Shown here one piece after another: positions 1 to 64,000 of a stretch of DNA of 64,000 nt. A program made the translations under genes and the position numbers. Below the pieces are notes generated by a model. The model was given only the letters and a program-made list of their open reading frames with translations. It was not told the origin of the DNA and ran no database searches. The stretch's first letter is position 1; every line of letters begins with the position of its first letter. Origin of the DNA: Solwaraspora sp. WMMA2065 (GTDB taxonomy: Bacteria > Actinomycetota > Actinomycetes > Mycobacteriales > Micromonosporaceae); assembly GCF_030345075.1 (NCBI RefSeq), contig NZ_CP128361.1:3596001-3660000 (forward strand), in the 5' to 3' direction.

Positions 1-1
1 C

Positions 2-391
2 GAGGGCCTGACCTACGCACTGGACCGCGCGGTCTCGGTGAACACCTTCGACGCGCACCGGTTGAACCAGTTCGCCTCGGCGAACGGGCTGGGCGGGCCG
101 CTGCACGAGCGGCTGATGCGGGCGCACCTGGCCGAAGCCGCAGTGCTGGACGACCCGCAGACCCTGGTCCGGCTCGCCGTCGAGGTCGGCCTGGACCGGA
201 CCGGCGCCGAGCAGGTGGTCCACGGCGACGGGTACGCCGCCGAGGTCGAAGCCGACGCCCGGGCCGCCCGCCGGCTGGGCGCCACCGGGGTGCCCTTCTT
301 CGTGCTGAACGACCGGTGGGGGATCTCCGGGGCGCAGCCGGTCGAGACGTTCGCGTCCGCGCTGCGCACCGCCCACAGCGCGGCGGTGTAG
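2..391 (+). CDS. DsbA-family (FrnE-like) oxidoreductase, 3' end only
   Basis: The reading frame is open from the window edge and ends with TAG at 391, so this is the C-terminal part (about 129 residues) of a longer protein. The visible sequence contains the helical insertion and the terminal motif GVPFFVLNDRWGISGAQP. That motif is typical of the DsbA/2-hydroxychromene-2-carboxylate isomerase superfamily, especially the FrnE subgroup, where the cis-proline (here GVPFF) sits beside the active site. The N-terminal CxxC or its replacement lies outside the window, so redox activity cannot be judged. FrnE proteins are cytosolic dithiol oxidoreductases of about 215 to 240 residues. The gene converges on the small membrane-protein gene that follows. 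Confidence 0.8.
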   Translation, partial: EGLTYALDRAVSVNTFDAHRLNQFASANGLGGPLHERLMRAHLAEAAVLDDPQTLVRLAVEVGLDRTGAEQVVHGDGYAAEVEADARAARRLGATGVPFFVLNDRWGISGAQPVETFASALRTAHSAAV

Positions 392-403
392 CCCACGGGC
401 GGA

Positions 404-772
404 TCAGCCCGCCTGTTGGCGGTCGCGGCCGTCCTCCCCGGCGGATCGTTGGCCGCCGCCGGGCTCCGCCGTGCGGGCCTGCTCGGCCACCGTCGGCGGC
501 GCGGCCGACGGCCGGTGTGACCGGTAGGTCAGCCACAGCGCGGCGATACCGGCGATCGCGGCGGCGACGCTGGCCAGCTGGTCGGCCAGCGACGGGCCGA
601 TGCTGACCACGACGACGACCAGCAGCACCAGGGCGAGCGTGCCGAGGCCGGCGGTGCGCAGGAACTGCCGTACCGCCGGTCCGGCGTCGCGGAGCACCAG
701 GACGGCGAGAAGTTCGAGCACGATGATGCCCGCCATCACCAGCAGCGGGACGTGCCATGGTTCTATCTGCAC
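404..772 (-). CDS. Small three-helix membrane protein of unknown function
   Basis: The 122-residue product has three hydrophobic stretches (about residues 8-27, 42-60 and 66-82) followed by a polar, charged C-terminal tail of about 40 residues. It begins with GTG, preceded by a good GGAGAGG ribosome-binding site. It lies 36 bases downstream of the solute-binding-protein gene on the same strand, so the two are probably co-transcribed. I recognise no family. It could be a membrane accessory of the binding protein, but no permease or ATPase gene accompanies them, so this is only inference from position. Confidence 0.6.
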   Translation of the reverse strand: MQIEPWHVPLLVMAGIIVLELLAVLVLRDAGPAVRQFLRTAGLGTLALVLLVVVVVSIGPSLADQLASVAAAIAGIAALWLTYRSHRPSAAPPTVAEQARTAEPGGGQRSAGEDGRDRQQAG

Positions 773-808
773 GACGTACCTCTCCGGACCGTGCCGCCGG
801 CCCCGGGG

Positions 809-2068
809 TCAGGCCAGCGCACTGGCCATCTCCGTGGTGAACTGTGGCGACAGGTCCTGGTCCTCGTAGAGAAACCGTTCGACATGCTCCTTGACCACGT
901 CGGAGAACCGTCGGTAACCCGGGTGCACCGGCCGGGGCAGCGAGTTCTCCACCGCCTCGCGCACTCTGACCAGGTGCGGGATCGAGGCCCGCAGATTCGG
1001 GTCGTTGTACGCGCCGATCGCGGTCGGCGCGATGCCGTGCGAGGCGAGGATCTTCTGCGCACCTTCGCTGGTGGCGAACGAGATGAACGCCAGGGCACGG
1101 TCGACGTACCGCGAACCGGCGACGACGGCCAGGCTCTGGCCGCCGAGGATGCCCTGGCTGAGCGGGTCGACCCGGATCCGCCCGGTTGCCACGTCCCGGT
1201 TGCCGGCAAGTTGCAGCTTGCGGTACTCGACCGGCCAGCTGCGCAGGTACCGGATAGTGGAGTCGGCCGCGCCGAACGCCTCGAGTGACTCGGGCTCGCC
1301 GCCGGATGTCAGCACCTTTCCAGCGTCGATCGCGTCCTTCAACGGCTTCAGCGCGGCCTTCCACAGTTCAAGGTCGGTGGAGATCCGGTCGGCGGGCCGT
1401 TCGACACCGGGCGTTCCCGGTGGTTTCAGTACGGCGGGTCGCTCGGCAACGGCGTGTTCCAGGACGTTGACCACGAACGCCTCGTAGAACGCCGATACGT
1501 TGGGGCGCAGCTGGCCGACGAACTGCTGCGACCCGTCCGGGATCGTGGCGAGCAGGTCGGGCAGCCGGCGGGGCGGCGCCTCGGTGGAGTCGCCGTCGAG
1601 CCGGGTGAACAGCATGCCGACGTCGGTGTTGAACGGCGCGGCCCAGTACACGCCGGGTTCGTCGGGCACCCGGCTGACCTGGTCGAGGGGGGTGATGAGT
1701 TGCCGCCCGCCGGTCGGCGGGATCTTCTCGATCAGACCGTTGGTGGCGAACTCGGGCACGTCGACGATGTCGAGGTTGAGCAGGTCGGCCTCACCGGCGG
1801 CGGCCTTCTCCAGCATGATCCGGCGTTCGTCGCCGGAGCCGCTGTCGATCGGGTCGACCCGTACGATGGTCTGCGGGTTTGTCTCGTTCCACATGCTCAC
1901 CAGCAGGTCTCGGGCGCCGGTCGGGTCTCCGCCTGTGGACAGTCGCAGCTCGACCCGCGATTGCAGTCGGCCGCCGGGGGCGGCGTAGGTGGCGACCGCG
2001 GCCAGGGTCCCGGTGGCGATCACTCCGCTGAGGAATGAGCGCCGGTTGTACGGCGCCGGGTCGGACAT
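809..2068 (-). CDS. Extracellular solute-binding protein (family 1 type), Tat-like signal
   Basis: The 419-residue protein starts with ATG after a GGAGGGAG ribosome-binding site. The N-terminus has NRRSFLSG followed by a hydrophobic stretch ending in TYAAPGG, which resembles a twin-arginine export signal; no lipobox cysteine is evident. The mature part begins with a substrate-binding-like strand (VELRLSTGGDPTGARD) and contains WNETNPQTIVRVDPI, a motif style seen in family 1 (sugar-type) periplasmic binding proteins of ABC importers. Such proteins bind a ligand outside the cell and deliver it to a permease. No permease or ATPase gene is next to it, so it either works with distant components or has become a sensor. 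The substrate cannot be inferred. Confidence 0.7.
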   Translation of the reverse strand: MSDPAPYNRRSFLSGVIATGTLAAVATYAAPGGRLQSRVELRLSTGGDPTGARDLLVSMWNETNPQTIVRVDPIDSGSGDERRIMLEKAAAGEADLLNLDIVDVPEFATNGLIEKIPPTGGRQLITPLDQVSRVPDEPGVYWAAPFNTDVGMLFTRLDGDSTEAPPRRLPDLLATIPDGSQQFVGQLRPNVSAFYEAFVVNVLEHAVAERPAVLKPPGTPGVERPADRISTDLELWKAALKPLKDAIDAGKVLTSGGEPESLEAFGAADSTIRYLRSWPVEYRKLQLAGNRDVATGRIRVDPLSQGILGGQSLAVVAGSRYVDRALAFISFATSEGAQKILASHGIAPTAIGAYNDPNLRASIPHLVRVREAVENSLPRPVHPGYRRFSDVVKEHVERFLYEDQDLSPQFTTEMASALA

Positions 2069-2222
2069 GGGCGTACGCTCCCTCCGCCGCCGATCACGGT
2101 GACTCCCACCACGATCGACGAACAGCGATGGTTGTGTACGTCACACTACGCTTCTGCGTCAAGGCTGTTACCCAGCGCGGTCAGGGTGACCACGACGGAT
2201 ACGCGTCGAGACGGGATGCACG

Positions 2223-3068
2223 TCAGGACGGCAGTCGCATCGTCGACATGAATGTGGGCAGCAGCCACGGCCGCCGACCGCCGACCGCCACCTTGCGGGC
2301 GAGCGCCGCCCGCAGCCGGCCCACCCGGCCGAACAGCATCAGGTTGAACGTCGCCGGGTCGTAGCGCAGTCGTACGTCCGGCCTCGGGTCGACCGGCTCC
2401 AGCAGCACCCGGCCGTCGACCAGCGCCAGGGTGGTCGGGCCACCGGTACGCGGGTGGAAGGTCACCGAGATCCGCCCGGTGCGGACCGGCCGGTCGTGGT
2501 CGAGCAGCCGGCCGTAGCCGCAGCGCGTGACGCCAGCCAGGAAGACGTCGACGAACAGCGCCGCCTGGTGCGGGTCGGTGTGCCAGCGTCCGCCGACCGA
2601 CCGGGCGATGTCCCAGGCGTGGATGTTCATCTCGTTGAGCAGATGGGAGTAGAGACCGGCGACCGGCAGCTGGGCGGCGCCGAGCCAGCTCACCTCGTGA
2701 TCCGGGTCGGCCGCGTCGGCCAGCCGGGTCAGCTCCGCGACGTCGGCGCGCAACCGGGCCGACAACGCCGGCACGTCGCGCTCGGTGAACTGTGCCAGCA
2801 CCCGCCGGTTCATCTCGGCGACGGTGTCGACCGTCGTCGTCGCCCGCAGCTCGTTGATCTCCGGCACCGGCAGGTTCGGGACACCGCCGGTGACCAGCGC
2901 GATGTCCATCGCGGTGATGGTGGCCAGATGGGCCATGGTGTCGGCGAGGCTCCAGTGGGCCGTCACCGGGTGGGCGGCGGGCACGCCGTCCACCAGGGTG
3001 AGCAGCCGTCGTAGCACGTCTGGAGCGGAGGTGGCGGCGGACCGCCACTGGTCCGAGGTGACCGGCAT
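2223..3068 (-). CDS. Mycothiol-dependent maleylpyruvate isomerase family protein (MDMPI/DinB fold)
   Basis: The 281-residue protein carries the N-terminal MDMPI domain: a four-helix bundle marked by WSLADTMAHL (about residues 42-51) and a later NEMNIHAWDIAR segment. In this family, histidines from these helices and a glutamate bind a divalent metal that activates the thiol of mycothiol. A C-terminal alpha/beta domain follows (about 180-281). Members include maleylpyruvate isomerase and many uncharacterised mycothiol S-transferases. It is transcribed away from the membrane-protein gene at 3202. A second member of the same superfamily occurs at 24394-25188 inside the enediyne locus. The substrate is unknown; the family call is firm, the reaction is not. 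Confidence 0.75.
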   Translation of the reverse strand: MPVTSDQWRSAATSAPDVLRRLLTLVDGVPAAHPVTAHWSLADTMAHLATITAMDIALVTGGVPNLPVPEINELRATTTVDTVAEMNRRVLAQFTERDVPALSARLRADVAELTRLADAADPDHEVSWLGAAQLPVAGLYSHLLNEMNIHAWDIARSVGGRWHTDPHQAALFVDVFLAGVTRCGYGRLLDHDRPVRTGRISVTFHPRTGGPTTLALVDGRVLLEPVDPRPDVRLRYDPATFNLMLFGRVGRLRAALARKVAVGGRRPWLLPTFMSTMRLPS

Positions 3069-3201
3069 AGCTCAATCCTGGCCGTTGCCGGTGTCGCGGA
3101 GTTGTCGCGGATTGCCGTCTTGGGCGTCATCCGCGTCGAACGGCACCGAGCGGGGCAAGATCTGAGAGGACAGCAGCTCCCGCCGCACAAATGATCGGCG
3201 C

Positions 3202-4155
3202 ATGACCATCTCCAGGAGTGGGTCTCCACAGCCCCAGATCATCCCACCGGTGTCCGGCTATCCGGCCCCGGTCTCCCGGACCCGGATCGTGCTGCTCGGC
3301 GCCGCAGCCGGAGTGCTGCTCGCGGTGCTCTGGTCGTACGACTTCGTCGACCACGTGATCGGTGACAATGTCGCGAACGCACTGCTCGGCCACGACGCCA
3401 AGGCGACCGCGATCGGCGGCACCGGCGCCGGCCTGGTGTTCGCGTTCGTGACCGGGCTAGCCGGCACCTTCACCGCCTGTAACGTGGCGATGGCCGCGTC
3501 GATCGGTCCGATGAGCCAGGCCAGCGGCGGCGCGGCGACCCGCGCCGGGCTGCGCAGCCTGCTGCGGCCGATCGGCTGGCTCACCCTCGGCATGGTCGCC
3601 GTCGCCGGGGCGTACGGCTTCATCGGGGTGCTGCTCGGCGACCGGCTGCCGCAGCTGTCGACCGGCTCGGTCGGCGGGCTGCCGGTACGCCTGATTCAGT
3701 CCATGGTGGTGTTCGGGCTGATCGGGCTGGCCTTCGCCTACCTCGGGCTCGCCGCGATCGGCGTACTGCCGGATCCGTTCGCCCGCCGCCCGGTGGCCCG
3801 GGTGGTCACCCTCGGTGCGCTTGTCGGCGGCTTCCTGATCGGCCGGCCGTACCCGCTGTTCAACAAGCTGTTCGTCTGGGCGGTGGACAGCGGCAACCCG
3901 CTGTACGGCGCCGGCGCGTTCATCCTGCAGTCGCTGGGCAACATCGTCATTGTCTCGGCGGTGTTCGCGCTGCTCGTCATGGTCACCCGGGGCGGGCTGA
4001 TCCGCTGGCTGGCCGCCGACCCGGCCCGGACCGCCGCAGTCACCGGCGGGCTGCTGATCGCGCTCGGTGTCTTCATGGTCGTCTACTGGGACGTGCGGCT
4101 GCCGGCGATGTTCGACTACGGCTGGTTCCCCACCATGCCGTACAACAGCCGCTGA
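3202..4155 (+). CDS. Polytopic membrane protein, possibly LysE/DsbD(CcdA)-superfamily-like
   Basis: The 317-residue protein has a short polar N-terminus and roughly seven hydrophobic segments (near residues 28-46, 72-95, 115-135, 155-180, 192-212, 243-266 and 278-296). The segment FTACNVAMAASIGPM inside a Gly-rich helix, with a conserved-looking Cys, resembles the half-site of CcdA/DsbD- or LysE-type transporters. There is no CxxC and the match is only by eye, so the assignment is tentative. A ribosome-binding site before the ATG is weak, and translation could also start further in. It faces the AhpD-like gene convergently. A role in thiol or redox transport would suit that neighbour, but this is inference. 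Confidence 0.5.
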   Translation: MTISRSGSPQPQIIPPVSGYPAPVSRTRIVLLGAAAGVLLAVLWSYDFVDHVIGDNVANALLGHDAKATAIGGTGAGLVFAFVTGLAGTFTACNVAMAASIGPMSQASGGAATRAGLRSLLRPIGWLTLGMVAVAGAYGFIGVLLGDRLPQLSTGSVGGLPVRLIQSMVVFGLIGLAFAYLGLAAIGVLPDPFARRPVARVVTLGALVGGFLIGRPYPLFNKLFVWAVDSGNPLYGAGAFILQSLGNIVIVSAVFALLVMVTRGGLIRWLAADPARTAAVTGGLLIALGVFMVVYWDVRLPAMFDYGWFPTMPYNSR

Positions 4156-4196
4156 CCTGCCGGCGGCCGCAGTGACCGGGTGACGTGTGCGCAGGG

Positions 4197-4742
4197 TCAA
4201 CCGCCGTATCCGTTGGCGGCCACCTGCTGCGCCCGCTCGGCGTAGACGCCCGGGTCGGCCGGCAGCACCGTACCGAGTCCGTCCACGTAGCGGTTGAACA
4301 TGCAGAACGCTGCCGCGATCAGCACCGTGTCGTGGACTTCCAGGTCGGTGGCGCCGGCCACTCGGGCGGCGTCGACCAGCGCGGCGTCGACCTGCCGGCC
4401 GGACCGGGCGACGGCGCCGGCGATCTTCAGCAGGGCGCGCAGCTTCGGCGTGATCGCGGCGCCGTCGACGTCCACCTGGACCGCCTGCACCATCGGCATT
4501 CCACCGTCGAGTTGCTCGGCGGCGAACGCCGAATGCGACGCGGAGCAGAACGAGCACTCGTTGCGCTCGGACACGTACGCGGCGATCAGCTCGCGCTCCC
4601 CCGGACTCAGCGTCGGGTGCGGCGCGTGCAGCAGCACATCGGCGAGCGCGCCGAGCGGCGCGGCGGTCTCCGGCCGGTACCGGAACAGGCCGGTGATCCC
4701 CGGGTGCTCCGTCTCGTCCAGACCAAGATCGATGTATGCCAT
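4197..4742 (-). CDS. AhpD/carboxymuconolactone decarboxylase-like peroxidase-type protein
   Basis: The 181-residue protein contains ECSFCSASH, the AhpD signature with the redox cysteine pair (Cys63, Cys66) and His70. In AhpD the CxxC pair and nearby His/Glu support alkylhydroperoxide reduction coupled to dihydrolipoamide. Related proteins of this length are generally annotated as peroxidase-related enzymes. The start at 4742 was chosen because an AGGAGGG ribosome-binding site precedes that ATG by 7 bases; the frame is open further upstream but without such a signal. This is the first of three AhpD/CMD-type genes in the window (also 26699-27745 and 28069-28668). Confidence 0.8.
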   Translation of the reverse strand: MAYIDLGLDETEHPGITGLFRYRPETAAPLGALADVLLHAPHPTLSPGERELIAAYVSERNECSFCSASHSAFAAEQLDGGMPMVQAVQVDVDGAAITPKLRALLKIAGAVARSGRQVDAALVDAARVAGATDLEVHDTVLIAAAFCMFNRYVDGLGTVLPADPGVYAERAQQVAANGYGG

Positions 4743-4935
4743 CCGGCGCCCTCCTGCGGCGGTCGGCCGCCGCCGGTCGGCGGCCCGGTCCCACAGGGAT
4801 GATGCCGGGCCGCCGGCCGGCGCGGTTCTTCTAAAGTGCCCGGTCGGTCGCACCACCCAGGATCAACACGCACAGCGATGAGGTGGGCACGCTAGCGGAT
4901 TGCTGCTGGCTCAGAGCCGGTGCCACGATCGCCGC

Positions 4936-6102
4936 ATGGCTGACTTGGACAAGCTCCGGCGCGCTGCGGGGGGCCAGGCGACGGAGATGGTACGGCGACT
5001 CGGCACACTGGTGGCCGCCGAGTCCCCGCCGGGCGCGGTCCGGCTGCTGAACGACTGCGCCGACCTGCTCGATGCCTGGGGCAGGGAGGTCTTTGGCCGA
5101 CCGGCCCGGCGGATCGTCCGCGACGGGCTGCCACACCTGCTCTGGCCGGCGGCCGATCAGCAGGTGTTGCTGCTCGGCCACTACGACACGGTCTGGCCGG
5201 CGGGCACCGTCACCGACTGGCCGTTCACCGTGTCCGGCCCGATCGCCACCGGGCCGGGGGTGTGCGACATGAAGGGCGGGATCGTGCAGCTGCTCGGCGC
5301 GCTGGCGCTGCTGCCCGACCCGTCCCGGGTCGGCCTGCTGCTGACCTGCGACGAGGAGAGCGGGTCGCCGACCTCCCGGCCGCTGATCGAGCAGCAGGCC
5401 GGCCGGTCCGGGGTGGTGCTGGTCGGCGAACCGAGCAGTGAGGACGGTGGGCTGAAGGTGGCCCGCAAGGGCGGCTCGGTCTACCGGATCACCGTCCATG
5501 GCCGGTCGGCGCACGCCGGCGTGGAGCCGCACCGCGGGGTGAACGCGGCGGTCGAGCTGGCCCATCAGGTGCTGGCGGTACGGTCGTTGGCCGCCGACGG
5601 CACCACGGTCACACCTACCGTGCTGCACGGCGGCGTCATGACCAACCAGGTGCCGGAGACGGCCGAGTTCAGTGTCGACGTACGGGCCTGGACCCGCGAT
5701 GAACTGCACCGGGTGGACCGGATGATCCGGACGTTGCCGACGCGGCTGGCCGACGCCACGCTCGACGTCGACGGCGGGGTGAACCGGTACCCGCTGCCCG
5801 AGTCGGTGGCGGTGCCGCTGCTGGAGGTGGCCCAGCGGGTCGGGCAGCGGATGGGGCTGCCACCGTTGGTCGGGGTACGCGCACCGGGCGCGTCCGACGC
5901 GAACTTCACCGGGTCGATGGGCATACCCACCTTGGACGGCCTGGGGGTGGTCGGCGGCGGGTCGCACGCCCGTAGCGAATGGGCGGACCTGTCACAGATG
6001 TCGGACAGGACGGCATTGCTGGCTGCGATGATCATTGACATTATGGACGATCGTCGGCTTAGTGCACTATCGACGTCACGGGACCACGCGCCCACCGGTT
6101 AG
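4936..6102 (+). CDS. M20-family metallopeptidase (glutamate carboxypeptidase/CPG2-like)
   Basis: The 388-residue protein has the M20 zinc-peptidase layout. His82-x-Asp84 lies in GHYDTVW, the bridging Asp111 in CDMKGG, the catalytic Glu140 and Glu141 in CDEESGS, and another likely metal site in LVGEPSS. A dimerisation domain with GRSAHAG follows, and a C-terminal metal-ligand segment (GGSHARSEW) is present. CPG2-type enzymes remove C-terminal glutamate or cleave related amides; others in the family act on aminoacylated small molecules. The start is taken at the internal ATG that begins MADLDKLRR. No membrane segment or signal is seen, so it is probably cytosolic. It precedes the broken carboxylate-amine ligase gene by 57 bases. 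Confidence 0.85.
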   Translation: MADLDKLRRAAGGQATEMVRRLGTLVAAESPPGAVRLLNDCADLLDAWGREVFGRPARRIVRDGLPHLLWPAADQQVLLLGHYDTVWPAGTVTDWPFTVSGPIATGPGVCDMKGGIVQLLGALALLPDPSRVGLLLTCDEESGSPTSRPLIEQQAGRSGVVLVGEPSSEDGGLKVARKGGSVYRITVHGRSAHAGVEPHRGVNAAVELAHQVLAVRSLAADGTTVTPTVLHGGVMTNQVPETAEFSVDVRAWTRDELHRVDRMIRTLPTRLADATLDVDGGVNRYPLPESVAVPLLEVAQRVGQRMGLPPLVGVRAPGASDANFTGSMGIPTLDGLGVVGGGSHARSEWADLSQMSDRTALLAAMIIDIMDDRRLSALSTSRDHAPTG

Positions 6103-6159
6103 GCTCCGGACGGCCGGACCGCGGCCGACGTCGAGCCAGCCGTGGAGGTCGCTGCCGCA

Positions 6160-7184
6160 ATGAGTCCGACCAGCCGACAGCCGGACATCGCCTCCCGGTA
6201 CAACGCCCCCCGGTTCGGGGTGGAAGAGGAGTTCCTCGTCGTTGACGCGGGCAGCCGGGCCCCGGTGCCGCGCGCCGCCGAGGTCGTCGCCGGCGCCACG
6301 TCCCGGCTGCCCGGTCGGGTGGCCGGGGAGATCACCCCGCTGCAGGTGGAGACCCGCACTGAACCGTGCGTCGGGCCCACCGAGCTGGCGGCTCAGCTGG
6401 CCGAGGCCCGCAAGGTCGCCGGCGGGTGCGCCCGGGAGCGCGGACTGCGGCTGGTGGCCACCGGTTCGGCCGCCGTCGCCGGGCCGGTGCCGCCGCCGAT
6501 CACCACCGGTCCACGGCAGGACCGGGGCGTCGAGACGTTCCGCGGCCTGCACGACGACCTGGCCATCTGCGCGTTGCATGTGCACGTGGAGATGCCTGAC
6601 CGGGAGCGGGCGGTGCAGGTCGGCAACCATCTGCGGCCGTACCTGCCGGTCCTGCTGACCCTCACGGCGAACTCGCCGTTCTGGGACAACCGGGACTCCG
6701 GCTACGCCAGTTGGCGGACGATGACCTGGCCGCGCTGGCCGGTGGCCGGTCCGCCGCCGAAGTTCGACTCGGCGGCCCAGTCGCCGACGCCGCGCTCACC
6801 GTCGAGGAGACCGCGCTGTACGCGGCCGTGGTCCGCGCCCTGGTGACCCGACTGTCGGCGCTGGTCGAGCAGGGGGTGCCCGCGCCCGACGTACCGGACG
6901 AGCTGCTGCGGGTGGCGTACTGGCGGGCGGCGCGCGACGGGTTGGACGGCGCCGGCCTGGACCCGGGCACCGGTCGGCTCCGGCCGGCCGCCGACCTGAT
7001 CGGTGACCTGGTCGCGGCGGTGGAGCCGCAGCTGCACGCCCAGCACGCCCACCGGATGGTGGTCGACGGGGTGGACCGGCTGCTCGCCGACGGCACCGGC
7101 GCCCGCCGGCAGCGGCTCGCCGCGCGGCGGCCGGGCGGGCTGGCCGCCGTCGTCGACTACCTGGCCGAGTGCACCTCCAGCTGA
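6160..7184 (+). pseudogene. Carboxylate-amine ligase (glutamate-cysteine ligase GCS2/YbdK type), disrupted
   Basis: The first part (from ATG 6160, after GGAGG) encodes a normal start of this family: RFGVEEEFLVVD, then ETRTEPCVGP, ALHVHVEMPDRERAVQVGNH, and NSPFWDNRDSGYASWRTM. It proceeds through WPVAGPPPKF at about 6765 and then runs into family-unlike residues. The homologous C-terminal part continues in another frame from about 6753: EVRLGG, ALTVEETALYAAVVRALV, and so on to the stop at 7184. Intact relatives have roughly 50 residues between the GPPP and EVR motifs. The gene has therefore lost about 150 bases at this junction together with a frame change. Intact YbdK proteins form gamma-glutamyl or related amide bonds. 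A sequencing error alone would not restore the missing residues. Confidence 0.8.
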
Positions 7185-7279
7185 GCCGACAGGTACGGGA
7201 CAACGGCAATCCAGGGCAACCACCGTGGCCTGCGGTGGGTGATCCTGGAAGCACAGCCCGACCGGTCCAGGAGGTCCCC

Positions 7280-7933
7280 GTGCAGAACGTCGCGACGGTC
7301 CCGTTCCATCTCGACCGGCTCGACCCGGCCGCGATGGGTGTCACCGCCCGCCGGTTCGCCGACCAGATGGCCAGCCGCCGCTCGGTGCGGCACTTCGCGC
7401 CCGACCCGGTGCCGTTGGAGGTCATCGAGGACGCGGTACGGGCGGCGGCCTGCTCGCCCAGCGGCGCGAACCTGCAGCCGTGGCGGTTTGTCGTGCTCAC
7501 CGACCCGCAGCGCAAGCGCCGGCTGCGGCAGGCCGCCGAGGCGGAGGAGTTGGAGTTCTACACCCGGCGGGCGTCCGCCGAGTGGCTGCGGGCGGTGGCG
7601 CCGATGGGCACCGACTGGCAGAAGCCGTTCCTGGAGACCGCCCCGGTGGTCATCGTGGTGTTCGAGGTGCACCGGGGGCCCAACTCGCCCAAACCGTACT
7701 ACGTCAAGGAGTCGGTCGGCATCGCCACCGGGGTGCTGATCACCGCGCTGCACCTGGCCGGGCTGGCCACCCTCACCCACACGCCCAGCCCGATGAAGTT
7801 CCTCAACGAGATCTGCGAACGCCCCGCTGAGGAACGGGCCTGCGTGGTGATGCCGGTCGGCTACCCGGCGGCCGGGGTGACCGTGCCGCAGCTGACCCGC
7901 AAGCCGCTGTCTGAGGTCCTGGTCCGCCGGTAG
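7280..7933 (+). CDS. FMN-dependent nitroreductase-superfamily protein, iodotyrosine deiodinase-like
   Basis: The 217-residue product has the nitroreductase FMN motif SRRSVRHF near the N-terminus, a second FMN loop (SPSGANLQPWRFVVL) and the C-terminal VMPVGYPAAGVTVPQL. The pattern of middle and C-terminal motifs, including the IATGVLITALHLAGLATLTH helix and the terminal PVGYP-x-x-x-x-TVP-x-L-x-RKPL run, is the one I know from iodotyrosine deiodinases rather than from nitroaromatic reductases. Those enzymes remove iodide or bromide from halotyrosines using FMN; bacterial relatives also act on other phenols. The start is the GTG at 7280, eight bases after GGAGG. It stands just upstream of the enediyne core and converges on the flavoprotein gene. 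Confidence 0.8.
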   Translation: MQNVATVPFHLDRLDPAAMGVTARRFADQMASRRSVRHFAPDPVPLEVIEDAVRAAACSPSGANLQPWRFVVLTDPQRKRRLRQAAEAEELEFYTRRASAEWLRAVAPMGTDWQKPFLETAPVVIVVFEVHRGPNSPKPYYVKESVGIATGVLITALHLAGLATLTHTPSPMKFLNEICERPAEERACVVMPVGYPAAGVTVPQLTRKPLSEVLVRR

Positions 7934-7962
7934 GCGGCAGTGGTACCAGGTTTCCCGGAGGG

Positions 7963-9516
7963 TCAGCGGTGCAGGTCGGCGGTGAAGAACCGGGTCAGCG
8001 GCTGGATGTGCCGGTCCGGTCGACGCCACTCGGCCAGCAGGTCCTCCAGCAGGTGCAGCTCCTCGACGAGTTCGCCGCCCCGGTAGCGGCGCACCACCGG
8101 GTGGATGAAGGCGCTCTCGGACGCCCGGTCGGGCTGCGGGTGACGTTCGATCGAGAAGACGTCCGGGTAGTCGTCCCGCCCCCAGCGCAGCCCGAACGTG
8201 TAGTAGTGGCTCTCGCTGCCGAATCGGCGTACCGCGTAGTCCTCCGGCAGGTCGTGGTAGTGCCGGACGTGACCGGTTGCCTGGTCGACGACCAGGGCGT
8301 CGACCAGGAACTCGAACTGGGTCCACAGCGCCGAGCTCCAGTTGACCCGGTCCAGCACCGCCCGGGTCAACGAGTCCGGGTCGGCGGAGACCTTGTCGAA
8401 GCCCAGCGGCGCAGCCTCGTACCGCTCGCGCAGCAGCGCGGTCAGGGTCCGCAGGTTGTACCGGAACCCGTCGATGAATGCCGAGGACGCCTTCTTGAAG
8501 TCGCGGTCCTGGGCCACGGTGCCGGCGAAGTAGAGGCCGTCGACGTCGACCGACTGCCAGTCCGGGTCGGTGGCCGGCATCCGGCCGCTGGGGACCAGCT
8601 TCGGACTGGCGCTGGCACCGAAGATCGAGGTGTCCATGGCGAAGCCGGTGCAGCGCAGCACCGACTCGTACTCCATCACCGCGGTCTCGCCGTCGGCGTG
8701 GGTGTAGGTGAGGTGCACCTCGTAGCGGTCGCCGACCGGGCGGATCTCGTCGACCACGCAGTCCAGTACCGAGTGCAGCGTCTTGAACTGGTAGCTGTCC
8801 AGCACCGCGCCGTGATGGCCGCGTACGTCCCCGGGGTGTTTGGTGTTCCAGGCCAGCCGCATCGGCCGAGGGCTGGCCAGGTGCACCATGGATGCGTGGC
8901 CGAGGATCGCCGAGGCCGTTTCGAACGCCGAGTTGCCCTTGCCGAGGATCAGCACCCGGTGGCCGGCGTAGTCCGCCGGGTCGGTGCTCATCGCCTCGTA
9001 GCCGACCGCGTGTTCGATACCGGTTACGTCGGGGATGTTCGGCCGGCCCCAGCCGGTGGCCACGACCAGGCACTCGCAGCTGTAGGTCTGGTCACCGGCG
9101 GACACCACGAAGCCGTCCTCGGTCTTCTCGACCCGCTCGACGCCGACGCCGTACCGGATCGCCAGCCGGTGGTGCCGGGCGAAGTCGGCCAGGTAGCGGA
9201 CCAGGTCGTCGGCGCTCGGGTAGTACTCCCGGCTGTAGTCGGAGAAGGGCAGTTCGAACGGCTCGTGCAGCAGCGAGTTCCAGTCCCAGCGGAGTCGGAT
9301 CTCCGGGTCGGCGCTGACGGTGTGCACCTTGTTCAGCGAGATCAGGCCGCGGTGTCTAGGGAACCGCCGGAAGAACTCCCCGGGACCATCGGATCGCTCC
9401 AGTGTGAGGTAGTCGCTGCCGGCCTGCTGCAGGTAGTAGCTGAGCTGTAGCCCGGCCGGGCCGGCGCCGACGATCAGATACCGGTGGTGGGTGGTCGCGG
9501 GCGGCACGTCGGTCAT
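7963..9516 (-). CDS. FAD/NAD(P)-binding monooxygenase-like flavoprotein (FOXRED2-like)
   Basis: The 517-residue protein begins after a GGGGAGAG ribosome-binding site. An N-terminal FAD Rossmann motif (GAGPAGLQLSYYLQQAG, about residues 13-29) and a central NAD(P)H Rossmann motif (LILGKGNSAFETA, about residues 167-179) are both clear. The passages around GYEAMSTDPADY and VLDSYQFKTLHSVLD recall the FOXRED2 group of flavoproteins, more distant from N-hydroxylases and Baeyer-Villiger monooxygenases. No signal peptide is visible. Its position next to the nitroreductase-like gene and the enediyne core suggests an oxidative tailoring role, such as hydroxylation of an aromatic or the core, but the substrate is unknown. 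Confidence 0.8.
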   Translation of the reverse strand: MTDVPPATTHHRYLIVGAGPAGLQLSYYLQQAGSDYLTLERSDGPGEFFRRFPRHRGLISLNKVHTVSADPEIRLRWDWNSLLHEPFELPFSDYSREYYPSADDLVRYLADFARHHRLAIRYGVGVERVEKTEDGFVVSAGDQTYSCECLVVATGWGRPNIPDVTGIEHAVGYEAMSTDPADYAGHRVLILGKGNSAFETASAILGHASMVHLASPRPMRLAWNTKHPGDVRGHHGAVLDSYQFKTLHSVLDCVVDEIRPVGDRYEVHLTYTHADGETAVMEYESVLRCTGFAMDTSIFGASASPKLVPSGRMPATDPDWQSVDVDGLYFAGTVAQDRDFKKASSAFIDGFRYNLRTLTALLRERYEAAPLGFDKVSADPDSLTRAVLDRVNWSSALWTQFEFLVDALVVDQATGHVRHYHDLPEDYAVRRFGSESHYYTFGLRWGRDDYPDVFSIERHPQPDRASESAFIHPVVRRYRGGELVEELHLLEDLLAEWRRPDRHIQPLTRFFTADLHR

Positions 9517-9674
9517 GGATCTCTCCCCGGTCGGAATATCCATGACTTTTTATGATAAATGCGCATAGGTCAATCGGTCATACGGATCATCGACGACCGA
9601 CCGAGGGGCGGTTGCGCGACCCGGTCGGCAATCCGATCTCCGTGCCGTGGTGGACGTCCCGGGGCACCCGGAAA

Positions 9675-9698
9675 CCCGGCCGTGGTGGACAGGCCGGG
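9675..9698 (-). terminator. Possible hairpin terminator after the 104-residue gene
   Basis: Arms CCCGGCC (9675-9681) and GGCCGGG (9692-9698) enclose a 10-base loop, 28 bases past the stop of the gene at 9726. The stem is only 7 bp and has no T-run, so the call is weak. Confidence 0.4.
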
Positions 9699-9725
9699 CA
9701 CCCGGGATCGCCGCAGCGGCCGAGG

Positions 9726-10040
9726 TCAGGCCGCCTGGGTCGCCGGCTCGCGCCGGCCGCTGACCTTCGCCGGCGGCATCGGGCCGCCCTTCGCGGTGCC
9801 GGACATCTCGTCACCGTCGACCACGACGTCGAACACCAGATTCATCCGGATCGGCTTGGTGATCGACTGGAACCAGGACAGCCGGTCGTCGGCCACCTGC
9901 AGGTCCTGCAGTACCAGTTCCTCCTTCTCCCCACGGGAGATCCCCTGCAGCACACCGTCCTTGGTGAACAGTTCGAGCACGGTGTGCCGGGTACCAAGCG
10001 GGGTGGCCACGGCAACCTTCCAGAATCCCTCGACAGACAC
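9726..10040 (-). CDS. 104-residue protein of unknown function in the enediyne locus
   Basis: The chosen start is the GTG at 10040, preceded by AAGGAG; the open frame further upstream lacks a start signal. The protein alternates hydrophobic and polar residues as in a small beta-barrel, from EGFWKVAVATPLGTRHTVLEL through LVFDVVVDGDEMSGTA, and ends with KGGPMPPAKVSGRREP. It has no cysteine, signal peptide or membrane segment. I do not recognise a family. It diverges from unbV across a 457-base regulatory gap, so it is probably a co-regulated small pathway protein, possibly a binding or scavenging protein; this is inference from shape and place only. Confidence 0.7.
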   Translation of the reverse strand: MSVEGFWKVAVATPLGTRHTVLELFTKDGVLQGISRGEKEELVLQDLQVADDRLSWFQSITKPIRMNLVFDVVVDGDEMSGTAKGGPMPPAKVSGRREPATQAA

Positions 10041-10497
10041 GACGGCTCCTTCTCTGCGCGGTGAGCCGGACAGCCGACCGAAATACGACGGTGCACGGTG
10101 TCCGGATGACGCGTCATGCGACACCTCACTCAGGCTAGCCAGCTCCTGTCGCCGAGGGTTTCGCAATATTGCCGTCTTTCCAGCCGATCGGATCGGCGAC
10201 GGATTGTGACAGATCCCAGAATGCAGCGAATCACCGGAGGCAATGTGAAAGAAGCGCTGCACCGTACGGCCGTCGGACGATGATCCCGGTGGCCGACCGT
10301 GCCGCGCGGCCTCCCCATCTCCACCCACCCTCGGCTTCAGGAGGATCCCCCGGCGAGCCGGGAGCTGCGAGAGCTCCCGTTCACCGCACGCCATTCCCGG
10401 AAATTCATCGGATCGGCGTTGCGGCAACGATGTCCGCCCTGTCAACTCCGTCGGCCTGGACAACAGCCGATGGTTCCCGCAGTAAGGAGACCAGACC
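10041..10497. promoter_or_regulatory. Divergent promoter region between the 104-residue gene and unbV
   Basis: No gene is convincing in this 457-base gap. It is more A/T-rich than the genes around it and must carry the promoters for both the leftward small gene and the rightward enediyne core operon. Two near-adjacent perfect palindromes stand out: GCAATATTGC at 10163-10172 and GCCGATC-G-GATCGGC at 10183-10197. Their closeness suggests an operator for a dimeric repressor or activator. I cannot identify the regulator or place -35/-10 boxes securely. Confidence 0.45.
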
Positions 10498-12468
10498 GTG
10501 CTGGGTCAACGCCTGCGCTCGATCAGCCCCGGGATAACGGCGATCTTACTTCTCGTCGTGATGTTCTTCATCATCGATGCTCGCGTGTCGGTGGCCGGCG
10601 CTGACGAGGTTGCCCAAAAGTACCGGTTCACCGAGCTTGAGATCGACTATCCGGAAGGTTACGACCAACTACCTAAACGGAACATCCGTGAGGTCAACGA
10701 GTCGTACCACAAGATCCGGTCCTGGATCTCCTCGGTGGGCGCGAGCATCGCCGTCAACGACCTGACCGGCCACGGGGTGGCCAACAGCTTGTGCTTCGTC
10801 GACGTGCGGACCAACGAGGTGGTGGTCACCTACGCGCCGACCGCACCGGCCGCCGACCGGTTCGAGCCGTTCCTGCTCGACCCGGCGCCGCTGCCGATCG
10901 ACCACACGATGGCGCCGATGGGCTGCGTGCCGGGTGACTACAACCTGGACGGCCGGATGGACATCATGGTGACCTACTGGGGCCGGGTGCCGATCCTGTT
11001 CCTGCGCAAGGCCGGAACCGAGCTGCCCGCCAACGACGCGTACCACCGGCAGGAGATCCTGCCGCAGGACTCGCCGGACGGCCGCTACCACGGGCCGAAG
11101 TGGCACACCAACGCGGCCACGGTCAACGACTTCGACGGTGACGGCAAGCCGGACGTGGTGATTGGCAACTACTTCCCCGAGTCCGATGTGCTCGCCCCGG
11201 ACGGCCAGGACAACGTCGAGATGAACGACTCGCTCTCCACCGCGACCAACGGCGGCGGGCTGCAGGTGCTGCGCTGGCACGCGGCGACCGCCGGCGAGAC
11301 GCCGTCGGTGACCTTCGTGCCGGAGCGCGGTGCGGTCCCGTTCGCCAAGAGCACCGGCTGGACCCTGGCGCTGAGCTCCGCTGACCTGACCGGTCGCGGC
11401 CTGCCGGACATGTACGTCGCGAACGACTTCACCTTCGACGCCCTGCTGCACAACGTCTCCCGGCCCGGTCAGATCAAGTTCGAGGCGGTGTACGGCGAGC
11501 GCAGCCACGGTACGCCGAAGTCGTTCCAGCTGGGCAAGGACTCGTTCAAGGGGATGGGCGTCGACTTCGGCGACCTGGACGCGAACGGCAGCTTCGACAT
11601 GGTGGTCTCCAACATCACCACCGCCTGGGGGTTGGAGGAGAGCAACTTCGTCTGGGTGAACCAGGCCGGCTCCGAGGAGGAGGCCCTGCAGAGTCTCTCC
11701 GCCGGTACTGCGCCGTTCATCCAGCAGGCCCGGCCGCTCGGCCTGGCCTGGAGCGGCTGGGGCTGGGACGTGAAGTTCGCCGACTTCCGCAACGACGGTG
11801 ACCTGGAGGTCGTGCAGACGCTCGGCTTCGTCAAGGGCGACATCGACCGGTGGCCGTGGCTGCAGGAGATGGCGATGTCCAACGACAACCTGCTCTCCAA
11901 CCCGGCGATGTGGCCGAACATGCAGCCCGGCGACGACATCGCCGGTGACCAGCCGCTCGCCTTCTTCGCCCGGACCGACAGCGGCGAGTTCACCAACATC
12001 ACCGAGCAGCTCGGCCTGGACGTGCCGATCCCGACCCGCGGCATCGCCACCGCCGACACCCGGGCGACCGGCGCGCTCGACCTGGCCGTAGCCCGGCAGT
12101 GGGCCGCCCCGGCGTTCTACACCAACGAGGCACCGGACCTCGGCGACTACCTCAACCTGCGGCTGTACCGGCCGACGCTGGACGGCACCGACGCCGACCT
12201 GCCCGGTACGCCGGCCTACGGCGCCACCGTCACGGTCACCACCGCAGACGGACGCCGGCAGGTCTCCCAGCTCGACGGCGGCAGTGGCCACGGCGGCAAA
12301 CGCAGCTTCGATGTCCACCTCGGACTCGGAGACGCCACCGGCCCGGTCACCGTCGACCTGCGCTGGCGTGACCTCGACGGCGATCTGCACAGCACCACTC
12401 AGCAGCTGTCGGCCGGCACGCACACCCTCGTGCTGACCGACCGTGTCCAGGAGGTTCCGAACCGATGA
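10498..12468 (+). CDS. unbV: Enediyne conserved protein UnbV (FG-GAP/ASPIC-UnbV)
   Basis: The 656-residue protein starts with GTG after AAGGAG. A hydrophobic N-terminal helix (about residues 11-34, ITAILLLVVMFFIIDA) looks like a signal anchor or uncleaved signal. The rest shows several FG-GAP/calcium-type loops such as DYNLDGRMDIM, DFDGDGKPDVV, DLDANGSFDMVVSN and DFRNDGDLEVV, expected to form a beta-propeller. The C-terminal region from about 555 (LNLRLYRP to LGLGDATGPVTVDLRW) matches the ASPIC/UnbV domain. UnbV is one of the conserved enediyne cassette proteins with no settled biochemical role. It overlaps unbU by 4 bases (ATGA), indicating translational coupling in the core operon. Confidence 0.92.
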   Translation: MLGQRLRSISPGITAILLLVVMFFIIDARVSVAGADEVAQKYRFTELEIDYPEGYDQLPKRNIREVNESYHKIRSWISSVGASIAVNDLTGHGVANSLCFVDVRTNEVVVTYAPTAPAADRFEPFLLDPAPLPIDHTMAPMGCVPGDYNLDGRMDIMVTYWGRVPILFLRKAGTELPANDAYHRQEILPQDSPDGRYHGPKWHTNAATVNDFDGDGKPDVVIGNYFPESDVLAPDGQDNVEMNDSLSTATNGGGLQVLRWHAATAGETPSVTFVPERGAVPFAKSTGWTLALSSADLTGRGLPDMYVANDFTFDALLHNVSRPGQIKFEAVYGERSHGTPKSFQLGKDSFKGMGVDFGDLDANGSFDMVVSNITTAWGLEESNFVWVNQAGSEEEALQSLSAGTAPFIQQARPLGLAWSGWGWDVKFADFRNDGDLEVVQTLGFVKGDIDRWPWLQEMAMSNDNLLSNPAMWPNMQPGDDIAGDQPLAFFARTDSGEFTNITEQLGLDVPIPTRGIATADTRATGALDLAVARQWAAPAFYTNEAPDLGDYLNLRLYRPTLDGTDADLPGTPAYGATVTVTTADGRRQVSQLDGGSGHGGKRSFDVHLGLGDATGPVTVDLRWRDLDGDLHSTTQQLSAGTHTLVLTDRVQEVPNR

Positions 12469-13460
12469 CCACGACCGCCGAACGCCAACAGACCGTCGGC
12501 ACGACGACGGCCCCCGCCGGTCCACCCGCGCCGGCGGCGAAGGAGCCGGACCGCCGCTACCTGGCGCTGCGCAACTTCGCCATCTCGATGACCGTGTTCA
12601 ACATCCTCGGGTACACCGTCCTGGGCTTCGAGCAGCCGTGGCTGTGGCCGATCCTGGCGGTGCTGGTGGGCTACGCCACCGAGCTGGTCTTCGAGACCTT
12701 CAGCGCCCGGATGCAGCAGCGGGCACCCCGGTACACCGGGCGCGGCGGACGCGGCATGTACGAGTTCCTGCTGCCCGCCCACATCACCGCGCTGGCCTGC
12801 AACATGCTGCTGTACGCCAACGACATGTTCCTGCCGATCGCGTTCGCGGTGATCGTCGGGGTCACCGGCAAGTACGTCTTCCAGGCCCCGGTGTACGGCC
12901 GGATGCGGCACTACATGAACCCGTCCAACCTGGGCATCACCGTGGCCCTGGTCTGCTTCGGCTCGTGGATCTCGATCGCCCCGCCGTACCAGTTCACCGA
13001 GGGTGCCAACACCTTCTTCCGGATCATGATCCCGATCATCATCGTCACCGCCGGTACGGTGATCAACGCCATGCTGACCCGCAAGGTGGCGTTGATCGTC
13101 GGCTGGCTGGGCGGCTTCGCCATCCAGGCGCTGCTGCGGCACTGGATCTGGGACGTGGCACTGTTCTCGGCGCTCGGCGTGATGGCCGGGGTGGCGTTCG
13201 TGCTGTTCACCAACTACATGATCACCGACCCGGGGACCACCCCGGTCAAGCCGATCCACCAGTTCATGTTCGGGTCGTCGGTGGCCATGGTCTACGGCGT
13301 ACTGATGCTGTTCAACGTCGTCTACACGCTGTTCTTCGCCGTCGTCGTGGTCTGCGGCGCCCGCGGCATCTACTGGTGGATGGTTCACCTGCGTAAGCGC
13401 GCCCAGCAGCAGGCGGCGGTGGCACCCGCCCCCGCGCCGGTGGCCGGCGCGACGGCGTGA
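12465..13460 (+). CDS. unbU: Enediyne conserved membrane protein UnbU
   Basis: The 331-residue protein is rich in hydrophobic helices, about eight, spread over residues 38-300. A polar N-terminus precedes them and an Ala/Pro tail follows. The layout and segments such as ALRNFAISMTVFNILGY, RHYMNPSNLGITVALVCFG and FMFGSSVAMVYGVLMLFNVVYTLFFA resemble the RnfD/NqrB-like membrane family to which UnbU belongs. UnbU is a universally conserved member of enediyne cassettes, with proposed roles in electron transfer or export but no proven function. Its start overlaps the unbV stop and it lies 13 bases before pksE, so it is part of the same transcript. Confidence 0.9.
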   Translation: MTTTAERQQTVGTTTAPAGPPAPAAKEPDRRYLALRNFAISMTVFNILGYTVLGFEQPWLWPILAVLVGYATELVFETFSARMQQRAPRYTGRGGRGMYEFLLPAHITALACNMLLYANDMFLPIAFAVIVGVTGKYVFQAPVYGRMRHYMNPSNLGITVALVCFGSWISIAPPYQFTEGANTFFRIMIPIIIVTAGTVINAMLTRKVALIVGWLGGFAIQALLRHWIWDVALFSALGVMAGVAFVLFTNYMITDPGTTPVKPIHQFMFGSSVAMVYGVLMLFNVVYTLFFAVVVVCGARGIYWWMVHLRKRAQQQAAVAPAPAPVAGATA

Positions 13461-13473
13461 GGAAAGGTATCTG

Positions 13474-16400
13474 ATGAGTGACCGTATCGCGGTGGTCGGG
13501 ATCGCCTGCCGGTATCCCGACGCCGACTCCCCCAACCAACTGTGGGAGAACGTGCTCACCGGCCGCCGGGCCTTCCGCCGGCTGCCGGACGAGCGGATGA
13601 ACCACGAGGACTACTACTCCCCCGACCCGGCCGCGCCGGACCGGTTCTACTCGGCCAAGGCGGCGGTGCTGGAGGGGTTCGAATTCGACCGGGTCAAGTA
13701 CCGGATCGCCGGCAGCACCTTCCGGTCCACCGACATGACCCACTGGCTGGCCCTGGACACCGTCGCCCGGGCCCTGGCCGACGCCGGCTTCGCCGACGGT
13801 GAAGGGCTGCCGGCGGCCAGCACCGGCGTGGTCATCGGCAATACCCTGACCGGTGAGTTCAGCCGGGCGAACCTGCTGCGGCTGCGCTGGCCGTACGTCC
13901 GGCGCACGGTCGGCGCGGCCCTGCGCGAGCAGGGCTGGGACGACACCGCGGTGACCGCCTTCCTGGACGATCTGGAGCCGCGCTACAAGGCGCCGTTCCC
14001 GCCGATCGACGAGGACACCCTCGCCGGTGGGCTGGCCAACACCATCGCCGGGCGGATTTGCAACCACTTCGACTTCAAGGGCGGCGGGTACACCGTCGAC
14101 GGTGCCTGCTCGTCGTCGCTGCTGTCGGTCGCCACCGCCTGCAACGCGCTGAGCAACGGCGAGCTGGACGCGGCGGTCGCCGGCGGGGTGGACCTGAGCA
14201 TCGACCCGTTCGAGGTGATCGGCTTCGCTAAGACCGGCGCGCTGGCCACCGCCGAGATGCGGGTGTACGACCGCAACTCCAACGGCTTCTGGCCCGGTGA
14301 GGGCTGCGGCATGCTGGTGCTGATGCGCGACGAGGACGCCGTCGCCCGGGGTCTGCGTCGGCACGCGGTCATCGCCGGCTGGGGCTACTCCTCCGACGGC
14401 AAGGGCGGCATCACCCGGCCGGAGGCCAGCGGCCACCGACTGGCGATCCGTCGGGCGTACCAGCGGGCCGGCTTCGGCATCGACTCGGTCGCCTACCTGG
14501 AGGGACACGGCACCGGGACGGCCGTCGGTGACGCCACCGAGCTGCGCGCGTTCACCGAGGCCCGCCGAGAGGCGGCCCCGGACGGCGAGCCGGCCGCGAT
14601 CAGTACGGTCAAGGGCAACTTCGGCCACACCAAGGCCGCCGCCGGGGTGGCCGGCCTGCTCAAGGCGATCCTGGCGGTCCGCCAACAGGTGATCCCGCCG
14701 GCCACCGGGCACGTCGAGACCCACCCGGAGCTGGACGTCGAGCAGCCCGCGCTGCGGGTGCCGGCCGCCGCCGAGCTGTGGCCGGCGGACAAGCCGATCC
14801 GGGCCGCGGTCTCGTCGATGGGCTTCGGTGGGATCAACGCCCACGTGGTGGTGGAGACCGCCGAGACCAGCCGGCGGACCCGGGTCGGGACCGCGACCAC
14901 GGCGCTGGTGCGGTCCCGGCAGGACACCGAGCTGCTGCTGTTCGACGCCCGGACCCCGCAGGAGCTCGGCGAACGACTCGCCGGGCTGGCCCCGTGGGTG
15001 GCCCGGCTGTCCTACGCCGAACTCGGCGACCTGGCCGCCGCGCTGGCCGGGCAGTTGGCCGGCCAGCCGGTCCGGGCCGCGGTGGTCGCCGGCTCCCCGG
15101 AACAGGCCGCCGGCCGGCTCAGCCGGCTGGCGGAGGCGGTCGCCGCCGGTGAGCGTACGGTCATCGACGCCGCCGACGGCGTGTTCCTCGGCGCCGCTGG
15201 CGGCAACCCGCGCATCGGGTACCTGTTCCCCGGGCAGGGTGCCGGGCGGCGGGCCGACGGTGGCGCACTGCGTCGCCGGTTCGCCGACGTCGACACGCTG
15301 TACCGGACGTACCAGCCACCGGCCGGTGCCGACCTGGTGGCCACGGCGGTCGCCCAGCCACGGATCGTCACCGGATCTGTCGCCGGTCTGCGGGTGCTGT
15401 CCATGGTGGGCATCGAGGCCACCGGTGCCGCCGGGCACAGCCTCGGTGAACTGACCGCGCTGCACTGGGCCGGGGCGATGGATGAGCCGACGCTACTGGC
15501 CACGGCCGCCGCCCGAGGCCGGATCATGGCCGACGCCAGCGCCGGTGACGGCACCATGGCCAGCATCTCCGCCGCGCCCGAGGTGGTGCAGCCGCTGCTC
15601 GCCGGTACGGCGGTGGTGATCGCCGGCTACAACAGCCCGCAGCAGACCGTGGTCTCCGGCCCAGTCGCCGCAGTCGAGCAGGTCGGTGCCCGAGCCGAAC
15701 GGCAGGGCCTGTTCTGGACCCGGATCGCCGTGTCGCACGCCTTCCACTCCGAGGCGGTCGCCCCGGCCGCGGTGGCGTTCGGTGAACACCTGGCCGGTCA
15801 GTCGTTCACCCCGCTGGCCAGGTCGATGGTCTCCACCGTCACCGGTGAGCCGCTGCCGGCCGACACCGACGTCGTCGACCTGCTGCGCCGGCAGGTGCTC
15901 GACCCGGTGCGGTTCACCCAGGCGGTGAGCCGGCTCGCCGAGACCAGTGACCTGCTGCTGGAGATCGGTCCGGGTCGGATCCTGCGCGGCCTGGCCGGCG
16001 AGATCGCCCCGGACGTGCCGACGATCTCGCTGGAGACCGACAGCTTGTCGCTGTCCGGGCTGCTCAACGCCGTCGGGGCCGCGTACGCGCTGGGCGCGGT
16101 GATCGACCACGATGCGTTGTTTCAGGGCCGGTTCACCCGACCGCTGGAACCCGGTCGGCCGCTGCGCTTCCTCGCCAGCCCGGCCGAGTCGGCCCCGGCC
16201 GGCGACTTCGCCGTCGCCCGGCAGGCCGGAGCCCAGCCGGCCGATCACGCCGCGGGATCCGCGAACAGCTCCCGGGACCAGGCGGCGGGGCGCTCCGGTG
16301 CGGACAGTCTCGAGGTGCTCCGTCGGCTCGCCGCCGAACGGGCCGAGCTGCCGCTGGATGCGGTACGCCCGGACAGCCGGCCCCTCGACGAGCTGCATCT

Positions 16401-19320
16401 GAGCTCGATCACCGTCGGGCAGATCGTCAACCAGGCGGCCCGCGAACTCGACGTACCGGCGCCGACGCTGACCTCCAGCTACGCCACCGCTACGGTCGCC
16501 GAGATCGCGCAGATCCTCGACGACGCCGCCGGTGCCGCACCGGCCGGCGACGACGCGGAGCCGGTCGTCGCCGGTGTGGCTCCCTGGGTCCGGGCGTTCG
16601 CCGTGGACCTGGTGCCCACCGGGGTCGCCCCGTTCGCCGGGTCGGGTGTCGACGGCGACTGGCAGGTCTTCACCGCCGGTCACAACCCGCTCGCCGAGCC
16701 ACTGGCGGCAGCGCTGGGCACGGCCGGGGTGGGCGACGGAGTGCTGCTCTGTCTGCCCCGCGACGGCCAGCCGGAGCATGTCCCGGTGCTGCTGCGGGCC
16801 GCCCGCGCGGCGCTGTCCGCCGGCGGGCCGGTCCGGTTCGTCGCGGTCGGTGACCGGCGGTCCGCCGCCGGTCTGGCCAAGACGCTGCACCAGGAGCATC
16901 CGGATATCGACACCACGGTGGTGCTGCTGCCGTTGCCGGAGTACCCGACGGTCGACGACGATCCGGCGGACCGCGCCGAGGGGCGCGACGAGTTGGTGCG
17001 CCGGCTCGTCGCCGACGTCGGTGCGACGACCGGGTTCAGCGAGGTGCACTACGACGCCGCCGGTGAGCGGTATGAACCGGTGCTGCGGCCGATCCAGCTG
17101 CCACCCAACGGCGGTGCCGGGATCGGCCCGGACGACGTGCTGCTGGTCACCGGCGGCGGCAAGGGCATCACCGCCGAGTGCGCCTTGGCGCTGGGCCGGG
17201 ACACCGGCACCGCCGTCGGCCTGCTCGGCCGCTCCGACCCGGCCGACGACGCCGAACTGGCCGCCAACCTTGACCGGTTGCGGGCCGCCGGTGTCCGGTT
17301 CCACTACGCCCGGGCCGACATCACCGCAGTGGACCAGGTGAAGGCGGCGGTGAACGCCGTCGAGCAGGCGCTCGGCCAGGTCACCGGGGTGCTGCACGGA
17401 GCCGGACGCAACGAGCCGACACCGGTGGCCGCGCTCGACGAGGCCGCTTTCCGCCGTACCCTGGCTCCGAAGATCGACGGCCTGGACGCGGTGCTCGCCG
17501 CGACCGACCCGCAGGCGCTGCGGCTGCTGATCACCTTCGGCAGCATCATCGGCCGGGCCGGGCTGCGCGGCGAGGCGCACTACGCCACCGCCAACGACTG
17601 GATGACCGACCTGACCCGCAAGGTCGGCGAGGACCACCCGCACATCCGCTGCCTCGCCCTGGAATGGTCGGTGTGGTCGGGTGCCGGGATGGGTGAACGG
17701 CTCGGGGTGCTGGAGTCGCTGACCCGCGACGGCATCTCCCCGATCCCGGTCGAGGACGGCATCGCGATCCTCAAGGAGGTGCTGGCCAGCCCGTCCGCGC
17801 CGCAGGCGATGGTGGTGATGAGCCGCTCCGACGGGCTGCCGACGGTCACCATGGAGCGGCGGGAGCTGCCGCTGCTGCGCTTCGTCGACCGGCCCCAGGT
17901 TCACTACCCGGGCGTCGAGCTCATCGTCGACGCCGACCTGACCGCCGACGACGACCTCTACCTGCCGGACCACCTGCTCGACGGGGACCTGCTGCTGCCG
18001 GCGGTGCTCGGCATGGAGGCGATGGCCCAGGCGGCGCGGGCGCTGACCGGGCGGATCGAGACGCCGGTGCTGGAGAACGTCGAACTGCTCCGGCCGATCG
18101 TGGTCCCGCCGGACGGCAGCAACACCATCCGGATCGCGGTGCTCGCCGCGCCGGACGGTGCCGTCGACGCAGTGGTCCGCAGCAGCGACACCGGGTTCGC
18201 GGCCGATCATTTCCGGGCCAGGCTGCGCTACGACCTGCCGGCCCGGCCCGAGGTACGGCCGGCGACCGCGGCCACCGAGCTGCTGCCCATCGACCCGGCC
18301 AGTGAGCTGTACGGGCCGGTGCTGTTCCAGGGGTCGCGGTTCCAGCGGCTGCAGGGCTATCTGGATCTGGCCGCCACCAGCTGCGTGGCGCGGGTGTCGA
18401 ACCGGTCGGTGGCGCCATGGTTCGCCCGGTTCCGGCCGGGCGAGCTGGTGCTCGGCGACCCCGGCACCCGGGACACGGTGATGCACGCCCTGCAGTGCTG
18501 CGTCCCGGACGCCACGCTGCTGCCGGGGGCGATCGAACGGCTGCACCTGGCCGACGCGAAGGTCGCCGCCACCCTGGACAGCGTCACCATCCACGCGCTG
18601 GAACGGTCCCGGGAGGGCGACACATACCTGTACGACGTGGACGTCTGTGACCCGGACGGCAACCTCGTCGAACGGTGGGTGGGGCTGCGGCTGCACGCCG
18701 TACGCAAGCTGGACGGTTCCGGTCCGTGGCTCCCGGCGCTGGTCGGGCCCTACTTGGAGCGACGGGTCGGCGCGTTCCTGCCGACCGACCTGCGGGTGGT
18801 GGTCCGCCCGGACGACCCGCAAGCTACCGAGGTGGCCGACCGGCGGGAGCAGACCCGCAAGGCGGTCAGCTGGGCGCTGGGCGGCGACGCGCAGGTGCGC
18901 TACCGGCCGGACGGCAAACCGGAGGTCACCGGCGGGCCGCAGATCTCGGCGTCGCACGGCGCCGGGGTGACCGTGGCGGTCACCGGACCGGCGGCGGTCG
19001 GCTGCGACGTCGAGGTGGCCGCCGGCCGCTCCGACGAGGAGTGGGCCGATCTGCTCGGCGCGGAGAACCTGGCGCTGGCCAGGCTGGTCGCCCGGGAACA
19101 CGGCGAGGAGTTGTCGGTGTCGGCGACCCGGGTGTGGGGCGCCGTCGAGTGTCTGCGCAAGAACGGCCACGCGCGGGTCGACCTGGCCGCCGAGCCGAAC
19201 GCACCGGCCGGCTGGGTGGCGTTGCGATCCGGAACCACCCGGATCGCCACCTTCACCACCGCGCTGCAGGGCGTCGACGACCCGGTGGTCTTCGCGATGT
19301 CCGCCGACGGAGGCAGGTGA
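13474..19320 (+). CDS. pksE: Iterative enediyne polyketide synthase PksE
   Basis: The 1948-residue synthase shows the full enediyne domain order. KS: catalytic Cys212 in DGACSSS, with His345 (EGHGTGTAVGD) and His385 (GNFGHTKA). AT: Ser656 in GHSLGE. ACP: LHLSSI, with Ser978 the likely phosphopantetheine site. KR: TGGGKG nucleotide loop at 1226-1231, with Ser1357 and Tyr1370. DH: HxxxGxxxxP with His1500. C-terminal phosphopantetheinyl transferase: GCDVE with Asp1845 and Glu1847, and WGAVECLRKNG. The PKS assembles the linear polyene from acetyl/malonyl units and self-activates its own ACP. Length and order match known PksE enzymes of 9- and 10-membered families; which type cannot be told reliably by eye. 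All catalytic residues inspected are intact. Confidence 0.97.
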   Translation: MSDRIAVVGIACRYPDADSPNQLWENVLTGRRAFRRLPDERMNHEDYYSPDPAAPDRFYSAKAAVLEGFEFDRVKYRIAGSTFRSTDMTHWLALDTVARALADAGFADGEGLPAASTGVVIGNTLTGEFSRANLLRLRWPYVRRTVGAALREQGWDDTAVTAFLDDLEPRYKAPFPPIDEDTLAGGLANTIAGRICNHFDFKGGGYTVDGACSSSLLSVATACNALSNGELDAAVAGGVDLSIDPFEVIGFAKTGALATAEMRVYDRNSNGFWPGEGCGMLVLMRDEDAVARGLRRHAVIAGWGYSSDGKGGITRPEASGHRLAIRRAYQRAGFGIDSVAYLEGHGTGTAVGDATELRAFTEARREAAPDGEPAAISTVKGNFGHTKAAAGVAGLLKAILAVRQQVIPPATGHVETHPELDVEQPALRVPAAAELWPADKPIRAAVSSMGFGGINAHVVVETAETSRRTRVGTATTALVRSRQDTELLLFDARTPQELGERLAGLAPWVARLSYAELGDLAAALAGQLAGQPVRAAVVAGSPEQAAGRLSRLAEAVAAGERTVIDAADGVFLGAAGGNPRIGYLFPGQGAGRRADGGALRRRFADVDTLYRTYQPPAGADLVATAVAQPRIVTGSVAGLRVLSMVGIEATGAAGHSLGELTALHWAGAMDEPTLLATAAARGRIMADASAGDGTMASISAAPEVVQPLLAGTAVVIAGYNSPQQTVVSGPVAAVEQVGARAERQGLFWTRIAVSHAFHSEAVAPAAVAFGEHLAGQSFTPLARSMVSTVTGEPLPADTDVVDLLRRQVLDPVRFTQAVSRLAETSDLLLEIGPGRILRGLAGEIAPDVPTISLETDSLSLSGLLNAVGAAYALGAVIDHDALFQGRFTRPLEPGRPLRFLASPAESAPAGDFAVARQAGAQPADHAAGSANSSRDQAAGRSGADSLEVLRRLAAERAELPLDAVRPDSRPLDELHLSSITVGQIVNQAARELDVPAPTLTSSYATATVAEIAQILDDAAGAAPAGDDAEPVVAGVAPWVRAFAVDLVPTGVAPFAGSGVDGDWQVFTAGHNPLAEPLAAALGTAGVGDGVLLCLPRDGQPEHVPVLLRAARAALSAGGPVRFVAVGDRRSAAGLAKTLHQEHPDIDTTVVLLPLPEYPTVDDDPADRAEGRDELVRRLVADVGATTGFSEVHYDAAGERYEPVLRPIQLPPNGGAGIGPDDVLLVTGGGKGITAECALALGRDTGTAVGLLGRSDPADDAELAANLDRLRAAGVRFHYARADITAVDQVKAAVNAVEQALGQVTGVLHGAGRNEPTPVAALDEAAFRRTLAPKIDGLDAVLAATDPQALRLLITFGSIIGRAGLRGEAHYATANDWMTDLTRKVGEDHPHIRCLALEWSVWSGAGMGERLGVLESLTRDGISPIPVEDGIAILKEVLASPSAPQAMVVMSRSDGLPTVTMERRELPLLRFVDRPQVHYPGVELIVDADLTADDDLYLPDHLLDGDLLLPAVLGMEAMAQAARALTGRIETPVLENVELLRPIVVPPDGSNTIRIAVLAAPDGAVDAVVRSSDTGFAADHFRARLRYDLPARPEVRPATAATELLPIDPASELYGPVLFQGSRFQRLQGYLDLAATSCVARVSNRSVAPWFARFRPGELVLGDPGTRDTVMHALQCCVPDATLLPGAIERLHLADAKVAATLDSVTIHALERSREGDTYLYDVDVCDPDGNLVERWVGLRLHAVRKLDGSGPWLPALVGPYLERRVGAFLPTDLRVVVRPDDPQATEVADRREQTRKAVSWALGGDAQVRYRPDGKPEVTGGPQISASHGAGVTVAVTGPAAVGCDVEVAAGRSDEEWADLLGAENLALARLVAREHGEELSVSATRVWGAVECLRKNGHARVDLAAEPNAPAGWVALRSGTTRIATFTTALQGVDDPVVFAMSADGGR

Positions 19321-19323
19321 GTC

Positions 19324-19809
19324 ATGGAGTCCTACTACGAGTACCGGCACCTGGTGGGTTTCGAGGAGACCAACCTGGTGGGCAACGTCTACTACGTCAA
19401 CTATCTGCGCTGGCAGGGCCGGTGCCGGGAGATGTTCCTGCGGGACCGCGCGCCGGAGGTGCTGGCCGACATCCGGGACGATCTCAAGCTGTTCACCCTC
19501 AAGTGCGAGTGTGAGTTCTTTGCCGAGATCAGCGCCTTCGACGAGCTGTCGATCCGGATGCGGTTGGAGGACCTGACCCAGACCCAGATCGGCTTCGCGT
19601 TCGACTACGTCCGGCTGCGCGACGGCTTCGAGGAGCTGGTCGCCCGCGGCCGGCAGCGGATCGCGTGCATGCGCGGGCCGAACACCGACACCCGCCCGGC
19701 CCGGGTGCCGGATCCGCTGCGGATCGCGCTGTCGCACTACGCCGTCACCGGCGGCAACGGTAACGGCAACGGGCAGCGCCGGGTGCTCGAAGACGTCAGG
19801 GAGGGCTGA
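19324..19809 (+). CDS. Enediyne thioesterase (hot-dog fold, E10/TEBC type)
   Basis: The 161-residue protein has the hot-dog thioesterase signature near its N-terminus (FEETNLVGNVYYVNYLRWQG, about residues 12-31), as in 4-hydroxybenzoyl-CoA-type enzymes of enediyne clusters (SgcE10/CalE7 type). These release the polyene chain from the PksE ACP, giving heptaene and related products. In this subgroup the usual catalytic Asp/Glu is replaced and an Arg/Tyr environment does the work. The start lies 3 bases after the pksE stop, with the ribosome-binding site GGAGGCAGG inside the pksE end, so it is translationally linked. The C-terminus has a Gly/Asn-rich tail (NGNGNG). Confidence 0.93.
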   Translation: MESYYEYRHLVGFEETNLVGNVYYVNYLRWQGRCREMFLRDRAPEVLADIRDDLKLFTLKCECEFFAEISAFDELSIRMRLEDLTQTQIGFAFDYVRLRDGFEELVARGRQRIACMRGPNTDTRPARVPDPLRIALSHYAVTGGNGNGNGQRRVLEDVREG

Positions 19810-19811
19810 CC

Positions 19812-20399
19812 GTGGCTACCGACAAGCAGACCGTGCCGGGCGTCGCAACGGCCGGATCCGCCGGATCCAACGGTACGGTCGGGGCGGCCGGATCCAACGG
19901 TACGGGCAAGGGTGACCACGCCGAGCTGCGCACCGTGATGGGGATGTTCGCCACCGGCGTCACCCTGGTGACGTCCGGGACCGACCTGCCGCACGGGATG
20001 ACCGCGAACGCGTTCTCCTCGGTATCGCTGGAGCCGGCGTTGGTGCTGGTGTGCGTCAAGCGCACCGCGGTGCTGCACGCGACGGTCCTGGCCCAGGGCA
20101 CCTTCGCGGTGTCGATCCTGGGTGCCGACCAGGAAGGGCTGGCCCGCTACTTCGCCAGCTCGTCGCGGCCGCGCGACGAGCGGGAGTTCGAGACGGTCGA
20201 CCACTGGGCGGGGCGGCACACCGGCGCACCGATCATCTCCGGCAGCCTGGCCTGGGTGGAGTGCAAGCTGGCCGCCGTCTACGACGGCGGCGACCACTCC
20301 ATCTTCCTCGGCTCGGTGCTGGGCACCGGCCGCGGTGACGGCCACGACGCGTTGCTGTTCCACGGTGGCCGGTTCGTCGAGGTCGCCGGCCGAGGCTGA
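19812..20399 (+). CDS. Flavin reductase-domain protein (enediyne E6-like)
   Basis: The 195-residue product has a flavin-reductase-like FMN-binding fold: LRTVMGMFATGVTLVTS, then HGMTANAFSSVSLEPALVLV, then FAVSILGADQEGLARYFASS, ending in LLFHGGRFVEV. Such proteins supply FADH2 or FMNH2 to a two-component monooxygenase, and 9-membered enediyne clusters carry an E6 gene of this kind. The first 35 residues form an odd flexible segment with SGSNGT-like repeats, encoded by repeated GGATCC-containing DNA. It begins with GTG two bases after the thioesterase stop, as the last gene of the core operon, and is followed by a 16-bp perfect terminator hairpin. Its partner oxygenase is not obvious in the window. 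Confidence 0.88.
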   Translation: MATDKQTVPGVATAGSAGSNGTVGAAGSNGTGKGDHAELRTVMGMFATGVTLVTSGTDLPHGMTANAFSSVSLEPALVLVCVKRTAVLHATVLAQGTFAVSILGADQEGLARYFASSSRPRDEREFETVDHWAGRHTGAPIISGSLAWVECKLAAVYDGGDHSIFLGSVLGTGRGDGHDALLFHGGRFVEVAGRG

Positions 20400-20414
20400 C
20401 CCGACCCGCCACCC

Positions 20415-20451
20415 GACCGGGCGGTCCCGCTGTGCGCGGGACCGCCCGGTC
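20415..20451 (+). terminator. Strong hairpin terminator of the enediyne core operon
   Basis: A perfect 16-bp stem (arms 20415-20430 and 20436-20451) with loop TGTGC lies 15 bases after the stop of the last + strand core gene. No T-run follows, as is common in high-GC actinobacteria. Confidence 0.85.
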
Positions 20452-20534
20452 CTTCGTGGTGGAGTCGCAGTCGCCTCGGACTCGTCGCAGTTCGCCTCGG
20501 ACGCCCGGTGGACCGTCGCGGGCCGGACACGACG

Positions 20535-20566
20535 CAGCCGGCGCTCGCAGATGCGAGCGCCGGCTG
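20535..20566 (-). terminator. Hairpin terminator of the P450-unbL operon
   Basis: Arms 20535-20549 and 20552-20566 are perfectly complementary over 15 bases, with a 2-base gap that opens to a realistic loop of about 4. It lies just past the leftward P450 stop at 20586, and with the hairpin at 20415 forms back-to-back terminators between two convergent operons. Confidence 0.8.
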
Positions 20567-20585
20567 TGTCAGGTGGGTGGGCCGG

Positions 20586-21956
20586 TCAGGCCTCGTGGAC
20601 CCGCATCGGCAGGCCGCCCCGGACCCGCAGGGTCAGCATCGGTTCCGGAACCAGGCGGTAGCCGGGCTGCACCGACATCCGCAGCCGACGCGCCACGCAG
20701 GCGATAACGAACACCGCCTCCATCAGCCCCAGGTTGTTGCCGACGCAGAAGCGCGGGCCGGCGCCGAACGGGATGTACGCGTACCGGGGCCGGTCGGTGC
20801 TGCGGTCGGGGTCGAACCGGTCCGGGTCGAACCGGTCCGGATGCGCCCAGAAATCCGGATGCCGGTGCAGGGTGTACGGGCAGAGCACCAGGTCAGCGCC
20901 GGCCGGCACATGGTAGCCACCGACCACGTCGTCGCCCTGGGCGATCCGGGGCAGCAGCCAGACCGGCGGGTAGAGCCGCATCACCTCGTCGACGACCATC
21001 GCGGTGTACCGCAGCCGGTGCAGGTCCTCGTAGACCGGTGTCCGGTCGCCGAGCACCTCGACCGCTTCGGCGTGCACCCGCTCCCAGACGTCGTGATGCC
21101 GGTCGAGCAGATGGAACGCCCAGGTCAAGGTGCTGGCGGTGGTCTCGTGACCGGCCAGCAGCAGGGTCACCAGCTCGTCGCGCATCCGCTGCCGGGCGAC
21201 CTGCGGATCGGCTTCCTCGTTGGTCGATCCGATCAGCCGGGACACCACATCGTCGCGTTCGGCGATGCCGCCGGCCGCCCGCCGCCGGGCAACCAGCTGG
21301 TCGACGACGTCCTGCAGCTCGGCGCGGGCCCGGCGGAACCGCCGCTGCCGGGGCAACGGCACCCAGGTCGGCACCGCGCCCAGCGACATCATCTCGAAGA
21401 TGGCCTGGTCCTGGACGGCTTCGAACGCGTCGCCGATGCCGCCGAACTCACCCAGGTCGGTGTCGAGCAGGGTCCGGCCCAGCACCCCGAGGGTCAGGTC
21501 GGTCATCTCGTGACGGATGTCGACCGGTTCGTCGCGGCCGACCATGGTGTGCAGCCGGTCGGCCAGCCCGACCGCCTCCTCGGCGATCGCGCCGGCCTGC
21601 CGGGCGATGCGCCGGGCCTGGAACACCGGCTGGATCGTCTTGCGCTGCTTGCGCCACAGCTCACCCTCGCTGGTCAGCAGGCCGTCACCGAGGGTACGGC
21701 GGGCGTGGACCAGCCCGATCCCCTTGTGGTAGTTGCCCGGGTTCTCAGCGAGCACGTGCTTGGCGTGGTCGGGGTGGTTGAAGAAGTACAGGGTCTTCGG
21801 CCCCAGCGGCAGCCGGACGGCGTCGCCGTAGCGGGCCGACACCGACCGCATCACATCCAACCGGTTACGGGCCATCCGGGCCAGCAGGGCCGGTGCCGAC
21901 CAGGGTGACGGCCCGGGGGGACGCAGCCGGCTGGGCTGGTCGGCGAGCGCCGTCAC
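20586..21956 (-). CDS. Cytochrome P450 monooxygenase
   Basis: The 456-residue P450 has the I-helix oxygen-activation motif AGHETTAS, the K-helix ExxR (EVMR) and the haem-ligand loop FGAGPRFCVGNN with Cys404. The proximal N-terminus (PPGPSPWSAPALLARMARNRL) lacks a membrane anchor. Overall it resembles the class of bacterial P450s like CYP102/CYP4-type fold relatives (FGxGxRxCxG with long ETTAS helix) used in tailoring. The start is the GTG at 21956, whose GTGA overlaps the upstream unbL stop, so translation is coupled. P450s of the E7 type occur in 9-membered enediyne clusters; this gene probably oxidises the core or a side unit. The reaction cannot be assigned from sequence. Confidence 0.92.
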   Translation of the reverse strand: MTALADQPSRLRPPGPSPWSAPALLARMARNRLDVMRSVSARYGDAVRLPLGPKTLYFFNHPDHAKHVLAENPGNYHKGIGLVHARRTLGDGLLTSEGELWRKQRKTIQPVFQARRIARQAGAIAEEAVGLADRLHTMVGRDEPVDIRHEMTDLTLGVLGRTLLDTDLGEFGGIGDAFEAVQDQAIFEMMSLGAVPTWVPLPRQRRFRRARAELQDVVDQLVARRRAAGGIAERDDVVSRLIGSTNEEADPQVARQRMRDELVTLLLAGHETTASTLTWAFHLLDRHHDVWERVHAEAVEVLGDRTPVYEDLHRLRYTAMVVDEVMRLYPPVWLLPRIAQGDDVVGGYHVPAGADLVLCPYTLHRHPDFWAHPDRFDPDRFDPDRSTDRPRYAYIPFGAGPRFCVGNNLGLMEAVFVIACVARRLRMSVQPGYRLVPEPMLTLRVRGGLPMRVHEA

Positions 21957-22939
21957 GGCTGCGCCCCGACGTCGGCGCGGAACCGTGCGGCAATCGCACA
22001 CCGCCAGATCTCGTACGCCGGCAGGTCGGACTCCGCCGTGACGGGCGGGATCTCCTCGTCGGTGATCCGGGCCGCTTCGACCGCACCGGTGCGGCAGAAC
22101 ACCTCGGTGGCCAGCTCGGTGTGCGGCATCAGCAGCCCGGCGCGGACCCGGGCCTGGGCTGCGAACGCGCTGGCCTGGGCGACGAACGGGGCATGGTCGC
22201 CGGAGCGGCGCAGGAACAGGGCAAGCTCCTCCTCGGTGGCGCCGCCGGCGTACGTCGCGGCCAGGCCGGCGCCGCTGTACAGGTCCTGGTGCCGGGCGAC
22301 GGGGAACGCGTCGATCAGGTCCGCGGCGCGCGTCGGGTCGGAGCCGGCGACGAACCAGATGGCCCGGCCGATGCCCTGGTCCACGACGCGGTCGGCGTAC
22401 CACGTCGGGCCTTCCGACGGCCAGGGGAAGCCGCGCACCGTCCGCCGGTTGACGACGTACTCGGCGGTGTGGAAGTACGCCTGGTGGAAGCCGTACCCGT
22501 CGAGCACCAGCCAGCGCAGCAACGGGTCGGTCGCGGCGGCGCTGGCCCGGCCCCAGAGGAACCGGGGCAGTCGGGCCATCGCCCAGCCGATGCCGACGTA
22601 CGCCATGTAGACGTGCCGGTCGCCGGTCCCGGCGAGGAACTCGGCGCTGCGCCGGGGTTTCCCCGGGGTGATCGCGTCGACCAGGGCGAAGCCCATCGCC
22701 GCGCCCTCGTAGGCGAACCCCTGGAAGCGGGTCGGCAGCGGAGCGAGGTCGGTGTCGACGTCGGTGACCCGCCGAGCACCGGCGGCTGAGGAGAGCCCGG
22801 CGAGGAACGAGGCACCGACGGATTCCAGAACCTCAACTGCTTCCGGCCCTTTGTCGTGGAAGCCACGAACGGATACCCGGGTCTGCGAAATGTCAGGGGT
22901 CAGGACCCGTTGCCGGAGCCCTCGGATGATTCCGGTCAC
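21953..22939 (-). CDS. unbL: Enediyne conserved protein UnbL (DUF1702 family)
   Basis: The 328-residue protein resembles the DUF1702 family, the UnbL member of the conserved enediyne cassette: RGFHDKGPEAVEVLESVGASFLAGL near the start, FQGFAYEGAAMGFALVDAI, WALPRFL-like and GYGFHQAYFHTAEYVV segments, and DRVVDQGIGRAIWFVAGSD. No signal peptide or membrane helix is evident and its biochemical role is unknown, though it is needed in enediyne pathways where tested. The start is GTG at 22939. It forms a two-gene operon with the P450 (4-base overlap), so the cassette is split onto the opposite strand from pksE rather than being collinear. Confidence 0.88.
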   Translation of the reverse strand: MTGIIRGLRQRVLTPDISQTRVSVRGFHDKGPEAVEVLESVGASFLAGLSSAAGARRVTDVDTDLAPLPTRFQGFAYEGAAMGFALVDAITPGKPRRSAEFLAGTGDRHVYMAYVGIGWAMARLPRFLWGRASAAATDPLLRWLVLDGYGFHQAYFHTAEYVVNRRTVRGFPWPSEGPTWYADRVVDQGIGRAIWFVAGSDPTRAADLIDAFPVARHQDLYSGAGLAATYAGGATEEELALFLRRSGDHAPFVAQASAFAAQARVRAGLLMPHTELATEVFCRTGAVEAARITDEEIPPVTAESDLPAYEIWRCAIAARFRADVGAQP

Positions 22940-23267
22940 CTATCGCTCCCATTCATCCAGATCAGACAAGCATCATCATTGATCGTGCCGGTGCGACAGT
23001 GCGGACGCCACTTCCCGATTGCCCTGTGACCTGCAGCTAAGTAGCGTCAACAACGGCACTATGAGAGAAGACCACCGTCGCTCGCCGGGGCACGATCAGA
23101 CCGGACCGACACCAACGAAATTGTCGTACGACACATCGAGCGACAACCTGTACGGGCACTCCACGCCGGTACGGGAGATTTGTTTTGCTCAGGCGCCGTT
23201 ATCGGCCCGGTCGGCGGACGATATCCGACCATGGCGCATGGGTGGATTCCAGAAATGGAGGAGACCG
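22940..23267. promoter_or_regulatory. Divergent promoter region between unbL and the SDR gene
   Basis: This 328-base gap is A/T-enriched and has no convincing gene; an open frame across it lacks a ribosome-binding site. It should contain both divergent promoters. A perfect 10-bp palindrome GTCGTACGAC lies at 23123-23132 within a wider imperfect dyad (TTGTCG at 23121 and CGACAA at 23141), a candidate operator. Confidence 0.4.
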
Positions 23268-24356
23268 ATGTTGGTCCTGGTCACCGGCGGCACCGGATTC
23301 GTCGGCGCGCACACGGTCGCGGCCACCCTCGCCGCCGGCCATCGGGTCCGGGTGCTGGCCCGCGACCCCGCCGGGGTGTCCCGGGCCATGGCGCCGTTGG
23401 GAGTGCCCGAGACAGCGGTCGACGTGGTGCTCGGCGACGTCACCGACGCGGTCGCAGTCGACCGGGCGGTCCGGGACACGGACGCGGTGGTGCACGCCGC
23501 ATCGGTCTACTCGTTCGACAGCCGGCGGCACGCCGCGACCCGGCGGACCAACGTACGCGGAACCGAGCTGGTGCTGGCGGCGGCGCGTAACCATGGGGTG
23601 GCCCGTACGGTGTACGTGTCCACGGTGGGCGCGTTGCTGCCGGCGGCCGGCTCGCCGCTCGATCCGAGCGCTGCGCACGGCCCGAGTTCGCTGCTCGGCC
23701 CGCGCTCGCCGGTCGGCACCGCCAGCGAGCCCTACCTGGCCAGCAAGGCGGCGGCGGAACGGGTCGCCCGCCGACACCAGGAGCAGGGCGCGCCGGTGGT
23801 GATCAGTTACCCGCCGGCGCTGCTCGGTCCGGACGACCCGAAGGTCGGCGACCAGACCGCCCGGCTGCGGTACGTGCTGCGCGGCATGATGCCGGTCTGG
23901 CCAACCGGCGGTTTCCCGGCCGGCGACGTCCGCGACACCGCCGCCCTGCACGCGGCGCTGCTCACCGCGCCGAGCGACGGCCTGGACCGGCACTTCGGGC
24001 CGGGACGGTACGTCAGCACCCGCGACTACGTGGCCACCGTCCGCGCGGTGACCGGGCGACGGCTGCCGACGGTGTTCCTGCCGGCCCGGGCGATGTTGCC
24101 GTTCGCCCGGCTCACCGACCTGGTGCAGCGGGTCTGGCCGTGGCACATCCCGGCTGAGTACGGCGCCTGCTACGTCTGCGCCTGCGCGGCGCACCCGCCG
24201 CAGGAGGAGCCGTTGGTCGGGCCGCCCGCCCGTCCGTTCAGCCGAACGGTCGCCGACACGGTGCGCTGGCTGCACCGGACCGGGCGGCTCTCCGCCGGGC
24301 AGGCCGGACGGGCGTCGACCGACCCGGCCGGACGGCCATTGCCCGACCGACAGTGA
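23268..24356 (+). CDS. Extended-SDR NAD(P)-dependent epimerase/reductase
   Basis: The 362-residue protein starts with MLVLVTGGTGFVGAHT, a TGxxGxxG nucleotide motif of extended SDRs, and has a Tyr-x-x-x-Lys catalytic site in YLASKAAAE. The acceptor loop STVGALLP is like dihydroflavonol-4-reductase or 3-beta-HSD relatives. Such proteins reduce or epimerise aromatic, steroid or sugar substrates. The start at 23268 follows the strong ribosome-binding site AATGGAGGAG; the open frame to the left has no such signal. It diverges from unbL and precedes the mycothiol-type enzyme gene by 37 bases, so it belongs to the enediyne locus as a probable tailoring reductase. Confidence 0.85.
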   Translation: MLVLVTGGTGFVGAHTVAATLAAGHRVRVLARDPAGVSRAMAPLGVPETAVDVVLGDVTDAVAVDRAVRDTDAVVHAASVYSFDSRRHAATRRTNVRGTELVLAAARNHGVARTVYVSTVGALLPAAGSPLDPSAAHGPSSLLGPRSPVGTASEPYLASKAAAERVARRHQEQGAPVVISYPPALLGPDDPKVGDQTARLRYVLRGMMPVWPTGGFPAGDVRDTAALHAALLTAPSDGLDRHFGPGRYVSTRDYVATVRAVTGRRLPTVFLPARAMLPFARLTDLVQRVWPWHIPAEYGACYVCACAAHPPQEEPLVGPPARPFSRTVADTVRWLHRTGRLSAGQAGRASTDPAGRPLPDRQ

Positions 24357-24393
24357 TCCGCCGTGGCGACACGGCCGTACCAGGGAGGCAAGC

Positions 24394-25188
24394 ATGTCCG
24401 AAAGCGACTCCGTCCGCGCCGAGTCGGGTGTCTCGGGCGCCGGGCCGGATCCCGCCGGGCCGATTCCGACCGGACCGGCTGCGGCCGGGTACCGGCAGGT
24501 CCGCCGGAACGTGACCGAGCTGCTCACCGCGGGTCCGCCGGACCTGGCTGCGGCCGTACCCGGCTGCCCGGACTGGAGCATCGCGGACCTGGCCAGCCAC
24601 CTGGTCCAGGTCTGTGCCCGGGTGTATGAGCGGATCGCCGCGGGTGAGACGGCGACGGAAGGCACCGGCGGCGGACCGACGCCGGCCGGCATCCAGTTCT
24701 CACTGCTGCCGTCGGACCGCGCGACCGCACCGCTGCCGGCCGGTGGGATCGGCGAGCTCCTCGACGACTGGACGCGGTTGAGCGGGCCGGTCGAGCAGTT
24801 CCTCGGCGAACCGTTCACCGTCCGACGGGGCATTCTCGTAATGGACGCGTTCACCCACGAGTTGGATCTACGCCGGGCGCTCGGGGTGGATCCGCCGGCA
24901 CCGCAGCACCCGGCGCTGCCGATAGCGATGGGCATCTTGGCGAAAGGACTATCGCTGTCGACCCGCAACCGCGGCCTGCCGGCGCTGCGGGTGGAGACCG
25001 ACCTCGGCCAGTGGCCGATCGGCGAGGGTGCGCCCGCGGCCACCGTCGCCGGCTCCTGGCACGACGTCTACCAGGCGATGTCCGGCCGGTTGACCGAGGA
25101 ACGGATCCGCGCGCTGCGCTGGAGCGCGGACCCGGCACCGTGGCTCGCGGCGTTCACCTGGGGACCGTTCGTCGTCCCCGTCCGCTGA
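24394..25188 (+). CDS. Mycothiol-dependent maleylpyruvate isomerase family protein (second copy type)
   Basis: The 264-residue protein opens with a long Gly/Pro/Ala segment and then has the MDMPI N-terminal helices: YRQVRRNVTELLTAGP, WSIADLASHLVQVCARVYERI, and MDAFTHELDLRRALG. The His residues in DLASHL and TFHEL-like positions are those that bind the metal in this family. A C-terminal alpha/beta domain follows. The start has AGGGAGG 8 bases upstream. It shares the transcript direction of the preceding SDR. Because enediynes are triggered or detoxified by thiols, a mycothiol-handling enzyme at this locus may act in self-protection or tailoring. That is inference; the family call is solid. Confidence 0.75.
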   Translation: MSESDSVRAESGVSGAGPDPAGPIPTGPAAAGYRQVRRNVTELLTAGPPDLAAAVPGCPDWSIADLASHLVQVCARVYERIAAGETATEGTGGGPTPAGIQFSLLPSDRATAPLPAGGIGELLDDWTRLSGPVEQFLGEPFTVRRGILVMDAFTHELDLRRALGVDPPAPQHPALPIAMGILAKGLSLSTRNRGLPALRVETDLGQWPIGEGAPAATVAGSWHDVYQAMSGRLTEERIRALRWSADPAPWLAAFTWGPFVVPVR

Positions 25189-25305
25189 CGTCACCGCCCG
25201 ACGTCGCTGGCCGAGGTCGCTGGCCGCTGACACCACCGCCAGGGGCCGTTGCCTCGCCGGCGAACGCAGTGTCACCGCACCGGGTCGGGGGTACTCGTTG
25301 AGCTT

Positions 25306-25341
25306 GATGCCGCAGGTGCATTCTGATGCGCCTGCGGCATC
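25306..25341 (+). terminator. Hairpin terminator between convergent operons
   Basis: Arms 25306-25320 and 25327-25341 pair over 15 bases, with one G-T wobble and a 6-base loop (TTCTGA). It lies between the rightward MDMPI-type gene and the leftward AraC gene and can serve either strand. Confidence 0.7.
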
Positions 25342-25467
25342 ACGTCTTCAGAAGCACCGACGGAAGACGTCGCTGCGGATCCCTCGACCCCGCAGTCGGA
25401 AGCACATGTATCGACGTCGCCCGGCCGGCAGCGTGCGCCACCGGCCGGGTGAGGGCAGACCTTCGGG

Positions 25468-26280
25468 TCACGATCGGATCGCGCCGACCACCCGGGTCCG
25501 CCCGGCGACGCGCCGTTCGTCACGGCCGCGGGACCGACGGCTCCGGGAACCGGTCACGTGCCCGTCGAGTTCGGGCAGTGCGATCAGGATGGGCAGGTCG
25601 AAGACGCCGGTGGCGTGCAGTTCCAGGTCGACGGTGAGATCGGTGCCGACCGTCACCGACAACGGCTCGTGCGCGCCGACCGCGAGCGGACGTCGGGTCG
25701 ATGGGCGGGCGGTGATGTCGTCCAGCGCGATCGCGGCTGCCCTCAGGTACCATTCGCCTTCCGGAACATCGGTGAGCAGGTAGTCGCCGGACGCCTCGAG
25801 GATGTCGCAGGCGGCGGGCAGCCCTTGCACGATCGGGCTGTCGAACACTCCGACGTAGACCTTGACCGGAACGTCGATCGGCGGCAGCACGACCTTTCCG
25901 CTGATCGTGGCAGCTCGCCGGCTGCCGGCCGACCGGGGCTGGGACAACTGTGGGATGCCGTGCTCGGCGAGCCACCGGTAGCGTGCCGGCGAGATGCCGA
26001 CGCTGCGGGTGAACCGACTGATGAAGGTGCCCAGACTGTTGTAGCCGACGGCGTAGGCGATGTCGGTGACGCTCATGTCGGTCTCCAGCAGCAGGTGTTT
26101 CGCCTTGTACAGCCGGATCGCTGTCAGGAAGCGGCCGGGCGACGTGCCCGTCTTGGACCGAAACAATCTGGAAAAGTAAAAACGACTCAGAAAGGCAGAA
26201 TCGGCCATAGCGTCGAGTGAGAGTGGCTCGTGGTAGCGGTCCCACATGATGGCAATAGCCCGTTCGACGGCGTTAGGCAC
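25468..26280 (-). CDS. AraC-family transcriptional regulator with C-terminal Ig-like domain
   Basis: The 270-residue protein has its two helix-turn-helix motifs at the N-terminus (residues about 15-100): LDAMADSAFLSRFYFSRLFR, then MSVTDIAYAVGYNSLGTFISRFTR and GISPARYRWL. This is the reverse of classical AraC, where the DNA-binding part is C-terminal. The remainder, from SGKVVLPPIDVPVKVYVGVFDSP to VDLELHATGVFDLP, is a beta-rich domain resembling a carboxypeptidase-regulatory or Ig-like fold that could bind a ligand. It starts with GTG. It is the only regulator inside the enediyne locus and so is a candidate pathway activator; no target site is assigned. Confidence 0.8.
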   Translation of the reverse strand: MPNAVERAIAIMWDRYHEPLSLDAMADSAFLSRFYFSRLFRSKTGTSPGRFLTAIRLYKAKHLLLETDMSVTDIAYAVGYNSLGTFISRFTRSVGISPARYRWLAEHGIPQLSQPRSAGSRRAATISGKVVLPPIDVPVKVYVGVFDSPIVQGLPAACDILEASGDYLLTDVPEGEWYLRAAAIALDDITARPSTRRPLAVGAHEPLSVTVGTDLTVDLELHATGVFDLPILIALPELDGHVTGSRSRRSRGRDERRVAGRTRVVGAIRS

Positions 26281-26698
26281 TGCGGATCAACTCCATTCGG
26301 CTGTAGACGACGAGGTCGCCTCTCGAACAGTGCGCTCGCGCGCTGGTCACCCACTGCAGATTCCGGGAGCATCGACACAAACCCATTGCCCCAGCTCAGA
26401 GGCACCACCACGCCGCCACCACCCTGGCGGGGTGCGGCGGGAGCGGTACACCGAGGGTAATCGCCAACACGCCGCTTGGCTGCGCGGCGGCTCACGGGAG
26501 GCAGGAAAGTGTCGAACATCGCTCCACCATCTAGGCCCTGACCGGTCCGGATGACTTAAGACCCTACCATAAATCGAGAACAATAAGTGCAGCCAAATTT
26601 CGACTTTCTTGCTCTATCAATGGCCGGGCGCCGATCACCATCCGTAGCGGATACCCGCATTACTCGGCGATACCCTTTCTGTCCGAACGGAATGTCGC
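26281..26698. other. Non-coding gap of 418 bases
   Basis: No convincing gene is seen here. The part nearest 26,560-26,680 is notably A/T-rich. It probably holds the promoter of the leftward AraC gene and the 3' end of the leftward CMD-type transcript. No hairpin or operator stands out. Confidence 0.5.
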
Positions 26699-27745
26699 CT
26701 ACCCCCGCATCGGGAGCAAATTGCCCACCCGCCGGGCCGCCGCCATCGCCGCCCAGGAGGAGAGCTCGACCAGCGTACGGTCGTCGGCGCCGACCTGCCG
26801 GCAGCGCTCGATGACGGCGGGATCCACCTGGTAGGAGGCGAAGGCGACCAGCAGCGCCAGCCGCGCCACCGGCCGCTGGTCGGCGGGCAACGGCGCGATC
26901 AGTTCCTCGACCCAGACCCGACTGATCCCACGTGGCCCGCCACCCCACCGGGCGAGATTGTCCGACACCAGGGCGCGGATGTTCGCCGGCAGCGCGCGGG
27001 CGCCGGCGTCGTCGATCGCGGCGCAGGCCCGCGCGTACGCCTGGGCGACGGTGTCGTTGTCAGCCGCCCAGGACAGGTCGGCGGGCAGGTCGGCGGCGGG
27101 CAGCAGGCCGAGGGCGGCCCCGGGTACGTGCGCCTGACGGGCGGCACCGGCCATCTGACGACCGAGCACCCACAGCACCGGCGGCAGCGTGAACTCCGGC
27201 ACCTTGGGCGGTAGCGGTACGTCACGGAGGAACACGTTCACCATCCGGTTGAGGTAGTGCAACAACACCGCCACACCGACCAGGTCGGCGAGCTGCTCGG
27301 CCGGAAACTGAGGATCGACCGGCCTGCCCGGATGGTCCACCGACATCACCCATTCGACGAAGACGTCCAGTTCCGGGGCGTTCGTCGCGGGCTGGTCGCG
27401 CCGGCCCGGACCGAGCACGGTGAGCGCGCTGTTGTGGATCATGGCGCAGTACGGGCAGGCGTTGCCGGCCGAGACGGCGGTGGCCACCGCCTCCTTGGCC
27501 GCCCGGGACGCCAGCCCGGGCACGATCAACGTCTCGCGCAGCACCAGCCACGCCGCGGCGAGCATCTCAGGTGCCGCAGCATGCAGGGCCACCGGCGGCG
27601 CGAGCACCCCGAAGTCGCCTTCCATCTGTCGGTACACCTGAGACACGAGACCACTCGCCCTTCCTCGCCGCACTGCGGAGACGTAGCGAATCTGAGTCAG
27701 CCCCAGGCCGCTCAGCACCGGACGCATCAGACTTCCCGGCATCAT
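26699..27745 (-). CDS. Carboxymuconolactone decarboxylase/AhpD-family protein, long form
   Basis: The 348-residue protein has NACPYCAMIHNSAL, the AhpD/CMD redox motif with Cys97, Cys100 and His104. The rest is helical, with a second CMD-like half (about residues 200-348, through VARLALLVAFASYQVDPAVIERC). At twice the size of a simple CMD protein it looks like a tandem-domain member. These proteins are peroxidase-like or gamma-lactone-forming enzymes; here the function is open. The start at 27745 is the first of two adjacent ATGs, preceded by GATGAGG. It lies in the enediyne locus and diverges from the 199-residue CMD gene at 28069, across a gap with a CCAAT palindrome. Confidence 0.75.
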   Translation of the reverse strand: MMPGSLMRPVLSGLGLTQIRYVSAVRRGRASGLVSQVYRQMEGDFGVLAPPVALHAAAPEMLAAAWLVLRETLIVPGLASRAAKEAVATAVSAGNACPYCAMIHNSALTVLGPGRRDQPATNAPELDVFVEWVMSVDHPGRPVDPQFPAEQLADLVGVAVLLHYLNRMVNVFLRDVPLPPKVPEFTLPPVLWVLGRQMAGAARQAHVPGAALGLLPAADLPADLSWAADNDTVAQAYARACAAIDDAGARALPANIRALVSDNLARWGGGPRGISRVWVEELIAPLPADQRPVARLALLVAFASYQVDPAVIERCRQVGADDRTLVELSSWAAMAAARRVGNLLPMRG

Positions 27746-28068
27746 GACCTCATCCGTTCCAATTGATTGGTGACAGGCTATCGGTTGATACTGCCACGTA
27801 GCCAGAGCTATCGGAGATCCCGCCCTCCTTTCGCCGGTCTTCAAAATGGTGCGCCGACTAGGCAATCTGGGAGAGCACGACCCCCTGCGGTACATGCCAT
27901 CATGAGGCGACCAAAATGCCTGTCGACCGTTGCCACAGGTGCTGCCCGCTGCGCCGTGTGCCACTGTCGGGGCTGGCACGGCAGGTCTCGCCCCCGGTTC
28001 GGGTCTGGTGTGGAGGGTTGACGCACGGGCAGGCCCGGCACCCGCTCACCCACTGAGGAGAACACTCA
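27746..28068. promoter_or_regulatory. Divergent promoter region of the two CMD/AhpD-type genes
   Basis: This 323-base gap contains no convincing gene. A perfect 12-base palindrome, CCAATTGATTGG at 27759-27770, lies 14 bases upstream of the leftward start codon, a good position for an operator. Promoter boxes were not assigned. Confidence 0.45.
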
Positions 28069-28668
28069 ATGGAAACGACGACAAAGCAGCCGGGAATCCG
28101 GGTCCCGCTGATTGACGAGGAGCACGCCGAAGGCCGCACCGCCGAACTCTACGAGCAGATCAAGGCAGTCACCGGGCTGCCGTTCGTGCCGGACATGTTC
28201 CGGCTCACCTCGACCAATCCTCGGCTGCTCGAGGTGGTCGTCGCCGGCTACGGGGGCATCTTCAAGGGCGACACCCTGCCCCGCGATCTCAAAGAGCTGA
28301 TCTCGGCCTGGACGTCCAAGCTGAACGGCTGCCCGTACTGCGTGGGCACGCACAGCTGGTTCCTCAGCGAGTTCGGTGGCAGCGAGGAGCTGGTCGAGGC
28401 CGTCTCGACCGCCTCGACCGCCGAGGAGCTGCCGGTCGACGAGCGGACCCGGCCGCTGATGAAGCTGGTCGAGAAGGTCAGCACCGGCGCGTACAAGATC
28501 ACCGACGCCGACTGGGAACAGGCCGCCGCCGCCGGCTGGAGCGACGCCGAGATGCTCGAGGCGGTCTTCTGCGCCAGCCTGTTCGCCTTCATCAACCGGC
28601 TGGTCGACGCGACCGGGTTGGGTACGTCAACCGACCGCAGCCGGATCGCCCGACAGGGCGACGAGTGA
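28069..28668 (+). CDS. Carboxymuconolactone decarboxylase/AhpD-family protein
   Basis: The 199-residue protein has NGCPYCVGTHSWFL, the AhpD-type motif with Cys88, Cys91 and His95, and the usual surrounding helices. It starts with ATG after TGAGGAG. The family includes peroxidase-like and lactone-cleaving enzymes and many proteins of unknown function. It is followed 25 bases later by an SDR gene on the same strand, suggesting a two-gene transcript that ends at the hairpin at 29602. Confidence 0.82.
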   Translation: METTTKQPGIRVPLIDEEHAEGRTAELYEQIKAVTGLPFVPDMFRLTSTNPRLLEVVVAGYGGIFKGDTLPRDLKELISAWTSKLNGCPYCVGTHSWFLSEFGGSEELVEAVSTASTAEELPVDERTRPLMKLVEKVSTGAYKITDADWEQAAAAGWSDAEMLEAVFCASLFAFINRLVDATGLGTSTDRSRIARQGDE

Positions 28669-28693
28669 CCTCCGGTCGGAGAGGAGTCCGGTC

Positions 28694-29569
28694 GTGACAC
28701 GATCCCGCGCGATCCTGCTGACCGGTGCGTCGTCGGGCACCGGCATGTCGTCCGGCTCGGGCAAGGCGGCCGCGCTGCGCCTGCACCGAGCCGGCTGGCC
28801 GGTCTACGCCACCGGCCGCAACGTCGACGCGCTGGCCGATCTGGCCGCCGAGGGCATCACCGTGATGCATCTCGACGTCACCGACGAGGAGTCGATGGCC
28901 GCTGCGGTCAAGCGGATCACCGACGAACACGGCGCGGTCGGCACGTTGATCAACAACGCCGCGTACAGCCTCAACGGCACCATCGGGGAGACCCCGATGG
29001 ACGAGGTACGGGCCCAGTTCGAGACGAACGTCTTCGGTCTGTGCCGGCTCACCCAGATGGTCCTGCCCGGGATGCGGGAGCAGGGCGGTGGCCGGGTGGT
29101 GCTGATGTCGTCGATCTTCGGACTGTTCGCGACGCCAGGTCGGGGCTACTACCAGGCCACCAAGCACGCGTTGGAGGCGATCGGCGACTCGCTGCGACAC
29201 GAGGTGGCCCGGTTCGACATCAAGGTGGTGCTGATCGAGCCGTCGCCGATCCTCGGCGGTTTCGTCCCGGACAGCGTCGCCGACCTCGGCATGCAGTCGC
29301 ACGGCAACCCGGCGCTGTACAAGGACTTCTGGGACTACTTCGTACAGTGGCACCAGGCGTACCGGCTCAGCGACAACCCGCCGCTGCGCGGCAAGATGGC
29401 GGTCCGCGCCGAGCATGTAGCCAAGGTCATCGAGACCGCGGTCACCCACCCCAACCCGCGCGTCCGGTACCGACTCGGGATACCCGCCCGGCTGCTGACC
29501 CGGATGCGGGCGACGATCGGTGACCGCAACTGGGACCGGTTCGTCCGCGCGTTCTTCCCCATCCCCTGA
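28694..29569 (+). CDS. Short-chain dehydrogenase/reductase with an expanded nucleotide-binding loop
   Basis: The 291-residue SDR has the catalytic YYQATKHALE (Tyr-x-x-x-Lys), NNAAYSLNGTIGE and MSSIFGLFATPG. Its nucleotide loop is unusual: TGASSGTG is immediately followed by a second MSSGSG copy before the helix KAAALRLHRAGW, so the usual TGxxxGxG run is extended by about six residues through an 18-base near-duplication. This might affect cofactor fit. It starts with GTG after GGAGTCC. Such enzymes reduce or oxidise carbonyl or alcohol groups of small molecules; the substrate is unknown. It ends the rightward CMD-SDR transcript. Confidence 0.85.
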   Translation: MTRSRAILLTGASSGTGMSSGSGKAAALRLHRAGWPVYATGRNVDALADLAAEGITVMHLDVTDEESMAAAVKRITDEHGAVGTLINNAAYSLNGTIGETPMDEVRAQFETNVFGLCRLTQMVLPGMREQGGGRVVLMSSIFGLFATPGRGYYQATKHALEAIGDSLRHEVARFDIKVVLIEPSPILGGFVPDSVADLGMQSHGNPALYKDFWDYFVQWHQAYRLSDNPPLRGKMAVRAEHVAKVIETAVTHPNPRVRYRLGIPARLLTRMRATIGDRNWDRFVRAFFPIP

Positions 29570-29601
29570 CCGTGGCCGTGGGCCGTGGCCATGGCCCACG
29601 A

Positions 29602-29643
29602 ACTGATCGGCGCCGGCGGTCGAAACCGCCGGCGCCGATCAGT
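29602..29643 (+). terminator. Strong hairpin terminator after the CMD-SDR genes
   Basis: A perfect 19-bp stem (arms 29602-29620 and 29625-29643) with a CGAA loop, 33 bases after the SDR stop. A second, shorter dyad (CGTGGGCC/GGCCCACG) lies just before it. The leftward CopC-like gene lies on the other side. Confidence 0.85.
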
Positions 29644-29692
29644 CGGTCCGGCACGTCGACCGCCGGCGTACCCCGTCCCGCTGTCTGATTCG

Positions 29693-30322
29693 TCAGTCAG
29701 GATCGCGGTAGCGCAGTGACGTCGGCCGGCCGTCGCGGGGCCGCAGCCACAGCAGCGCGATCACCACGAACAGCACCAGCCCGTCGATGACCAGCAGGGT
29801 CGCGCTGAATCCGTCGATCTGGTGGGCGTGTTCGGACACCGCGTCGGTACGGGCCTCCCGGGTCGCGGCGTCCAGCGCGGCCGGCGGCACGCCGGTGCCC
29901 ACGCTGAACCGGTAGACGTCAGTCACGTCCGAACCGTCGGGAAACGTCACGTGGTACGCAACGGTGTAGTCACCGTCGGCACCGATCTGCACCGGCTGGT
30001 GCACCCGGTCCGGGGCGACCTGCCGGTAGTCGCCGTCGGTGACCTCGTCGCCGGCGCCGTCGAACACCTCGACGTGAGACAGTTCCGGCTGCACGGTGTC
30101 GGTGAAGGACAGCGTCACGCCGGTCGGCGCGACGCTGAGCGCCGCGCCGACCGGCGGGTCCGCCAGGAGCAGCCTGCCGTCGTCGGCACGGGCGCTGCCG
30201 GGAGTGGCCAGCAGCACCGCGGCGACCACGGCGACGACGCCGGCCACTGCGGCGGCCGCCGCGACGACGCCGGTCAGCCCGAGAGCAGCGGCTGGTACGC
30301 CTGGGCGGGGGTCAGGCCGCAT
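29693..30322 (-). CDS. CopC-domain exported protein with degenerate copper ligands
   Basis: The 209-residue protein has a hydrophobic signal (residues about 8-40, ending GSARA), a CopC-like beta-sandwich (about 42-150) and one C-terminal transmembrane helix (about residues 180-200). The CopC core motif is readable: DPPVGAALSVAPTGVTLSF and VTFPDGSDVTDVYRFSV. In CopC the mature N-terminal His and the DGH-type His bind copper. Here the signal is followed by ADDGRLLLAD and the second site has Ser in place of His, so both ligands are gone. It should therefore not bind copper normally. Its start overlaps the end of the upstream membrane-protein gene by 11 bases, so the two are coupled. Confidence 0.75.
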   Translation of the reverse strand: MRPDPRPGVPAAALGLTGVVAAAAAVAGVVAVVAAVLLATPGSARADDGRLLLADPPVGAALSVAPTGVTLSFTDTVQPELSHVEVFDGAGDEVTDGDYRQVAPDRVHQPVQIGADGDYTVAYHVTFPDGSDVTDVYRFSVGTGVPPAALDAATREARTDAVSEHAHQIDGFSATLLVIDGLVLFVVIALLWLRPRDGRPTSLRYRDPD

Positions 30323-30923
30323 GGGGGGCGAGCGGTCGGACTTCCGACCGGTGGCCGGCACAGCTGCAGCTCATCTGCTCCCGATCCCGCTCGTTCGGGC
30401 GCAGGTGCAGGTACATCGCGATCACCATCGGGATGAAGACCACCGAGTTGTAGAACAGGTGCAGCTCGACGCGGGGCACGATCAACTGCACCACGCTGGT
30501 CACCACCGGCTGGCCGAAGAAGATGGTGCCGGTCTGCGCCTGGATCAGCAGCAGCAGATGTTCGATGTGGTGCCAGAACTGGATGGCCAGTGCGATGGTC
30601 CACCAGGTCCGGGCCCGTCCGGCGAACCCGGGGCGGAGCAGGAACAGGAAGACGAGCATCACGATGGCGTACCCGTAGTGCAGCCACTCGGAGCTGACCA
30701 GCCAGGGGAACCACTGGCCGAGCACGCCCCGGGCCTGCGGCCGGGGGCTGCCGAGCACCCAGATCTGGTACGCCTGGACCAGGTGTTCGGCCCAGTGCGC
30801 GAGGACGACGACGAGGAAACCGTTCAGGGCCAGCTTGTGGTGTGCGCCGTTGAGCCGGGCCACCAGGCCGGGGGAACTGGAGGAAGCGGGATGGGGGGCG
30901 GGATGGGCAGCGGAATGGGCCAT
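30312..30923 (-). CDS. Multi-pass membrane protein of unknown function
   Basis: The 203-residue protein has a Ser/Pro/His-rich N-terminus and four or five hydrophobic segments (near residues 30-50, 78-98, 110-130 and 140-165). A HHIEHLLL helix and FIPMVIAMYLHL near the end are visible. I recognise no family with certainty. It is transcribed leftward into the CopC-like gene with an 11-base overlap, so the two probably act together at the membrane. The start chosen is the ATG of MAHSAAHP, a sensible distance after GGAAGG. Confidence 0.6.
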   Translation of the reverse strand: MAHSAAHPAPHPASSSSPGLVARLNGAHHKLALNGFLVVVLAHWAEHLVQAYQIWVLGSPRPQARGVLGQWFPWLVSSEWLHYGYAIVMLVFLFLLRPGFAGRARTWWTIALAIQFWHHIEHLLLLIQAQTGTIFFGQPVVTSVVQLIVPRVELHLFYNSVVFIPMVIAMYLHLRPNERDREQMSCSCAGHRSEVRPLAPHAA

Positions 30924-31019
30924 TTGACATACCTTCCGTGAGCCAGGCATGACATCCTGTCGCGAAGCTAGCTGGCAACATGACGTCGTGGATATTGGAG
31001 ATTGCCTAGTTGGGCATGT

Positions 31020-32372
31020 TCAGCCGGCGATCCAGTTGGCGTGGAAGCCGCTGGGCACCCGTACCGGCAGGTGCACCACGGCCACCGGCTCACCGGTGAA
31101 GTCGGCGGCGTCGAGCACCACCAGGCTGCTGCGGTCGACCCGGGCGTCGTACACATAGGTGAGCAGCCAGCCGTCATCCTCTGCGCCGACCGGGCCACGC
31201 GGCACGAAGACGGCCTCCCCCGCCTCCCGGTACGGCCCGAAGTCGTGCACCGCCACGTCCCTGCCGTCCAGATCGTGCCGCAGCAGCGCCGAGCCGCCCA
31301 GCGTGCCGGTACCGTCCTGCATCGCCACCGTGTACGCGTACCGGTAGGGGGTCGTCTTGCGCCGGTCGTCGATGCGCGGGAACTCCTGCGGAATGTCGTC
31401 GAGCTGTTCGGCCGCGACGGACCCGCTGGTCAGGTCGAGGGTCCAGCGCCACAGCGTCGGGGCGCACTCACCGGGTGTCCGGCGGTCCCGGTCGAAGACC
31501 CGCTCGTGCCGTACGACGTCGATTACGCACCGGTCGGCGGTCTCGTAGGCGTTCACCGGGTGGAAGACGTAACACGGATCGACCTCGAACCAGCGCACGG
31601 CCGGCCCGGCGGCGGCCCGGGGCAGCAGGCCGATCCGGGCCGGCCGACCAGCGGACCAGGCGTACGGGAACCGGGATCCGGCGTGGGCCAGAGCCGGGTC
31701 GAAGGCGACCGGCAGGTCGAACAGCACGGTGTGCCGGTCGGTCAGGGCCACCGAGTGCATCAGCGGAGTGCCGGCCACCTCGATCCGGGTGCTGTGCCGC
31801 ACCCGGCCGTCCACGCCGACGACCAGGTGTTCGACGTAGGGCAGGTCGTGGTAGTAGGCGACGGCGAACAGCTCCCCGGTGACCGGGTCGGTCTCGGCGT
31901 GCGCGGTGAAGCCGTGCGGCAGGGTCGCGTCGAAGTCCATCCGGGCCACCGAGTCGAGCTCGCCGTCGAGCTCGATCGGCAGGACGCCGGCTTCGCCGAG
32001 CGCGAGGGTACGGCCGGCGTGCCGGATCACGTTGGCGTTGGCGTTGTCGCTCAGCCCGTGCCGGGGGCCGGGGATGGGGAGTTCACCGCGGGTACGGGCG
32101 ACGCTGTCGCTGCGTACCCACCGGTTGCGGTACCACAGCGCCCGACCGTGCCGCAGTCGCACACCGTGCACCATGCCGTCGCCGACCAGCGGGTGGGCCC
32201 GCGGGTCGGATCGGGTCGGGTTGGGGCCGATCCGGACCAGGCAGCCGTCGAGCTCGGCGGGCAACCGACCGCTGACGACCAGGTCGGTGCCGGTCGTCTC
32301 GTGAGCGACGGGACGCCGGTTGTCCCGGCGGACGGTCGCGGGAGTCAGGGGTGAGTGGGTGACGACGCTCAT
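31020..32372 (-). CDS. Carotenoid oxygenase/lignostilbene-dioxygenase family protein
   Basis: The 450-residue protein has the features of the carotenoid cleavage dioxygenase seven-bladed propeller: LVRIGPNPTR near the start, GLSDNANANVIRHAGR, PHGFTAHAETDPVTGELF, HSVALTDRHTVLFD, PCYVFHPVNAYE and the final GFHANWIAG. The four conserved His ligands for non-haem Fe(II) fall in these blocks (TAHAE, HSVAL, VFHPV and GFHAN). Members cleave alkene bonds of carotenoids, apocarotenoids or stilbenes. The start at 32372 is preceded by GGAGG. It diverges from the TetR gene. The CoA-ligase and hydratase/lyase genes nearby make a phenylpropanoid or stilbene substrate plausible; a carotenoid one is the alternative. 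Confidence 0.88.
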   Translation of the reverse strand: MSVVTHSPLTPATVRRDNRRPVAHETTGTDLVVSGRLPAELDGCLVRIGPNPTRSDPRAHPLVGDGMVHGVRLRHGRALWYRNRWVRSDSVARTRGELPIPGPRHGLSDNANANVIRHAGRTLALGEAGVLPIELDGELDSVARMDFDATLPHGFTAHAETDPVTGELFAVAYYHDLPYVEHLVVGVDGRVRHSTRIEVAGTPLMHSVALTDRHTVLFDLPVAFDPALAHAGSRFPYAWSAGRPARIGLLPRAAAGPAVRWFEVDPCYVFHPVNAYETADRCVIDVVRHERVFDRDRRTPGECAPTLWRWTLDLTSGSVAAEQLDDIPQEFPRIDDRRKTTPYRYAYTVAMQDGTGTLGGSALLRHDLDGRDVAVHDFGPYREAGEAVFVPRGPVGAEDDGWLLTYVYDARVDRSSLVVLDAADFTGEPVAVVHLPVRVPSGFHANWIAG

Positions 32373-32411
32373 CGGGGGCCTCCACCGGCCGTACGCGACC
32401 TGGACGGCATC

Positions 32412-32456
32412 GTTACGCACCAGCGTTACGTTTCGCAGTTACGTAACAACGTTATG
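32412..32456. promoter_or_regulatory. Phased GTTACG repeat array (probable TetR operator)
   Basis: The hexamer GTTACG occurs at 32412, 32425 and 32438, and GTTATG at 32451: four copies spaced exactly 13 bases apart. The third copy is also half of a perfect 10-bp palindrome GTTACGTAAC (32438-32447). The array lies between the divergent oxygenase and TetR start codons, only 36 bases from the TetR GTG, where a TetR dimer would repress both promoters. A spacing other than a helical turn makes the arrangement unusual. Confidence 0.6.
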
Positions 32457-32491
32457 TCTCGACGGTACGCCGGGCGTGAGATCATGTCAAT

Positions 32492-33226
32492 GTGAGTCCG
32501 CGCCGGGTCGATCCGCAGCTGGCCGCCGCCCTGCTCGAAGCAGCCGCGCGGCTGCTGGCCGAAGGGGGCACGGCCGCGCTGACCACCCGCCGGCTGGCCG
32601 CCGAGGTCGGCACGTCGACCACCGTCGTCTACACCTACTACGGCGGGATGGACAACCTGGTCCGGGCGATGGTGCACGAGGGCTTCGCCCGGCTGCACCG
32701 GCGGATGGCGACCGTCCGGGCCACCAACGACGCCGTGGCCGACGTGATGGCGCTCGGGTACGCGTACCGCGCCAACGCCCTCGACCACCCGCAGCTCTAC
32801 CTGGTCATGTTCGGCAGTTCGGCACTCGGCGGGTTCGCCCTCGGCGAGGGTGACCGCCAGCACGGCCGGTACACCCTGGAGCCGCTGGTCGACGCCGTGT
32901 CCCGGGCCATTGAGCAGGGCCGGTTCCGACCGGCCGATCCGCTGCTCGTCGGGCAGACCATGTGGATCGCGTTGCACGGTCTGGTCGCCCTCGAACTCGG
33001 CGGCTACCTGATCGACCCGTACGACGCCGACCTGTGCTTCGAGACCCAGTTGCGCTCGCTGATGGTGGGCGCCGGCGACAAACACGAAGCCACCATGATC
33101 TCGCTGGCTCGGGCCCGCCGCCGCCGACCGCCACGGCCGGCGTCGGCGTCGGCACCTGCGTCGGCGTCTGCGTCGGCGAGCCAGAAAGACAGCGCCCTGA
33201 GCAATACCGGAGAAGTAACACCCTGA
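32492..33226 (+). CDS. TetR-family transcriptional regulator
   Basis: The 244-residue protein has a TetR helix-turn-helix at its N-terminus: LLEAAARLLAEGGTAALTTR, then RLAAEVGTSTTVVYTYYGG. The C-terminal ligand domain (about residues 70-200) is typical, with a DNLVRAMVHEGFARLHRR start and a MVGAGDKHEATM end. A low-complexity Ala/Ser tail (SASAPASASASAS) follows, encoded by repeated GTCGGCGTC units, and may vary in length between strains. It begins with GTG. It very probably controls the divergent oxygenase gene, and perhaps itself, through the repeat array at 32412-32456. The ligand may be an aromatic compound, but this is not shown. Confidence 0.85.
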   Translation: MSPRRVDPQLAAALLEAAARLLAEGGTAALTTRRLAAEVGTSTTVVYTYYGGMDNLVRAMVHEGFARLHRRMATVRATNDAVADVMALGYAYRANALDHPQLYLVMFGSSALGGFALGEGDRQHGRYTLEPLVDAVSRAIEQGRFRPADPLLVGQTMWIALHGLVALELGGYLIDPYDADLCFETQLRSLMVGAGDKHEATMISLARARRRRPPRPASASAPASASASASQKDSALSNTGEVTP

Positions 33227-33362
33227 GCAACGGCGGAGAAGCACCACGAATTGGCAAATGTGATGCTCATCGGGGGACGTGAAGGTCCCTGCGATGGATG
33301 CGCATCCAGCCCTGCGAAAACGCCCAGGATCGCCAACTCGACACTGCCGAAGGACGCCGCTG

Positions 33363-34904
33363 ATGAACGAATTCGATTATCTGGTGGTCGGAGCCGGGTC
33401 CGCCGGAGCCGCACTCGCCGCCCGCCTGAGCGAGGACCCGCAGCGCAGGGTACTGCTGCTGGAGGCGGGTCCGGACTACGCCACCGTCGCCGAGACACCG
33501 GACGAGATCCTCGACGGCAGTGCCATGTCGATGTCCACGTACGACTGGCGCTTCAAGGCCGAAATCACCGACCGCCGGCGCATCATCTTCCCGCGCGGGA
33601 AACTGACCGGTGGATCGTCTGCGGTCGGCGCGACCATCGCCCTGCGTGGCACGCCGAACAACTTCGACGAATGGGCGTCGATGGGCAATCCGGCGTGGGC
33701 CTGGAACGAGGTCCTGCCGTACTACAAGCGACTCGAGAACGACCTGGACTTCGACAATGAGTACCACGGTCAGGGCGGTCCGATCCCGATCCGCCGGTGG
33801 CGGCCCGACGAGCTGGCCCCGGTGCAGCACGTCTTCCACGAGGCCGCTCTCAAGGCCGGCTTCCCCGACGTGGAGGACCACAACCACCCCGAGGCCACCG
33901 GGGTCGGTCCCATCCCGTCGAACCGCAACGACACCCGTACCCGGTTCTCCACCGCGATGGGCTACCTGGGCATGGCCCGCGGCCGGGCGAACCTGACCAT
34001 CTACTCCGGCGCGCAGGTCAACCGGGTGCTGTTCACCGGGACCCGGGCGCACGGCGTGGAGGTCACCAACCCGGCCGGCGGCACCGAGGAGATCCACGCC
34101 CGCAACGTCGTGCTGGCCGCCGGAGCGGTCAACTCGCCGACGATCCTGATGCGCTCGGGCATCGGTCCGGCCAGCGATCTGCGCCGGCTCGGCATCGACG
34201 TGCTCCTCGACCGCCCCGGGGTCGGCGGCACCCTGATCGACCACCCGCGCACCGGCGCGTTCATGGTGCCGAAGGAGGGCACGTTCGACCCGCAGGACGC
34301 ATTCCTGCAGACCATGGTGCGCACCACCGCACCGGGCTCGGACGAGTTCAACGACCTGCAGTACTACATGATCAATCACTTCGATCTGACGCTCTTCCCC
34401 GAGCTGCAGATGCTCGCCGCGGCGAAGACGATCTTCGGGGTGATGGTGGTGCACCAGCGGCCGCAGTCGAGGGGACGCCTGGTGCTCGCCTCGGCCGACC
34501 CGACGTCACCGCCGGACATCGACCTGAACTTCCTTGCCACCGAGCAGGACATCAAGATCCTGGTCGACGCGGTCCGCACCTGCTGGCAGCTGATGCAGAC
34601 CCCGGGCATCGTCGACCGCGGCGACCGGTTCGTCGTCCTCGGCGAGGAGATGGTCTCCGACGACGACATCCTCGGCCACTACGTCCGGCTCAGCCTGGAC
34701 AGCGGCTACCACCCGGTCGGCACCACCCGGATGGGCACCGCCGACGACGCCGACGCCGTCGTCGACGAAGGGCTGCGGGTGCACGGCACGGACAATCTGT
34801 ACGTGGGCGACGCCTCGGTCATGCCGTCGATCGTCAACTGCAACACCAACCTGACCTCGATCATGATCGGTGAGCGGCTCGCCGACTGGCTGACGGCCTC
34901 CTGA
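33363..34904 (+). CDS. GMC-family oxidoreductase (choline dehydrogenase-like)
   Basis: The 513-residue protein shows the GMC flavin motifs: VVGAGSAGAALAARLSED (G10xG12xxG15), GGSSAVGATIALRGTP, a later AAGAVNSPTILMRSGIG, and the C-terminal NLYVGDASVMPSIVNCNTN. The catalytic His450 is in SGYHPVGT, and the second site is Asn in NCNTN. GMC enzymes oxidise alcohols (choline, aryl alcohols, sugars) with FAD and an electron acceptor. The start at 33363 follows AAGGA. It lies in the phenylpropanoid-type set downstream of the TetR gene and ends at a 16-bp hairpin. An aryl-alcohol substrate is plausible there; choline is the textbook alternative. Confidence 0.9.
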   Translation: MNEFDYLVVGAGSAGAALAARLSEDPQRRVLLLEAGPDYATVAETPDEILDGSAMSMSTYDWRFKAEITDRRRIIFPRGKLTGGSSAVGATIALRGTPNNFDEWASMGNPAWAWNEVLPYYKRLENDLDFDNEYHGQGGPIPIRRWRPDELAPVQHVFHEAALKAGFPDVEDHNHPEATGVGPIPSNRNDTRTRFSTAMGYLGMARGRANLTIYSGAQVNRVLFTGTRAHGVEVTNPAGGTEEIHARNVVLAAGAVNSPTILMRSGIGPASDLRRLGIDVLLDRPGVGGTLIDHPRTGAFMVPKEGTFDPQDAFLQTMVRTTAPGSDEFNDLQYYMINHFDLTLFPELQMLAAAKTIFGVMVVHQRPQSRGRLVLASADPTSPPDIDLNFLATEQDIKILVDAVRTCWQLMQTPGIVDRGDRFVVLGEEMVSDDDILGHYVRLSLDSGYHPVGTTRMGTADDADAVVDEGLRVHGTDNLYVGDASVMPSIVNCNTNLTSIMIGERLADWLTAS

Positions 34905-34932
34905 CCGCCGGCACCGACCGGGGTGACACGAC

Positions 34933-34966
34933 ATGCCCCGCGGGTAGCACGCTACCCGCGGGGCAT
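34933..34966 (+). terminator. Hairpin terminator after the GMC gene
   Basis: Arms 34933-34948 and 34951-34966 pair over 16 bases, with a 2-base gap that opens to a loop of about 4. It sits 29 bases past the GMC stop and before the converging SDR, so it can serve both strands. Confidence 0.8.
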
Positions 34967-34982
34967 CACCGTCGGTACGGGA

Positions 34983-35729
34983 TCAGGACAGCTTCTGCAG
35001 CCCGGCCCCGGTGAGCTCGTAGCCCGGCGCGACCGTCGCGGCGTCCGCCCGGACCAGGTCCACCATCGCGGCACCGGCGATCTGCGGGGTCAGCGGCGGC
35101 CCGATCCGGTTGACGAACTCCTCGGTCGACTTGCCGGCGCGGGCCGCGTACGCCCGTACGGCGGGCAGGCCCACGCCGGTCATCGGCGCGAACCTCGGCA
35201 GCACCGTGGTGAAGGTGATGTCCAGGCCGGCCCGCTTCGCCTCGTCCTGGGCGTAGCCGGTGATGTAGCGCTGAGTCGCCTTGGCACCGGCGTAGCCGCC
35301 GCTGAGCGGCGATCCGCCGAGCACGGCACCGCTGCTGACCACGATCACCCGGCTGCCGGGACGCAGCGGCTTGAGCAGCACCTCGCGCAGCCAGTGGAAG
35401 GTGATCCGCACGTCGGTCTCCCAGTTGACCGAGAACGTCTCCCAGGTCTGCTCCTGCAGCGCACGCATGTGCGGAGTGGCCCCGGCGACCAGGACCACGG
35501 CCTCGGGCTCGTACTGGTCGATCAGGGTGGCCGGGACGGTGGCCTCGCCGGCGTCGGCGATCTCGGGTTGGATCGACCCGGCGCCGTTGGCCGGCACCGG
35601 GAAGTCCATCGCGGTACGGGCCACCGCGATCACCGGCGCACCGGCGTCGGCGAAGGCGGTGGCGACCCCGTGGCCCAGGCCGCGGCTCGCCCCGACCACG
35701 ATCGTGGTCCGGCCCGACATGTCACTCAT
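34983..35729 (-). CDS. Short-chain dehydrogenase/reductase
   Basis: The 248-residue SDR has TIVVGASRGLGHGVATAFADAG (nucleotide loop), VLVAGATPHMRAL (an altered NNAG site), RVIVVSSGAVLGGSPLSGG and the catalytic GYAGAKATQ (Tyr-x-x-x-Lys). The canonical NNAG is replaced by AGAT, as in several SDR subgroups. It starts with ATG after GGAGGA and lies upstream of the GMC hairpin. Its substrate is unknown; a neighbouring reductase role in the aromatic set is plausible. Confidence 0.82.
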   Translation of the reverse strand: MSDMSGRTTIVVGASRGLGHGVATAFADAGAPVIAVARTAMDFPVPANGAGSIQPEIADAGEATVPATLIDQYEPEAVVLVAGATPHMRALQEQTWETFSVNWETDVRITFHWLREVLLKPLRPGSRVIVVSSGAVLGGSPLSGGYAGAKATQRYITGYAQDEAKRAGLDITFTTVLPRFAPMTGVGLPAVRAYAARAGKSTEEFVNRIGPPLTPQIAGAAMVDLVRADAATVAPGYELTGAGLQKLS

Positions 35730-35840
35730 GGTTCCTCCACTGTGTTGATGATGGGTGGATGCTGGATGGTTGCTCCGGCCCGACGCCCCACCGGCCGGTG
35801 GGTGGTGGCCGGTCCGACGCGGGACGGCCGGACAGGCCTA

Positions 35841-35888
35841 CGGCTCCGGCTTCTGGCGAATCCACAGATTCGCCAGAAGCCGGAGCCG
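35841..35888 (-). terminator. Long perfect hairpin after the DUF899 gene
   Basis: The stem pairs perfectly over 22 bases (arms 35841-35862 and 35867-35888) with loop CACA. It lies 18 bases downstream of the leftward DUF899 stop at 35906 and upstream of the SDR start. It is longer than a typical terminator but still the likeliest transcript end. Confidence 0.75.
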
Positions 35889-35905
35889 TCCCGCCCGGAT
35901 CAGGG

Positions 35906-36604
35906 CTACTTTTGGAACCTGGTGCCGTTCCACCAGTTGGCGCCCGGCACCGCCGCGTTCTCCGCGTCGTACCGGTCCTTGTGACGCCACCAGTCCCACG
36001 GGTGCTCGAGCTCGTCCTCGCGCCGGCCGAGGTGGGTGATGTCCAGGTAGTTGTAGAAGTTTTTGAAGATCTCACCACCCCGGTCGAAGATCGAGTAGGT
36101 GAAGTAGACGTCGTCGCCGTCGCGGTAGAATGCGCTGACGCCGGGCGACTCGCCCTGCTCGGTGGAGACCTCGTAGTCGTAGTTGAAGTCGCTGCCGAAC
36201 GACGAGTACCAGGGAATCTCCCAGCCCATCCGGGCCTTGAACGCCTGGAAGTCGGCCAGCGGAGCCCGCGAGATCATCACGAAGGTGGTGTCCCGGGCCC
36301 ACATGTGCGACAGCTCGCCGACGCTGTCAGCCTGCATCGAGCAGCCGATGCATCCCTCCTTGTCGCCCGGGGCGTACATGAAGTGCCGCACGACGAGCTG
36401 GCGGCGCCCCTCGAACAGGTCGAGCAGCGTCAGCGTACCGTTCGGCCCCTCGAAGAGGTACTCCTTCTCCACCTTGACCATCGGGAGATCGCGGCGCTCT
36501 TGGGCAATCATGTCCCGCGCCTTGGTGACTTCCTTCTCTTTCTCCAGCAGCGCTGTGCGTGCCGCCAGCCATTCTTCTCTGGAGACAACTTGCGGAGGGT
36601 TCAT
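35906..36604 (-). CDS. DUF899 (thioredoxin-like) family protein
   Basis: The 232-residue protein matches DUF899: SREEWLAARTALLEKEKEVTKARD, LPMVKVEKEYLFEGPNGTLTL, LVVRHFMYAPG and GCIGCSMQADSVGELS, with a Cys-x-x-Cys pair, and the C-terminal WWRHKDRYD. Members have a thioredoxin-like fold and are thought to be redox-linked, but the function is not established. It starts with ATG and lies leftward of the CoA-ligase gene, separated by 91 bases. Confidence 0.8.
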   Translation of the reverse strand: MNPPQVVSREEWLAARTALLEKEKEVTKARDMIAQERRDLPMVKVEKEYLFEGPNGTLTLLDLFEGRRQLVVRHFMYAPGDKEGCIGCSMQADSVGELSHMWARDTTFVMISRAPLADFQAFKARMGWEIPWYSSFGSDFNYDYEVSTEQGESPGVSAFYRDGDDVYFTYSIFDRGGEIFKNFYNYLDITHLGRREDELEHPWDWWRHKDRYDAENAAVPGANWWNGTRFQK

Positions 36605-36695
36605 CAGATCTCCTCAGAACTTCGGCCGGAACCATCCATGGCCAGAATGACAGGGAACTGGTCGCCGGTACTTCTCCCCGCTTGCCCGGCGCGGA

Positions 36696-38246
36696 CTACG
36701 AGCTGAACGTCCGCTCCTTCAGCCGACGCCGCTCGATCTTGCCCACCGGGGTCCGGGGAATCTGCTCGATGAACTCGATCTGCCGGATCTTCTTGTACGG
36801 CGCCACCTGTTCGGCGACGAACGCCATGAGCTCCTGCTCGGTGGTCGGCTCCTTGGCGACCACGAAGGCCTTCGGGATCTCGCTGGCCTCCTCGTCCGGC
36901 ACGCCGATGACCGCCGCGTCCGCCACCTTCGGGTGGGTCATCAGGACCGCTTCGAGCTCGACCGGGGAGACCTGCTGGCCCTTGTACTTGATGAGCTCCT
37001 TGATCCGGTCGACCAGGAACAACTCGCCGTCGTCGTCGAGGTAGCCGAGGTCACCGGTGTGCATGAACCCGTCCGGCCGGAGCACCTTGCTGGTCACCTC
37101 GGCGGCGTTGAGGTACCCCTTCATCACGTGCGGACCCCGGATCAGGATCTCGCCCCGCTGGTGCGCACCGAGCTGCGCCCCAGTGGTCACGTCGACGATC
37201 CGGCACTCGACATTGGGCGCCGTGCGGCCCACCGACGCGGGCACCAACGGCTCCTCGAGCTGCATGAACGACGTCATCGCCTCGGTGAGGCCGTACCCCT
37301 GGGCGATGTGACAACCGAGACGTTCCCGGCAGAGCCGGGCGATCTCGGGGTCGAGCGCGGCGCCGCCGGAGACGATCGACCGGACCGACGACAGGTCGTA
37401 CCGGTCCGGCAGCGGGCTCCGGGCCAGCAGCACGGCGAGCGTGGGGACAATGTAGAGGCGGGTGATCCGGTGGTCGTGGATCGCCTTGACGTACCCTTCC
37501 GGGTCGAACCGCGGCATCGTCACGATCGTCGCGCCCTGCAACAGGCTGGCGCTCATCACCATGATCAGACCGAACGCGTGGTGGAACGGCGGCATGGCGA
37601 GCACCTTCTCGTCCGCGCCGAGCGGCGTGACCGTCCTGGTCTGCAGCACGGTCGCGACGATGTTGCGGTGCGTCAGCATCACCCCCTTGGGGCGTCCGGT
37701 GCTGCCGCTGGAGTGCAGCAGCGCCGCGACGTCACTCGCCGGGTCGATGGCCACCTCCGGCGCCGGGTCGTCACTGAGCAGCTCCGACAGCGACGTCGCG
37801 CCGTCCGCCGCGCCCATGACCACGATCTCCTCGACCTTGGTACGGGCGGCCAGCGCCGCCGCCTTGGGCACCTCGGACGGTACGGTCACCAACAGCTTCG
37901 CGCCGGCGTCGGTGAGGTGGCCGGCCAGATCGTCGGGCGTGTCGATCGGGTTGAGCACGACGACCGTGCCGCCGGCCAGCGACGCGGCGAGCACCACGAT
38001 CGGATACTCCGGCACGTTCGGCGCGAGCATCGCCAGCACGTCGCCCCGGCGGAAGCCACGGGCGTGCAGCCCGGCGGCCAGCCGACGCACCATCGAGGCC
38101 AGCTGGCGGTACGTGTAGCCGTCGCCACCGGCCACGTCGACCAGTGCCGTACGGTCGCCGTACTGCTCGGCGCGCTGCAGCACGAACGCCGGCAGCGACA
38201 GGTCCGGGATGTCGACGGTCGTCGGCGTCGGAGTGGTGGTGGTCAC
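36696..38246 (-). CDS. 4-Coumarate:CoA-ligase-like acyl-CoA synthetase
   Basis: The 516-residue adenylate-forming enzyme has SSGSTGRPKGVMLTH (AMP-binding loop), YGLTEAM, TGDLGYLDDDGE, DRIKELIKYKGQQVSP and the terminal PRTPVGKIERRRLKE with the catalytic Lys. This is the sequence pattern of 4-coumarate:CoA ligases and long/medium-chain ligases; the surroundings favour a hydroxycinnamate. Such enzymes make an acyl-adenylate and then the CoA thioester. The GTG start at 38246 overlaps the stop of the hydratase/lyase-like gene (GTGA), so the two are translationally coupled, exactly as expected for consecutive steps (ligase then hydratase/lyase). Confidence 0.88.
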   Translation of the reverse strand: MTTTTPTPTTVDIPDLSLPAFVLQRAEQYGDRTALVDVAGGDGYTYRQLASMVRRLAAGLHARGFRRGDVLAMLAPNVPEYPIVVLAASLAGGTVVVLNPIDTPDDLAGHLTDAGAKLLVTVPSEVPKAAALAARTKVEEIVVMGAADGATSLSELLSDDPAPEVAIDPASDVAALLHSSGSTGRPKGVMLTHRNIVATVLQTRTVTPLGADEKVLAMPPFHHAFGLIMVMSASLLQGATIVTMPRFDPEGYVKAIHDHRITRLYIVPTLAVLLARSPLPDRYDLSSVRSIVSGGAALDPEIARLCRERLGCHIAQGYGLTEAMTSFMQLEEPLVPASVGRTAPNVECRIVDVTTGAQLGAHQRGEILIRGPHVMKGYLNAAEVTSKVLRPDGFMHTGDLGYLDDDGELFLVDRIKELIKYKGQQVSPVELEAVLMTHPKVADAAVIGVPDEEASEIPKAFVVAKEPTTEQELMAFVAEQVAPYKKIRQIEFIEQIPRTPVGKIERRRLKERTFSS

Positions 38247-39067
38247 GACTTCGCCTCCGCGCGGCTGTAGGTGCTCAGCCCCGGCTGGTAGGCGCGCTTC
38301 TCGAACTGCTTCAGCGCGACGTTGACCCATTCGTTGCCGCTGAGCCGGGACAGCTCCCAGAGCTTGGCCTGGTCGTAGTCGATGGCAGTCGGCAGGTCCA
38401 TGGTGGTGGTGCGCTCGTAGACCTGCTTGGCCAGTTCCAGGGTGATCGGGTTCTTCTTGGCGATCTTCCGCACGATCCGGTCGGTCTCGGCGTCCAGCTG
38501 GTCGGCCGGAACCGCCTTGTTGACCAGGCCGTACTCCTGTGCCTGCTGGCCGGTCATGGTGTCGCCGGTCAGGATGTAGTAGAGCGCCTGCTTGCGGGGC
38601 AGGTTGTGGGTGGCCGCCCAGGTGGCGCCGCCGGCCGGGAAGATCCCGAAGTTGATTTCCGACAGGCCGAACAGTGCGGTCTCCGACGTCACCGCCAGGT
38701 CGCAAAGGCCGGTGACCAGCAGGCCGCCGCCGAACGCGAACCCGTTGACCTTGGCGATGGTCACCGCCGGGAACGCCTTGAGCCGCTTGAACCAGGTCAA
38801 CGCGATCAGGTTGGTCCGGTAGAACAGCTGCGGGTCGTCGAACGGCTGCAGGAAGCACTCCTCGAGGTCCATCCCGGCGCTGAAGCTGTCGCCGACGCCG
38901 GTCACCACGACCGCCTTGACGTTGCCGGCCGCCTCGATCGTGTCGAGGGCCTGGTTCATGTCCCGGTGCATCTGCGGGTTCATCGCGTTCTTCTTGGCCG
39001 GGCGGTTCATGTAGATGGTGGCCACCGGGCCGTCCATCTCGAGGTTCACGGTTTCCAGCACCATCAT
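38243..39067 (-). CDS. Enoyl-CoA hydratase/isomerase family, hydroxycinnamoyl-CoA hydratase-lyase-like
   Basis: The 274-residue crotonase-family protein has GDSFSAGMDLEECF, then KVNGFAFGGGLLVTGLCDLAV (oxyanion helix) and FGLSEINFGIFPAGG, with the glutamate in SEIN in the position of the lyase catalytic Glu. The following QALYYILTG and the C-terminal YQPGLSTYSR also agree with hydroxycinnamoyl-CoA hydratase/lyase (feruloyl- or coumaroyl-CoA to an aryl aldehyde plus acetyl-CoA). The start is one of two adjacent ATGs after AGAGGGA. It is coupled to the CoA-ligase gene by a 4-base overlap. Together they would convert ferulate or coumarate to vanillin or 4-hydroxybenzaldehyde; an ordinary enoyl-CoA hydratase is the alternative. 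Confidence 0.82.
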   Translation of the reverse strand: MMVLETVNLEMDGPVATIYMNRPAKKNAMNPQMHRDMNQALDTIEAAGNVKAVVVTGVGDSFSAGMDLEECFLQPFDDPQLFYRTNLIALTWFKRLKAFPAVTIAKVNGFAFGGGLLVTGLCDLAVTSETALFGLSEINFGIFPAGGATWAATHNLPRKQALYYILTGDTMTGQQAQEYGLVNKAVPADQLDAETDRIVRKIAKKNPITLELAKQVYERTTTMDLPTAIDYDQAKLWELSRLSGNEWVNVALKQFEKRAYQPGLSTYSRAEAKS

Positions 39068-39474
39068 CTCAGTTCCCTCTTTCCGGTCGGGCAACGAAAA
39101 ATGCGCGCAGTTGACCTTGGCCGCTCGGCCGTACAATCCGGATTTCGACAGTGCAGCCTCCGGTAGGCCCGCCGCGCTACGAGCATCACAAGTACCGATC
39201 CGGCACGCTTCTTTGGTGTTGCCTTGCCCCGATGGTCAGCGAAATCCGATACGGCAAGATTCACCGCACCGCTTGCCGAATATTGCCCACAATCGCCGAC
39301 CGAACTGCAGGGAACGGCATTCTGGGAGAGGACACGCTGGAGCCTGGTCCGCAAGAATTCCGGGATGGTGGTCCGCAGCCCCCGGACCACCCGCAAGGTC
39401 GCGTGACCCGGTCCCGGCTACAGCCGGGACCGGGTCACGCGGTCAGTCGCTGACGTTTCAGGTGAGTCAGGCAG
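39068..39474. other. Non-coding gap of 407 bases
   Basis: No convincing gene. The half nearest 39,070-39,330 is more A/T-rich and should hold the promoter of the leftward hydratase/lyase-ligase operon. The only clear element is the hairpin at 39401-39440. Confidence 0.5.
39401..39440 (-). terminator. Long hairpin terminator downstream of the ChaB/Rho-N gene
   Basis: A 19-bp perfect stem (39401-39419 with 39422-39440; a realistic loop of 4) stands 34 bases past the leftward stop at 39475, correctly placed as its terminator. Confidence 0.75.
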
Positions 39475-39927
39475 TCACTTCCTACGGGCCTTCGCGGTCG
39501 CCCGGGCGTTCGCCTTCTCAATTTCCTTGACCAGTTCGTCCTTGTTCATGTCCTGCGGGTGGTCGATGCCGACCTGGCGCGCCACGTCGTCGAGGTGGCC
39601 TTTGCCGGCGTTGGCGTCGACCCCCTGGGCGGTCTCCCGGGGCCGGCGCAACGACTGGGGCGTGCCCTGGGCCGCCTGCGGATCGGACGGGCCCAGGCTG
39701 TCCTTTGGCTGCCAGTGGTCGCCGACCTTCTCGTGGCTGTGTTTCAACGAGGCGTACGCCGCGCGGTGCGCCCGCGCCGGGTCGCCGTAACTCTCCTCGG
39801 CCGATTCCAGGGTCTTCTTGTAGGTCCGTACGGCCTTGTCGTCGGAGCGGGCGATCGTGCTGGGCACGTCGTCACGCATCTGCTCGGCCTGCTGGTGCTT
39901 GTCGGCCTTCTCCCGCTTGGCGGCCAT
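39475..39927 (-). CDS. ChaB-like protein with Rho-N-type C-terminus
   Basis: The 150-residue, highly charged protein has a ChaB-like core (MRDDVPSTIARSDDKAVRTY, then TLESAEESYGDPARAHRAAYASLKHSHEKVGDHW) and a C-terminal segment (HLDDVARQVGIDHPQDMNKDELVKEIEKA) resembling a Rho N-terminal/SAP-like fold. ChaB is named for a cation-transport regulator, but its biochemical role is unclear; the combination with the second domain is common in actinobacteria. It starts with ATG after GAGGAGG. Confidence 0.75.
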   Translation of the reverse strand: MAAKREKADKHQQAEQMRDDVPSTIARSDDKAVRTYKKTLESAEESYGDPARAHRAAYASLKHSHEKVGDHWQPKDSLGPSDPQAAQGTPQSLRRPRETAQGVDANAGKGHLDDVARQVGIDHPQDMNKDELVKEIEKANARATAKARRK

Positions 39928-40009
39928 CGTTCCTCCTCACGGACGTCGTCTGCGCCGGGGGCGGCACCGAATTTCGCCGTACCACATCCCGTACCCACGA
40001 CGCCGCAGG

Positions 40010-40393
40010 TCATGCCTGTCGTCCCGTCGCCGCGGCGTCGTCGCCGGTGCGACGTCGCCGGCCCCACGGCCACCGGCCATCCAGCTCGACCTCCAGGGAG
40101 AAGCTGAGGAACGTACGCACCGCGACGATCATTGCCAGCACGCCGACGCTCTGGAAGGTCGGCGAGATCGCCACGGTACGGATGATGTCCCCGGCGACGA
40201 GAAACTCCAGCCCGAGCAGGATCGCCCGGCCGATGTCCTGCCGGTACCGGCGGTAGGTCGCCCGCATGTTCCGCTCACGAAACGCGCCTCGCAGGTAGAG
40301 CACCGTGCCGACGACCAGGCCGGTGAGGATGATCAGCACACCGAGGGCGTCAACCGTCGTACCGATGATCAGGACAGCTGTCTCGAAGTTCAT
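40010..40393 (-). CDS. DUF1622 family membrane protein
   Basis: The 127-residue protein has two or three hydrophobic segments (about residues 5-30, 55-72 and 78-95) and the family pattern YRRYRQDIGRAILLGLEFLVAGDIIRTV. DUF1622 proteins are small, widespread inner-membrane proteins of unknown role. It ends in an Arg-rich tail. It lies alone, 82 bases beyond the ChaB-like gene on the same strand. Confidence 0.75.
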   Translation of the reverse strand: MNFETAVLIIGTTVDALGVLIILTGLVVGTVLYLRGAFRERNMRATYRRYRQDIGRAILLGLEFLVAGDIIRTVAISPTFQSVGVLAMIVAVRTFLSFSLEVELDGRWPWGRRRRTGDDAAATGRQA

Positions 40394-40487
40394 CTCTGAC
40401 CACGAAGTCCATCTCGGTCGACGCCCGGTGCATGGTCAGGATAAATCGTGCTATACGCGCACGAAGCGATATTTCAGACTTGGTCTC

Positions 40488-42215
40488 TCATCTGCCCTCG
40501 TTCCAGGCCTTCAGAAACGCCCGGCCCAGGTAGCCGGCGATCATCCAACTGCCGAGCGCGCTCAGCACCCGGAAGTCGACCGCTCCGACGATCATGGCGA
40601 TGGTCAGGCTGAGCACGGCGACCCCGACGACGAGCGTAATCAGCCCCAGTGCGCCGACCTTCAACTGCTGGTCGCTGCCCAGGTTTCGGAACCGGGCAAC
40701 CACCCCGCTGCCGGCGACGCCCGACCGGGGATGCCGCCCGGCCGGACCGGCGACGGTCTCCGGCTGCGGGATCTCCGCCGGGTCCCGGGCCGGCAGGTCG
40801 ATCCGGGACTGCACCGGGACTGCTGCATCGGCGAGCTCGGCGGTGGCACCCTCGTAGACCGTCGGTTCCAACTGCAGACTGACGCCGTCGTCACCGATGA
40901 GCTGACGGCCACCGTCCGGCCAGGCCAGCATCGCCGCGCAACGGTCGTAGCGCACCGATACCACCTGCCCGGACTGCCCGGACCCGGTGACGAGGCTGAC
41001 CCCCTCCGCCCCGACGATCAGCCGTTGGCCGTCCAGCCCGCCCAGCCCTCGGTGGCTGGTGCCGGGAAGCAACCCCACCAGGCCCGGCTCGGCCCGGGTG
41101 AAACCGGCCCAGTCGGCACCCCGGCCACGGGGCGTCATCAGCAGCGACGACGCGTGCGCGGTGGTCGCCACCGCATGCACCGACTCGACGGTGACCTCCT
41201 TCAACTGCCGGGTCAGGTCGTCACTGGACCGCACCGGCCGGCCGGTGAGCAGGTTGAACGCGATCGACGGCAGCCGCGCGCCGTCCGCTTCCACGCTGGA
41301 CAGCGCCTCGGTGGCCTTACCGACGACAGCGGCGACGTCCGCTTCGTCGATCCGACCCACCCGGATCTTGGCCAGTACATCGACGAAGCCACCGAGTACC
41401 GCGTCCTCCTTGCCGTTGGGAGCGTCCGCGAGGGCGGTGACCACCGCGTTGCCGTCGCCTCGTGGCTCGTAGTCGGTGGCGGTCGTGTATGACAGGCCGT
41501 CCCGCTGCCGCAGCGCCCGAAACAGCTCCCGCTCGACGACACCGCTGAGCACCCGGGCGGCCGCCCCGGCGGGCACCACCGCGTCCATCGCGGTCGCCCG
41601 ACCCGGCCCGTAGAAGAACGCCGGCGTACCCGCCAGCGCCGACGAGGCGGCAGGGGCCGGCATCCGGGTCCCGGACGGCAACTCCAGCCGCAGATCCGGC
41701 GGCAACTCGGCACCCGCCAGCCAGAGGACCGCGTTCTCCCGGGTGAAGTACCGGGCCGCCCACTCCTGCAGGTCCTCGGCGGTGATCGCGGGCAATCCGA
41801 GCTCGGCATACGCACCCAGCCCGTAGTCACGCGCGCCGTAGCGCCACAGCGGCAACTGGTCGGTGGCGGCAGCCGGCCGGCCGGCCCACTCGGTGTCCAG
41901 GATCGCCTTCTCGGTGTCCAGGCGGTGCACCGGCAGTTCCCGCAACGACCTGCACACCCCGGTCAGAAAGGTGGTGATGTCGTCGACGGAGCCCGACAGG
42001 TGAAAGTGGGTCACCACGCTGCCGGTGGTGCCGTTGTAGTGGTAGTCGGCGGCGCCGAGCGGATGCAGCACGAGGTGTTCGAGCAGATGGGTGAGGCCAC
42101 GCCGGGCCAGCGTCTCGTCGGCCTGGCCGACCCGGAACATCAGCCCGGCGTGCGTGGGCCCTCCGGTCGGGGCCAGCAGCGCCGGGATCCCGTCGACGTC
42201 GAGTTGCCGGATCAT
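40488..42215 (-). CDS. M16-family metallopeptidase-like protein with C-terminal membrane helices
   Basis: The 575-residue protein has an M16/insulinase N-terminal domain with the zinc motif HxxEH: His43, Glu46 and His47 in LTHLLEHLVLHPLG. The rest of the M16-like region (to about 320) lacks the full pairing seen in two-domain M16 enzymes. The C-terminus has two hydrophobic helices (about 520-545 and 548-566), so it is probably membrane-anchored. M16 peptidases cleave peptides or process RiPP and other precursors. It is translationally coupled (ATGA) to the upstream helical-repeat gene, which would supply or bind its substrate. No peptide precursor gene is visible nearby. Confidence 0.7.
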   Translation of the reverse strand: MIRQLDVDGIPALLAPTGGPTHAGLMFRVGQADETLARRGLTHLLEHLVLHPLGAADYHYNGTTGSVVTHFHLSGSVDDITTFLTGVCRSLRELPVHRLDTEKAILDTEWAGRPAAATDQLPLWRYGARDYGLGAYAELGLPAITAEDLQEWAARYFTRENAVLWLAGAELPPDLRLELPSGTRMPAPAASSALAGTPAFFYGPGRATAMDAVVPAGAAARVLSGVVERELFRALRQRDGLSYTTATDYEPRGDGNAVVTALADAPNGKEDAVLGGFVDVLAKIRVGRIDEADVAAVVGKATEALSSVEADGARLPSIAFNLLTGRPVRSSDDLTRQLKEVTVESVHAVATTAHASSLLMTPRGRGADWAGFTRAEPGLVGLLPGTSHRGLGGLDGQRLIVGAEGVSLVTGSGQSGQVVSVRYDRCAAMLAWPDGGRQLIGDDGVSLQLEPTVYEGATAELADAAVPVQSRIDLPARDPAEIPQPETVAGPAGRHPRSGVAGSGVVARFRNLGSDQQLKVGALGLITLVVGVAVLSLTIAMIVGAVDFRVLSALGSWMIAGYLGRAFLKAWNEGR

Positions 42216-43195
42216 CGGGCCTCACCTGCCGCCTTCGTCGCGAGTGTACGGAACCGTCCGAACGCCGCCACCGGGTCCTTGAGGTACGCCCAGGCATCGG
42301 CCGCGACCAGGTTGCCGACCGCAGCGAAGTGCGGTGCGGCGGCGGCGTGATCGCCGATAACGCTGAAGATCATGGCGAAGGCGTTGTGCGCCTCCACCCA
42401 CCCGTACGACTGCTCCGCGTCTGGATGCAGCACCGACCTGGCGGCGGCGTCGCGCAGCTCCTGACGCACCTGCGGGTCGGCGCAGTAGTCGCGCTGCGCC
42501 CGGCCTTCCAGCTCCAACCAGTGCTCGGTGTGGGCCTCGGCGACCAGCCTGCCGTTGAGCGCACCCGCTGGCGCGGCGGCAGCCGCCTCCCGAGCGAAGG
42601 CGTGCATCTGCTCGAACGAACCGCCCCACTTCGGACACAACTGCTGCAGTAGTTGCCGCTGCCCGGGGAGGTGGTGCGGGTCGGTCTCGGCGAGCCGGTC
42701 GTAGCGCCGACGCGCCTCGGACCGGCCCAGCTCCAGACCCCGGGCGGTGACGAGGCGGTACGTCCAGGCCGCGCAGTTGTCCGGGTGGTACGCGGTCGCG
42801 TCGATGAGCACCCGTTCGGCGTCGCGCAGGATCCGGTGGAACTCGCGGAACTGGTCGCGGCTGACATGCTCGGCGCGCAAACTGGTGCGGACCGCCCAGG
42901 CATGCTTGATCAGACAGGCGCCGAGCAGCGCGGCGGCGGGACCGTCGGTCGGGTCGGCGTCGTGTCGGCGTCGGGCCACGTCGTGGGCGGCGTCGACCGA
43001 GCTGGCGTACCAGATCAGTTCGGTGCCGACGCCGGACGGCCTGGTCGGTCCGGCGGGCGGCTGACCGGTGAACAGCCGCGACGCGGCGGCCCAGTCCGCC
43101 TGGTCGAGCGCGGCACGCAGCTCGACGAGCTCCGGGTATCCGGTGGTGAGATCGGTGGTGAGGGTGAGCGGTGGTGCGGCAGGCATGCGGCGCAT
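42212..43195 (-). CDS. Helical (TPR/DUF4034-like) protein coupled to the M16 peptidase gene
   Basis: The 327-residue, Ala/Arg-rich protein is almost wholly helical, with repeated hydrophobic patterns (LVELRALDQADWAAASRLFTG; ILRDAERVLIDATAYHPDN; RYDRLAETDPHH; AFAREAAAAAPAGALN) suggesting TPR-like or DUF4034-type repeats. No catalytic motif is visible. Its stop overlaps the M16 start codon, so the two are translated together. It probably acts as an adaptor or substrate-recognition partner of the peptidase. The start could also be the ATG at 43186; ribosome-binding sites before both are weak. Confidence 0.6.
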   Translation of the reverse strand: MRRMPAAPPLTLTTDLTTGYPELVELRAALDQADWAAASRLFTGQPPAGPTRPSGVGTELIWYASSVDAAHDVARRRHDADPTDGPAAALLGACLIKHAWAVRTSLRAEHVSRDQFREFHRILRDAERVLIDATAYHPDNCAAWTYRLVTARGLELGRSEARRRYDRLAETDPHHLPGQRQLLQQLCPKWGGSFEQMHAFAREAAAAAPAGALNGRLVAEAHTEHWLELEGRAQRDYCADPQVRQELRDAAARSVLHPDAEQSYGWVEAHNAFAMIFSVIGDHAAAAPHFAAVGNLVAADAWAYLKDPVAAFGRFRTLATKAAGEAR

Positions 43196-43280
43196 AGTAG
43201 AGGGCTGCCGTCAACGGCGGGGACCCGGTTTTCCGCCGTGGACGCTGCTCGCGGGGGCGCGTCGCTCAGCGACAGGCAGC

Positions 43281-43318
43281 ATCCGGACCCCGCCGGGCGA
43301 TCCCGGCGGGGTCCGGAT
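43281..43318 (-). terminator. Hairpin terminator after the surface-protein gene
   Basis: Perfect 17-bp stem (arms 43281-43297 and 43302-43318) with loop CGAT, 52 bases beyond the stop of the leftward gene at 43370. Confidence 0.8.
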
Positions 43319-43356
43319 GGACGGCGTACGGTCGGCTGGACGGCGTACGGTCGGCT
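43319..43356. repeat. Two tandem copies of a 19-base unit
   Basis: The same 19-base unit beginning GGACGGCGTACGG occurs at 43319-43337 and again at 43338-43356 without a gap, in the non-coding stretch between the hairpin and the next gene. It is probably a slippage duplication; nothing else supports a function. Confidence 0.6.
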
Positions 43357-43369
43357 GCTCCTCTGAATG

Positions 43370-44878
43370 TCAGTCGACGACGGTGACGATCCGACGGCGA
43401 CGGAACATCACTACGGCCACCGCACCTGCGACGACGAGGACCGCGCCGACGCCGGCCAGCAGCCCGGCGTTGGCTCCGGTCACCGGCAGCCCGCCGCCGG
43501 CACCTTCGCCGCCGCTGCCGAGGGTGATCTCGGCGGTGTTGTTGTCGGTGTCCGGGTCCTGCACGCCGCCGTCGATGACGATCGAGCCGGCGGCACCGGC
43601 CGCGCCGACGATCTCCACCTGGAACGGGTAGTGGAACGACTCCCCCGCCACCGGACTGTGCGTGGGCCGGCAGAAGTAGACCAGGCCGTTCGGCTGACCG
43701 CGGTCGTCCCAGACCGGGCTGCCGTCAACGACCGGGGCGCAGCGGTCACCGACGGCGACCGCTTCGACTCCGACGGGCAGCGTCACCACCGCGGACGGGG
43801 CCCAGGCCTGGCCCGGCAGGATCAGGTCGGCCGGGCCGTCGTTGCGCATGCCGACCTCGATGTCGACCACGTCGCCGACCGCCCCCTGCACCGTCGCGCC
43901 GATCGCCACCGAGTCGGCCGGCTGGTTCGGAATATTGACCAGGAATTCGGTCCAGTTGTCGGTGTCGTTGAGGTCCGGCAGCGGCTCCAGGGTGGCCAGG
44001 CGGAGCTCGTTGCCGGCGGATCGGGCGGACATCGTGCCGAGGGCCGCGACCTCGTCGTCACCCAACGGCAGCACCGACACCACGACGATCCGTTCGGACG
44101 GGCCGGGTGCGGTCTCGCCGACCCTGACCCGCAGCGGGGTCTCCTCGTGCAGGGTGAACACCTCACCCGGGCCGACCTCGCCGAGAATCTGGCAGGTCAG
44201 CTCGAGGAAGTCGGCGTTGTACTCGCAGTTGTCGTACCGGTCCGGCAGCTCGAGGTCCAGGCCGGTGCTCAGCACCACCTGTACGCCGGCGGCCGCCACC
44301 GTGCCGACGTTCGCGGCCCGGACCGGCACGTTCGTGCTCTCCCCCGGCTGCAGCGTCACGTCGTCGATCTCACCGACCACGAGATCGACCCCGGGCCCGG
44401 TGAGCTGGACCCTGCCGGTGGTCTGCTGCTCCTCGGGCATGTTCGCGGCGGAGGTGGTGACCTCGATGACGCCCGAGTACTCCAGGACGTCCAGGTCACC
44501 CGGCAGGGCGTCGACCCGGTAGACGTGCGTCGAGTCGCCGGCGAGTTCGTCGAGCGTGCAGGTGGCCACCTTGCCGGCGACCGTGCAACCCTGGCTGGCA
44601 CCGGGCAGATCGATCCGGAACGCGTCCGACACCGTGGACGCGTCGATCGTCACCGACACGTCGACGGCGGCGGTCGGCACACTGTTGCTGATGGTGATCT
44701 CGATCGGCTTCGGCGTGGTCGCGTCCATCGCGATGTTGGTCACGTACTCGATGAACGGCGAGACCCAGGCGATGTCGTCTGACTCCACGGCCTGCGCCGG
44801 GGCGGCGATCGAAAGGGCGGCCAGGCTGGTGGCCGCGCAGCCGGCGGCGAACCGGCCGAGGACTGTCATTCTGGGCAT
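43370..44878 (-). CDS. LPxTG-anchored DUF11-type surface protein
   Basis: The 502-residue protein has a signal peptide (about residues 1-30, ending PAQA), several Ig-like beta-rich repeats of the DUF11 type (for example VVLSTGLDLELPDRYD, VRAANVGTVAAAGVQVV, MRNDGPADLILPG), and a C-terminal sortase signal: LPVTG, a hydrophobic helix (LLAGVGAVLVVAGAVAVVMF) and an Arg tail (RRRR). Such proteins are linked to peptidoglycan by a sortase. No sortase gene lies in the window. It starts with ATG after GGGGGAAA. Confidence 0.85.
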   Translation of the reverse strand: MPRMTVLGRFAAGCAATSLAALSIAAPAQAVESDDIAWVSPFIEYVTNIAMDATTPKPIEITISNSVPTAAVDVSVTIDASTVSDAFRIDLPGASQGCTVAGKVATCTLDELAGDSTHVYRVDALPGDLDVLEYSGVIEVTTSAANMPEEQQTTGRVQLTGPGVDLVVGEIDDVTLQPGESTNVPVRAANVGTVAAAGVQVVLSTGLDLELPDRYDNCEYNADFLELTCQILGEVGPGEVFTLHEETPLRVRVGETAPGPSERIVVVSVLPLGDDEVAALGTMSARSAGNELRLATLEPLPDLNDTDNWTEFLVNIPNQPADSVAIGATVQGAVGDVVDIEVGMRNDGPADLILPGQAWAPSAVVTLPVGVEAVAVGDRCAPVVDGSPVWDDRGQPNGLVYFCRPTHSPVAGESFHYPFQVEIVGAAGAAGSIVIDGGVQDPDTDNNTAEITLGSGGEGAGGGLPVTGANAGLLAGVGAVLVVAGAVAVVMFRRRRIVTVVD

Positions 44879-45022
44879 GCTGCGGTTTCCCCCATGGAAT
44901 GTCGAAGCAGCGGATGAGCGCGATGGCTTACAGAGGACAGCGCACATTAGTCACAACCGATGACGCACCGCAACCCCGTGACGTTCCGGCCGATAGCCGC
45001 CGGGCGTGCCCCGGGGTAGCGC

Positions 45023-45463
45023 CTAGCGGCGGCGGTGATCCGGCCTTGTGGCCCGGTGGGCGAAGATCAGCTCGGTGGTGTCGCGGACCATGGTGAGCCG
45101 GTTGCTGCGGCAGGCGTCAGGGATCGCGTCGGACTCCACGAACGACGCACGGCAGTATGCGAGCCGGATCCGCACCCCGTGGTCCCTGACTCCTTTGCGG
45201 AGCACGTCGAGCAGGCCGCCGCCAGCAGTCGCCCTGTCGAGCCGCAACGCGAAGCCACGCTGGGCCTCGTTGTGGTCGCCGCCGGAGTAGGTGACGAGTT
45301 CTTCCCACTCGTCAGGCTGGGGCGCCCCGATGAACGTGGACAACTGTCGGGTGTCGAGCCCCAGTTCGGGCCGGTAGTCGGCCGGGTCGCCTTCGATCCA
45401 GCCGTCGGCGCACATCGCCGCGACGATCGCGTCGCCGAAGACCTTCTCGTGGTGGATCGCCAT
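45023..45463 (-). pseudogene. Type I restriction enzyme R-subunit, N-terminal remnant
   Basis: The 146-residue open frame reads HHEKVFGDAIVAAMCADGW, LGLDTRQLSTFIGAPQPDEWEEL, GLLDVLRKGVRDHGVRIRLAY and NRLTMVRD. These are the N-terminal blocks of type I restriction R subunits (HsdR). After NRLTMVRD the sequence abruptly becomes family-unlike (about 18 residues) and stops. The nuclease and helicase parts, about 850 residues, are absent. It retains a ribosome-binding site (GGGAGG) and start. No hsdM or hsdS gene is nearby, so it is most likely a decayed fragment, unless the short protein is used on its own. Confidence 0.72.
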
Positions 45464-45623
45464 GCCGCCTCCCGCGCCGGGCCCGGTTTCCCGGCCGGAT
45501 CCACCGCCGGAGCGTACCGGCGTACGCGGTTACCGCACAGTCACCAAACGGGTCGCGCTGCCGTCGCCTCCGTGCAGGCTCGGCACGTAGCAACACCGTG
45601 AGCAGGACGTTCCGCCAGCAGCC

Positions 45624-45682
45624 AAATGTAACTCTCGGCCAGTTACATTTCCACGACTCTGGTTGCATTTCGAGTTACATTT
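45624..45682. repeat. Cluster of AAATGTAAC/GTTACATTT repeats
   Basis: AAATGTAAC occurs at 45624-45632 and its complement GTTACATTT at 45642-45650 and 45674-45682; a one-mismatch copy (GTTGCATTT) is at 45662-45670. The last copy overlaps the stop of the SRPBCC gene. Some copies could bind a regulator, or the cluster could be the edge of a mobile insertion. Confidence 0.4.
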
Positions 45683-46190
45683 GACCGGTGCTGCCCTGCC
45701 GCTGGGTGAGTTCGGCGACGTAGGCCGCCAGGTTGCTCAGCGTCTGCTCGCCGCCCTCGATCGCGTGGTACCTCTCCACGGCCTGGTCGCGTAGCTCCCT
45801 GGTGGGGAAGACGGTACGCATCACGATCCGCGTCGCCGCACCGTCCGGCGCGAAGGCCAGGGTCGACTCGAAGGCGTTCGGGTCGTCGCGGGACTCGCCG
45901 TGCAGCAGGGCGATCTGCTGCGGTGGGACGATCTCGGTCCAGGTGATCCATTCGGAGTAGTTGGTGCCGTCCGGGCCGTGCATCACGAAGTCCCACTCGC
46001 CGCCGACCCGGAACTCGAAGGACCGCGTGGTGGTGCTGAACCCCTCCGGACCCCACCACCGTGACAGGTGCCGGACCTCGGTGAACGCCTCGAACACCAG
46101 CTCCGGTGGGGCGTCGATGACCCGGGAGATCACGATCTCCCGGTCGGCCGTCGCCGGCTCCGCCGATGTTTCCCGCTCTGCTCCTGCCAT
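45675..46190 (-). CDS. SRPBCC (AHSA1-type) family protein
   Basis: The 171-residue protein has the Bet v 1/START-like fold pattern: ISRVIDAPPELVFEAFTEVRHLSRWWGPEGF near the N-terminus, then FEFRVGGEWDFVMHGPDGTNYSEW and a long C-terminal helix region around AVERYHAIEGGEQTLSNLAAY. Members bind hydrophobic ligands or act as Hsp90 co-chaperone-like proteins. It is in the common actinobacterial pair with an ArsR-type regulator, whose stop lies three bases upstream, so the two are co-transcribed. Confidence 0.85.
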   Translation of the reverse strand: MAGAERETSAEPATADREIVISRVIDAPPELVFEAFTEVRHLSRWWGPEGFSTTTRSFEFRVGGEWDFVMHGPDGTNYSEWITWTEIVPPQQIALLHGESRDDPNAFESTLAFAPDGAATRIVMRTVFPTRELRDQAVERYHAIEGGEQTLSNLAAYVAELTQRQGSTGQM

Positions 46191-46193
46191 CGG

Positions 46194-46547
46194 TCACTGC
46201 TCCTGTCGTGTCTGCTTGAGGTCCTGCACGTAGCTGTCCAGCCGGTCGAAACTGCCGTTCCAGAACTCCTCGAACCCGCCGACCCACTCGCGGATCGGCC
46301 GCAGGCCGCCGGCGTCCAGGCCGTAGAGGCGCTGCTTGCCCGACTCGCGGACCCGCACCAGCCCCACCTCCCGGAGCACCCGCAGGTGCTTGGACGCCCG
46401 TGGCTGGCTCATCCCCAGCTCCCGGGCCAGGTCGGTCACCGGCCACTCACCCGCCCGCAGCAGCGCCAGGATGTCCCGGCGCTGCGGCTCGGCGATCGCG
46501 TTGAAGACGTCCGACGTCGTCGCTGCTCGTGCCACGGCAGCCATCAT
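46194..46547 (-). CDS. ArsR-family transcriptional regulator
   Basis: The 117-residue protein has the winged-helix pattern VFNAIAEPQRRDILALLRAGEWPVTDLARELGMSQPRASKHLRVLREVGLVRVRESGKQRLYGL, typical of ArsR repressors and of the subgroup paired with SRPBCC genes. It lacks the metal Cys box (ELCVCDL), as is usual for this pair. Start is one of two adjacent ATGs. It should autoregulate its operon; the sequence CCATAACGGTAT just upstream may contain the site. Confidence 0.85.
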   Translation of the reverse strand: MMAAVARAATTSDVFNAIAEPQRRDILALLRAGEWPVTDLARELGMSQPRASKHLRVLREVGLVRVRESGKQRLYGLDAGGLRPIREWVGGFEEFWNGSFDRLDSYVQDLKQTRQEQ

Positions 46548-46623
46548 ATTCCCATAACGGTATGCGTCAAGTGGGTCGCGCAGTCAAGCTGACGTCGGGC
46601 CAAGCTGTGGCCGCTGTGCTGCT

Positions 46624-46639
46624 ATAGCATCCATGCTAT
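46624..46639. promoter_or_regulatory. Palindromic operator over the toxin start codon
   Basis: A perfect inverted repeat ATAGCAT-CC-ATGCTAT spans 46624-46639 and includes the first two bases of the toxin ATG (46638). This is the expected place for autorepression of a type II toxin-antitoxin operon by its antitoxin. Confidence 0.6.
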
Positions 46640-46991
46640 GCCCCGGGGTGTCGTTTGGCTGGAACCGGAAGTAGAGAAGTGGTTGGAGAGTCTGCCGAGT
46701 GCCCTGTTCGCCCGAGCCGCGTTCTACGTCGACCTGCTGGCCGAGCAGGGGCCGCTACTGGGTGAGCCTTACACGAAGCAGCTTGATCGGAAGCTCCGTG
46801 AGTTGCGGTTCCACCTTGAGCAGCACGCGGTAAGGGTCACCTACTGGATCGGGCCTGGAAGGCGGATCATCTTGCTGACGGTCTTCTTCAAGACCCGGAT
46901 GCGCGAGGAGCGGGAGATCGACCGAGCGCGGCAGGCGCTGGCGCGGTGTATCGACGAGGCACACCAGGTTGAGGGCGAGGAGGAGGTCTAG
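46638..46991 (+). CDS. Type II toxin, RelE/HigB-like (phage Gp49 type)
   Basis: The 117-residue protein matches the Gp49-like HigB family: EVEKWLESLPSALFARAAFYVDLLAEQGPLLGEP, then LDRKLRELRFHLEQHAVRVTYWIGPGRRIILLTVFFK and the terminal REIDRARQALARCIDE. Related toxins cleave mRNA at the ribosome; the basic and aromatic residues of the C-terminal half (RVTYW, LTVFFK) are where catalytic contacts lie. It is directly followed two bases later by the antitoxin gene, in the toxin-first order typical of HigBA. Confidence 0.85.
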   Translation: MPRGVVWLEPEVEKWLESLPSALFARAAFYVDLLAEQGPLLGEPYTKQLDRKLRELRFHLEQHAVRVTYWIGPGRRIILLTVFFKTRMREEREIDRARQALARCIDEAHQVEGEEEV

Positions 46992-46993
46992 TC

Positions 46994-47293
46994 ATGGGTG
47001 AGGGTGGCGGTTGGGCTGCGATGCGGGAGCGGCGGTTGGCTGAGCCGGGTGCCGCTGAGGCGTACGAGGCGGCGCGGTTGGCGTTCGAGCTCGGTCGTTC
47101 GGTGCGTGAGCTGCGCGAGCGTCGCGGTTGGAGTCAGACGCAGCTGGCCACGGCGTCGGGGATGACGCAGTCTGCGGTGGCCCGGTTCGAGGCTGGCGGG
47201 ACCGTGCCGACACTCGTGGTGCTGGAGCGACTGGCAGCGGCGCTGGGAGTGAGCCTGAAGGTCGGTTTCGAGCCCCGCGACGCCGCTGCCTGA
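46994..47293 (+). CDS. HigA-like XRE antitoxin
   Basis: The 99-residue protein has an XRE helix-turn-helix (LRERRGWSQTQLATASGMTQSAVARFEAGGTVPTLVVLERLAAALG). It lies two bases after the toxin stop on the same strand. It should neutralise the toxin and repress the operon through the palindrome at 46624-46639. An Ala/Gly-rich N-terminal extension precedes the DNA-binding part. Confidence 0.85.
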   Translation: MGEGGGWAAMRERRLAEPGAAEAYEAARLAFELGRSVRELRERRGWSQTQLATASGMTQSAVARFEAGGTVPTLVVLERLAAALGVSLKVGFEPRDAAA

Positions 47294-47375
47294 CGAAGCT
47301 GACAGCAGATCAGTGGTGGAGTCTGCCCAGCTGCGAGATCGATCGAGGAGAAGGTGCCATGCAGGAGGTGAGGCC

Positions 47376-47693
47376 GTGACGAGCTACACGCGCTGGAGCG
47401 ACGTCCGGAGTGCCTATGTCGAACGGGCCGGCGGCGAGGAGGCGGTCGAAGCCGGCAAGCGGGAACTGCTGGCCACCGTCGTCGGGCACCGCCTCGCCGA
47501 GGTACGCAAGGCCCGAGGCCTGACCCAGCAACAGGTCGCCGACCGGATGGGCGTCACCAAGGGCCGAGTTTCCCAGATCGAACAGGGCAAGATCTCCGGA
47601 CAGGATGTCGTCGCCCGCTACGCCGCCGCGCTCGGTGGCCGGCTTCACCAGGCCATCTACTTCGACGACGGCGCCATCGCCGCGATCGCCTGA
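47376..47693 (+). CDS. Solitary XRE-type (antitoxin-like) protein
   Basis: The 105-residue protein has an N-terminal helical segment (SYTRWSDVRSAYVERAGGEEAVEAG) and a canonical XRE domain (HRLAEVRKARGLTQQQVADRMGVTKGRVSQIEQGKISGQDVVARYAAALG). The shape, an acidic leader followed by XRE, is that of Rv2021c-like HigA antitoxins. The start at 47376 (GTG) is fixed by GAGGTGAGG just upstream; earlier starts lack a site. No toxin gene is adjacent, so it is either an orphan antitoxin or a stand-alone regulator. Confidence 0.75.
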   Translation: MTSYTRWSDVRSAYVERAGGEEAVEAGKRELLATVVGHRLAEVRKARGLTQQQVADRMGVTKGRVSQIEQGKISGQDVVARYAAALGGRLHQAIYFDDGAIAAIA

Positions 47694-47704
47694 CCCGCAC
47701 CCCA

Positions 47705-49003
47705 TCACCGCGTCAGCGTGAGGTAGCCGCTGATAGGTGTCCAGAGTCGGTCGACGGGCATGATGTGAATGCGGTCTTCGTAGGTGAACGAGCGTTGTCC
47801 GGTGCTGAACGCCACGCCGGCGATGAACCTGTCGCCGAGTGCGTCTCGTAGCGCTCGGAGGCCTTTGAGGTCGGCGCCCGCGACGCGTTCGTTCGCCTTG
47901 ACTTCGAACGCGAGGACCCTGCCGTCGTCGAACTCAATGACGTAGTCGACCTCGTCGCCGTCGTAGGTGCGCCAGTGCCCCGTAGTTGCGTTTTCGTCAA
48001 GCCAGGAGGCCTGCTTGCGGAGCTCGCCGACGACGAAGCTCTCGAGAAGGTGCCCGAACTCCGTCAAGGCGGTCGGGTCGAGTGTGGCGAGTTTGGCGGG
48101 AGAGACTCGCATCAGCCGGGCGGCCACGCCGGTGTCGACGACATGCACCTTCGGTGATGCTGCGGCTCGCGCGCGTAGCGTCGTACCCCAAGCAGGAAGT
48201 CGGTCGACGAGGAAGAGGTCTTCGAGGAGGCGGACGTAGCCTTCGATGGTCTTGCGCTCACCTGCGAGGCCCTGGGACGCGCTGGTGAGGTTGAGTACCT
48301 GCCCGGTTCTTCCAGCCAGTCGACCCAGCAGCTCGCGCAGCATGCTGCGCTGACGTACCCGGACAAGCTCGATGGCATCGCGCTCCAGCGACTGGCGGAC
48401 GTAGTCGTCGAACCAACGGTCGCGCGCGGGGCCTGTGCGGCGCAGAGCCAGGGGGAACCCTCCAGCGCAGAGTCGATCAACGTACTCCGTCCGGGTGGTC
48501 GTCGACGCTGGCCTGGCTGCGACGGTCGCGTCGGGCGCTGCGCGAAGCGCCGGCAGGAAATCTTCATGGACGCCGCTGATCTCTCCTTGTGACATGGGCC
48601 AGATCGTCATGGTGTGCAGGCGGCCGGTGAGTGCCTGCGCGGTGCGGGGCAGCGCGTCCTGGCGGGTCGACCCGGTCAACGCGGCGGTACCCGGAAGGCT
48701 GCCTTCGCGGTTGAGTCGAGCCTTCAACGCGTCGAGGATCTGCGGGGCATGCTGATACTCGTCCACGCAGAGCAGGCCCGGCGTCGTGACGGCTGTCTGC
48801 GGGTTGGCCACCACCGCGTCGCGAATGCCCACCTCGTCCAGGTCCAGAACGGGGACCCCGTGCCGGTCGGCGAGCGCGCGCAGGACCGTGGACTTGCCAA
48901 CGGACCGAGGGCCGTGCAGGGCGATGACCGGCTCCACCCGGAGCAGGTCATCGAGCAGCGCAGAGACTCGCCGCTGCGCGATTCCGGCGAGTGGTTCCAG
49001 CAC
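47705..49003 (-). CDS. AAA ATPase with DUF4143 C-terminal domain
   Basis: The 432-residue protein has a Walker A (HGPRSVGKSTVLR), a Walker B-like LLCVDEYQ, and the winged-helix and C-terminal DUF4143 domain with the nuclease-like motif GDEVDYVIEFDDGRVLAFEVKANERV (an E-x-K type active-site pattern). Such ATPases are widespread, of uncertain function, and often near defence genes. The start at GTG 49003 is chosen because GGAGGGGG precedes it by seven bases. It runs leftward towards the solitary XRE gene, with 12 bases between the two stops. Confidence 0.85.
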   Translation of the reverse strand: MLEPLAGIAQRRVSALLDDLLRVEPVIALHGPRSVGKSTVLRALADRHGVPVLDLDEVGIRDAVVANPQTAVTTPGLLCVDEYQHAPQILDALKARLNREGSLPGTAALTGSTRQDALPRTAQALTGRLHTMTIWPMSQGEISGVHEDFLPALRAAPDATVAARPASTTTRTEYVDRLCAGGFPLALRRTGPARDRWFDDYVRQSLERDAIELVRVRQRSMLRELLGRLAGRTGQVLNLTSASQGLAGERKTIEGYVRLLEDLFLVDRLPAWGTTLRARAAASPKVHVVDTGVAARLMRVSPAKLATLDPTALTEFGHLLESFVVGELRKQASWLDENATTGHWRTYDGDEVDYVIEFDDGRVLAFEVKANERVAGADLKGLRALRDALGDRFIAGVAFSTGQRSFTYEDRIHIMPVDRLWTPISGYLTLTR

Positions 49004-49147
49004 CCTGGCCCCCTCCGTAGCAATGAAGTACCGAATCCCAGGAGGTGAAACTACCACTATTCGAGAAGTGCGGATACCAAAATTTGAGCAACCGAGCTGC
49101 CAAATTTCGAGCACTTCACAGGGAGTCGCGGTCCAGCAGCCGGCTGG

Positions 49148-50377
49148 TCAGGGTCGTGGGGTGAGGCCGATGGTGGTGGCGAGGCGGGTCAGGTCGGGGG
49201 TGGGACCGGCCCGTAGGAGCGTGGCGACGACGGTGTGGGCGGTGGGTCGGGTGCGGGTTTCGGCGGGGGCGATCTGGTCGGCGGCGATGATGGCGCGGGC
49301 GGCGGCGGTGGGGTTGCCGGTGTCGAGGTAGGCGCGGGTGACGTCGATCAGGTGCGCGGCACGGTGCTCGGCGGGTAGCTCCCGCCAGCCGTGACCGGCG
49401 GTGCCGCGCTGGTGGTGGGTGATGGCCTGGTGCGGGTCGCCGAGGGCGGCGGCGAGGTGGGCGCGGGCGAGCGTGACCGTGGTCGGCCCGAAGGCGGTGG
49501 TTGTGTCGCCGTGGTCGGGGCGCCGCTGGTGGTGGCTCATGGTGGCTGCGTGTCTGTCGGCGCGGTCGGTGAGCTGGTGTGCGGTGGCGGGGTCGTTGCC
49601 GGTGGCGGCGGCGAGGGCGGCTTCGATCAGCAGGGTGCCGGCGAGGGCGTGGTCGTCGGGTGCCGGGTGGTCGGTCGTGGCCGGCGTGATGAGTGGTACG
49701 GCGGTGAGCGCGGCTCGCGTGGCGAGGGTGCTGCGGTGCAGGGCGCGGAGTGCCTGGGTGAGGGCGATGGCGGCTGCGGCGGTGTGCCGGGGGTGGCCGT
49801 TGGCGGTGGCGATGGCGCGGTCGGCGGCGAGCCAGGCGAGGTGGGGTTCGTTGAGTTTGGTCAGCAGGTGGGCGGTGAGCCGGTAGACCCGGGTGAGCAG
49901 GTACCCGGCGTCGGGGGCGTCGCTGGTGGTGGTGTAGCGGGTGTGGGTGAGCAGGTCGGGCAGCATGCGGAGTAGTTGCGGGTAGTGGGCGTGTTGGTAG
50001 GCGGTGTGGGCGTACTGGATGCGGCGGTGCAGGTCGTCGGCGGACGGTGACGGTTGGTCGGGGGTGGGGGTGTCGTAGCGGGCGAGGGCGGCGCGGAGGT
50101 GTTCGACGGCGGCCGCGACGTCGGTGGCCGGTTCGGGTTGGCTGGTGGTGGGGCCGAGGATGACCTCGGGGGTGACGCCGAGGACGGCGGCGACGGTGTG
50201 GACGACGGAGATCCGGTCGAGGGCGCGGATGCCGCGTTCGACCTTGTCGACCCAGGAGTGGGATTTGCCGATGCGGTCGGCGAAGACCTGTTGGGTCAGG
50301 CCGCGTCGGGCGCGGAGTTGGGCGATCCGCCGGCCGATGGGCTGGTCGGCGATGCGGTGGCGGCCGGGCGCGGTCAT
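49148..50377 (-). CDS. XRE-family regulator with helical-repeat (TPR-like) C-terminus
   Basis: The 409-residue protein begins with an XRE helix-turn-helix (IGRRIAQLRARRGLTQQVFADRIGKSHSWVDKVERG, about residues 13-47) and continues with a long Ala-rich helical repeat region (TPR-like, about 80-380). Similar actinobacterial proteins are transcription factors with ligand or protein-binding repeats. Its ATG at 50377 overlaps the stop of the small upstream gene (ATGA), so it is translationally coupled. A long hypothetical frame upstream of this ATG exists but belongs to that small gene's region. Confidence 0.82.
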   Translation of the reverse strand: MTAPGRHRIADQPIGRRIAQLRARRGLTQQVFADRIGKSHSWVDKVERGIRALDRISVVHTVAAVLGVTPEVILGPTTSQPEPATDVAAAVEHLRAALARYDTPTPDQPSPSADDLHRRIQYAHTAYQHAHYPQLLRMLPDLLTHTRYTTTSDAPDAGYLLTRVYRLTAHLLTKLNEPHLAWLAADRAIATANGHPRHTAAAAIALTQALRALHRSTLATRAALTAVPLITPATTDHPAPDDHALAGTLLIEAALAAATGNDPATAHQLTDRADRHAATMSHHQRRPDHGDTTTAFGPTTVTLARAHLAAALGDPHQAITHHQRGTAGHGWRELPAEHRAAHLIDVTRAYLDTGNPTAAARAIIAADQIAPAETRTRPTAHTVVATLLRAGPTPDLTRLATTIGLTPRP

Positions 50378-50529
50378 CGGTGCATGCTCCGGTGGATGGC
50401 CTCGGTGGTCGCCCCGCAGCGCGGGCACCACCGGGACTTGACCCGGAACGCGAACAGGCCGAGGAGGAAGCCGGGCATCAGGCCGGCGAACACTATCGGT
50501 AGCAGTCTGGCGATCACAAGCACTCTCAC
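50374..50529 (-). CDS. 51-residue membrane/zinc-ribbon-like peptide upstream of the XRE gene
   Basis: The GTG start at 50529 is preceded by AGAAG; the peptide has one hydrophobic helix (VIARLLPIVFAGLMPGFLLGLFAF) and a C-terminal WCPRCGATTEA with a Cys-x-x-Cys pair suggesting metal binding or a half zinc ribbon. The stop overlaps the XRE start by 4 bases. It was not among obvious long genes but spacing and coupling support it. Function unknown; it may tether or sense for the regulator. Confidence 0.55.
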   Translation of the reverse strand: MRVLVIARLLPIVFAGLMPGFLLGLFAFRVKSRWCPRCGATTEAIHRSMHR

Positions 50530-50741
50530 CTTCTGGCGGGGGCCGGCGGGTCGGAGCGTTGCCACGCCCCGACCCCCGACGGGTCGCCGCGTTGCCGCAG
50601 CGACACACCCTGCGGGGCTGATTCGTGGCGTATCGACTACAGATTGCAGCATCACTTGATGCATGGCAAGACTACGTTCATGATCAATGAATAGAAGCAT
50701 GTCCTTAGGGGCAGACAGATGAGCAACGGTCGTGCAGAATC

Positions 50742-51596
50742 ATGGCCATGCCTCGATTTGCCCCTGCCACTCCACGCTCCCGGCGACTCGGCCGCGATCT
50801 ACGCAAGCTCCGCGAAGCCAAGGGACTGACCGGCGAGGAAGTCGCGAAGTCGGTCCGCTGCTCGTCGTCGCGGATCAGCCGGATCGAGTCCGGCGAGATC
50901 AAGCCACGTGCCGGTGATGTCATGGAGCTGCTCGTCGCCTACGGCGTCCCGCTCGACGCCGAGCCCGGCTCGTCGCTGCTGGCCCAGGCCCGCGACCTGC
51001 GCGAGGACGGCTGGTGGCAGCGCGTCGGCGGCAAGTACGCGACGTACATCGCCTACGAGACCGAAGCCGTCGAGCTGAAGAACTACGAGCCGACGCTGGT
51101 GCCTGGTCTACTCCAGACCGAGCGCTACGCCCGTGCGGTCAACATCATCGGCCGGGAGGTCGACCCGGACACGGTCAACCAGCGCGTCGCCACCCGGATG
51201 ACCCGACAGGAGGTGCTGCACCGGCAACCGACCCCGCTGCGGCTGCACGCCGTCCTGTCCGAGGCGGCACTGCGCACCGAGGTCGGCGGCCCGGATGTAC
51301 TCCGTGACCAACTCTCCCACCTGGTCACGCTCAGCGAGTTGCCCAACGTCACGATCCAGGTGTTGCGCTTCGAAGCCGGCGCACACCTGGCCGACAGCAG
51401 CGGCTTCGCGCTGCTCAGCTTCGAGCGGGACGATCCACCACTCGGCTACATCGAGACCCTGGCCGGTGAGCTGTTCCTTGAGTCGACCCGCGACCTGGCG
51501 CGGATCTCGGCGGCGTACGACAATCTGAGGATGCTGGCGATGTCGCCCGCCGAGTCGGTCAAGCTGATCAAGGAGCTGAGCGAGGATGGAACGTAA
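50742..51596 (+). CDS. XRE-family regulator with DUF5753 domain
   Basis: The 284-residue protein has an XRE helix-turn-helix (LRKLREAKGLTGEEVAKSVRCSSSRISRIESGE, about residues 21-53) and the actinobacterial DUF5753 C-terminal domain (YETEAVELKNYEPTLVPGLLQT, VLHRQPTPLRLHAVLSEAALR, FALLSFERDDPPLGYIET). These regulators are abundant in actinomycetes and pair with a short DUF397 protein. It overlaps the DUF397 start by 11 bases. Confidence 0.9.
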   Translation: MAMPRFAPATPRSRRLGRDLRKLREAKGLTGEEVAKSVRCSSSRISRIESGEIKPRAGDVMELLVAYGVPLDAEPGSSLLAQARDLREDGWWQRVGGKYATYIAYETEAVELKNYEPTLVPGLLQTERYARAVNIIGREVDPDTVNQRVATRMTRQEVLHRQPTPLRLHAVLSEAALRTEVGGPDVLRDQLSHLVTLSELPNVTIQVLRFEAGAHLADSSGFALLSFERDDPPLGYIETLAGELFLESTRDLARISAAYDNLRMLAMSPAESVKLIKELSEDGT

Positions 51597-51765
51597 CGCC
51601 TGGCGCACGTCGAGCCGATCCGGCAGCAACGGCCAGTGCGTCGAGGTCCGCGACCGGGGCACCCAAATCGATGTACGCGACTCCAAAGCCCCCGCCGCCG
51701 GCACGCTGACCTTCGCCCCCGCCGCCTGGACCACCTTCACCACCACCCTAAAAACCAATCCGTAA
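51586..51765 (+). CDS. DUF397-family small protein
   Basis: The 59-residue protein reads MERNAWRTSSRSGSNGQCVE, then VRDRGTQIDVRDSKAP, and ends FAPAAWTTFTTTLKTNP. The SSRSGSNGQCVEV and VRDSK motifs are diagnostic of DUF397. These partner the upstream DUF5753 regulator, typically by binding it. It starts inside the last codons of that gene. Confidence 0.9.
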   Translation: MERNAWRTSSRSGSNGQCVEVRDRGTQIDVRDSKAPAAGTLTFAPAAWTTFTTTLKTNP

Positions 51766-51780
51766 GAAACCCGCCAGCGT

Positions 51781-51816
51781 TCGTGCCGGCTCGCCACCCC
51801 TTCGGGGCCGGCACGA
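51781..51816 (+). terminator. Hairpin terminator after the DUF5753-DUF397 pair
   Basis: Arms TCGTGCCGGC (51781-51790) and GCCGGCACGA (51807-51816) form a 10-bp stem, with an inner CCCC-TTC-GGGG hairpin, 15 bases past the DUF397 stop. Confidence 0.75.
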
Positions 51817-52015
51817 GCACGGCTTGCCCTACCTCGCGCCGCCGCCCGACCCACGATCACGAATCGCGACCAGGAACATGGACACCGAAGGCCTTGGGCC
51901 CACGACGTCGGGCTGGGTCGACGGCCGACTCGCCACAACACTCGGACGCTGGCTTCTCTTCAACAGCGCGCCTGCAGTCGATGTGTGGACTCGGCTGGGA
52001 CCGTAAGATCATGGC

Positions 52016-52387
52016 ATGACCCCCGAGTTCCCCCGCATACTGCAGGGCCTGATGGAGAACCGTCGTCTTTCGCCGAAGGCTCTCAGCTACGCATCGGGAT
52101 GCGCCCGGTCCACAATCCATCAGTTGCTCTCCGGCAGAACGGTCCCTAACTTGGATTTTCTCCGGAGGGTTTCCCTCGCCCTGCAGATTCCCCTAGCTGA
52201 CCTCATCGTCATTTCTGGCGTGCCGGTGGAGTCGAAATCTGATCTACCAGCACCGCACCCCGCAGCCGACGAGATCGGTCGCCTTATCGCTGCCGTAAGC
52301 CACCTGAGTCCCGCACAGGTAGAACAACTCATTGAGATCACCGGCAAAATGAGCGCACATACCCCACAGACTACCGAGGAGGAGTGA
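52016..52387 (+). CDS. Small XRE-family protein beside the polymorphic toxin
   Basis: The 123-residue protein has an XRE helix-turn-helix (NRRLSPKALSYASGCARSTIHQLLSGRTVPNLDFLRRVSLAL, about residues 15-56) and an acidic tail (TTEEE). It converges on the RHS toxin, whose stop lies 70 bases away on the opposite strand, so it is not the downstream same-strand gene expected for a cognate immunity protein. It has lower GC than its neighbours, like the toxin tip. It is probably a regulator; an immunity role is not supported. Confidence 0.75.
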   Translation: MTPEFPRILQGLMENRRLSPKALSYASGCARSTIHQLLSGRTVPNLDFLRRVSLALQIPLADLIVISGVPVESKSDLPAPHPAADEIGRLIAAVSHLSPAQVEQLIEITGKMSAHTPQTTEEE

Positions 52388-52456
52388 AATCATTCGAGTG
52401 ATGCCCCGATGCCCCGGCCTCTTCAGATCAACTCGAACATACCGTCCACGCAGATG

Positions 52457-55400
52457 CTACCGCGGCGGCTTGTACTGCACCCACTTTGCACCACTCACAT
52501 CAAAACCACTTGAAGTCAAAGCCCTTTGTGCGATACTTTTAAGGATCGATCCACCTGGCCAATAGTGGCCGGAGAAGTTGCCATATTTGACAATATTCCC
52601 GTCTCGCCCTACGGTAAATTCGCCCGCCATAATAACCGGCTTCCGCTGGGATGCACTTGTGTGACCAACCTCGTCGTGAGCGCTATACCCGATTGCTCGA
52701 ACCGACCAATCCGGCATAACTACAAACACGTACTCTTCTCCAGGCGTAAGATTCCCGCCAGACGTCGTCCAGGAACTCTCCGGAATCCGGGCCTGCTGGT
52801 CACTGTCGGCTCCACCTTCACCTACATGCCACAGCCTAGCTGGACCTTCGCCCTCCTCGCTGCCGCAGTTGTGCACGAGGACCGGTGTGTTGCCGGCTAC
52901 TACATGGTACGTGTGGACGCGGCTGATGGTGAGGTTGTGGACGGTGGCTCGCGGGGTGGTCCAGCGGTGGATTGCGGTGATTTGTACCCAGGTGCCGGAG
53001 CTGGTGTGGAGCCATTGACCGGGTTGGAGGTGGGTGGCGTCGATCCACTCGTCGAGTTCGGGGACCCAGAAGGGGTGTCCGTCGGTGGCGGTGATCTGGG
53101 CGACACCGGGGTCGCTGTGGCCGTTGGTGGTGTCTGGGTCTCTGCCCTCGTCGTCGTGCTGGCCGTCGGTGTCGATGGTGATAGTGACGAGGTGTTTGAC
53201 GCCGTCGCCGGTGATGGTGGCGGTGACGGTCTCGATGCTGGTGGTGCCGGTTTCGGGGTCGGTGGCGATGACCTTGTCACCGGGCTTGACCTGCTCGATC
53301 GGCGTGGTGGTGCCGTCGGCCATCAGGACCTTGGTGCCGGGGGTGAAGCTGTTGTTCAGCGGGCAACTGTCGGCGGGTTTGTCTCCTCCGCCGCTGGATC
53401 CGCCGTTGGAGCGTGAGCTGGCGCCGGTGTTGCCGCCGGGTTTGGAGCTCGCCTTGCCGCTCCCGCCTCCTGCGCTGGCCCGGCCGCCGCCTCCGCTGCT
53501 GCCGGCGGTGGAGGCTTTGGGGTTGGTTTTGGCCTGGGCCTGTTTCTGGACGGGGTTGCCGGTCTTCTTCGACGCGTTGACAGCTTTGTTGCTGGTGGTG
53601 TTGGCCTTGTCTGCGGCTTTCTTCGCGGCGGCCTGCGCGGCGCGTTTCGCCCGCTCAGCGGCCGCCTTCTTCGCGTTCAACGCGACGGTCTCGGCGGCGC
53701 GGGCCGCCCGCAGCACCGCCTGGGCGGCCGTTTTCGCTTTCTGCCAGGCCCTGATCGCGGAGAAGGTACGTTCGACGGCCTTGACGATCCTGCCGAACGC
53801 TTTGAACAGTTTGAAGGCGGGCACGAACTCGGTGATCAGGTCGACGCAGGACCACACGTCGCCGCCGAAGCAGCCCAGCGCGGCGTTGAGGCCGATGAAC
53901 TCCTTGAGCACGTCCCAGGCCACCGACAGGATGACCGACGTCATGGACCGGCCCGCGGCCGACCGGGCCTGGGCGACCTGCGCGGTGGACAGACCCGCAC
54001 CGGCCAACGCCGCCGCCCGCTCCGACGCGGTCAGGCTGATCGACAGACCCGACGGGTCGGCGTGGGTGACCGGGTTGTTGTGCGCGTACGCGTACCCGTT
54101 GGACTGCAACGGGTCCGCCACATCGAGGACCGGGTCGGCGGACAGGAACCGGCCCACCACCGGGTCGTACAGGCGGGCCCCCAACGGGGTGTAGCCGGAC
54201 GCCTCGTCCGGGGTCGCGCCCAGGAACCCGGCCCGGGTCTTCAGATTCGTGGCCAGCACGTCGACCGCGCGGGGGTTACCGAACGGATCCCGCTTCAGGA
54301 TCCGTACCGGCATCCCCGACAGGGTCGAACCGACCTCCGCGTACGGGCTGCCCTGATGATCGGCCGCGACCGCCGCCAACTGGACCGACGCCGACCCGTA
54401 GGCGTACCGCAGCATGCCGCCACCCGGCACCGCGTAGCTGCGCTGACTGTTGACGTTCACCCCACCAGCGGCCACCGTGACCACCGCGTCGGCCAGGTGC
54501 AGCGTCGCCCGCCGGTCCTGCACGGTCAGCAACCGCGCCCCGTCCGGACCGTAGACGTGCCGGGTCTCGTCCTGCGCCGACCACACCTGACCGGTCGCGG
54601 CAGCATCACACACGGCCAACACGACCGGCGTCGAGTTCACGGTCGCACCACCATCGACCGCCAGACACAGACCGGACCCGGTGTGCCGCAACTGCCCGGC
54701 CACCGTACGGGTCAACCGCTGCGCCGCGGTGCCGTCACACACACGCAACTGGACAGCCGACCCGGCCGTGTCCCCGTCCGGCTGGACACACCAGTCGTCG
54801 TACACCCGCAACGTGCCCAGATCGGAATCCGGCTGCCCGTCCACCACCGTGAACGACCACCGCTGCGCCGTCGTGCCGTTGCACTCGTACAACTGCACCT
54901 GCTGACCGGCAACCGCGAACCCCGCCTGCAGGTCCAGGCACTTACCCACCACACCCACATAGGCGGTCCCGCCGCCACCGCCCTGACCGGCGATCCGCTC
55001 CACCTGACCGTCGTAGGTCCAGGTCAGCTCCTGCACATCACCGGAAGACACCGACCGCACCGACCGCGTCTCACCGGTTGCCTCGTACAACCGCTCGGCC
55101 TCGGCCGTCACCTGCGCACCCGCCGGCGTCACATAATCCTTACGGACCGACGTCAACGTGCGCGGCTGCGACCCGTCCGCGCCGCCGTAGCCGTACGTCG
55201 TCGTCGCGTCCTTCCCGGTGTCACCACCGAGGTCCTTCTCCACCAGCTCCGACCGGTTACCGAGCAGGTCATAGGAGTACTCCTGCCAGTAGCCGGCCCC
55301 GTCCGGACCCGCCGCCACCGACGCGGCAGCCGGCGCCACCGCGCACGAGGTCTGGTCGGCAGCCGTCCACGCCTCGGTCAGCTGGCCCAGCGGGTCGTAG

Positions 55401-58400
55401 CCGAAACACTGCCGTTCCTGAATGCCGGCCGCGTGCTCCCGGATCGCGGTGACGTTACCGGCCGCGTCGTAGCCGTACGACCGGTGCGACACCAGGTTCC
55501 CGCCGACGATCGCCTGATCACCGGTCTGCTCCCGGAACACCCGCTGATCGGTCAACGCGCCACTGGCGTCGTCGTACGACGCCGTCGTCCACACCCGGTG
55601 CGGCTGCGCGCCCAACGTCGACCGGAGCACCTGCCCGTACGGCGAGTAGACCGTCTCCGCGCCGTACCAGTCCTGCCCGGACACCGACAGCGGCAACCCG
55701 TCGGCCGTGTACCGGACCAGCACCTGCTCGGCCGGCATCCGACCGACCGCCGGCAGGTCGACCGACGCCGGCAGCCCGGTGTCGGTGTACGCGTAGCCGT
55801 ACGTGTAGGACTCCGCCAGACCCCACATGTCGGCGACCGACTGCGGCAACGTCAACGTCGTCGACGTCGGCTGGTAGTCGTCGGTGTAACCACCGACCTG
55901 CTGCGTGTACGCCAACCCGTCGGTGTAGCGGGTCGCGGCCGCCGGCAGCCCGATGCCACCCGGCGCGGTGTCGTAGCCGTACTCGGCCAGCAACGTCCCG
56001 CCCGGCCCGTCGAGCCGCTGCTGCGTCGGCCGGGACAGTTCGTCGTAACCGTTCCACACCGTCACGCCACGCGCGTTCGTCGAGGTCAGCGGCCGGTCCC
56101 GGTGGTCGTACGTCAGCGTCGTGCTGCCGGAGTCCGGGTCGTTGGCGGTGACGAGCCGGCCGCGCTGGTCGTAGCTCCAGGTCCACGGGCGGTCCGGGTC
56201 GGCGGAGTGGGTGGCCGACGCCAGCTGGCCGCGCGGGTGGTAGCCGTACCGCATGGTGGTGAACTCGGTGCGCGCGGCGTCGGTGAACGTGTCGACCCGG
56301 ACGGTGCGGCCGATGGCGTCCGAGTAGGTCCGGTACGACGGCGAGCCAGCCGGGTTGATCACGGTGGAGTGGTCGGTGCCGTACTCGTAGCGGGTTGCCC
56401 GCTCCGGTGCTTCCGTGCCGCGCAGCACCGGCATCTCGGTGACGACCCGGCCGAGACCGTCGTAGGTGTAGCGGGTGGCGTTCGGCACGGCGGTGTCGGC
56501 GAGCGGGGTGAACAGCCCGCCGCTCGGTGCACCCTCGGCGTAGTAGGCGTTGTTGGTCTGCCACACCTCACCGGAGGTGTTGTAGAGCGTGTCGCTGATC
56601 AGCCGGCCGCCGCCGACGGCTTCCTGCTGGCTCTGCCGTTCCCGGCCGAGCCCGTCGTAGAGGGTGACGGCGGTTTCGACCCGGTTCTCGTGGCCGCGGC
56701 TGCGGGTGACCACGTACGGCGGTTTGCCGGCCGGCAGGTGGTATTCGGCGCTGAAGTCCGGGACCGCGCCGGCGGTCGGGGTCCGTCCGGGCGCCCAGAC
56801 TTCGACGAGCCGGCCGAGCGGGTCGTAGGTCGACTGGCTGACGTGCCCGTTCGGGTCGGTGCTGCGTACGGCGACACCGCGACCCGGGTCGACCTCGACG
56901 GTCTGTTCGTGGCCGAGCGAGTTGCGTTCGACGACCTCGTAGGCCTGCCCGGTGGCCGGTTCAAAGGTGGTCGTCGAGGTCCTACCGTCCGGATCGGTGC
57001 GGGACACCACCCGGCCGATCGCGTCGAAGGCGACGGTGCCGTCGCTCTGGAAACCGGACCCGTCGGCCTTCAACGACCAGGAGCCGGTGACCAGGGCCCG
57101 GGTCGACGCGGCGAGGGCGGTGCCGTACGGCTGGCCGTCGTAGCCGACCCGGCTGGCCGAGCTGAGTGTGGTCAGGTCGTCGAAGTCGGCGTCCGCGCAC
57201 AGCGTCGGGCTGGTCCGCAGCTGGCGGGTCATCCCGATGACGTGCTGGTCGGCCCGGTGCAGGTAGTCGACGTACGTGCAGGACTCGTCGCCGGGTCGGC
57301 CGGTGTCGCCTCGGGACTCGACGTGCGTGGGCAGCCCGTACATCGTCTCGTAGGTGGTGCGGGCTTCGACGACCCGTTGGGTGCGGGTGTCGTCGCCGGT
57401 CCCAGAGGATCGGGTGTACGTGATCTGCCGGGGTTCGGTGACCCGCCAGGCGCGTAGCGGGCTGAGCCCGTCGTCGCGGTCCCGCCGGGCGAGTTCGGTG
57501 GCGGCCGGCACGGTAATGCTGCGGGTCAGCCACGCCGCGTCGGCGTCGTCGGCGCTGGTGTAGGTGAGTTCCTCGGCGATCCGGCCGGCGAACGGCTCGG
57601 CGTCGGAGGCGATCAACACGCCGTCGATGTCGTGGACGTCGACGGTGTCGCCCAGGCCGCGGAAGTACCGGGTGACGGACTTGCTCCGGCGGCTGCCGAC
57701 GGCCGGGTCGTCGTCGCCGGTGATCACGGTGACCTGGCCGAAGCCGGCGAACCGCGAGTAGGTGCGGGTGGACTTCTTGGTGAACTCCTGCTCCGCGAGT
57801 TTCCAGCCGGCGTCGGCGTAGGAGTACCGGGTGACGGTGGGGTAGGCGCCGTCGACGGCGGGCAGTTCCTCGACGGTGTCGACGACGTACTTGTGGAACC
57901 AGTCGATGTCCTCGACTGCCGGGTCGGGGTGCCAGTAGGACGGGTAGCAGAGCCGGGTGTTGGCCTTCAACGCGGCGGTGTCGTTCTTGCCGGGCAGGCC
58001 GGTGCCGGTGTCGCAGGCCCCGGTCGGCTGCTTGTACGTGACGATCGTTTCGCCGCCGTACTCGTTGATGACCCGGCCGATGCGCAGCCGGGAGAAGTTG
58101 GGCCGGTCGTCGCGGCGTACCCGGTTGGGCATGTCGTCGGGGTTGGCTTCGAACCGCACCGCGTTGAGGGCGATCTTGTCGTCGGGGTTCCCGCTGCGGC
58201 CGTAGCCGGTGCGGGTGACCGACTCCAGCCACAGTGCCGTGTTGAGCCCGGTCCGCAGGATCGGGAAGGACTGCTTGAGCCGGTATTCGTCGACGGTCTG
58301 CAGTGCGGTGGAGCCGGGCTGCCGCTGCGCTGAGGTGGTGATCCGGTCGAGGCGTTTGCGGGTGAAGAACGCCGGGGAGGCGTTCCAGCACTTCTGCCCA

Positions 58401-60286
58401 GCGGTGCAGTGCAGGTCGGCCGGGGTGTCGTACCAGATCCGGTAGTTGCTCGGGTCGGTGCTGGTGAAGTTGGCTTCGGTGCAGGTCAGCGAGCCTTCAG
58501 CGAAGCAGCGTTCGGCGACGGTGAAGGAGACCCGGGCCAGCGGCGCGGCCGAGTAGACGCTGTCGGCGCGCTGGCCGTAGTCGATCCGGGTCAGGTAGCC
58601 GCCCCGGTCGTAGCGGACCGGGTCCTTGAAGTTGAAGTTGCGGGCGTAGTAGTTGGTCTCCTTCGCCCACCACAGGCTCATCGCGTTGCCGTGGACGTCC
58701 TCGACGTAGTCGAGGGACCAGCGCCACGCCTGGGTGCAGGCCGACCCGGCCCAGTTGCCGACCTGGTAGCAGGGTTCACCCGGGTGGTTGCCGTAGACGG
58801 GGGCGGTGAGCACCGAGTTGGTCACCGGGTCGCCGGACGACCAGCCGGGCAGCCGGTGCCGACCGAACCAGTGCCGGGTGCCGTCGCGGGTGGTGACCAC
58901 CCAGTACTCGCCGTCGGCGTCGCCGTTGGCCAGCCCGGAGTCCTTGAGTAGCTGCACCTTGGAGCCGTCGCCGTTGGCGGTGATCCAGGTTTGCTCGTCG
59001 TCGTCGAGGACAAGTTCGGTGGTCATCCCGCCCAGCGACAGGGTGGCGTTGTTCGACCCCCAGCACAGGTCACCGGTGCGGTGGCTGGCGTTGTTGGAGC
59101 CGGCCTTCTTCGAGTCCTGCCGGCAGTTGGCGTAGCTGCGGGTGATTGACCCGGCGGCGTAGTCCCAGCCGTCGCCGATCCAGGAGGCCTGGTTGTTGGT
59201 GGCCGAGGTCCGCCCGTCCACCGACTGCGACGAGTACGACAGGTTGACCTGCGGCATCAGCCCGCCGGAGGTCTCCGGCACCTGCACCTGGTAGCCGTAG
59301 GTGAACGCGCCGGAGGAGGAACCGGCCGCCCAGGAGCCGGAGGAGAGCAGCGGGGTGGCGGTGTAGTCGCCGGCCGCTGACGCGCCGGTGTCCAGTACGC
59401 CGACCACACTCGACGACGTGGCGGACGTGGTGGCCCGGCCTGCTGCGGGCTCGCCCGCCAGCAGCGCGCTGACCGGGACGGTGCCGCGGACCACGCGCCG
59501 GGTCGACGCCACCGAGACCTGGCTCGGTGCCGGGGTGAACTCGCCGGTCCCGGTGATGCCGGCACCGCCGGCCTGTGGTCCGGCGCTGCGGCCGGTGCTG
59601 CCGTCGGCGGTGGCGCAGTCGCCACTGTCCGGGGCGTCGTAGACGCATTCGGGCAGCAGCAGGAAGCCGAACCGGTCGGCGGCCTGCGGCCCGTACAGGT
59701 CGGCGAAGGTGGTGTAGTCGACGGTCAGCGCGACCTCGGCGGCCGGGTCGGCGGTGGCCGGCGGGGTGATCTTCATGATCAGGCCGGCGACACCGGCGGC
59801 CTGGGACGCCTCGGGGGCGGCGAGGCCGACAGCCCAGCTGCCGGCGAGATCGGCCGGGTCGCCATCGGACGGTACGCCGAGCGCGACCGGCAGGTCGTCG
59901 ACGGGCAGCGTCTCACCAGCGGCCAGACCGGTGAGGTCCACGGTGCCGTCGCCGGACTCCCACGGGGTCACGGCCTGCGGTTCGTACGGCACCACCGGTA
60001 CCTCGTCGGCGGTGGTCAGGTCGGATTCGGCTGACTCGTCCTGGCCGACCAGTTCGGCGTCCGGGATGTCCGGCAGGTCGACCTCGATCGCTTCGCGGCT
60101 CATTCCCGGGCCGGGTATCGCCCACGCCTGCGCGGGCAGGACCGTCACCACCATGACCGCCGTCAGCAGGAGCGTGCCGCCCCGGCTGGCAAGCCGTCGG
60201 CCGAGCCGGCGTGCTCTGGTACGGGTGGCTCGGTCACCGGCGGCTCGGCGGTCCAGCTGCCAGGACTGTGGACCGGTTCCACGCAT
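52457..60286 (-). CDS. Secreted RHS/YD-repeat polymorphic toxin with ricin-type lectin, HINT and C-terminal tip
   Basis: The 2609-residue protein (ATG at 60286 after GGAGTC; a weaker GTG lies at 60391) has a signal peptide (residues about 22-56, ending AQAWA), an SpvB-like leading region, and YD/RHS repeats over most of its length (for example TYDHRDRPLTSTNARG). A ricin B-type lectin segment (54575-54955, VGKCLDLQAG, QVQLYECNG) precedes the RHS core (RLYDPVVGRFLSADPV, SNGYAYAHNNPVTHADPSG). A HINT processing domain (about 52862-53372, SCPLNNSFTPGT to TPVLVHNC) and a 134-residue tip (52457-52861) with GHTSASQRKPVIMAG and FSGHYWPGG follow. RHS shells encapsulate and release the tip toxin. The tip recalls an effector-type family of unclear activity. 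Confidence 0.88.
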   Translation of the reverse strand: MRGTGPQSWQLDRRAAGDRATRTRARRLGRRLASRGGTLLLTAVMVVTVLPAQAWAIPGPGMSREAIEVDLPDIPDAELVGQDESAESDLTTADEVPVVPYEPQAVTPWESGDGTVDLTGLAAGETLPVDDLPVALGVPSDGDPADLAGSWAVGLAAPEASQAAGVAGLIMKITPPATADPAAEVALTVDYTTFADLYGPQAADRFGFLLLPECVYDAPDSGDCATADGSTGRSAGPQAGGAGITGTGEFTPAPSQVSVASTRRVVRGTVPVSALLAGEPAAGRATTSATSSSVVGVLDTGASAAGDYTATPLLSSGSWAAGSSSGAFTYGYQVQVPETSGGLMPQVNLSYSSQSVDGRTSATNNQASWIGDGWDYAAGSITRSYANCRQDSKKAGSNNASHRTGDLCWGSNNATLSLGGMTTELVLDDDEQTWITANGDGSKVQLLKDSGLANGDADGEYWVVTTRDGTRHWFGRHRLPGWSSGDPVTNSVLTAPVYGNHPGEPCYQVGNWAGSACTQAWRWSLDYVEDVHGNAMSLWWAKETNYYARNFNFKDPVRYDRGGYLTRIDYGQRADSVYSAAPLARVSFTVAERCFAEGSLTCTEANFTSTDPSNYRIWYDTPADLHCTAGQKCWNASPAFFTRKRLDRITTSAQRQPGSTALQTVDEYRLKQSFPILRTGLNTALWLESVTRTGYGRSGNPDDKIALNAVRFEANPDDMPNRVRRDDRPNFSRLRIGRVINEYGGETIVTYKQPTGACDTGTGLPGKNDTAALKANTRLCYPSYWHPDPAVEDIDWFHKYVVDTVEELPAVDGAYPTVTRYSYADAGWKLAEQEFTKKSTRTYSRFAGFGQVTVITGDDDPAVGSRRSKSVTRYFRGLGDTVDVHDIDGVLIASDAEPFAGRIAEELTYTSADDADAAWLTRSITVPAATELARRDRDDGLSPLRAWRVTEPRQITYTRSSGTGDDTRTQRVVEARTTYETMYGLPTHVESRGDTGRPGDESCTYVDYLHRADQHVIGMTRQLRTSPTLCADADFDDLTTLSSASRVGYDGQPYGTALAASTRALVTGSWSLKADGSGFQSDGTVAFDAIGRVVSRTDPDGRTSTTTFEPATGQAYEVVERNSLGHEQTVEVDPGRGVAVRSTDPNGHVSQSTYDPLGRLVEVWAPGRTPTAGAVPDFSAEYHLPAGKPPYVVTRSRGHENRVETAVTLYDGLGRERQSQQEAVGGGRLISDTLYNTSGEVWQTNNAYYAEGAPSGGLFTPLADTAVPNATRYTYDGLGRVVTEMPVLRGTEAPERATRYEYGTDHSTVINPAGSPSYRTYSDAIGRTVRVDTFTDAARTEFTTMRYGYHPRGQLASATHSADPDRPWTWSYDQRGRLVTANDPDSGSTTLTYDHRDRPLTSTNARGVTVWNGYDELSRPTQQRLDGPGGTLLAEYGYDTAPGGIGLPAAATRYTDGLAYTQQVGGYTDDYQPTSTTLTLPQSVADMWGLAESYTYGYAYTDTGLPASVDLPAVGRMPAEQVLVRYTADGLPLSVSGQDWYGAETVYSPYGQVLRSTLGAQPHRVWTTASYDDASGALTDQRVFREQTGDQAIVGGNLVSHRSYGYDAAGNVTAIREHAAGIQERQCFGYDPLGQLTEAWTAADQTSCAVAPAAASVAAGPDGAGYWQEYSYDLLGNRSELVEKDLGGDTGKDATTTYGYGGADGSQPRTLTSVRKDYVTPAGAQVTAEAERLYEATGETRSVRSVSSGDVQELTWTYDGQVERIAGQGGGGGTAYVGVVGKCLDLQAGFAVAGQQVQLYECNGTTAQRWSFTVVDGQPDSDLGTLRVYDDWCVQPDGDTAGSAVQLRVCDGTAAQRLTRTVAGQLRHTGSGLCLAVDGGATVNSTPVVLAVCDAAATGQVWSAQDETRHVYGPDGARLLTVQDRRATLHLADAVVTVAAGGVNVNSQRSYAVPGGGMLRYAYGSASVQLAAVAADHQGSPYAEVGSTLSGMPVRILKRDPFGNPRAVDVLATNLKTRAGFLGATPDEASGYTPLGARLYDPVVGRFLSADPVLDVADPLQSNGYAYAHNNPVTHADPSGLSISLTASERAAALAGAGLSTAQVAQARSAAGRSMTSVILSVAWDVLKEFIGLNAALGCFGGDVWSCVDLITEFVPAFKLFKAFGRIVKAVERTFSAIRAWQKAKTAAQAVLRAARAAETVALNAKKAAAERAKRAAQAAAKKAADKANTTSNKAVNASKKTGNPVQKQAQAKTNPKASTAGSSGGGGRASAGGGSGKASSKPGGNTGASSRSNGGSSGGGDKPADSCPLNNSFTPGTKVLMADGTTTPIEQVKPGDKVIATDPETGTTSIETVTATITGDGVKHLVTITIDTDGQHDDEGRDPDTTNGHSDPGVAQITATDGHPFWVPELDEWIDATHLQPGQWLHTSSGTWVQITAIHRWTTPRATVHNLTISRVHTYHVVAGNTPVLVHNCGSEEGEGPARLWHVGEGGADSDQQARIPESSWTTSGGNLTPGEEYVFVVMPDWSVRAIGYSAHDEVGHTSASQRKPVIMAGEFTVGRDGNIVKYGNFSGHYWPGGSILKSIAQRALTSSGFDVSGAKWVQYKPPR

Positions 60287-60722
60287 GCGCGTCGACTCCC
60301 AGGCGCGAAGAGAAGGTGCGGACGGACCGCGAGAGCACACGCCGGGTGTGGGGCACGGTCGTGAGCACTCTGCGTCAAGTTGATCTGACACTCAAGTGAG
60401 CGGCAGGTTGACGGCAGGGATCTGAGTGAACTGCGTCACTGGTCAATCACGACCTGTGGTGGCAATCTGCACACAAGGCGTAGAGATCTTGAAATCGCAA
60501 TACATGGATGAGTTGCCACTAGCAAAAGCTGACAAAGACTCGTATTCCGGCGCGGGTGGCGATGCGCACCAGTGGGATATAACAGGTTAGTAACGTTAAA
60601 GAGGGGCGCGTCGACAGTGGTGTCCGTGCGATCGTGTGCGGACTTCTGCCCCGTGGCCGCCGAGCGGGCGCAGTGGTGTCCACATCGTCCCTGCCCACCG
60701 GGTCCCACGGGAGTAGACCGCA
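60287..60722. promoter_or_regulatory. Divergent promoter region of the RHS and DNRLRE genes
   Basis: No convincing gene lies in this 436-base gap. It is more A/T-rich than its surroundings around 60,470-60,600 and should hold promoters for both divergent secreted-protein genes. I found no clear operator. Confidence 0.4.
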
Positions 60723-63700
60723 GTGACCGCGCCTCGCCTGCTCAGCCCATTCACGCGTACGCGCACCAGGCTCACCCTGACCGTCGGTCTGCTGGTGGTC
60801 GCGCTCGTCGCCGCGACGCTGCCCTGGCTGCGGTCCACCATCGACCGGCTCGTCGCCCCGGACCCGGCACCGTCGGCTGGCCCGCTCGACGACTCAGCGG
60901 CCCTGGCCCAGGCCCGCCGCACCGGTGAGGAGGTGCTGATCGACACCGCGACGACCGCCACCTCACTCACCTGGGCCAGACCGGACGGGCAACTGCGTAC
61001 CACCAGCCACGCCATCGCACAGCGGGCCCGCGACACCACCGGGCAGTGGGCGGAACTCGACACCACCCTCACCCGCACCGGTGCGGCCGACCAGGGCCGG
61101 GCCGACGGAGCCGGCCGCAGCCGGGTCACCGACGACGCCGACGGTCTCGGCGTACGGCCGGTCAACGCCCCGGCGCCGGTCCGCTTCTCCAGCGGCGGAC
61201 CGGCCGCCGACCGGTACGCGGCAGCGGACGACCAACCCGCCGACACCACCGACACCACTGACCGGGTGCTGGCCGAGCTGGACCTCGACGGTCACACCAT
61301 CACGTACACCTGGCCCGGTCCGCTACCCGAGCCGGTGCTCGACGGCCCCCGGGCGCTCTACCCCGACGTGCTGCCCGGCGTCGACCTGCTGATGGTGGTA
61401 CGCGACGACGGCGGCGTCGCCCAACTTCTGATCGTCAAGACGCCCGACGCGGCCACGGTGGACTCGGTCCGCCAAATCAACTACGGCCTGCGGTCGGCGA
61501 CCGCTGTCTTCCAGCACGATCCGGTCACCGGCGGGGTCCGGATCCTCGACCCGGCCGACGACGAGGAGATCAGCTCCATCCCCACCCCGTTCGGCTGGGA
61601 CTCCTCCGGACGCAACACGGACGACCCCGACTCGCCCCCGCGTACCTCGGTGGCCACCACGACCGACGTGCTGAGCCTGTCCGGCCTCAGCGGTGCCGAG
61701 CCGGGCTCCAAGGTCGGCCAACTGCCCAGCACACTCGACGGTGACGGCACCGGTGAGGCGCGGCTGCGGCTGGACGCGGCGGCCAGCGGACTGCTGGACG
61801 ACCCCGATGCCCGGTTCCCGATCTTCCTCGATCCGACGATGCGCAGCACCACCCAAGCGTGGGCGACCATCTACAGCCAGCACCCGAATACCAACACCTG
61901 GAACGGCACCAACTTCAACAACGGCAGCACCGTCGCTCGGGTCGGCTACGAGGAGGAGACGCCGCTGCGCGCCCGCACCTTCTGGCGGATGGGATTCAAC
62001 AGCAGCATCGAGGGCGCCACGGTCAGTTCGGCGAGTCTGCGGCTGCTGAACAACCATTCGTGGAGCTGCCAGGCCCGGGAGATGCGGCTGTGGCTCACCG
62101 GTGCGATCTCCTCCGGCACCACCTGGAAGAAGCAGCCGGACTGGATCTCCGAGCAGCAGCGTCGGTCGTTCGCGCATGGCTACAGCAACCAGTGCGCCGA
62201 CGCGTACGTCAGCTTCGACGTGCAGCAGGGGGCCCAGGCCGGCGCGACCAACGGCTGGTCCCAGATCACCTTCGTCATGCGGGCCACCGATGAGGACGAC
62301 ACCCACACCTGGCGCAAGTTCCAGGTCAGTGCGACCGAGCTGACCGTGGTCTACAACCGCAGCCCCAACGAGCCGACCGCCGGCACCATCACACCCGGCG
62401 GAAACTGCGCCCCCGGGCCCGGCGGCGGCACCCTCGTCGCCCGGACCAACCTGGTGCTGGCCGCCACTGGTTCAGACCCGGACGGAAACCTGCGCGGGCT
62501 GCGCTTCCGCTTCTGGCCCACCGGCGGCACGGTGCCCGCCGGGACCCTCGTCACCAGCCTGAGCAGCGGCCGGGGCAGCGTGACGATCCCCGCCACCAGC
62601 CTGGTGGACGGCGTCACCTACTCCTGGGACGTCCGGTCTGAGGACACCGACGGTGCGACATCGTGGTACTTCCCGCCAGGTGATCAACCCTGTCGGATCA
62701 CGATCGACGCCAGCGCGCCACCGGCTCCGGCCGTCACCAGCGACGTGTTCCTGGCCGCCACCCCGGACGGAGCGACCTGGGCAACGGTGAAGTTCGGCCA
62801 GACCGGTCCGGTCACCTTCACCGCCGCCGACGCCGCCCAGTTCAGCTACGCGCTCGGCGGGCGTGAGCTGACATACGTGACCGCCAACTCCGGCACGGCG
62901 ACCGTGCCCGACCTGCGACCCCGACACTCCGGCCCGACCACCCTGCAGGTGTACGCGTACGACGCGGCCGGCAACCGGAGCGCCCGTACCGACCACACCT
63001 TCTACGTACCGCCTCGCGACACCGCCGACGGGCCGGGTGACACCGGCGGTGACGGACGACCCGATCTGACGATCATCGACGCCGACGGCAATCTGCGGAC
63101 CTATCCCAGCGACACCGACGGAGCCCTGTACGGATCCCTGGCGGCGTCGTACAGCGTCGATGGCCAGCTCGACCCGGCTGGTCACTGGTACGACCCGGCG
63201 ACCTCCCAGGTCGCGCTGCTCACCAAGTACGGCGACGCCTTCCCCGGCGACGGCGTGACCGATCTGTTCGTCCGCACCCCCGACGGCGGCTTCTGGATCT
63301 ACCCCGGCGACGGGTACGGCAGCTTCGACGTCGACGACCGGATCCGGGTGCGGTTGCCGGCCGACGCACCGGACCCGGCCATCTGGACCCAGCTCAAGGC
63401 CGTCGGGGACATCACCGGGGACGGTCACCCCGACCTGGTCCTGCGGGCCGGCCCCGCATTCTGGACGTTGAGCGGCTACACCGGAGCCAGCTTCCAGCAG
63501 GCGACCCTGATGGAGGGCACCGCCTGGGCCCGGCGGGAAATCGTCAACGTGGCCGACATCGACCAGGACGGCACCCCGGACCTACTGTGGCGCGACTTGG
63601 ACAACGGCAGAATGTCTGTGCGGCACGGCCTACCTGGCACCGTCGCTGGTAGCGTCGACCTGCACTCGTTGAAGTTGGCCATAAACTCCCGCGACGGTGA

Positions 63701-63908
63701 CGTCTCCTTCGGCACCGGCTGGTCGGCCGCGAGCGTCGACCTGGTGATCGGCGTCCCCGACGTCAACGGCGACGGCATACCCGACATGTGGGCCCGGTGG
63801 ACGTCGGACGGACAACTGCGGGTCTACCATCCCTCCACCTCCGCCGCAGGCACCGCCGTACAGGTTCTTTCAGATGCGGCCTATCCGGGCGTCAAGGGCC
63901 TCGGCTGA
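60723..63908 (+). CDS. Secreted DNRLRE/FG-GAP repeat protein
   Basis: The 1061-residue protein starts with GTG after GGGAGTAG. The N-terminus (LTLTVGLLVVALVAATLPWL) is a signal or anchor. A DNRLRE-type adhesion/domain segment follows in the middle (about residues 370-545: TMRSTTQAWATIYSQHPN, SSASLRLLNNHSWSCQAREMRLWL, and TWRKFQVSATELTVVYN). Fibronectin-type segments come next, and then at least five FG-GAP/VCBS calcium loops (DGRPDLTIIDADGN, GDGVTDLFVRTPDG, ITGDGHPDLVLRAG, DIDQDGTPDLLWRD, DVNGDGIPDMWAR). It is probably surface-bound or released. It diverges from the RHS toxin gene, and proteins of this kind often accompany RHS genes; a partner role is inference. Confidence 0.82.
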   Translation: MTAPRLLSPFTRTRTRLTLTVGLLVVALVAATLPWLRSTIDRLVAPDPAPSAGPLDDSAALAQARRTGEEVLIDTATTATSLTWARPDGQLRTTSHAIAQRARDTTGQWAELDTTLTRTGAADQGRADGAGRSRVTDDADGLGVRPVNAPAPVRFSSGGPAADRYAAADDQPADTTDTTDRVLAELDLDGHTITYTWPGPLPEPVLDGPRALYPDVLPGVDLLMVVRDDGGVAQLLIVKTPDAATVDSVRQINYGLRSATAVFQHDPVTGGVRILDPADDEEISSIPTPFGWDSSGRNTDDPDSPPRTSVATTTDVLSLSGLSGAEPGSKVGQLPSTLDGDGTGEARLRLDAAASGLLDDPDARFPIFLDPTMRSTTQAWATIYSQHPNTNTWNGTNFNNGSTVARVGYEEETPLRARTFWRMGFNSSIEGATVSSASLRLLNNHSWSCQAREMRLWLTGAISSGTTWKKQPDWISEQQRRSFAHGYSNQCADAYVSFDVQQGAQAGATNGWSQITFVMRATDEDDTHTWRKFQVSATELTVVYNRSPNEPTAGTITPGGNCAPGPGGGTLVARTNLVLAATGSDPDGNLRGLRFRFWPTGGTVPAGTLVTSLSSGRGSVTIPATSLVDGVTYSWDVRSEDTDGATSWYFPPGDQPCRITIDASAPPAPAVTSDVFLAATPDGATWATVKFGQTGPVTFTAADAAQFSYALGGRELTYVTANSGTATVPDLRPRHSGPTTLQVYAYDAAGNRSARTDHTFYVPPRDTADGPGDTGGDGRPDLTIIDADGNLRTYPSDTDGALYGSLAASYSVDGQLDPAGHWYDPATSQVALLTKYGDAFPGDGVTDLFVRTPDGGFWIYPGDGYGSFDVDDRIRVRLPADAPDPAIWTQLKAVGDITGDGHPDLVLRAGPAFWTLSGYTGASFQQATLMEGTAWARREIVNVADIDQDGTPDLLWRDLDNGRMSVRHGLPGTVAGSVDLHSLKLAINSRDGDVSFGTGWSAASVDLVIGVPDVNGDGIPDMWARWTSDGQLRVYHPSTSAAGTAVQVLSDAAYPGVKGLG

Positions 63909-64000
63909 CCGCCGCATCGTCGACGTCCGTTGCCGATCTGCAAGTCGAGCCGTTGATAGGGATCCGGGCGCAGCAGTAGTCGCAGCCGTTCGAGCACGGC

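Follow-up and report, generated by a model that had tools for sequence, protein, structure and literature searches.

The stretch of DNA analysed here (the window, 64,000 nucleotides of Solwaraspora sp. WMMA2065) carries a real enediyne biosynthetic locus. Enediynes are very potent DNA-cutting natural products. The cluster spans about 2.2-38.9 kb of the window, and the span of 7280..29643 given in an earlier note on this DNA was too short, because the genes that are conserved together extend from about 2223 to 38858. The features are listed below, where relatives are the 13 other genomes of the family that have the same cluster and percentages are identities.

2223..3068, minus strand: MDMPI-like protein at the left end of the co-conserved stretch (PF11716 at 24.1 bits, slightly under the cut-off)
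3202..4155, plus strand: membrane protein (62% homolog beside the dynemicin cassette)
4197..4856, minus strand: CMD/AhpD-like protein 0 (PF02627; 55% to a C-1027 CMD protein)
4900..6846, plus strand: genes for an M20 peptidase and a GCS2-like protein (synteny kept in 9 and 10 of the 13 relatives)
7169..7933, plus strand: IYD-like FMN oxidoreductase, accessory (PF00881; in 10 of 13 relatives)
7963..9543, minus strand: FAD oxidoreductase, accessory (Pyr_redox_3; in 10 of 13 relatives)
9726..10040, minus strand: 104-aa protein (conserved in all 13 relatives)
10498..12468, plus strand: UnbV (E4) (PF07593; 47% to C-1027 E4)
12465..13460, plus strand: UnbU (E5) (55% to the E5-position gene of C-1027, which is annotated as RnfD-like)
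13474..19320, plus strand: PksE, enediyne polyketide synthase (1948 aa; 56% to SgcE)
19324..19809, plus strand: hot-dog thioesterase TE (E10) (PF13279)
19812..20399, plus strand: flavin reductase, E6 type (PF01613; 52% to SgcE6)
20586..21956, minus strand: cytochrome P450, E7 type (PF00067; 60% to the C-1027 P450 beside SgcE6)
21953..22939, minus strand: UnbL, E3 type, DUF1702 (PF08012, 410 bits)
23019..24356, plus strand: NAD-dependent epimerase/SDR (PF01370; 56% homolog in the sporolide locus)
24394..25188, plus strand: MDMPI-type protein (PF11716 and TIGR03083, both above cut-off)
25468..26280, minus strand: AraC-family regulator (PF12833; 37% to a C-1027 AraC regulator)
26699..27979, minus strand: CMD/AhpD protein 1, CMD1 (slightly under cut-off; 44% to a C-1027 AhpD-like protein)
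28069..28668, plus strand: CMD2, clade marker (PF02627)
28694..29569, plus strand: SDR2, adjoining CMD2 (PF00106; 77% in Actinomadura xylanilytica)
29693..30950, minus strand: CopC-domain protein (PF04234) and His-rich membrane protein (30312-30950)
31020..32420, minus strand: carotenoid-oxygenase (RPE65) family protein (PF03055, 363 bits)
32492..33226, plus strand: TetR regulator (PF00440; the RPE65-TetR pair also occurs in Streptomyces NBC_00726 and NBC_00887)
33279..34904, plus strand: GMC oxidoreductase, choline-dehydrogenase-like (PF00732/PF05199)
34983..38858, minus strand: SDR3, DUF899 and AMP-dependent ligase at the right end (side by side also in A. xylanilytica and in relative G143)

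The cassette genes UnbV, UnbU, PksE, TE and UnbL all lie where the earlier note had placed them, and the split that it described is present: UnbV, UnbU, PksE, TE and the flavin reductase form one run, and UnbL is on the other strand, where its gene overlaps that of the P450 by 4 bases. Among the 80 loci from the genome scan, 8 have UnbL on the strand opposite PksE, two of them in the window's clade. By HMM, the window's UnbL is of the E3 type, with scores of 473 bits for E3 vs 277 for E2. UnbU gave no match in the Pfam search. For PksE, the KS, AT, KR and DH domains score over the Pfam cut-offs, the ACP falls slightly under (20.4 vs 20.8 bits) and the C-terminal PPTase has no Pfam match. In an alignment of 19 PksEs, the KS Cys/His/His, AT Ser/His, ACP Ser, KR Ser/Tyr/Asn, DH His/Asp and PPTase Asp/Glu/Lys positions, assigned by the known domain motifs, are invariant or nearly so, which suggests that the synthase has the intact KS-AT-ACP-KR-DH-PPTase architecture claimed for it. 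The locus thus contains the E3/E4/E5/E/E10 cassette that defines an enediyne locus in PMC5181780.

On the left flank, the MDMPI-like gene at 2223..3068 is present in 11 of 13 relatives, the exceptions being G180 and G231 (in G231 the contig ends). The adjacent membrane protein gave no Pfam or NCBIfam match and has counterparts in other enediyne clusters, dynemicin included. The M20 peptidase and GCS2-like genes are possible cluster members. The best PDB match of the FMN protein is 5ko7 (named a nitroreductase there, 215.6 bits), which we take to be a bacterial IYD, and it also matches animal iodotyrosine deiodinases at up to 159.6 bits. By sequence it is closest to the IYDs within the nitroreductases, in line with the IYD-like label given to it before, and it is a predicted member of this dehalogenase family. 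The FAD oxidoreductase, a putative FOXRED2-like flavoprotein in the earlier note, has a 64% homolog in the enediyne locus of Sphaerisporangium fuscum, and the 104-aa protein is a predicted eight-stranded beta-barrel, from a model built on 3 sequences and confident in only 2 of 5 models.

On the right flank, the profile matches of the MDMPI-type protein bear out the mycothiol-type enzyme expected there. As an E11 ortholog it was rejected, since C-1027 E11 gave no match to it at 1e-6; the GMC oxidoreductase was likewise rejected as an E9 ortholog, as C-1027 E9 did not match it and a search with an E9 query at 1e-30 did not either. The two CMD/AhpD proteins reported previously were found, with a third at 4197..4856. 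Of the 354 family genomes, the 14 cluster carriers and no others have CMD2 (E<=1e-50). The description of the tailoring genes as atypical holds only in part: the P450 (60%), two of the three CMD/AhpD proteins (55% and 44%) and the His-rich membrane protein (61%) have C-1027 counterparts. The RPE65-family protein has a 54% homolog beside the NBC_00887 cassette.

With the window there are 14 carriers; the 13 relatives fall into three genus groups and include the culturable Salinispora fenicalii CNT-569 and Micromonospora sp. HNM0581. The order of the common genes is kept in 12 of 13 relatives, several of which are draft assemblies in which linkage is visible within a contig only. Between the window and S. 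fenicalii, dN/dS is 0.06-0.15 for UnbV, UnbU, PksE, TE, P450, UnbL, CMD2, SDR2, GMC and DUF899, and higher elsewhere (CMD1 0.54, MDMPI 0.29). Conservation of the cluster is therefore not due to chance, as the low values indicate purifying selection. The gene set is not fixed across the clade: the IYD and FAD genes are absent from relatives G143, G180 and G260, and in G180 the left flank, RPE65 and TetR are missing as well. The earlier note held that a reference cluster of the same order and tailoring genes would refute its reading; such a cluster exists in part, in that the order does recur, but we found no characterised producer among the 13 relatives. The cluster points to an uncharacterised, conserved enediyne family.

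These data bear on whether the locus makes an enediyne at all. A cluster in decay, or one that makes a polyene or a shunt product instead, would fit the missing maturation genes, the carotenoid-oxygenase-like gene, which might act on polyenes, and the PksE of relative G241, which is split across frames in a stretch rich in Ns. We consider this very unlikely given the complete cassette, its conserved catalytic positions, the low dN/dS and the long-conserved gene order.

The published rule (PMC5181780) is that an E2 gene marks 9-membered and an R3 gene marks 10-membered enediynes. By HMM comparison, an E2-type DUF1702 is present in none of the 14 clade loci, and 11 of the 14 genomes have a single DUF1702. 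Homology searches detected neither E8 nor E9 in any of the 14 genomes (the co-occurrence of E8, E9 and E11 was measured here). E11 orthologs (at least 55%) were also found in none of the 14, and distant TIGR03084 relatives (at most 50%) occur elsewhere in 7 of them. All three of E8, E9 and E11 occur in 7 other genomes. Family-wide, 92 of the 354 genomes have E8, and 91 of these 92 have two or more DUF1702 genes (counts compiled by hand from search tables), and E2, E8, E9 and E11 occur together in 9-membered-type genomes. From the TnmR3 protein of tiancimycin (PMC9464397) we infer that R3 belongs to the AarF/UbiB family. Of the 14 carriers, several with short contigs, none has an ABC1/UbiB match (E<1e-40) that shares the contig of UnbU and lies at most 50 kb from it; 9 of 10 non-9-type genomes have such a match about 9-40 kb away. 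That E2, E8, E9 and E11 are missing together, and a linked R3-type gene as well, appears from these searches to be the unusual point of the cluster, and the two-marker rule does not predict a ring size for it.

A divergent 10-membered pathway, for example of a calicheamicin-like kind, would account for the lack of E2 and E8, which is common to the dynemicin genome (G159, whose TE is 100% identical to PDB DynE7) and G300, and for the closeness of the TE to CalE7 (2w3x). The dynemicin locus also has UnbL, UnbU, UnbV, PksE and TE. However, it has UbiB genes beside it, where none is near the window's cassette, and the 20 kb examined there contain no E6/E7-type genes. Its PksE, DynE8, is 43% identical to that of the window and distant in the trees. 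On this comparison with DynE8, we regard a 10-membered pathway as unlikely.

In the PksE trees, the clade sequences form one fully supported clade, with single-method support and with long-branch and composition warnings; G241 (broken frame) and two duplicates of G180 and G260 (L075, L091) were left out. The nearest PksEs are those of Streptomyces NBC_00726/NBC_00887 and Actinospica durhamensis, all with E2, E8, E9 and E11. An E6-type flavin reductase and an E7-type P450 are 9-membered features, and together with the PksE placement they point to the 9-membered side. An ordinary 9-membered pathway with a canonical core, in which E2, E8, E9 and E11 have been displaced by non-orthologous genes (GMC for E9, MDMPI-type for E11), is thus a possibility of some weight, although we do not lean towards it. 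It agrees with this placement, with the flavin reductase and P450, with the matching folds of the replaced enzymes and with the TE, which is closest to 4i4j (an 'ACP-polyene thioesterase', presumably SgcE10). Against it, four genes that otherwise form a unit are missing together, and the cluster has no E8-like gene and no second DUF1702.

The C-1027 cluster (Streptomyces globisporus C-1027, plasmid SGLP1, NZ_CP013739.1) has counterparts of E3, E4, E5, E, E6, E7 and E10 at 47-72%, and AhpD, CMD, AraC and membrane genes are common to both. In contrast, its E8, E9, E11 and StrR genes have no match in the window, which lacks an E2-type gene, and in the stretch compared the C-1027 cluster lacks the window's RPE65, GMC-type, SDR2 and AMP-ligase set. 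The sporolide locus (G293, which we take to be Salinispora tropica CNB-440) shares the cassette, E6/E7-type genes and epimerase, but has E2, E8, E9 and E11. The orphan plasmid clusters of Streptomyces sp. NBC_00726 and NBC_00887, with the nearest annotated PksEs (66-67%), also have the RPE65-TetR pair adjoining the cassette, but they carry tandem DUF1702, DUF5987, an E9-type GMC, TIGR03084 and a peripheral-moiety set (KSIII, NRPS, aminotransferase). The orphan cluster of A. xylanilytica KACC 20219 has GMC (67%), CMD2 (64%), SDR2 (77%), and SDR3 (70%), DUF899 (81%) and AMP ligase (70%) side by side, along with MDMPI-type genes, and E8 and E9 were not found in its genome, as in the window's clade. 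Its PksE, however, is SgcE-like (64% to SgcE, 55% to the window), its gene order differs and its UnbL is 47% identical. The new gene set appears to have been combined with two different PksE lineages.

We favour the reading that the locus encodes an enediyne pathway that is conserved and has a core-maturation set of its own; we judge the chances of this to be even. Judging by protein families, PksE, self-primed via its PPTase domain, would make a conjugated polyene that the TE releases or edits, and its conversion to the enediyne core would fall to UnbL, UnbU and UnbV, assisted by the flavin reductase and P450. Where E2-E8-E9-E11 are missing, the clade has a redox set specific to it: CMD2, SDR2, the non-orthologous GMC oxidoreductase, MDMPI-type proteins, SDR3-DUF899-AMP ligase, the carotenoid-oxygenase-like protein and the small beta-barrel protein. 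This set may finish and decorate the core by another route, in which the AMP ligase would activate an acid and the beta-barrel protein perhaps hold a hydrophobic intermediate. Against a separate maturation set, the same-fold GMC and MDMPI enzymes may simply do the E9 and E11 jobs. The further step, to a third enediyne maturation class with the same PksE/UnbL/UnbU/UnbV start, neither the E2-E8-E9-E11 nor the R3-associated route and an undescribed kind of core or decorated end product, is one that we propose with considerable doubt.

The clusters bear on how one polyene is steered to a 9- or a 10-membered core. Closely related as they are, they keep the cassette and E6/E7-type genes and lack E2, E8, E9 and E11 together, and this joint lack marks E2-E8-E9-E11 as one unit and makes the role of the block directly testable. 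As these clusters have neither marker, the two-marker rule leaves some clusters unclassified. The family is conserved in culturable actinomycetes, a Salinispora species among them.

The window locus is a genuine, conserved and uncharacterised enediyne cluster. Gene models drawn from codon composition and open reading frames, with domains assigned by Pfam and NCBIfam scans, contain the enediyne set claimed in the earlier note. UnbV, UnbU, PksE, the thioesterase (TE) and a flavin reductase form a single run with intergenic gaps of -4 to 13 bases, and the cassette is indeed split, with the P450 and UnbL genes on the opposite strand from this run and overlapping each other by 4 bases. PksE is intact as described: among 19 aligned PksEs it retains the active-site positions that the known domain motifs predict. 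The description of the FMN protein as IYD-like agrees with its best matches among solved structures; the flavoprotein is a Pyr_redox_3 protein whose kin are unclear. Two window membrane proteins (30312-30950 and 3202-4155), neither with a Pfam or NCBIfam match, recur in many enediyne loci, the former also in cyanobacterial ones at 48–52%.

To compare the locus with C-1027, we used the plasmid SGLP1 record, in which SgcE6 is the gene named; E2–E5 and E7–E11 were presumptively assigned by gene order. The window cassette matched its C-1027 counterparts at 52% (E3, UnbL), 47% (E4, UnbV), 55% (E5, UnbU), 56% (PksE), 52% (E6, flavin reductase), 60% (E7, P450) and 72% (E10, TE), and there were further counterparts for CMD (55%), AhpD-like (44%) and membrane (61%) proteins, one of each, and for an AraC regulator (37%). 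Part of the gene content that had been called atypical is therefore standard.

Among 354 Micromonosporaceae genomes, UnbU and DUF1702 (the UnbL domain) were each found in the identical 146. UnbU is 76–99% identical in 13 relatives of the window's genome, with the next best match at ≤69%. Across these relatives, including G231 with its short contig, the shared genes keep the window's order in 12 of 13; the exception is the rearranged G143, and some cluster genes are missing from Salinispora fenicalii CNT-569 (G180) and Micromonospora sp. HNM0581. Purifying selection acts on most of the cluster's genes. We extended the cluster to ~38858, through SDR3, DUF899 and an AMP ligase, because these genes recur alongside it in other genomes: they come next after the cluster in G304, G307 and G180, start where the compared G187 sequence runs out, and sit inside the rearranged G143 cluster and in Actinomadura xylanilytica. 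In the G143 cluster (L047, L048, L173 and L174), UnbL of the E3 type is present twice, and another UnbV/UnbU pair lies ~8 kb beyond the P450, with one PksE in 80 kb.

According to PMC5181780, 9- and 10-membered clusters can be told apart by E2 and R3, each of which is exclusive to one type. In the window plus 20 kb upstream and 60 kb downstream, C-1027 E8, E9, E11 and the StrR regulator had no match at 1e-6, and the E2 query matched paralogs only. HMMs built here to tell the two DUF1702 types apart, which call the sporolide-locus pair E2 and E3, gave E3 only in the window and all 13 relatives. In whole-genome searches E8 (PF19449) was present in all four 9-type controls and in 3 of 7 named relatives; it was absent from both dynemicin-type genomes and from all 14 clade genomes (the window's and its 13 relatives). 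The E9 query matched the same seven genomes and no clade genome; the E11 query matched these seven at ≥55%, with relatives at ≤50% elsewhere in 7 of the 14 clade genomes. Across the family, E8 occurs in 92 of 354 genomes, none from the clade; 91 of these carry at least two DUF1702 genes. The remaining 41 UnbU-positive genomes have one DUF1702 gene (38 genomes) or more (three). Three of the clade genomes carry a second DUF1702 gene, which lies in a PksE-less locus in the window's genome, on another contig in G180 (221 bits), and in G143 is the second E3-type copy. A DUF5987 (E8) gene is present in G328 (C41:2476-3045), a genome with no UnbU or DUF1702 match.

TnmR3 is an AarF/ABC1/UbiB protein according to PMC9464397, from which we infer that R3 probably belongs to this family. 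Strong ABC1 matches lie ~9–40 kb from UnbU in 9 of 10 non-9-type genomes (in the tenth, on another contig). None of three 9-type genomes has one near UnbU, and none of the 14 clade genomes has one within 50 kb of it, with linkage partly covered in G231, G186 and G246, where contigs are 19–78 kb. The nearest match of the clade belongs to the window's genome; it lies 71 kb from UnbU, 45 kb beyond the last conserved gene, and adjoins the PksE-less locus. This locus (L071–L073; 3660001-3720000, past the window's right end) carries a second UnbL/UnbU/UnbV set (41%, 50% and 40%) without PksE or TE, a UbiB-type gene and an AraC gene between or beside its genes, and an open reading frame resembling, by eye, a vanadium haloperoxidase; G306 (L066) has a similar arrangement. 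The window's genome is one contig of 6.74 Mb, whose ends seem duplicated, in assembly or genome, because the KS matches of the first 24 kb repeat with equal spacing 6,618,752 bases further on. At 52457-60391 on the minus strand, the window encodes a 2644-residue open reading frame of the polymorphic-toxin kind, with RHS repeat, ricin-type lectin and pretoxin-HINT domains.

The window PksE belongs to a well-supported clade, whose neighbours are the enzymes of Actinospica durhamensis, Streptomyces albospinus and the Streptomyces NBC_00726 and NBC_00887 plasmids; the C-1027 and sporolide enzymes (SgcE and SpoE) stand apart from this clade and the dynemicin enzyme (DynE8) far away. S. albospinus has an isolated PksE-TE pair (L078; 66% and 82%), with UnbV and UnbU absent from the 25.8-kb locus and DUF1702 from the genome. 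CMD2, part of a replacement set that takes the place of E2, E8, E9 and E11, is confined to 14 of the 354 family genomes, exactly those of the clade. In A. xylanilytica, GMC, CMD2, SDR2, SDR3, DUF899, AMP ligase and MDMPI-type genes surround a PksE more similar to SgcE (64%) than to the window enzyme (55%), and this PksE falls on the SgcE/SpoE side of the tree; a search of the whole A. xylanilytica genome gave neither E8 nor E9. The replacement set thus occurs with more than one PksE lineage. Taken together, the cluster has an ordinary cassette; its unusual features are the absence of both published ring-size markers and the presence of a replacement set that is shared.
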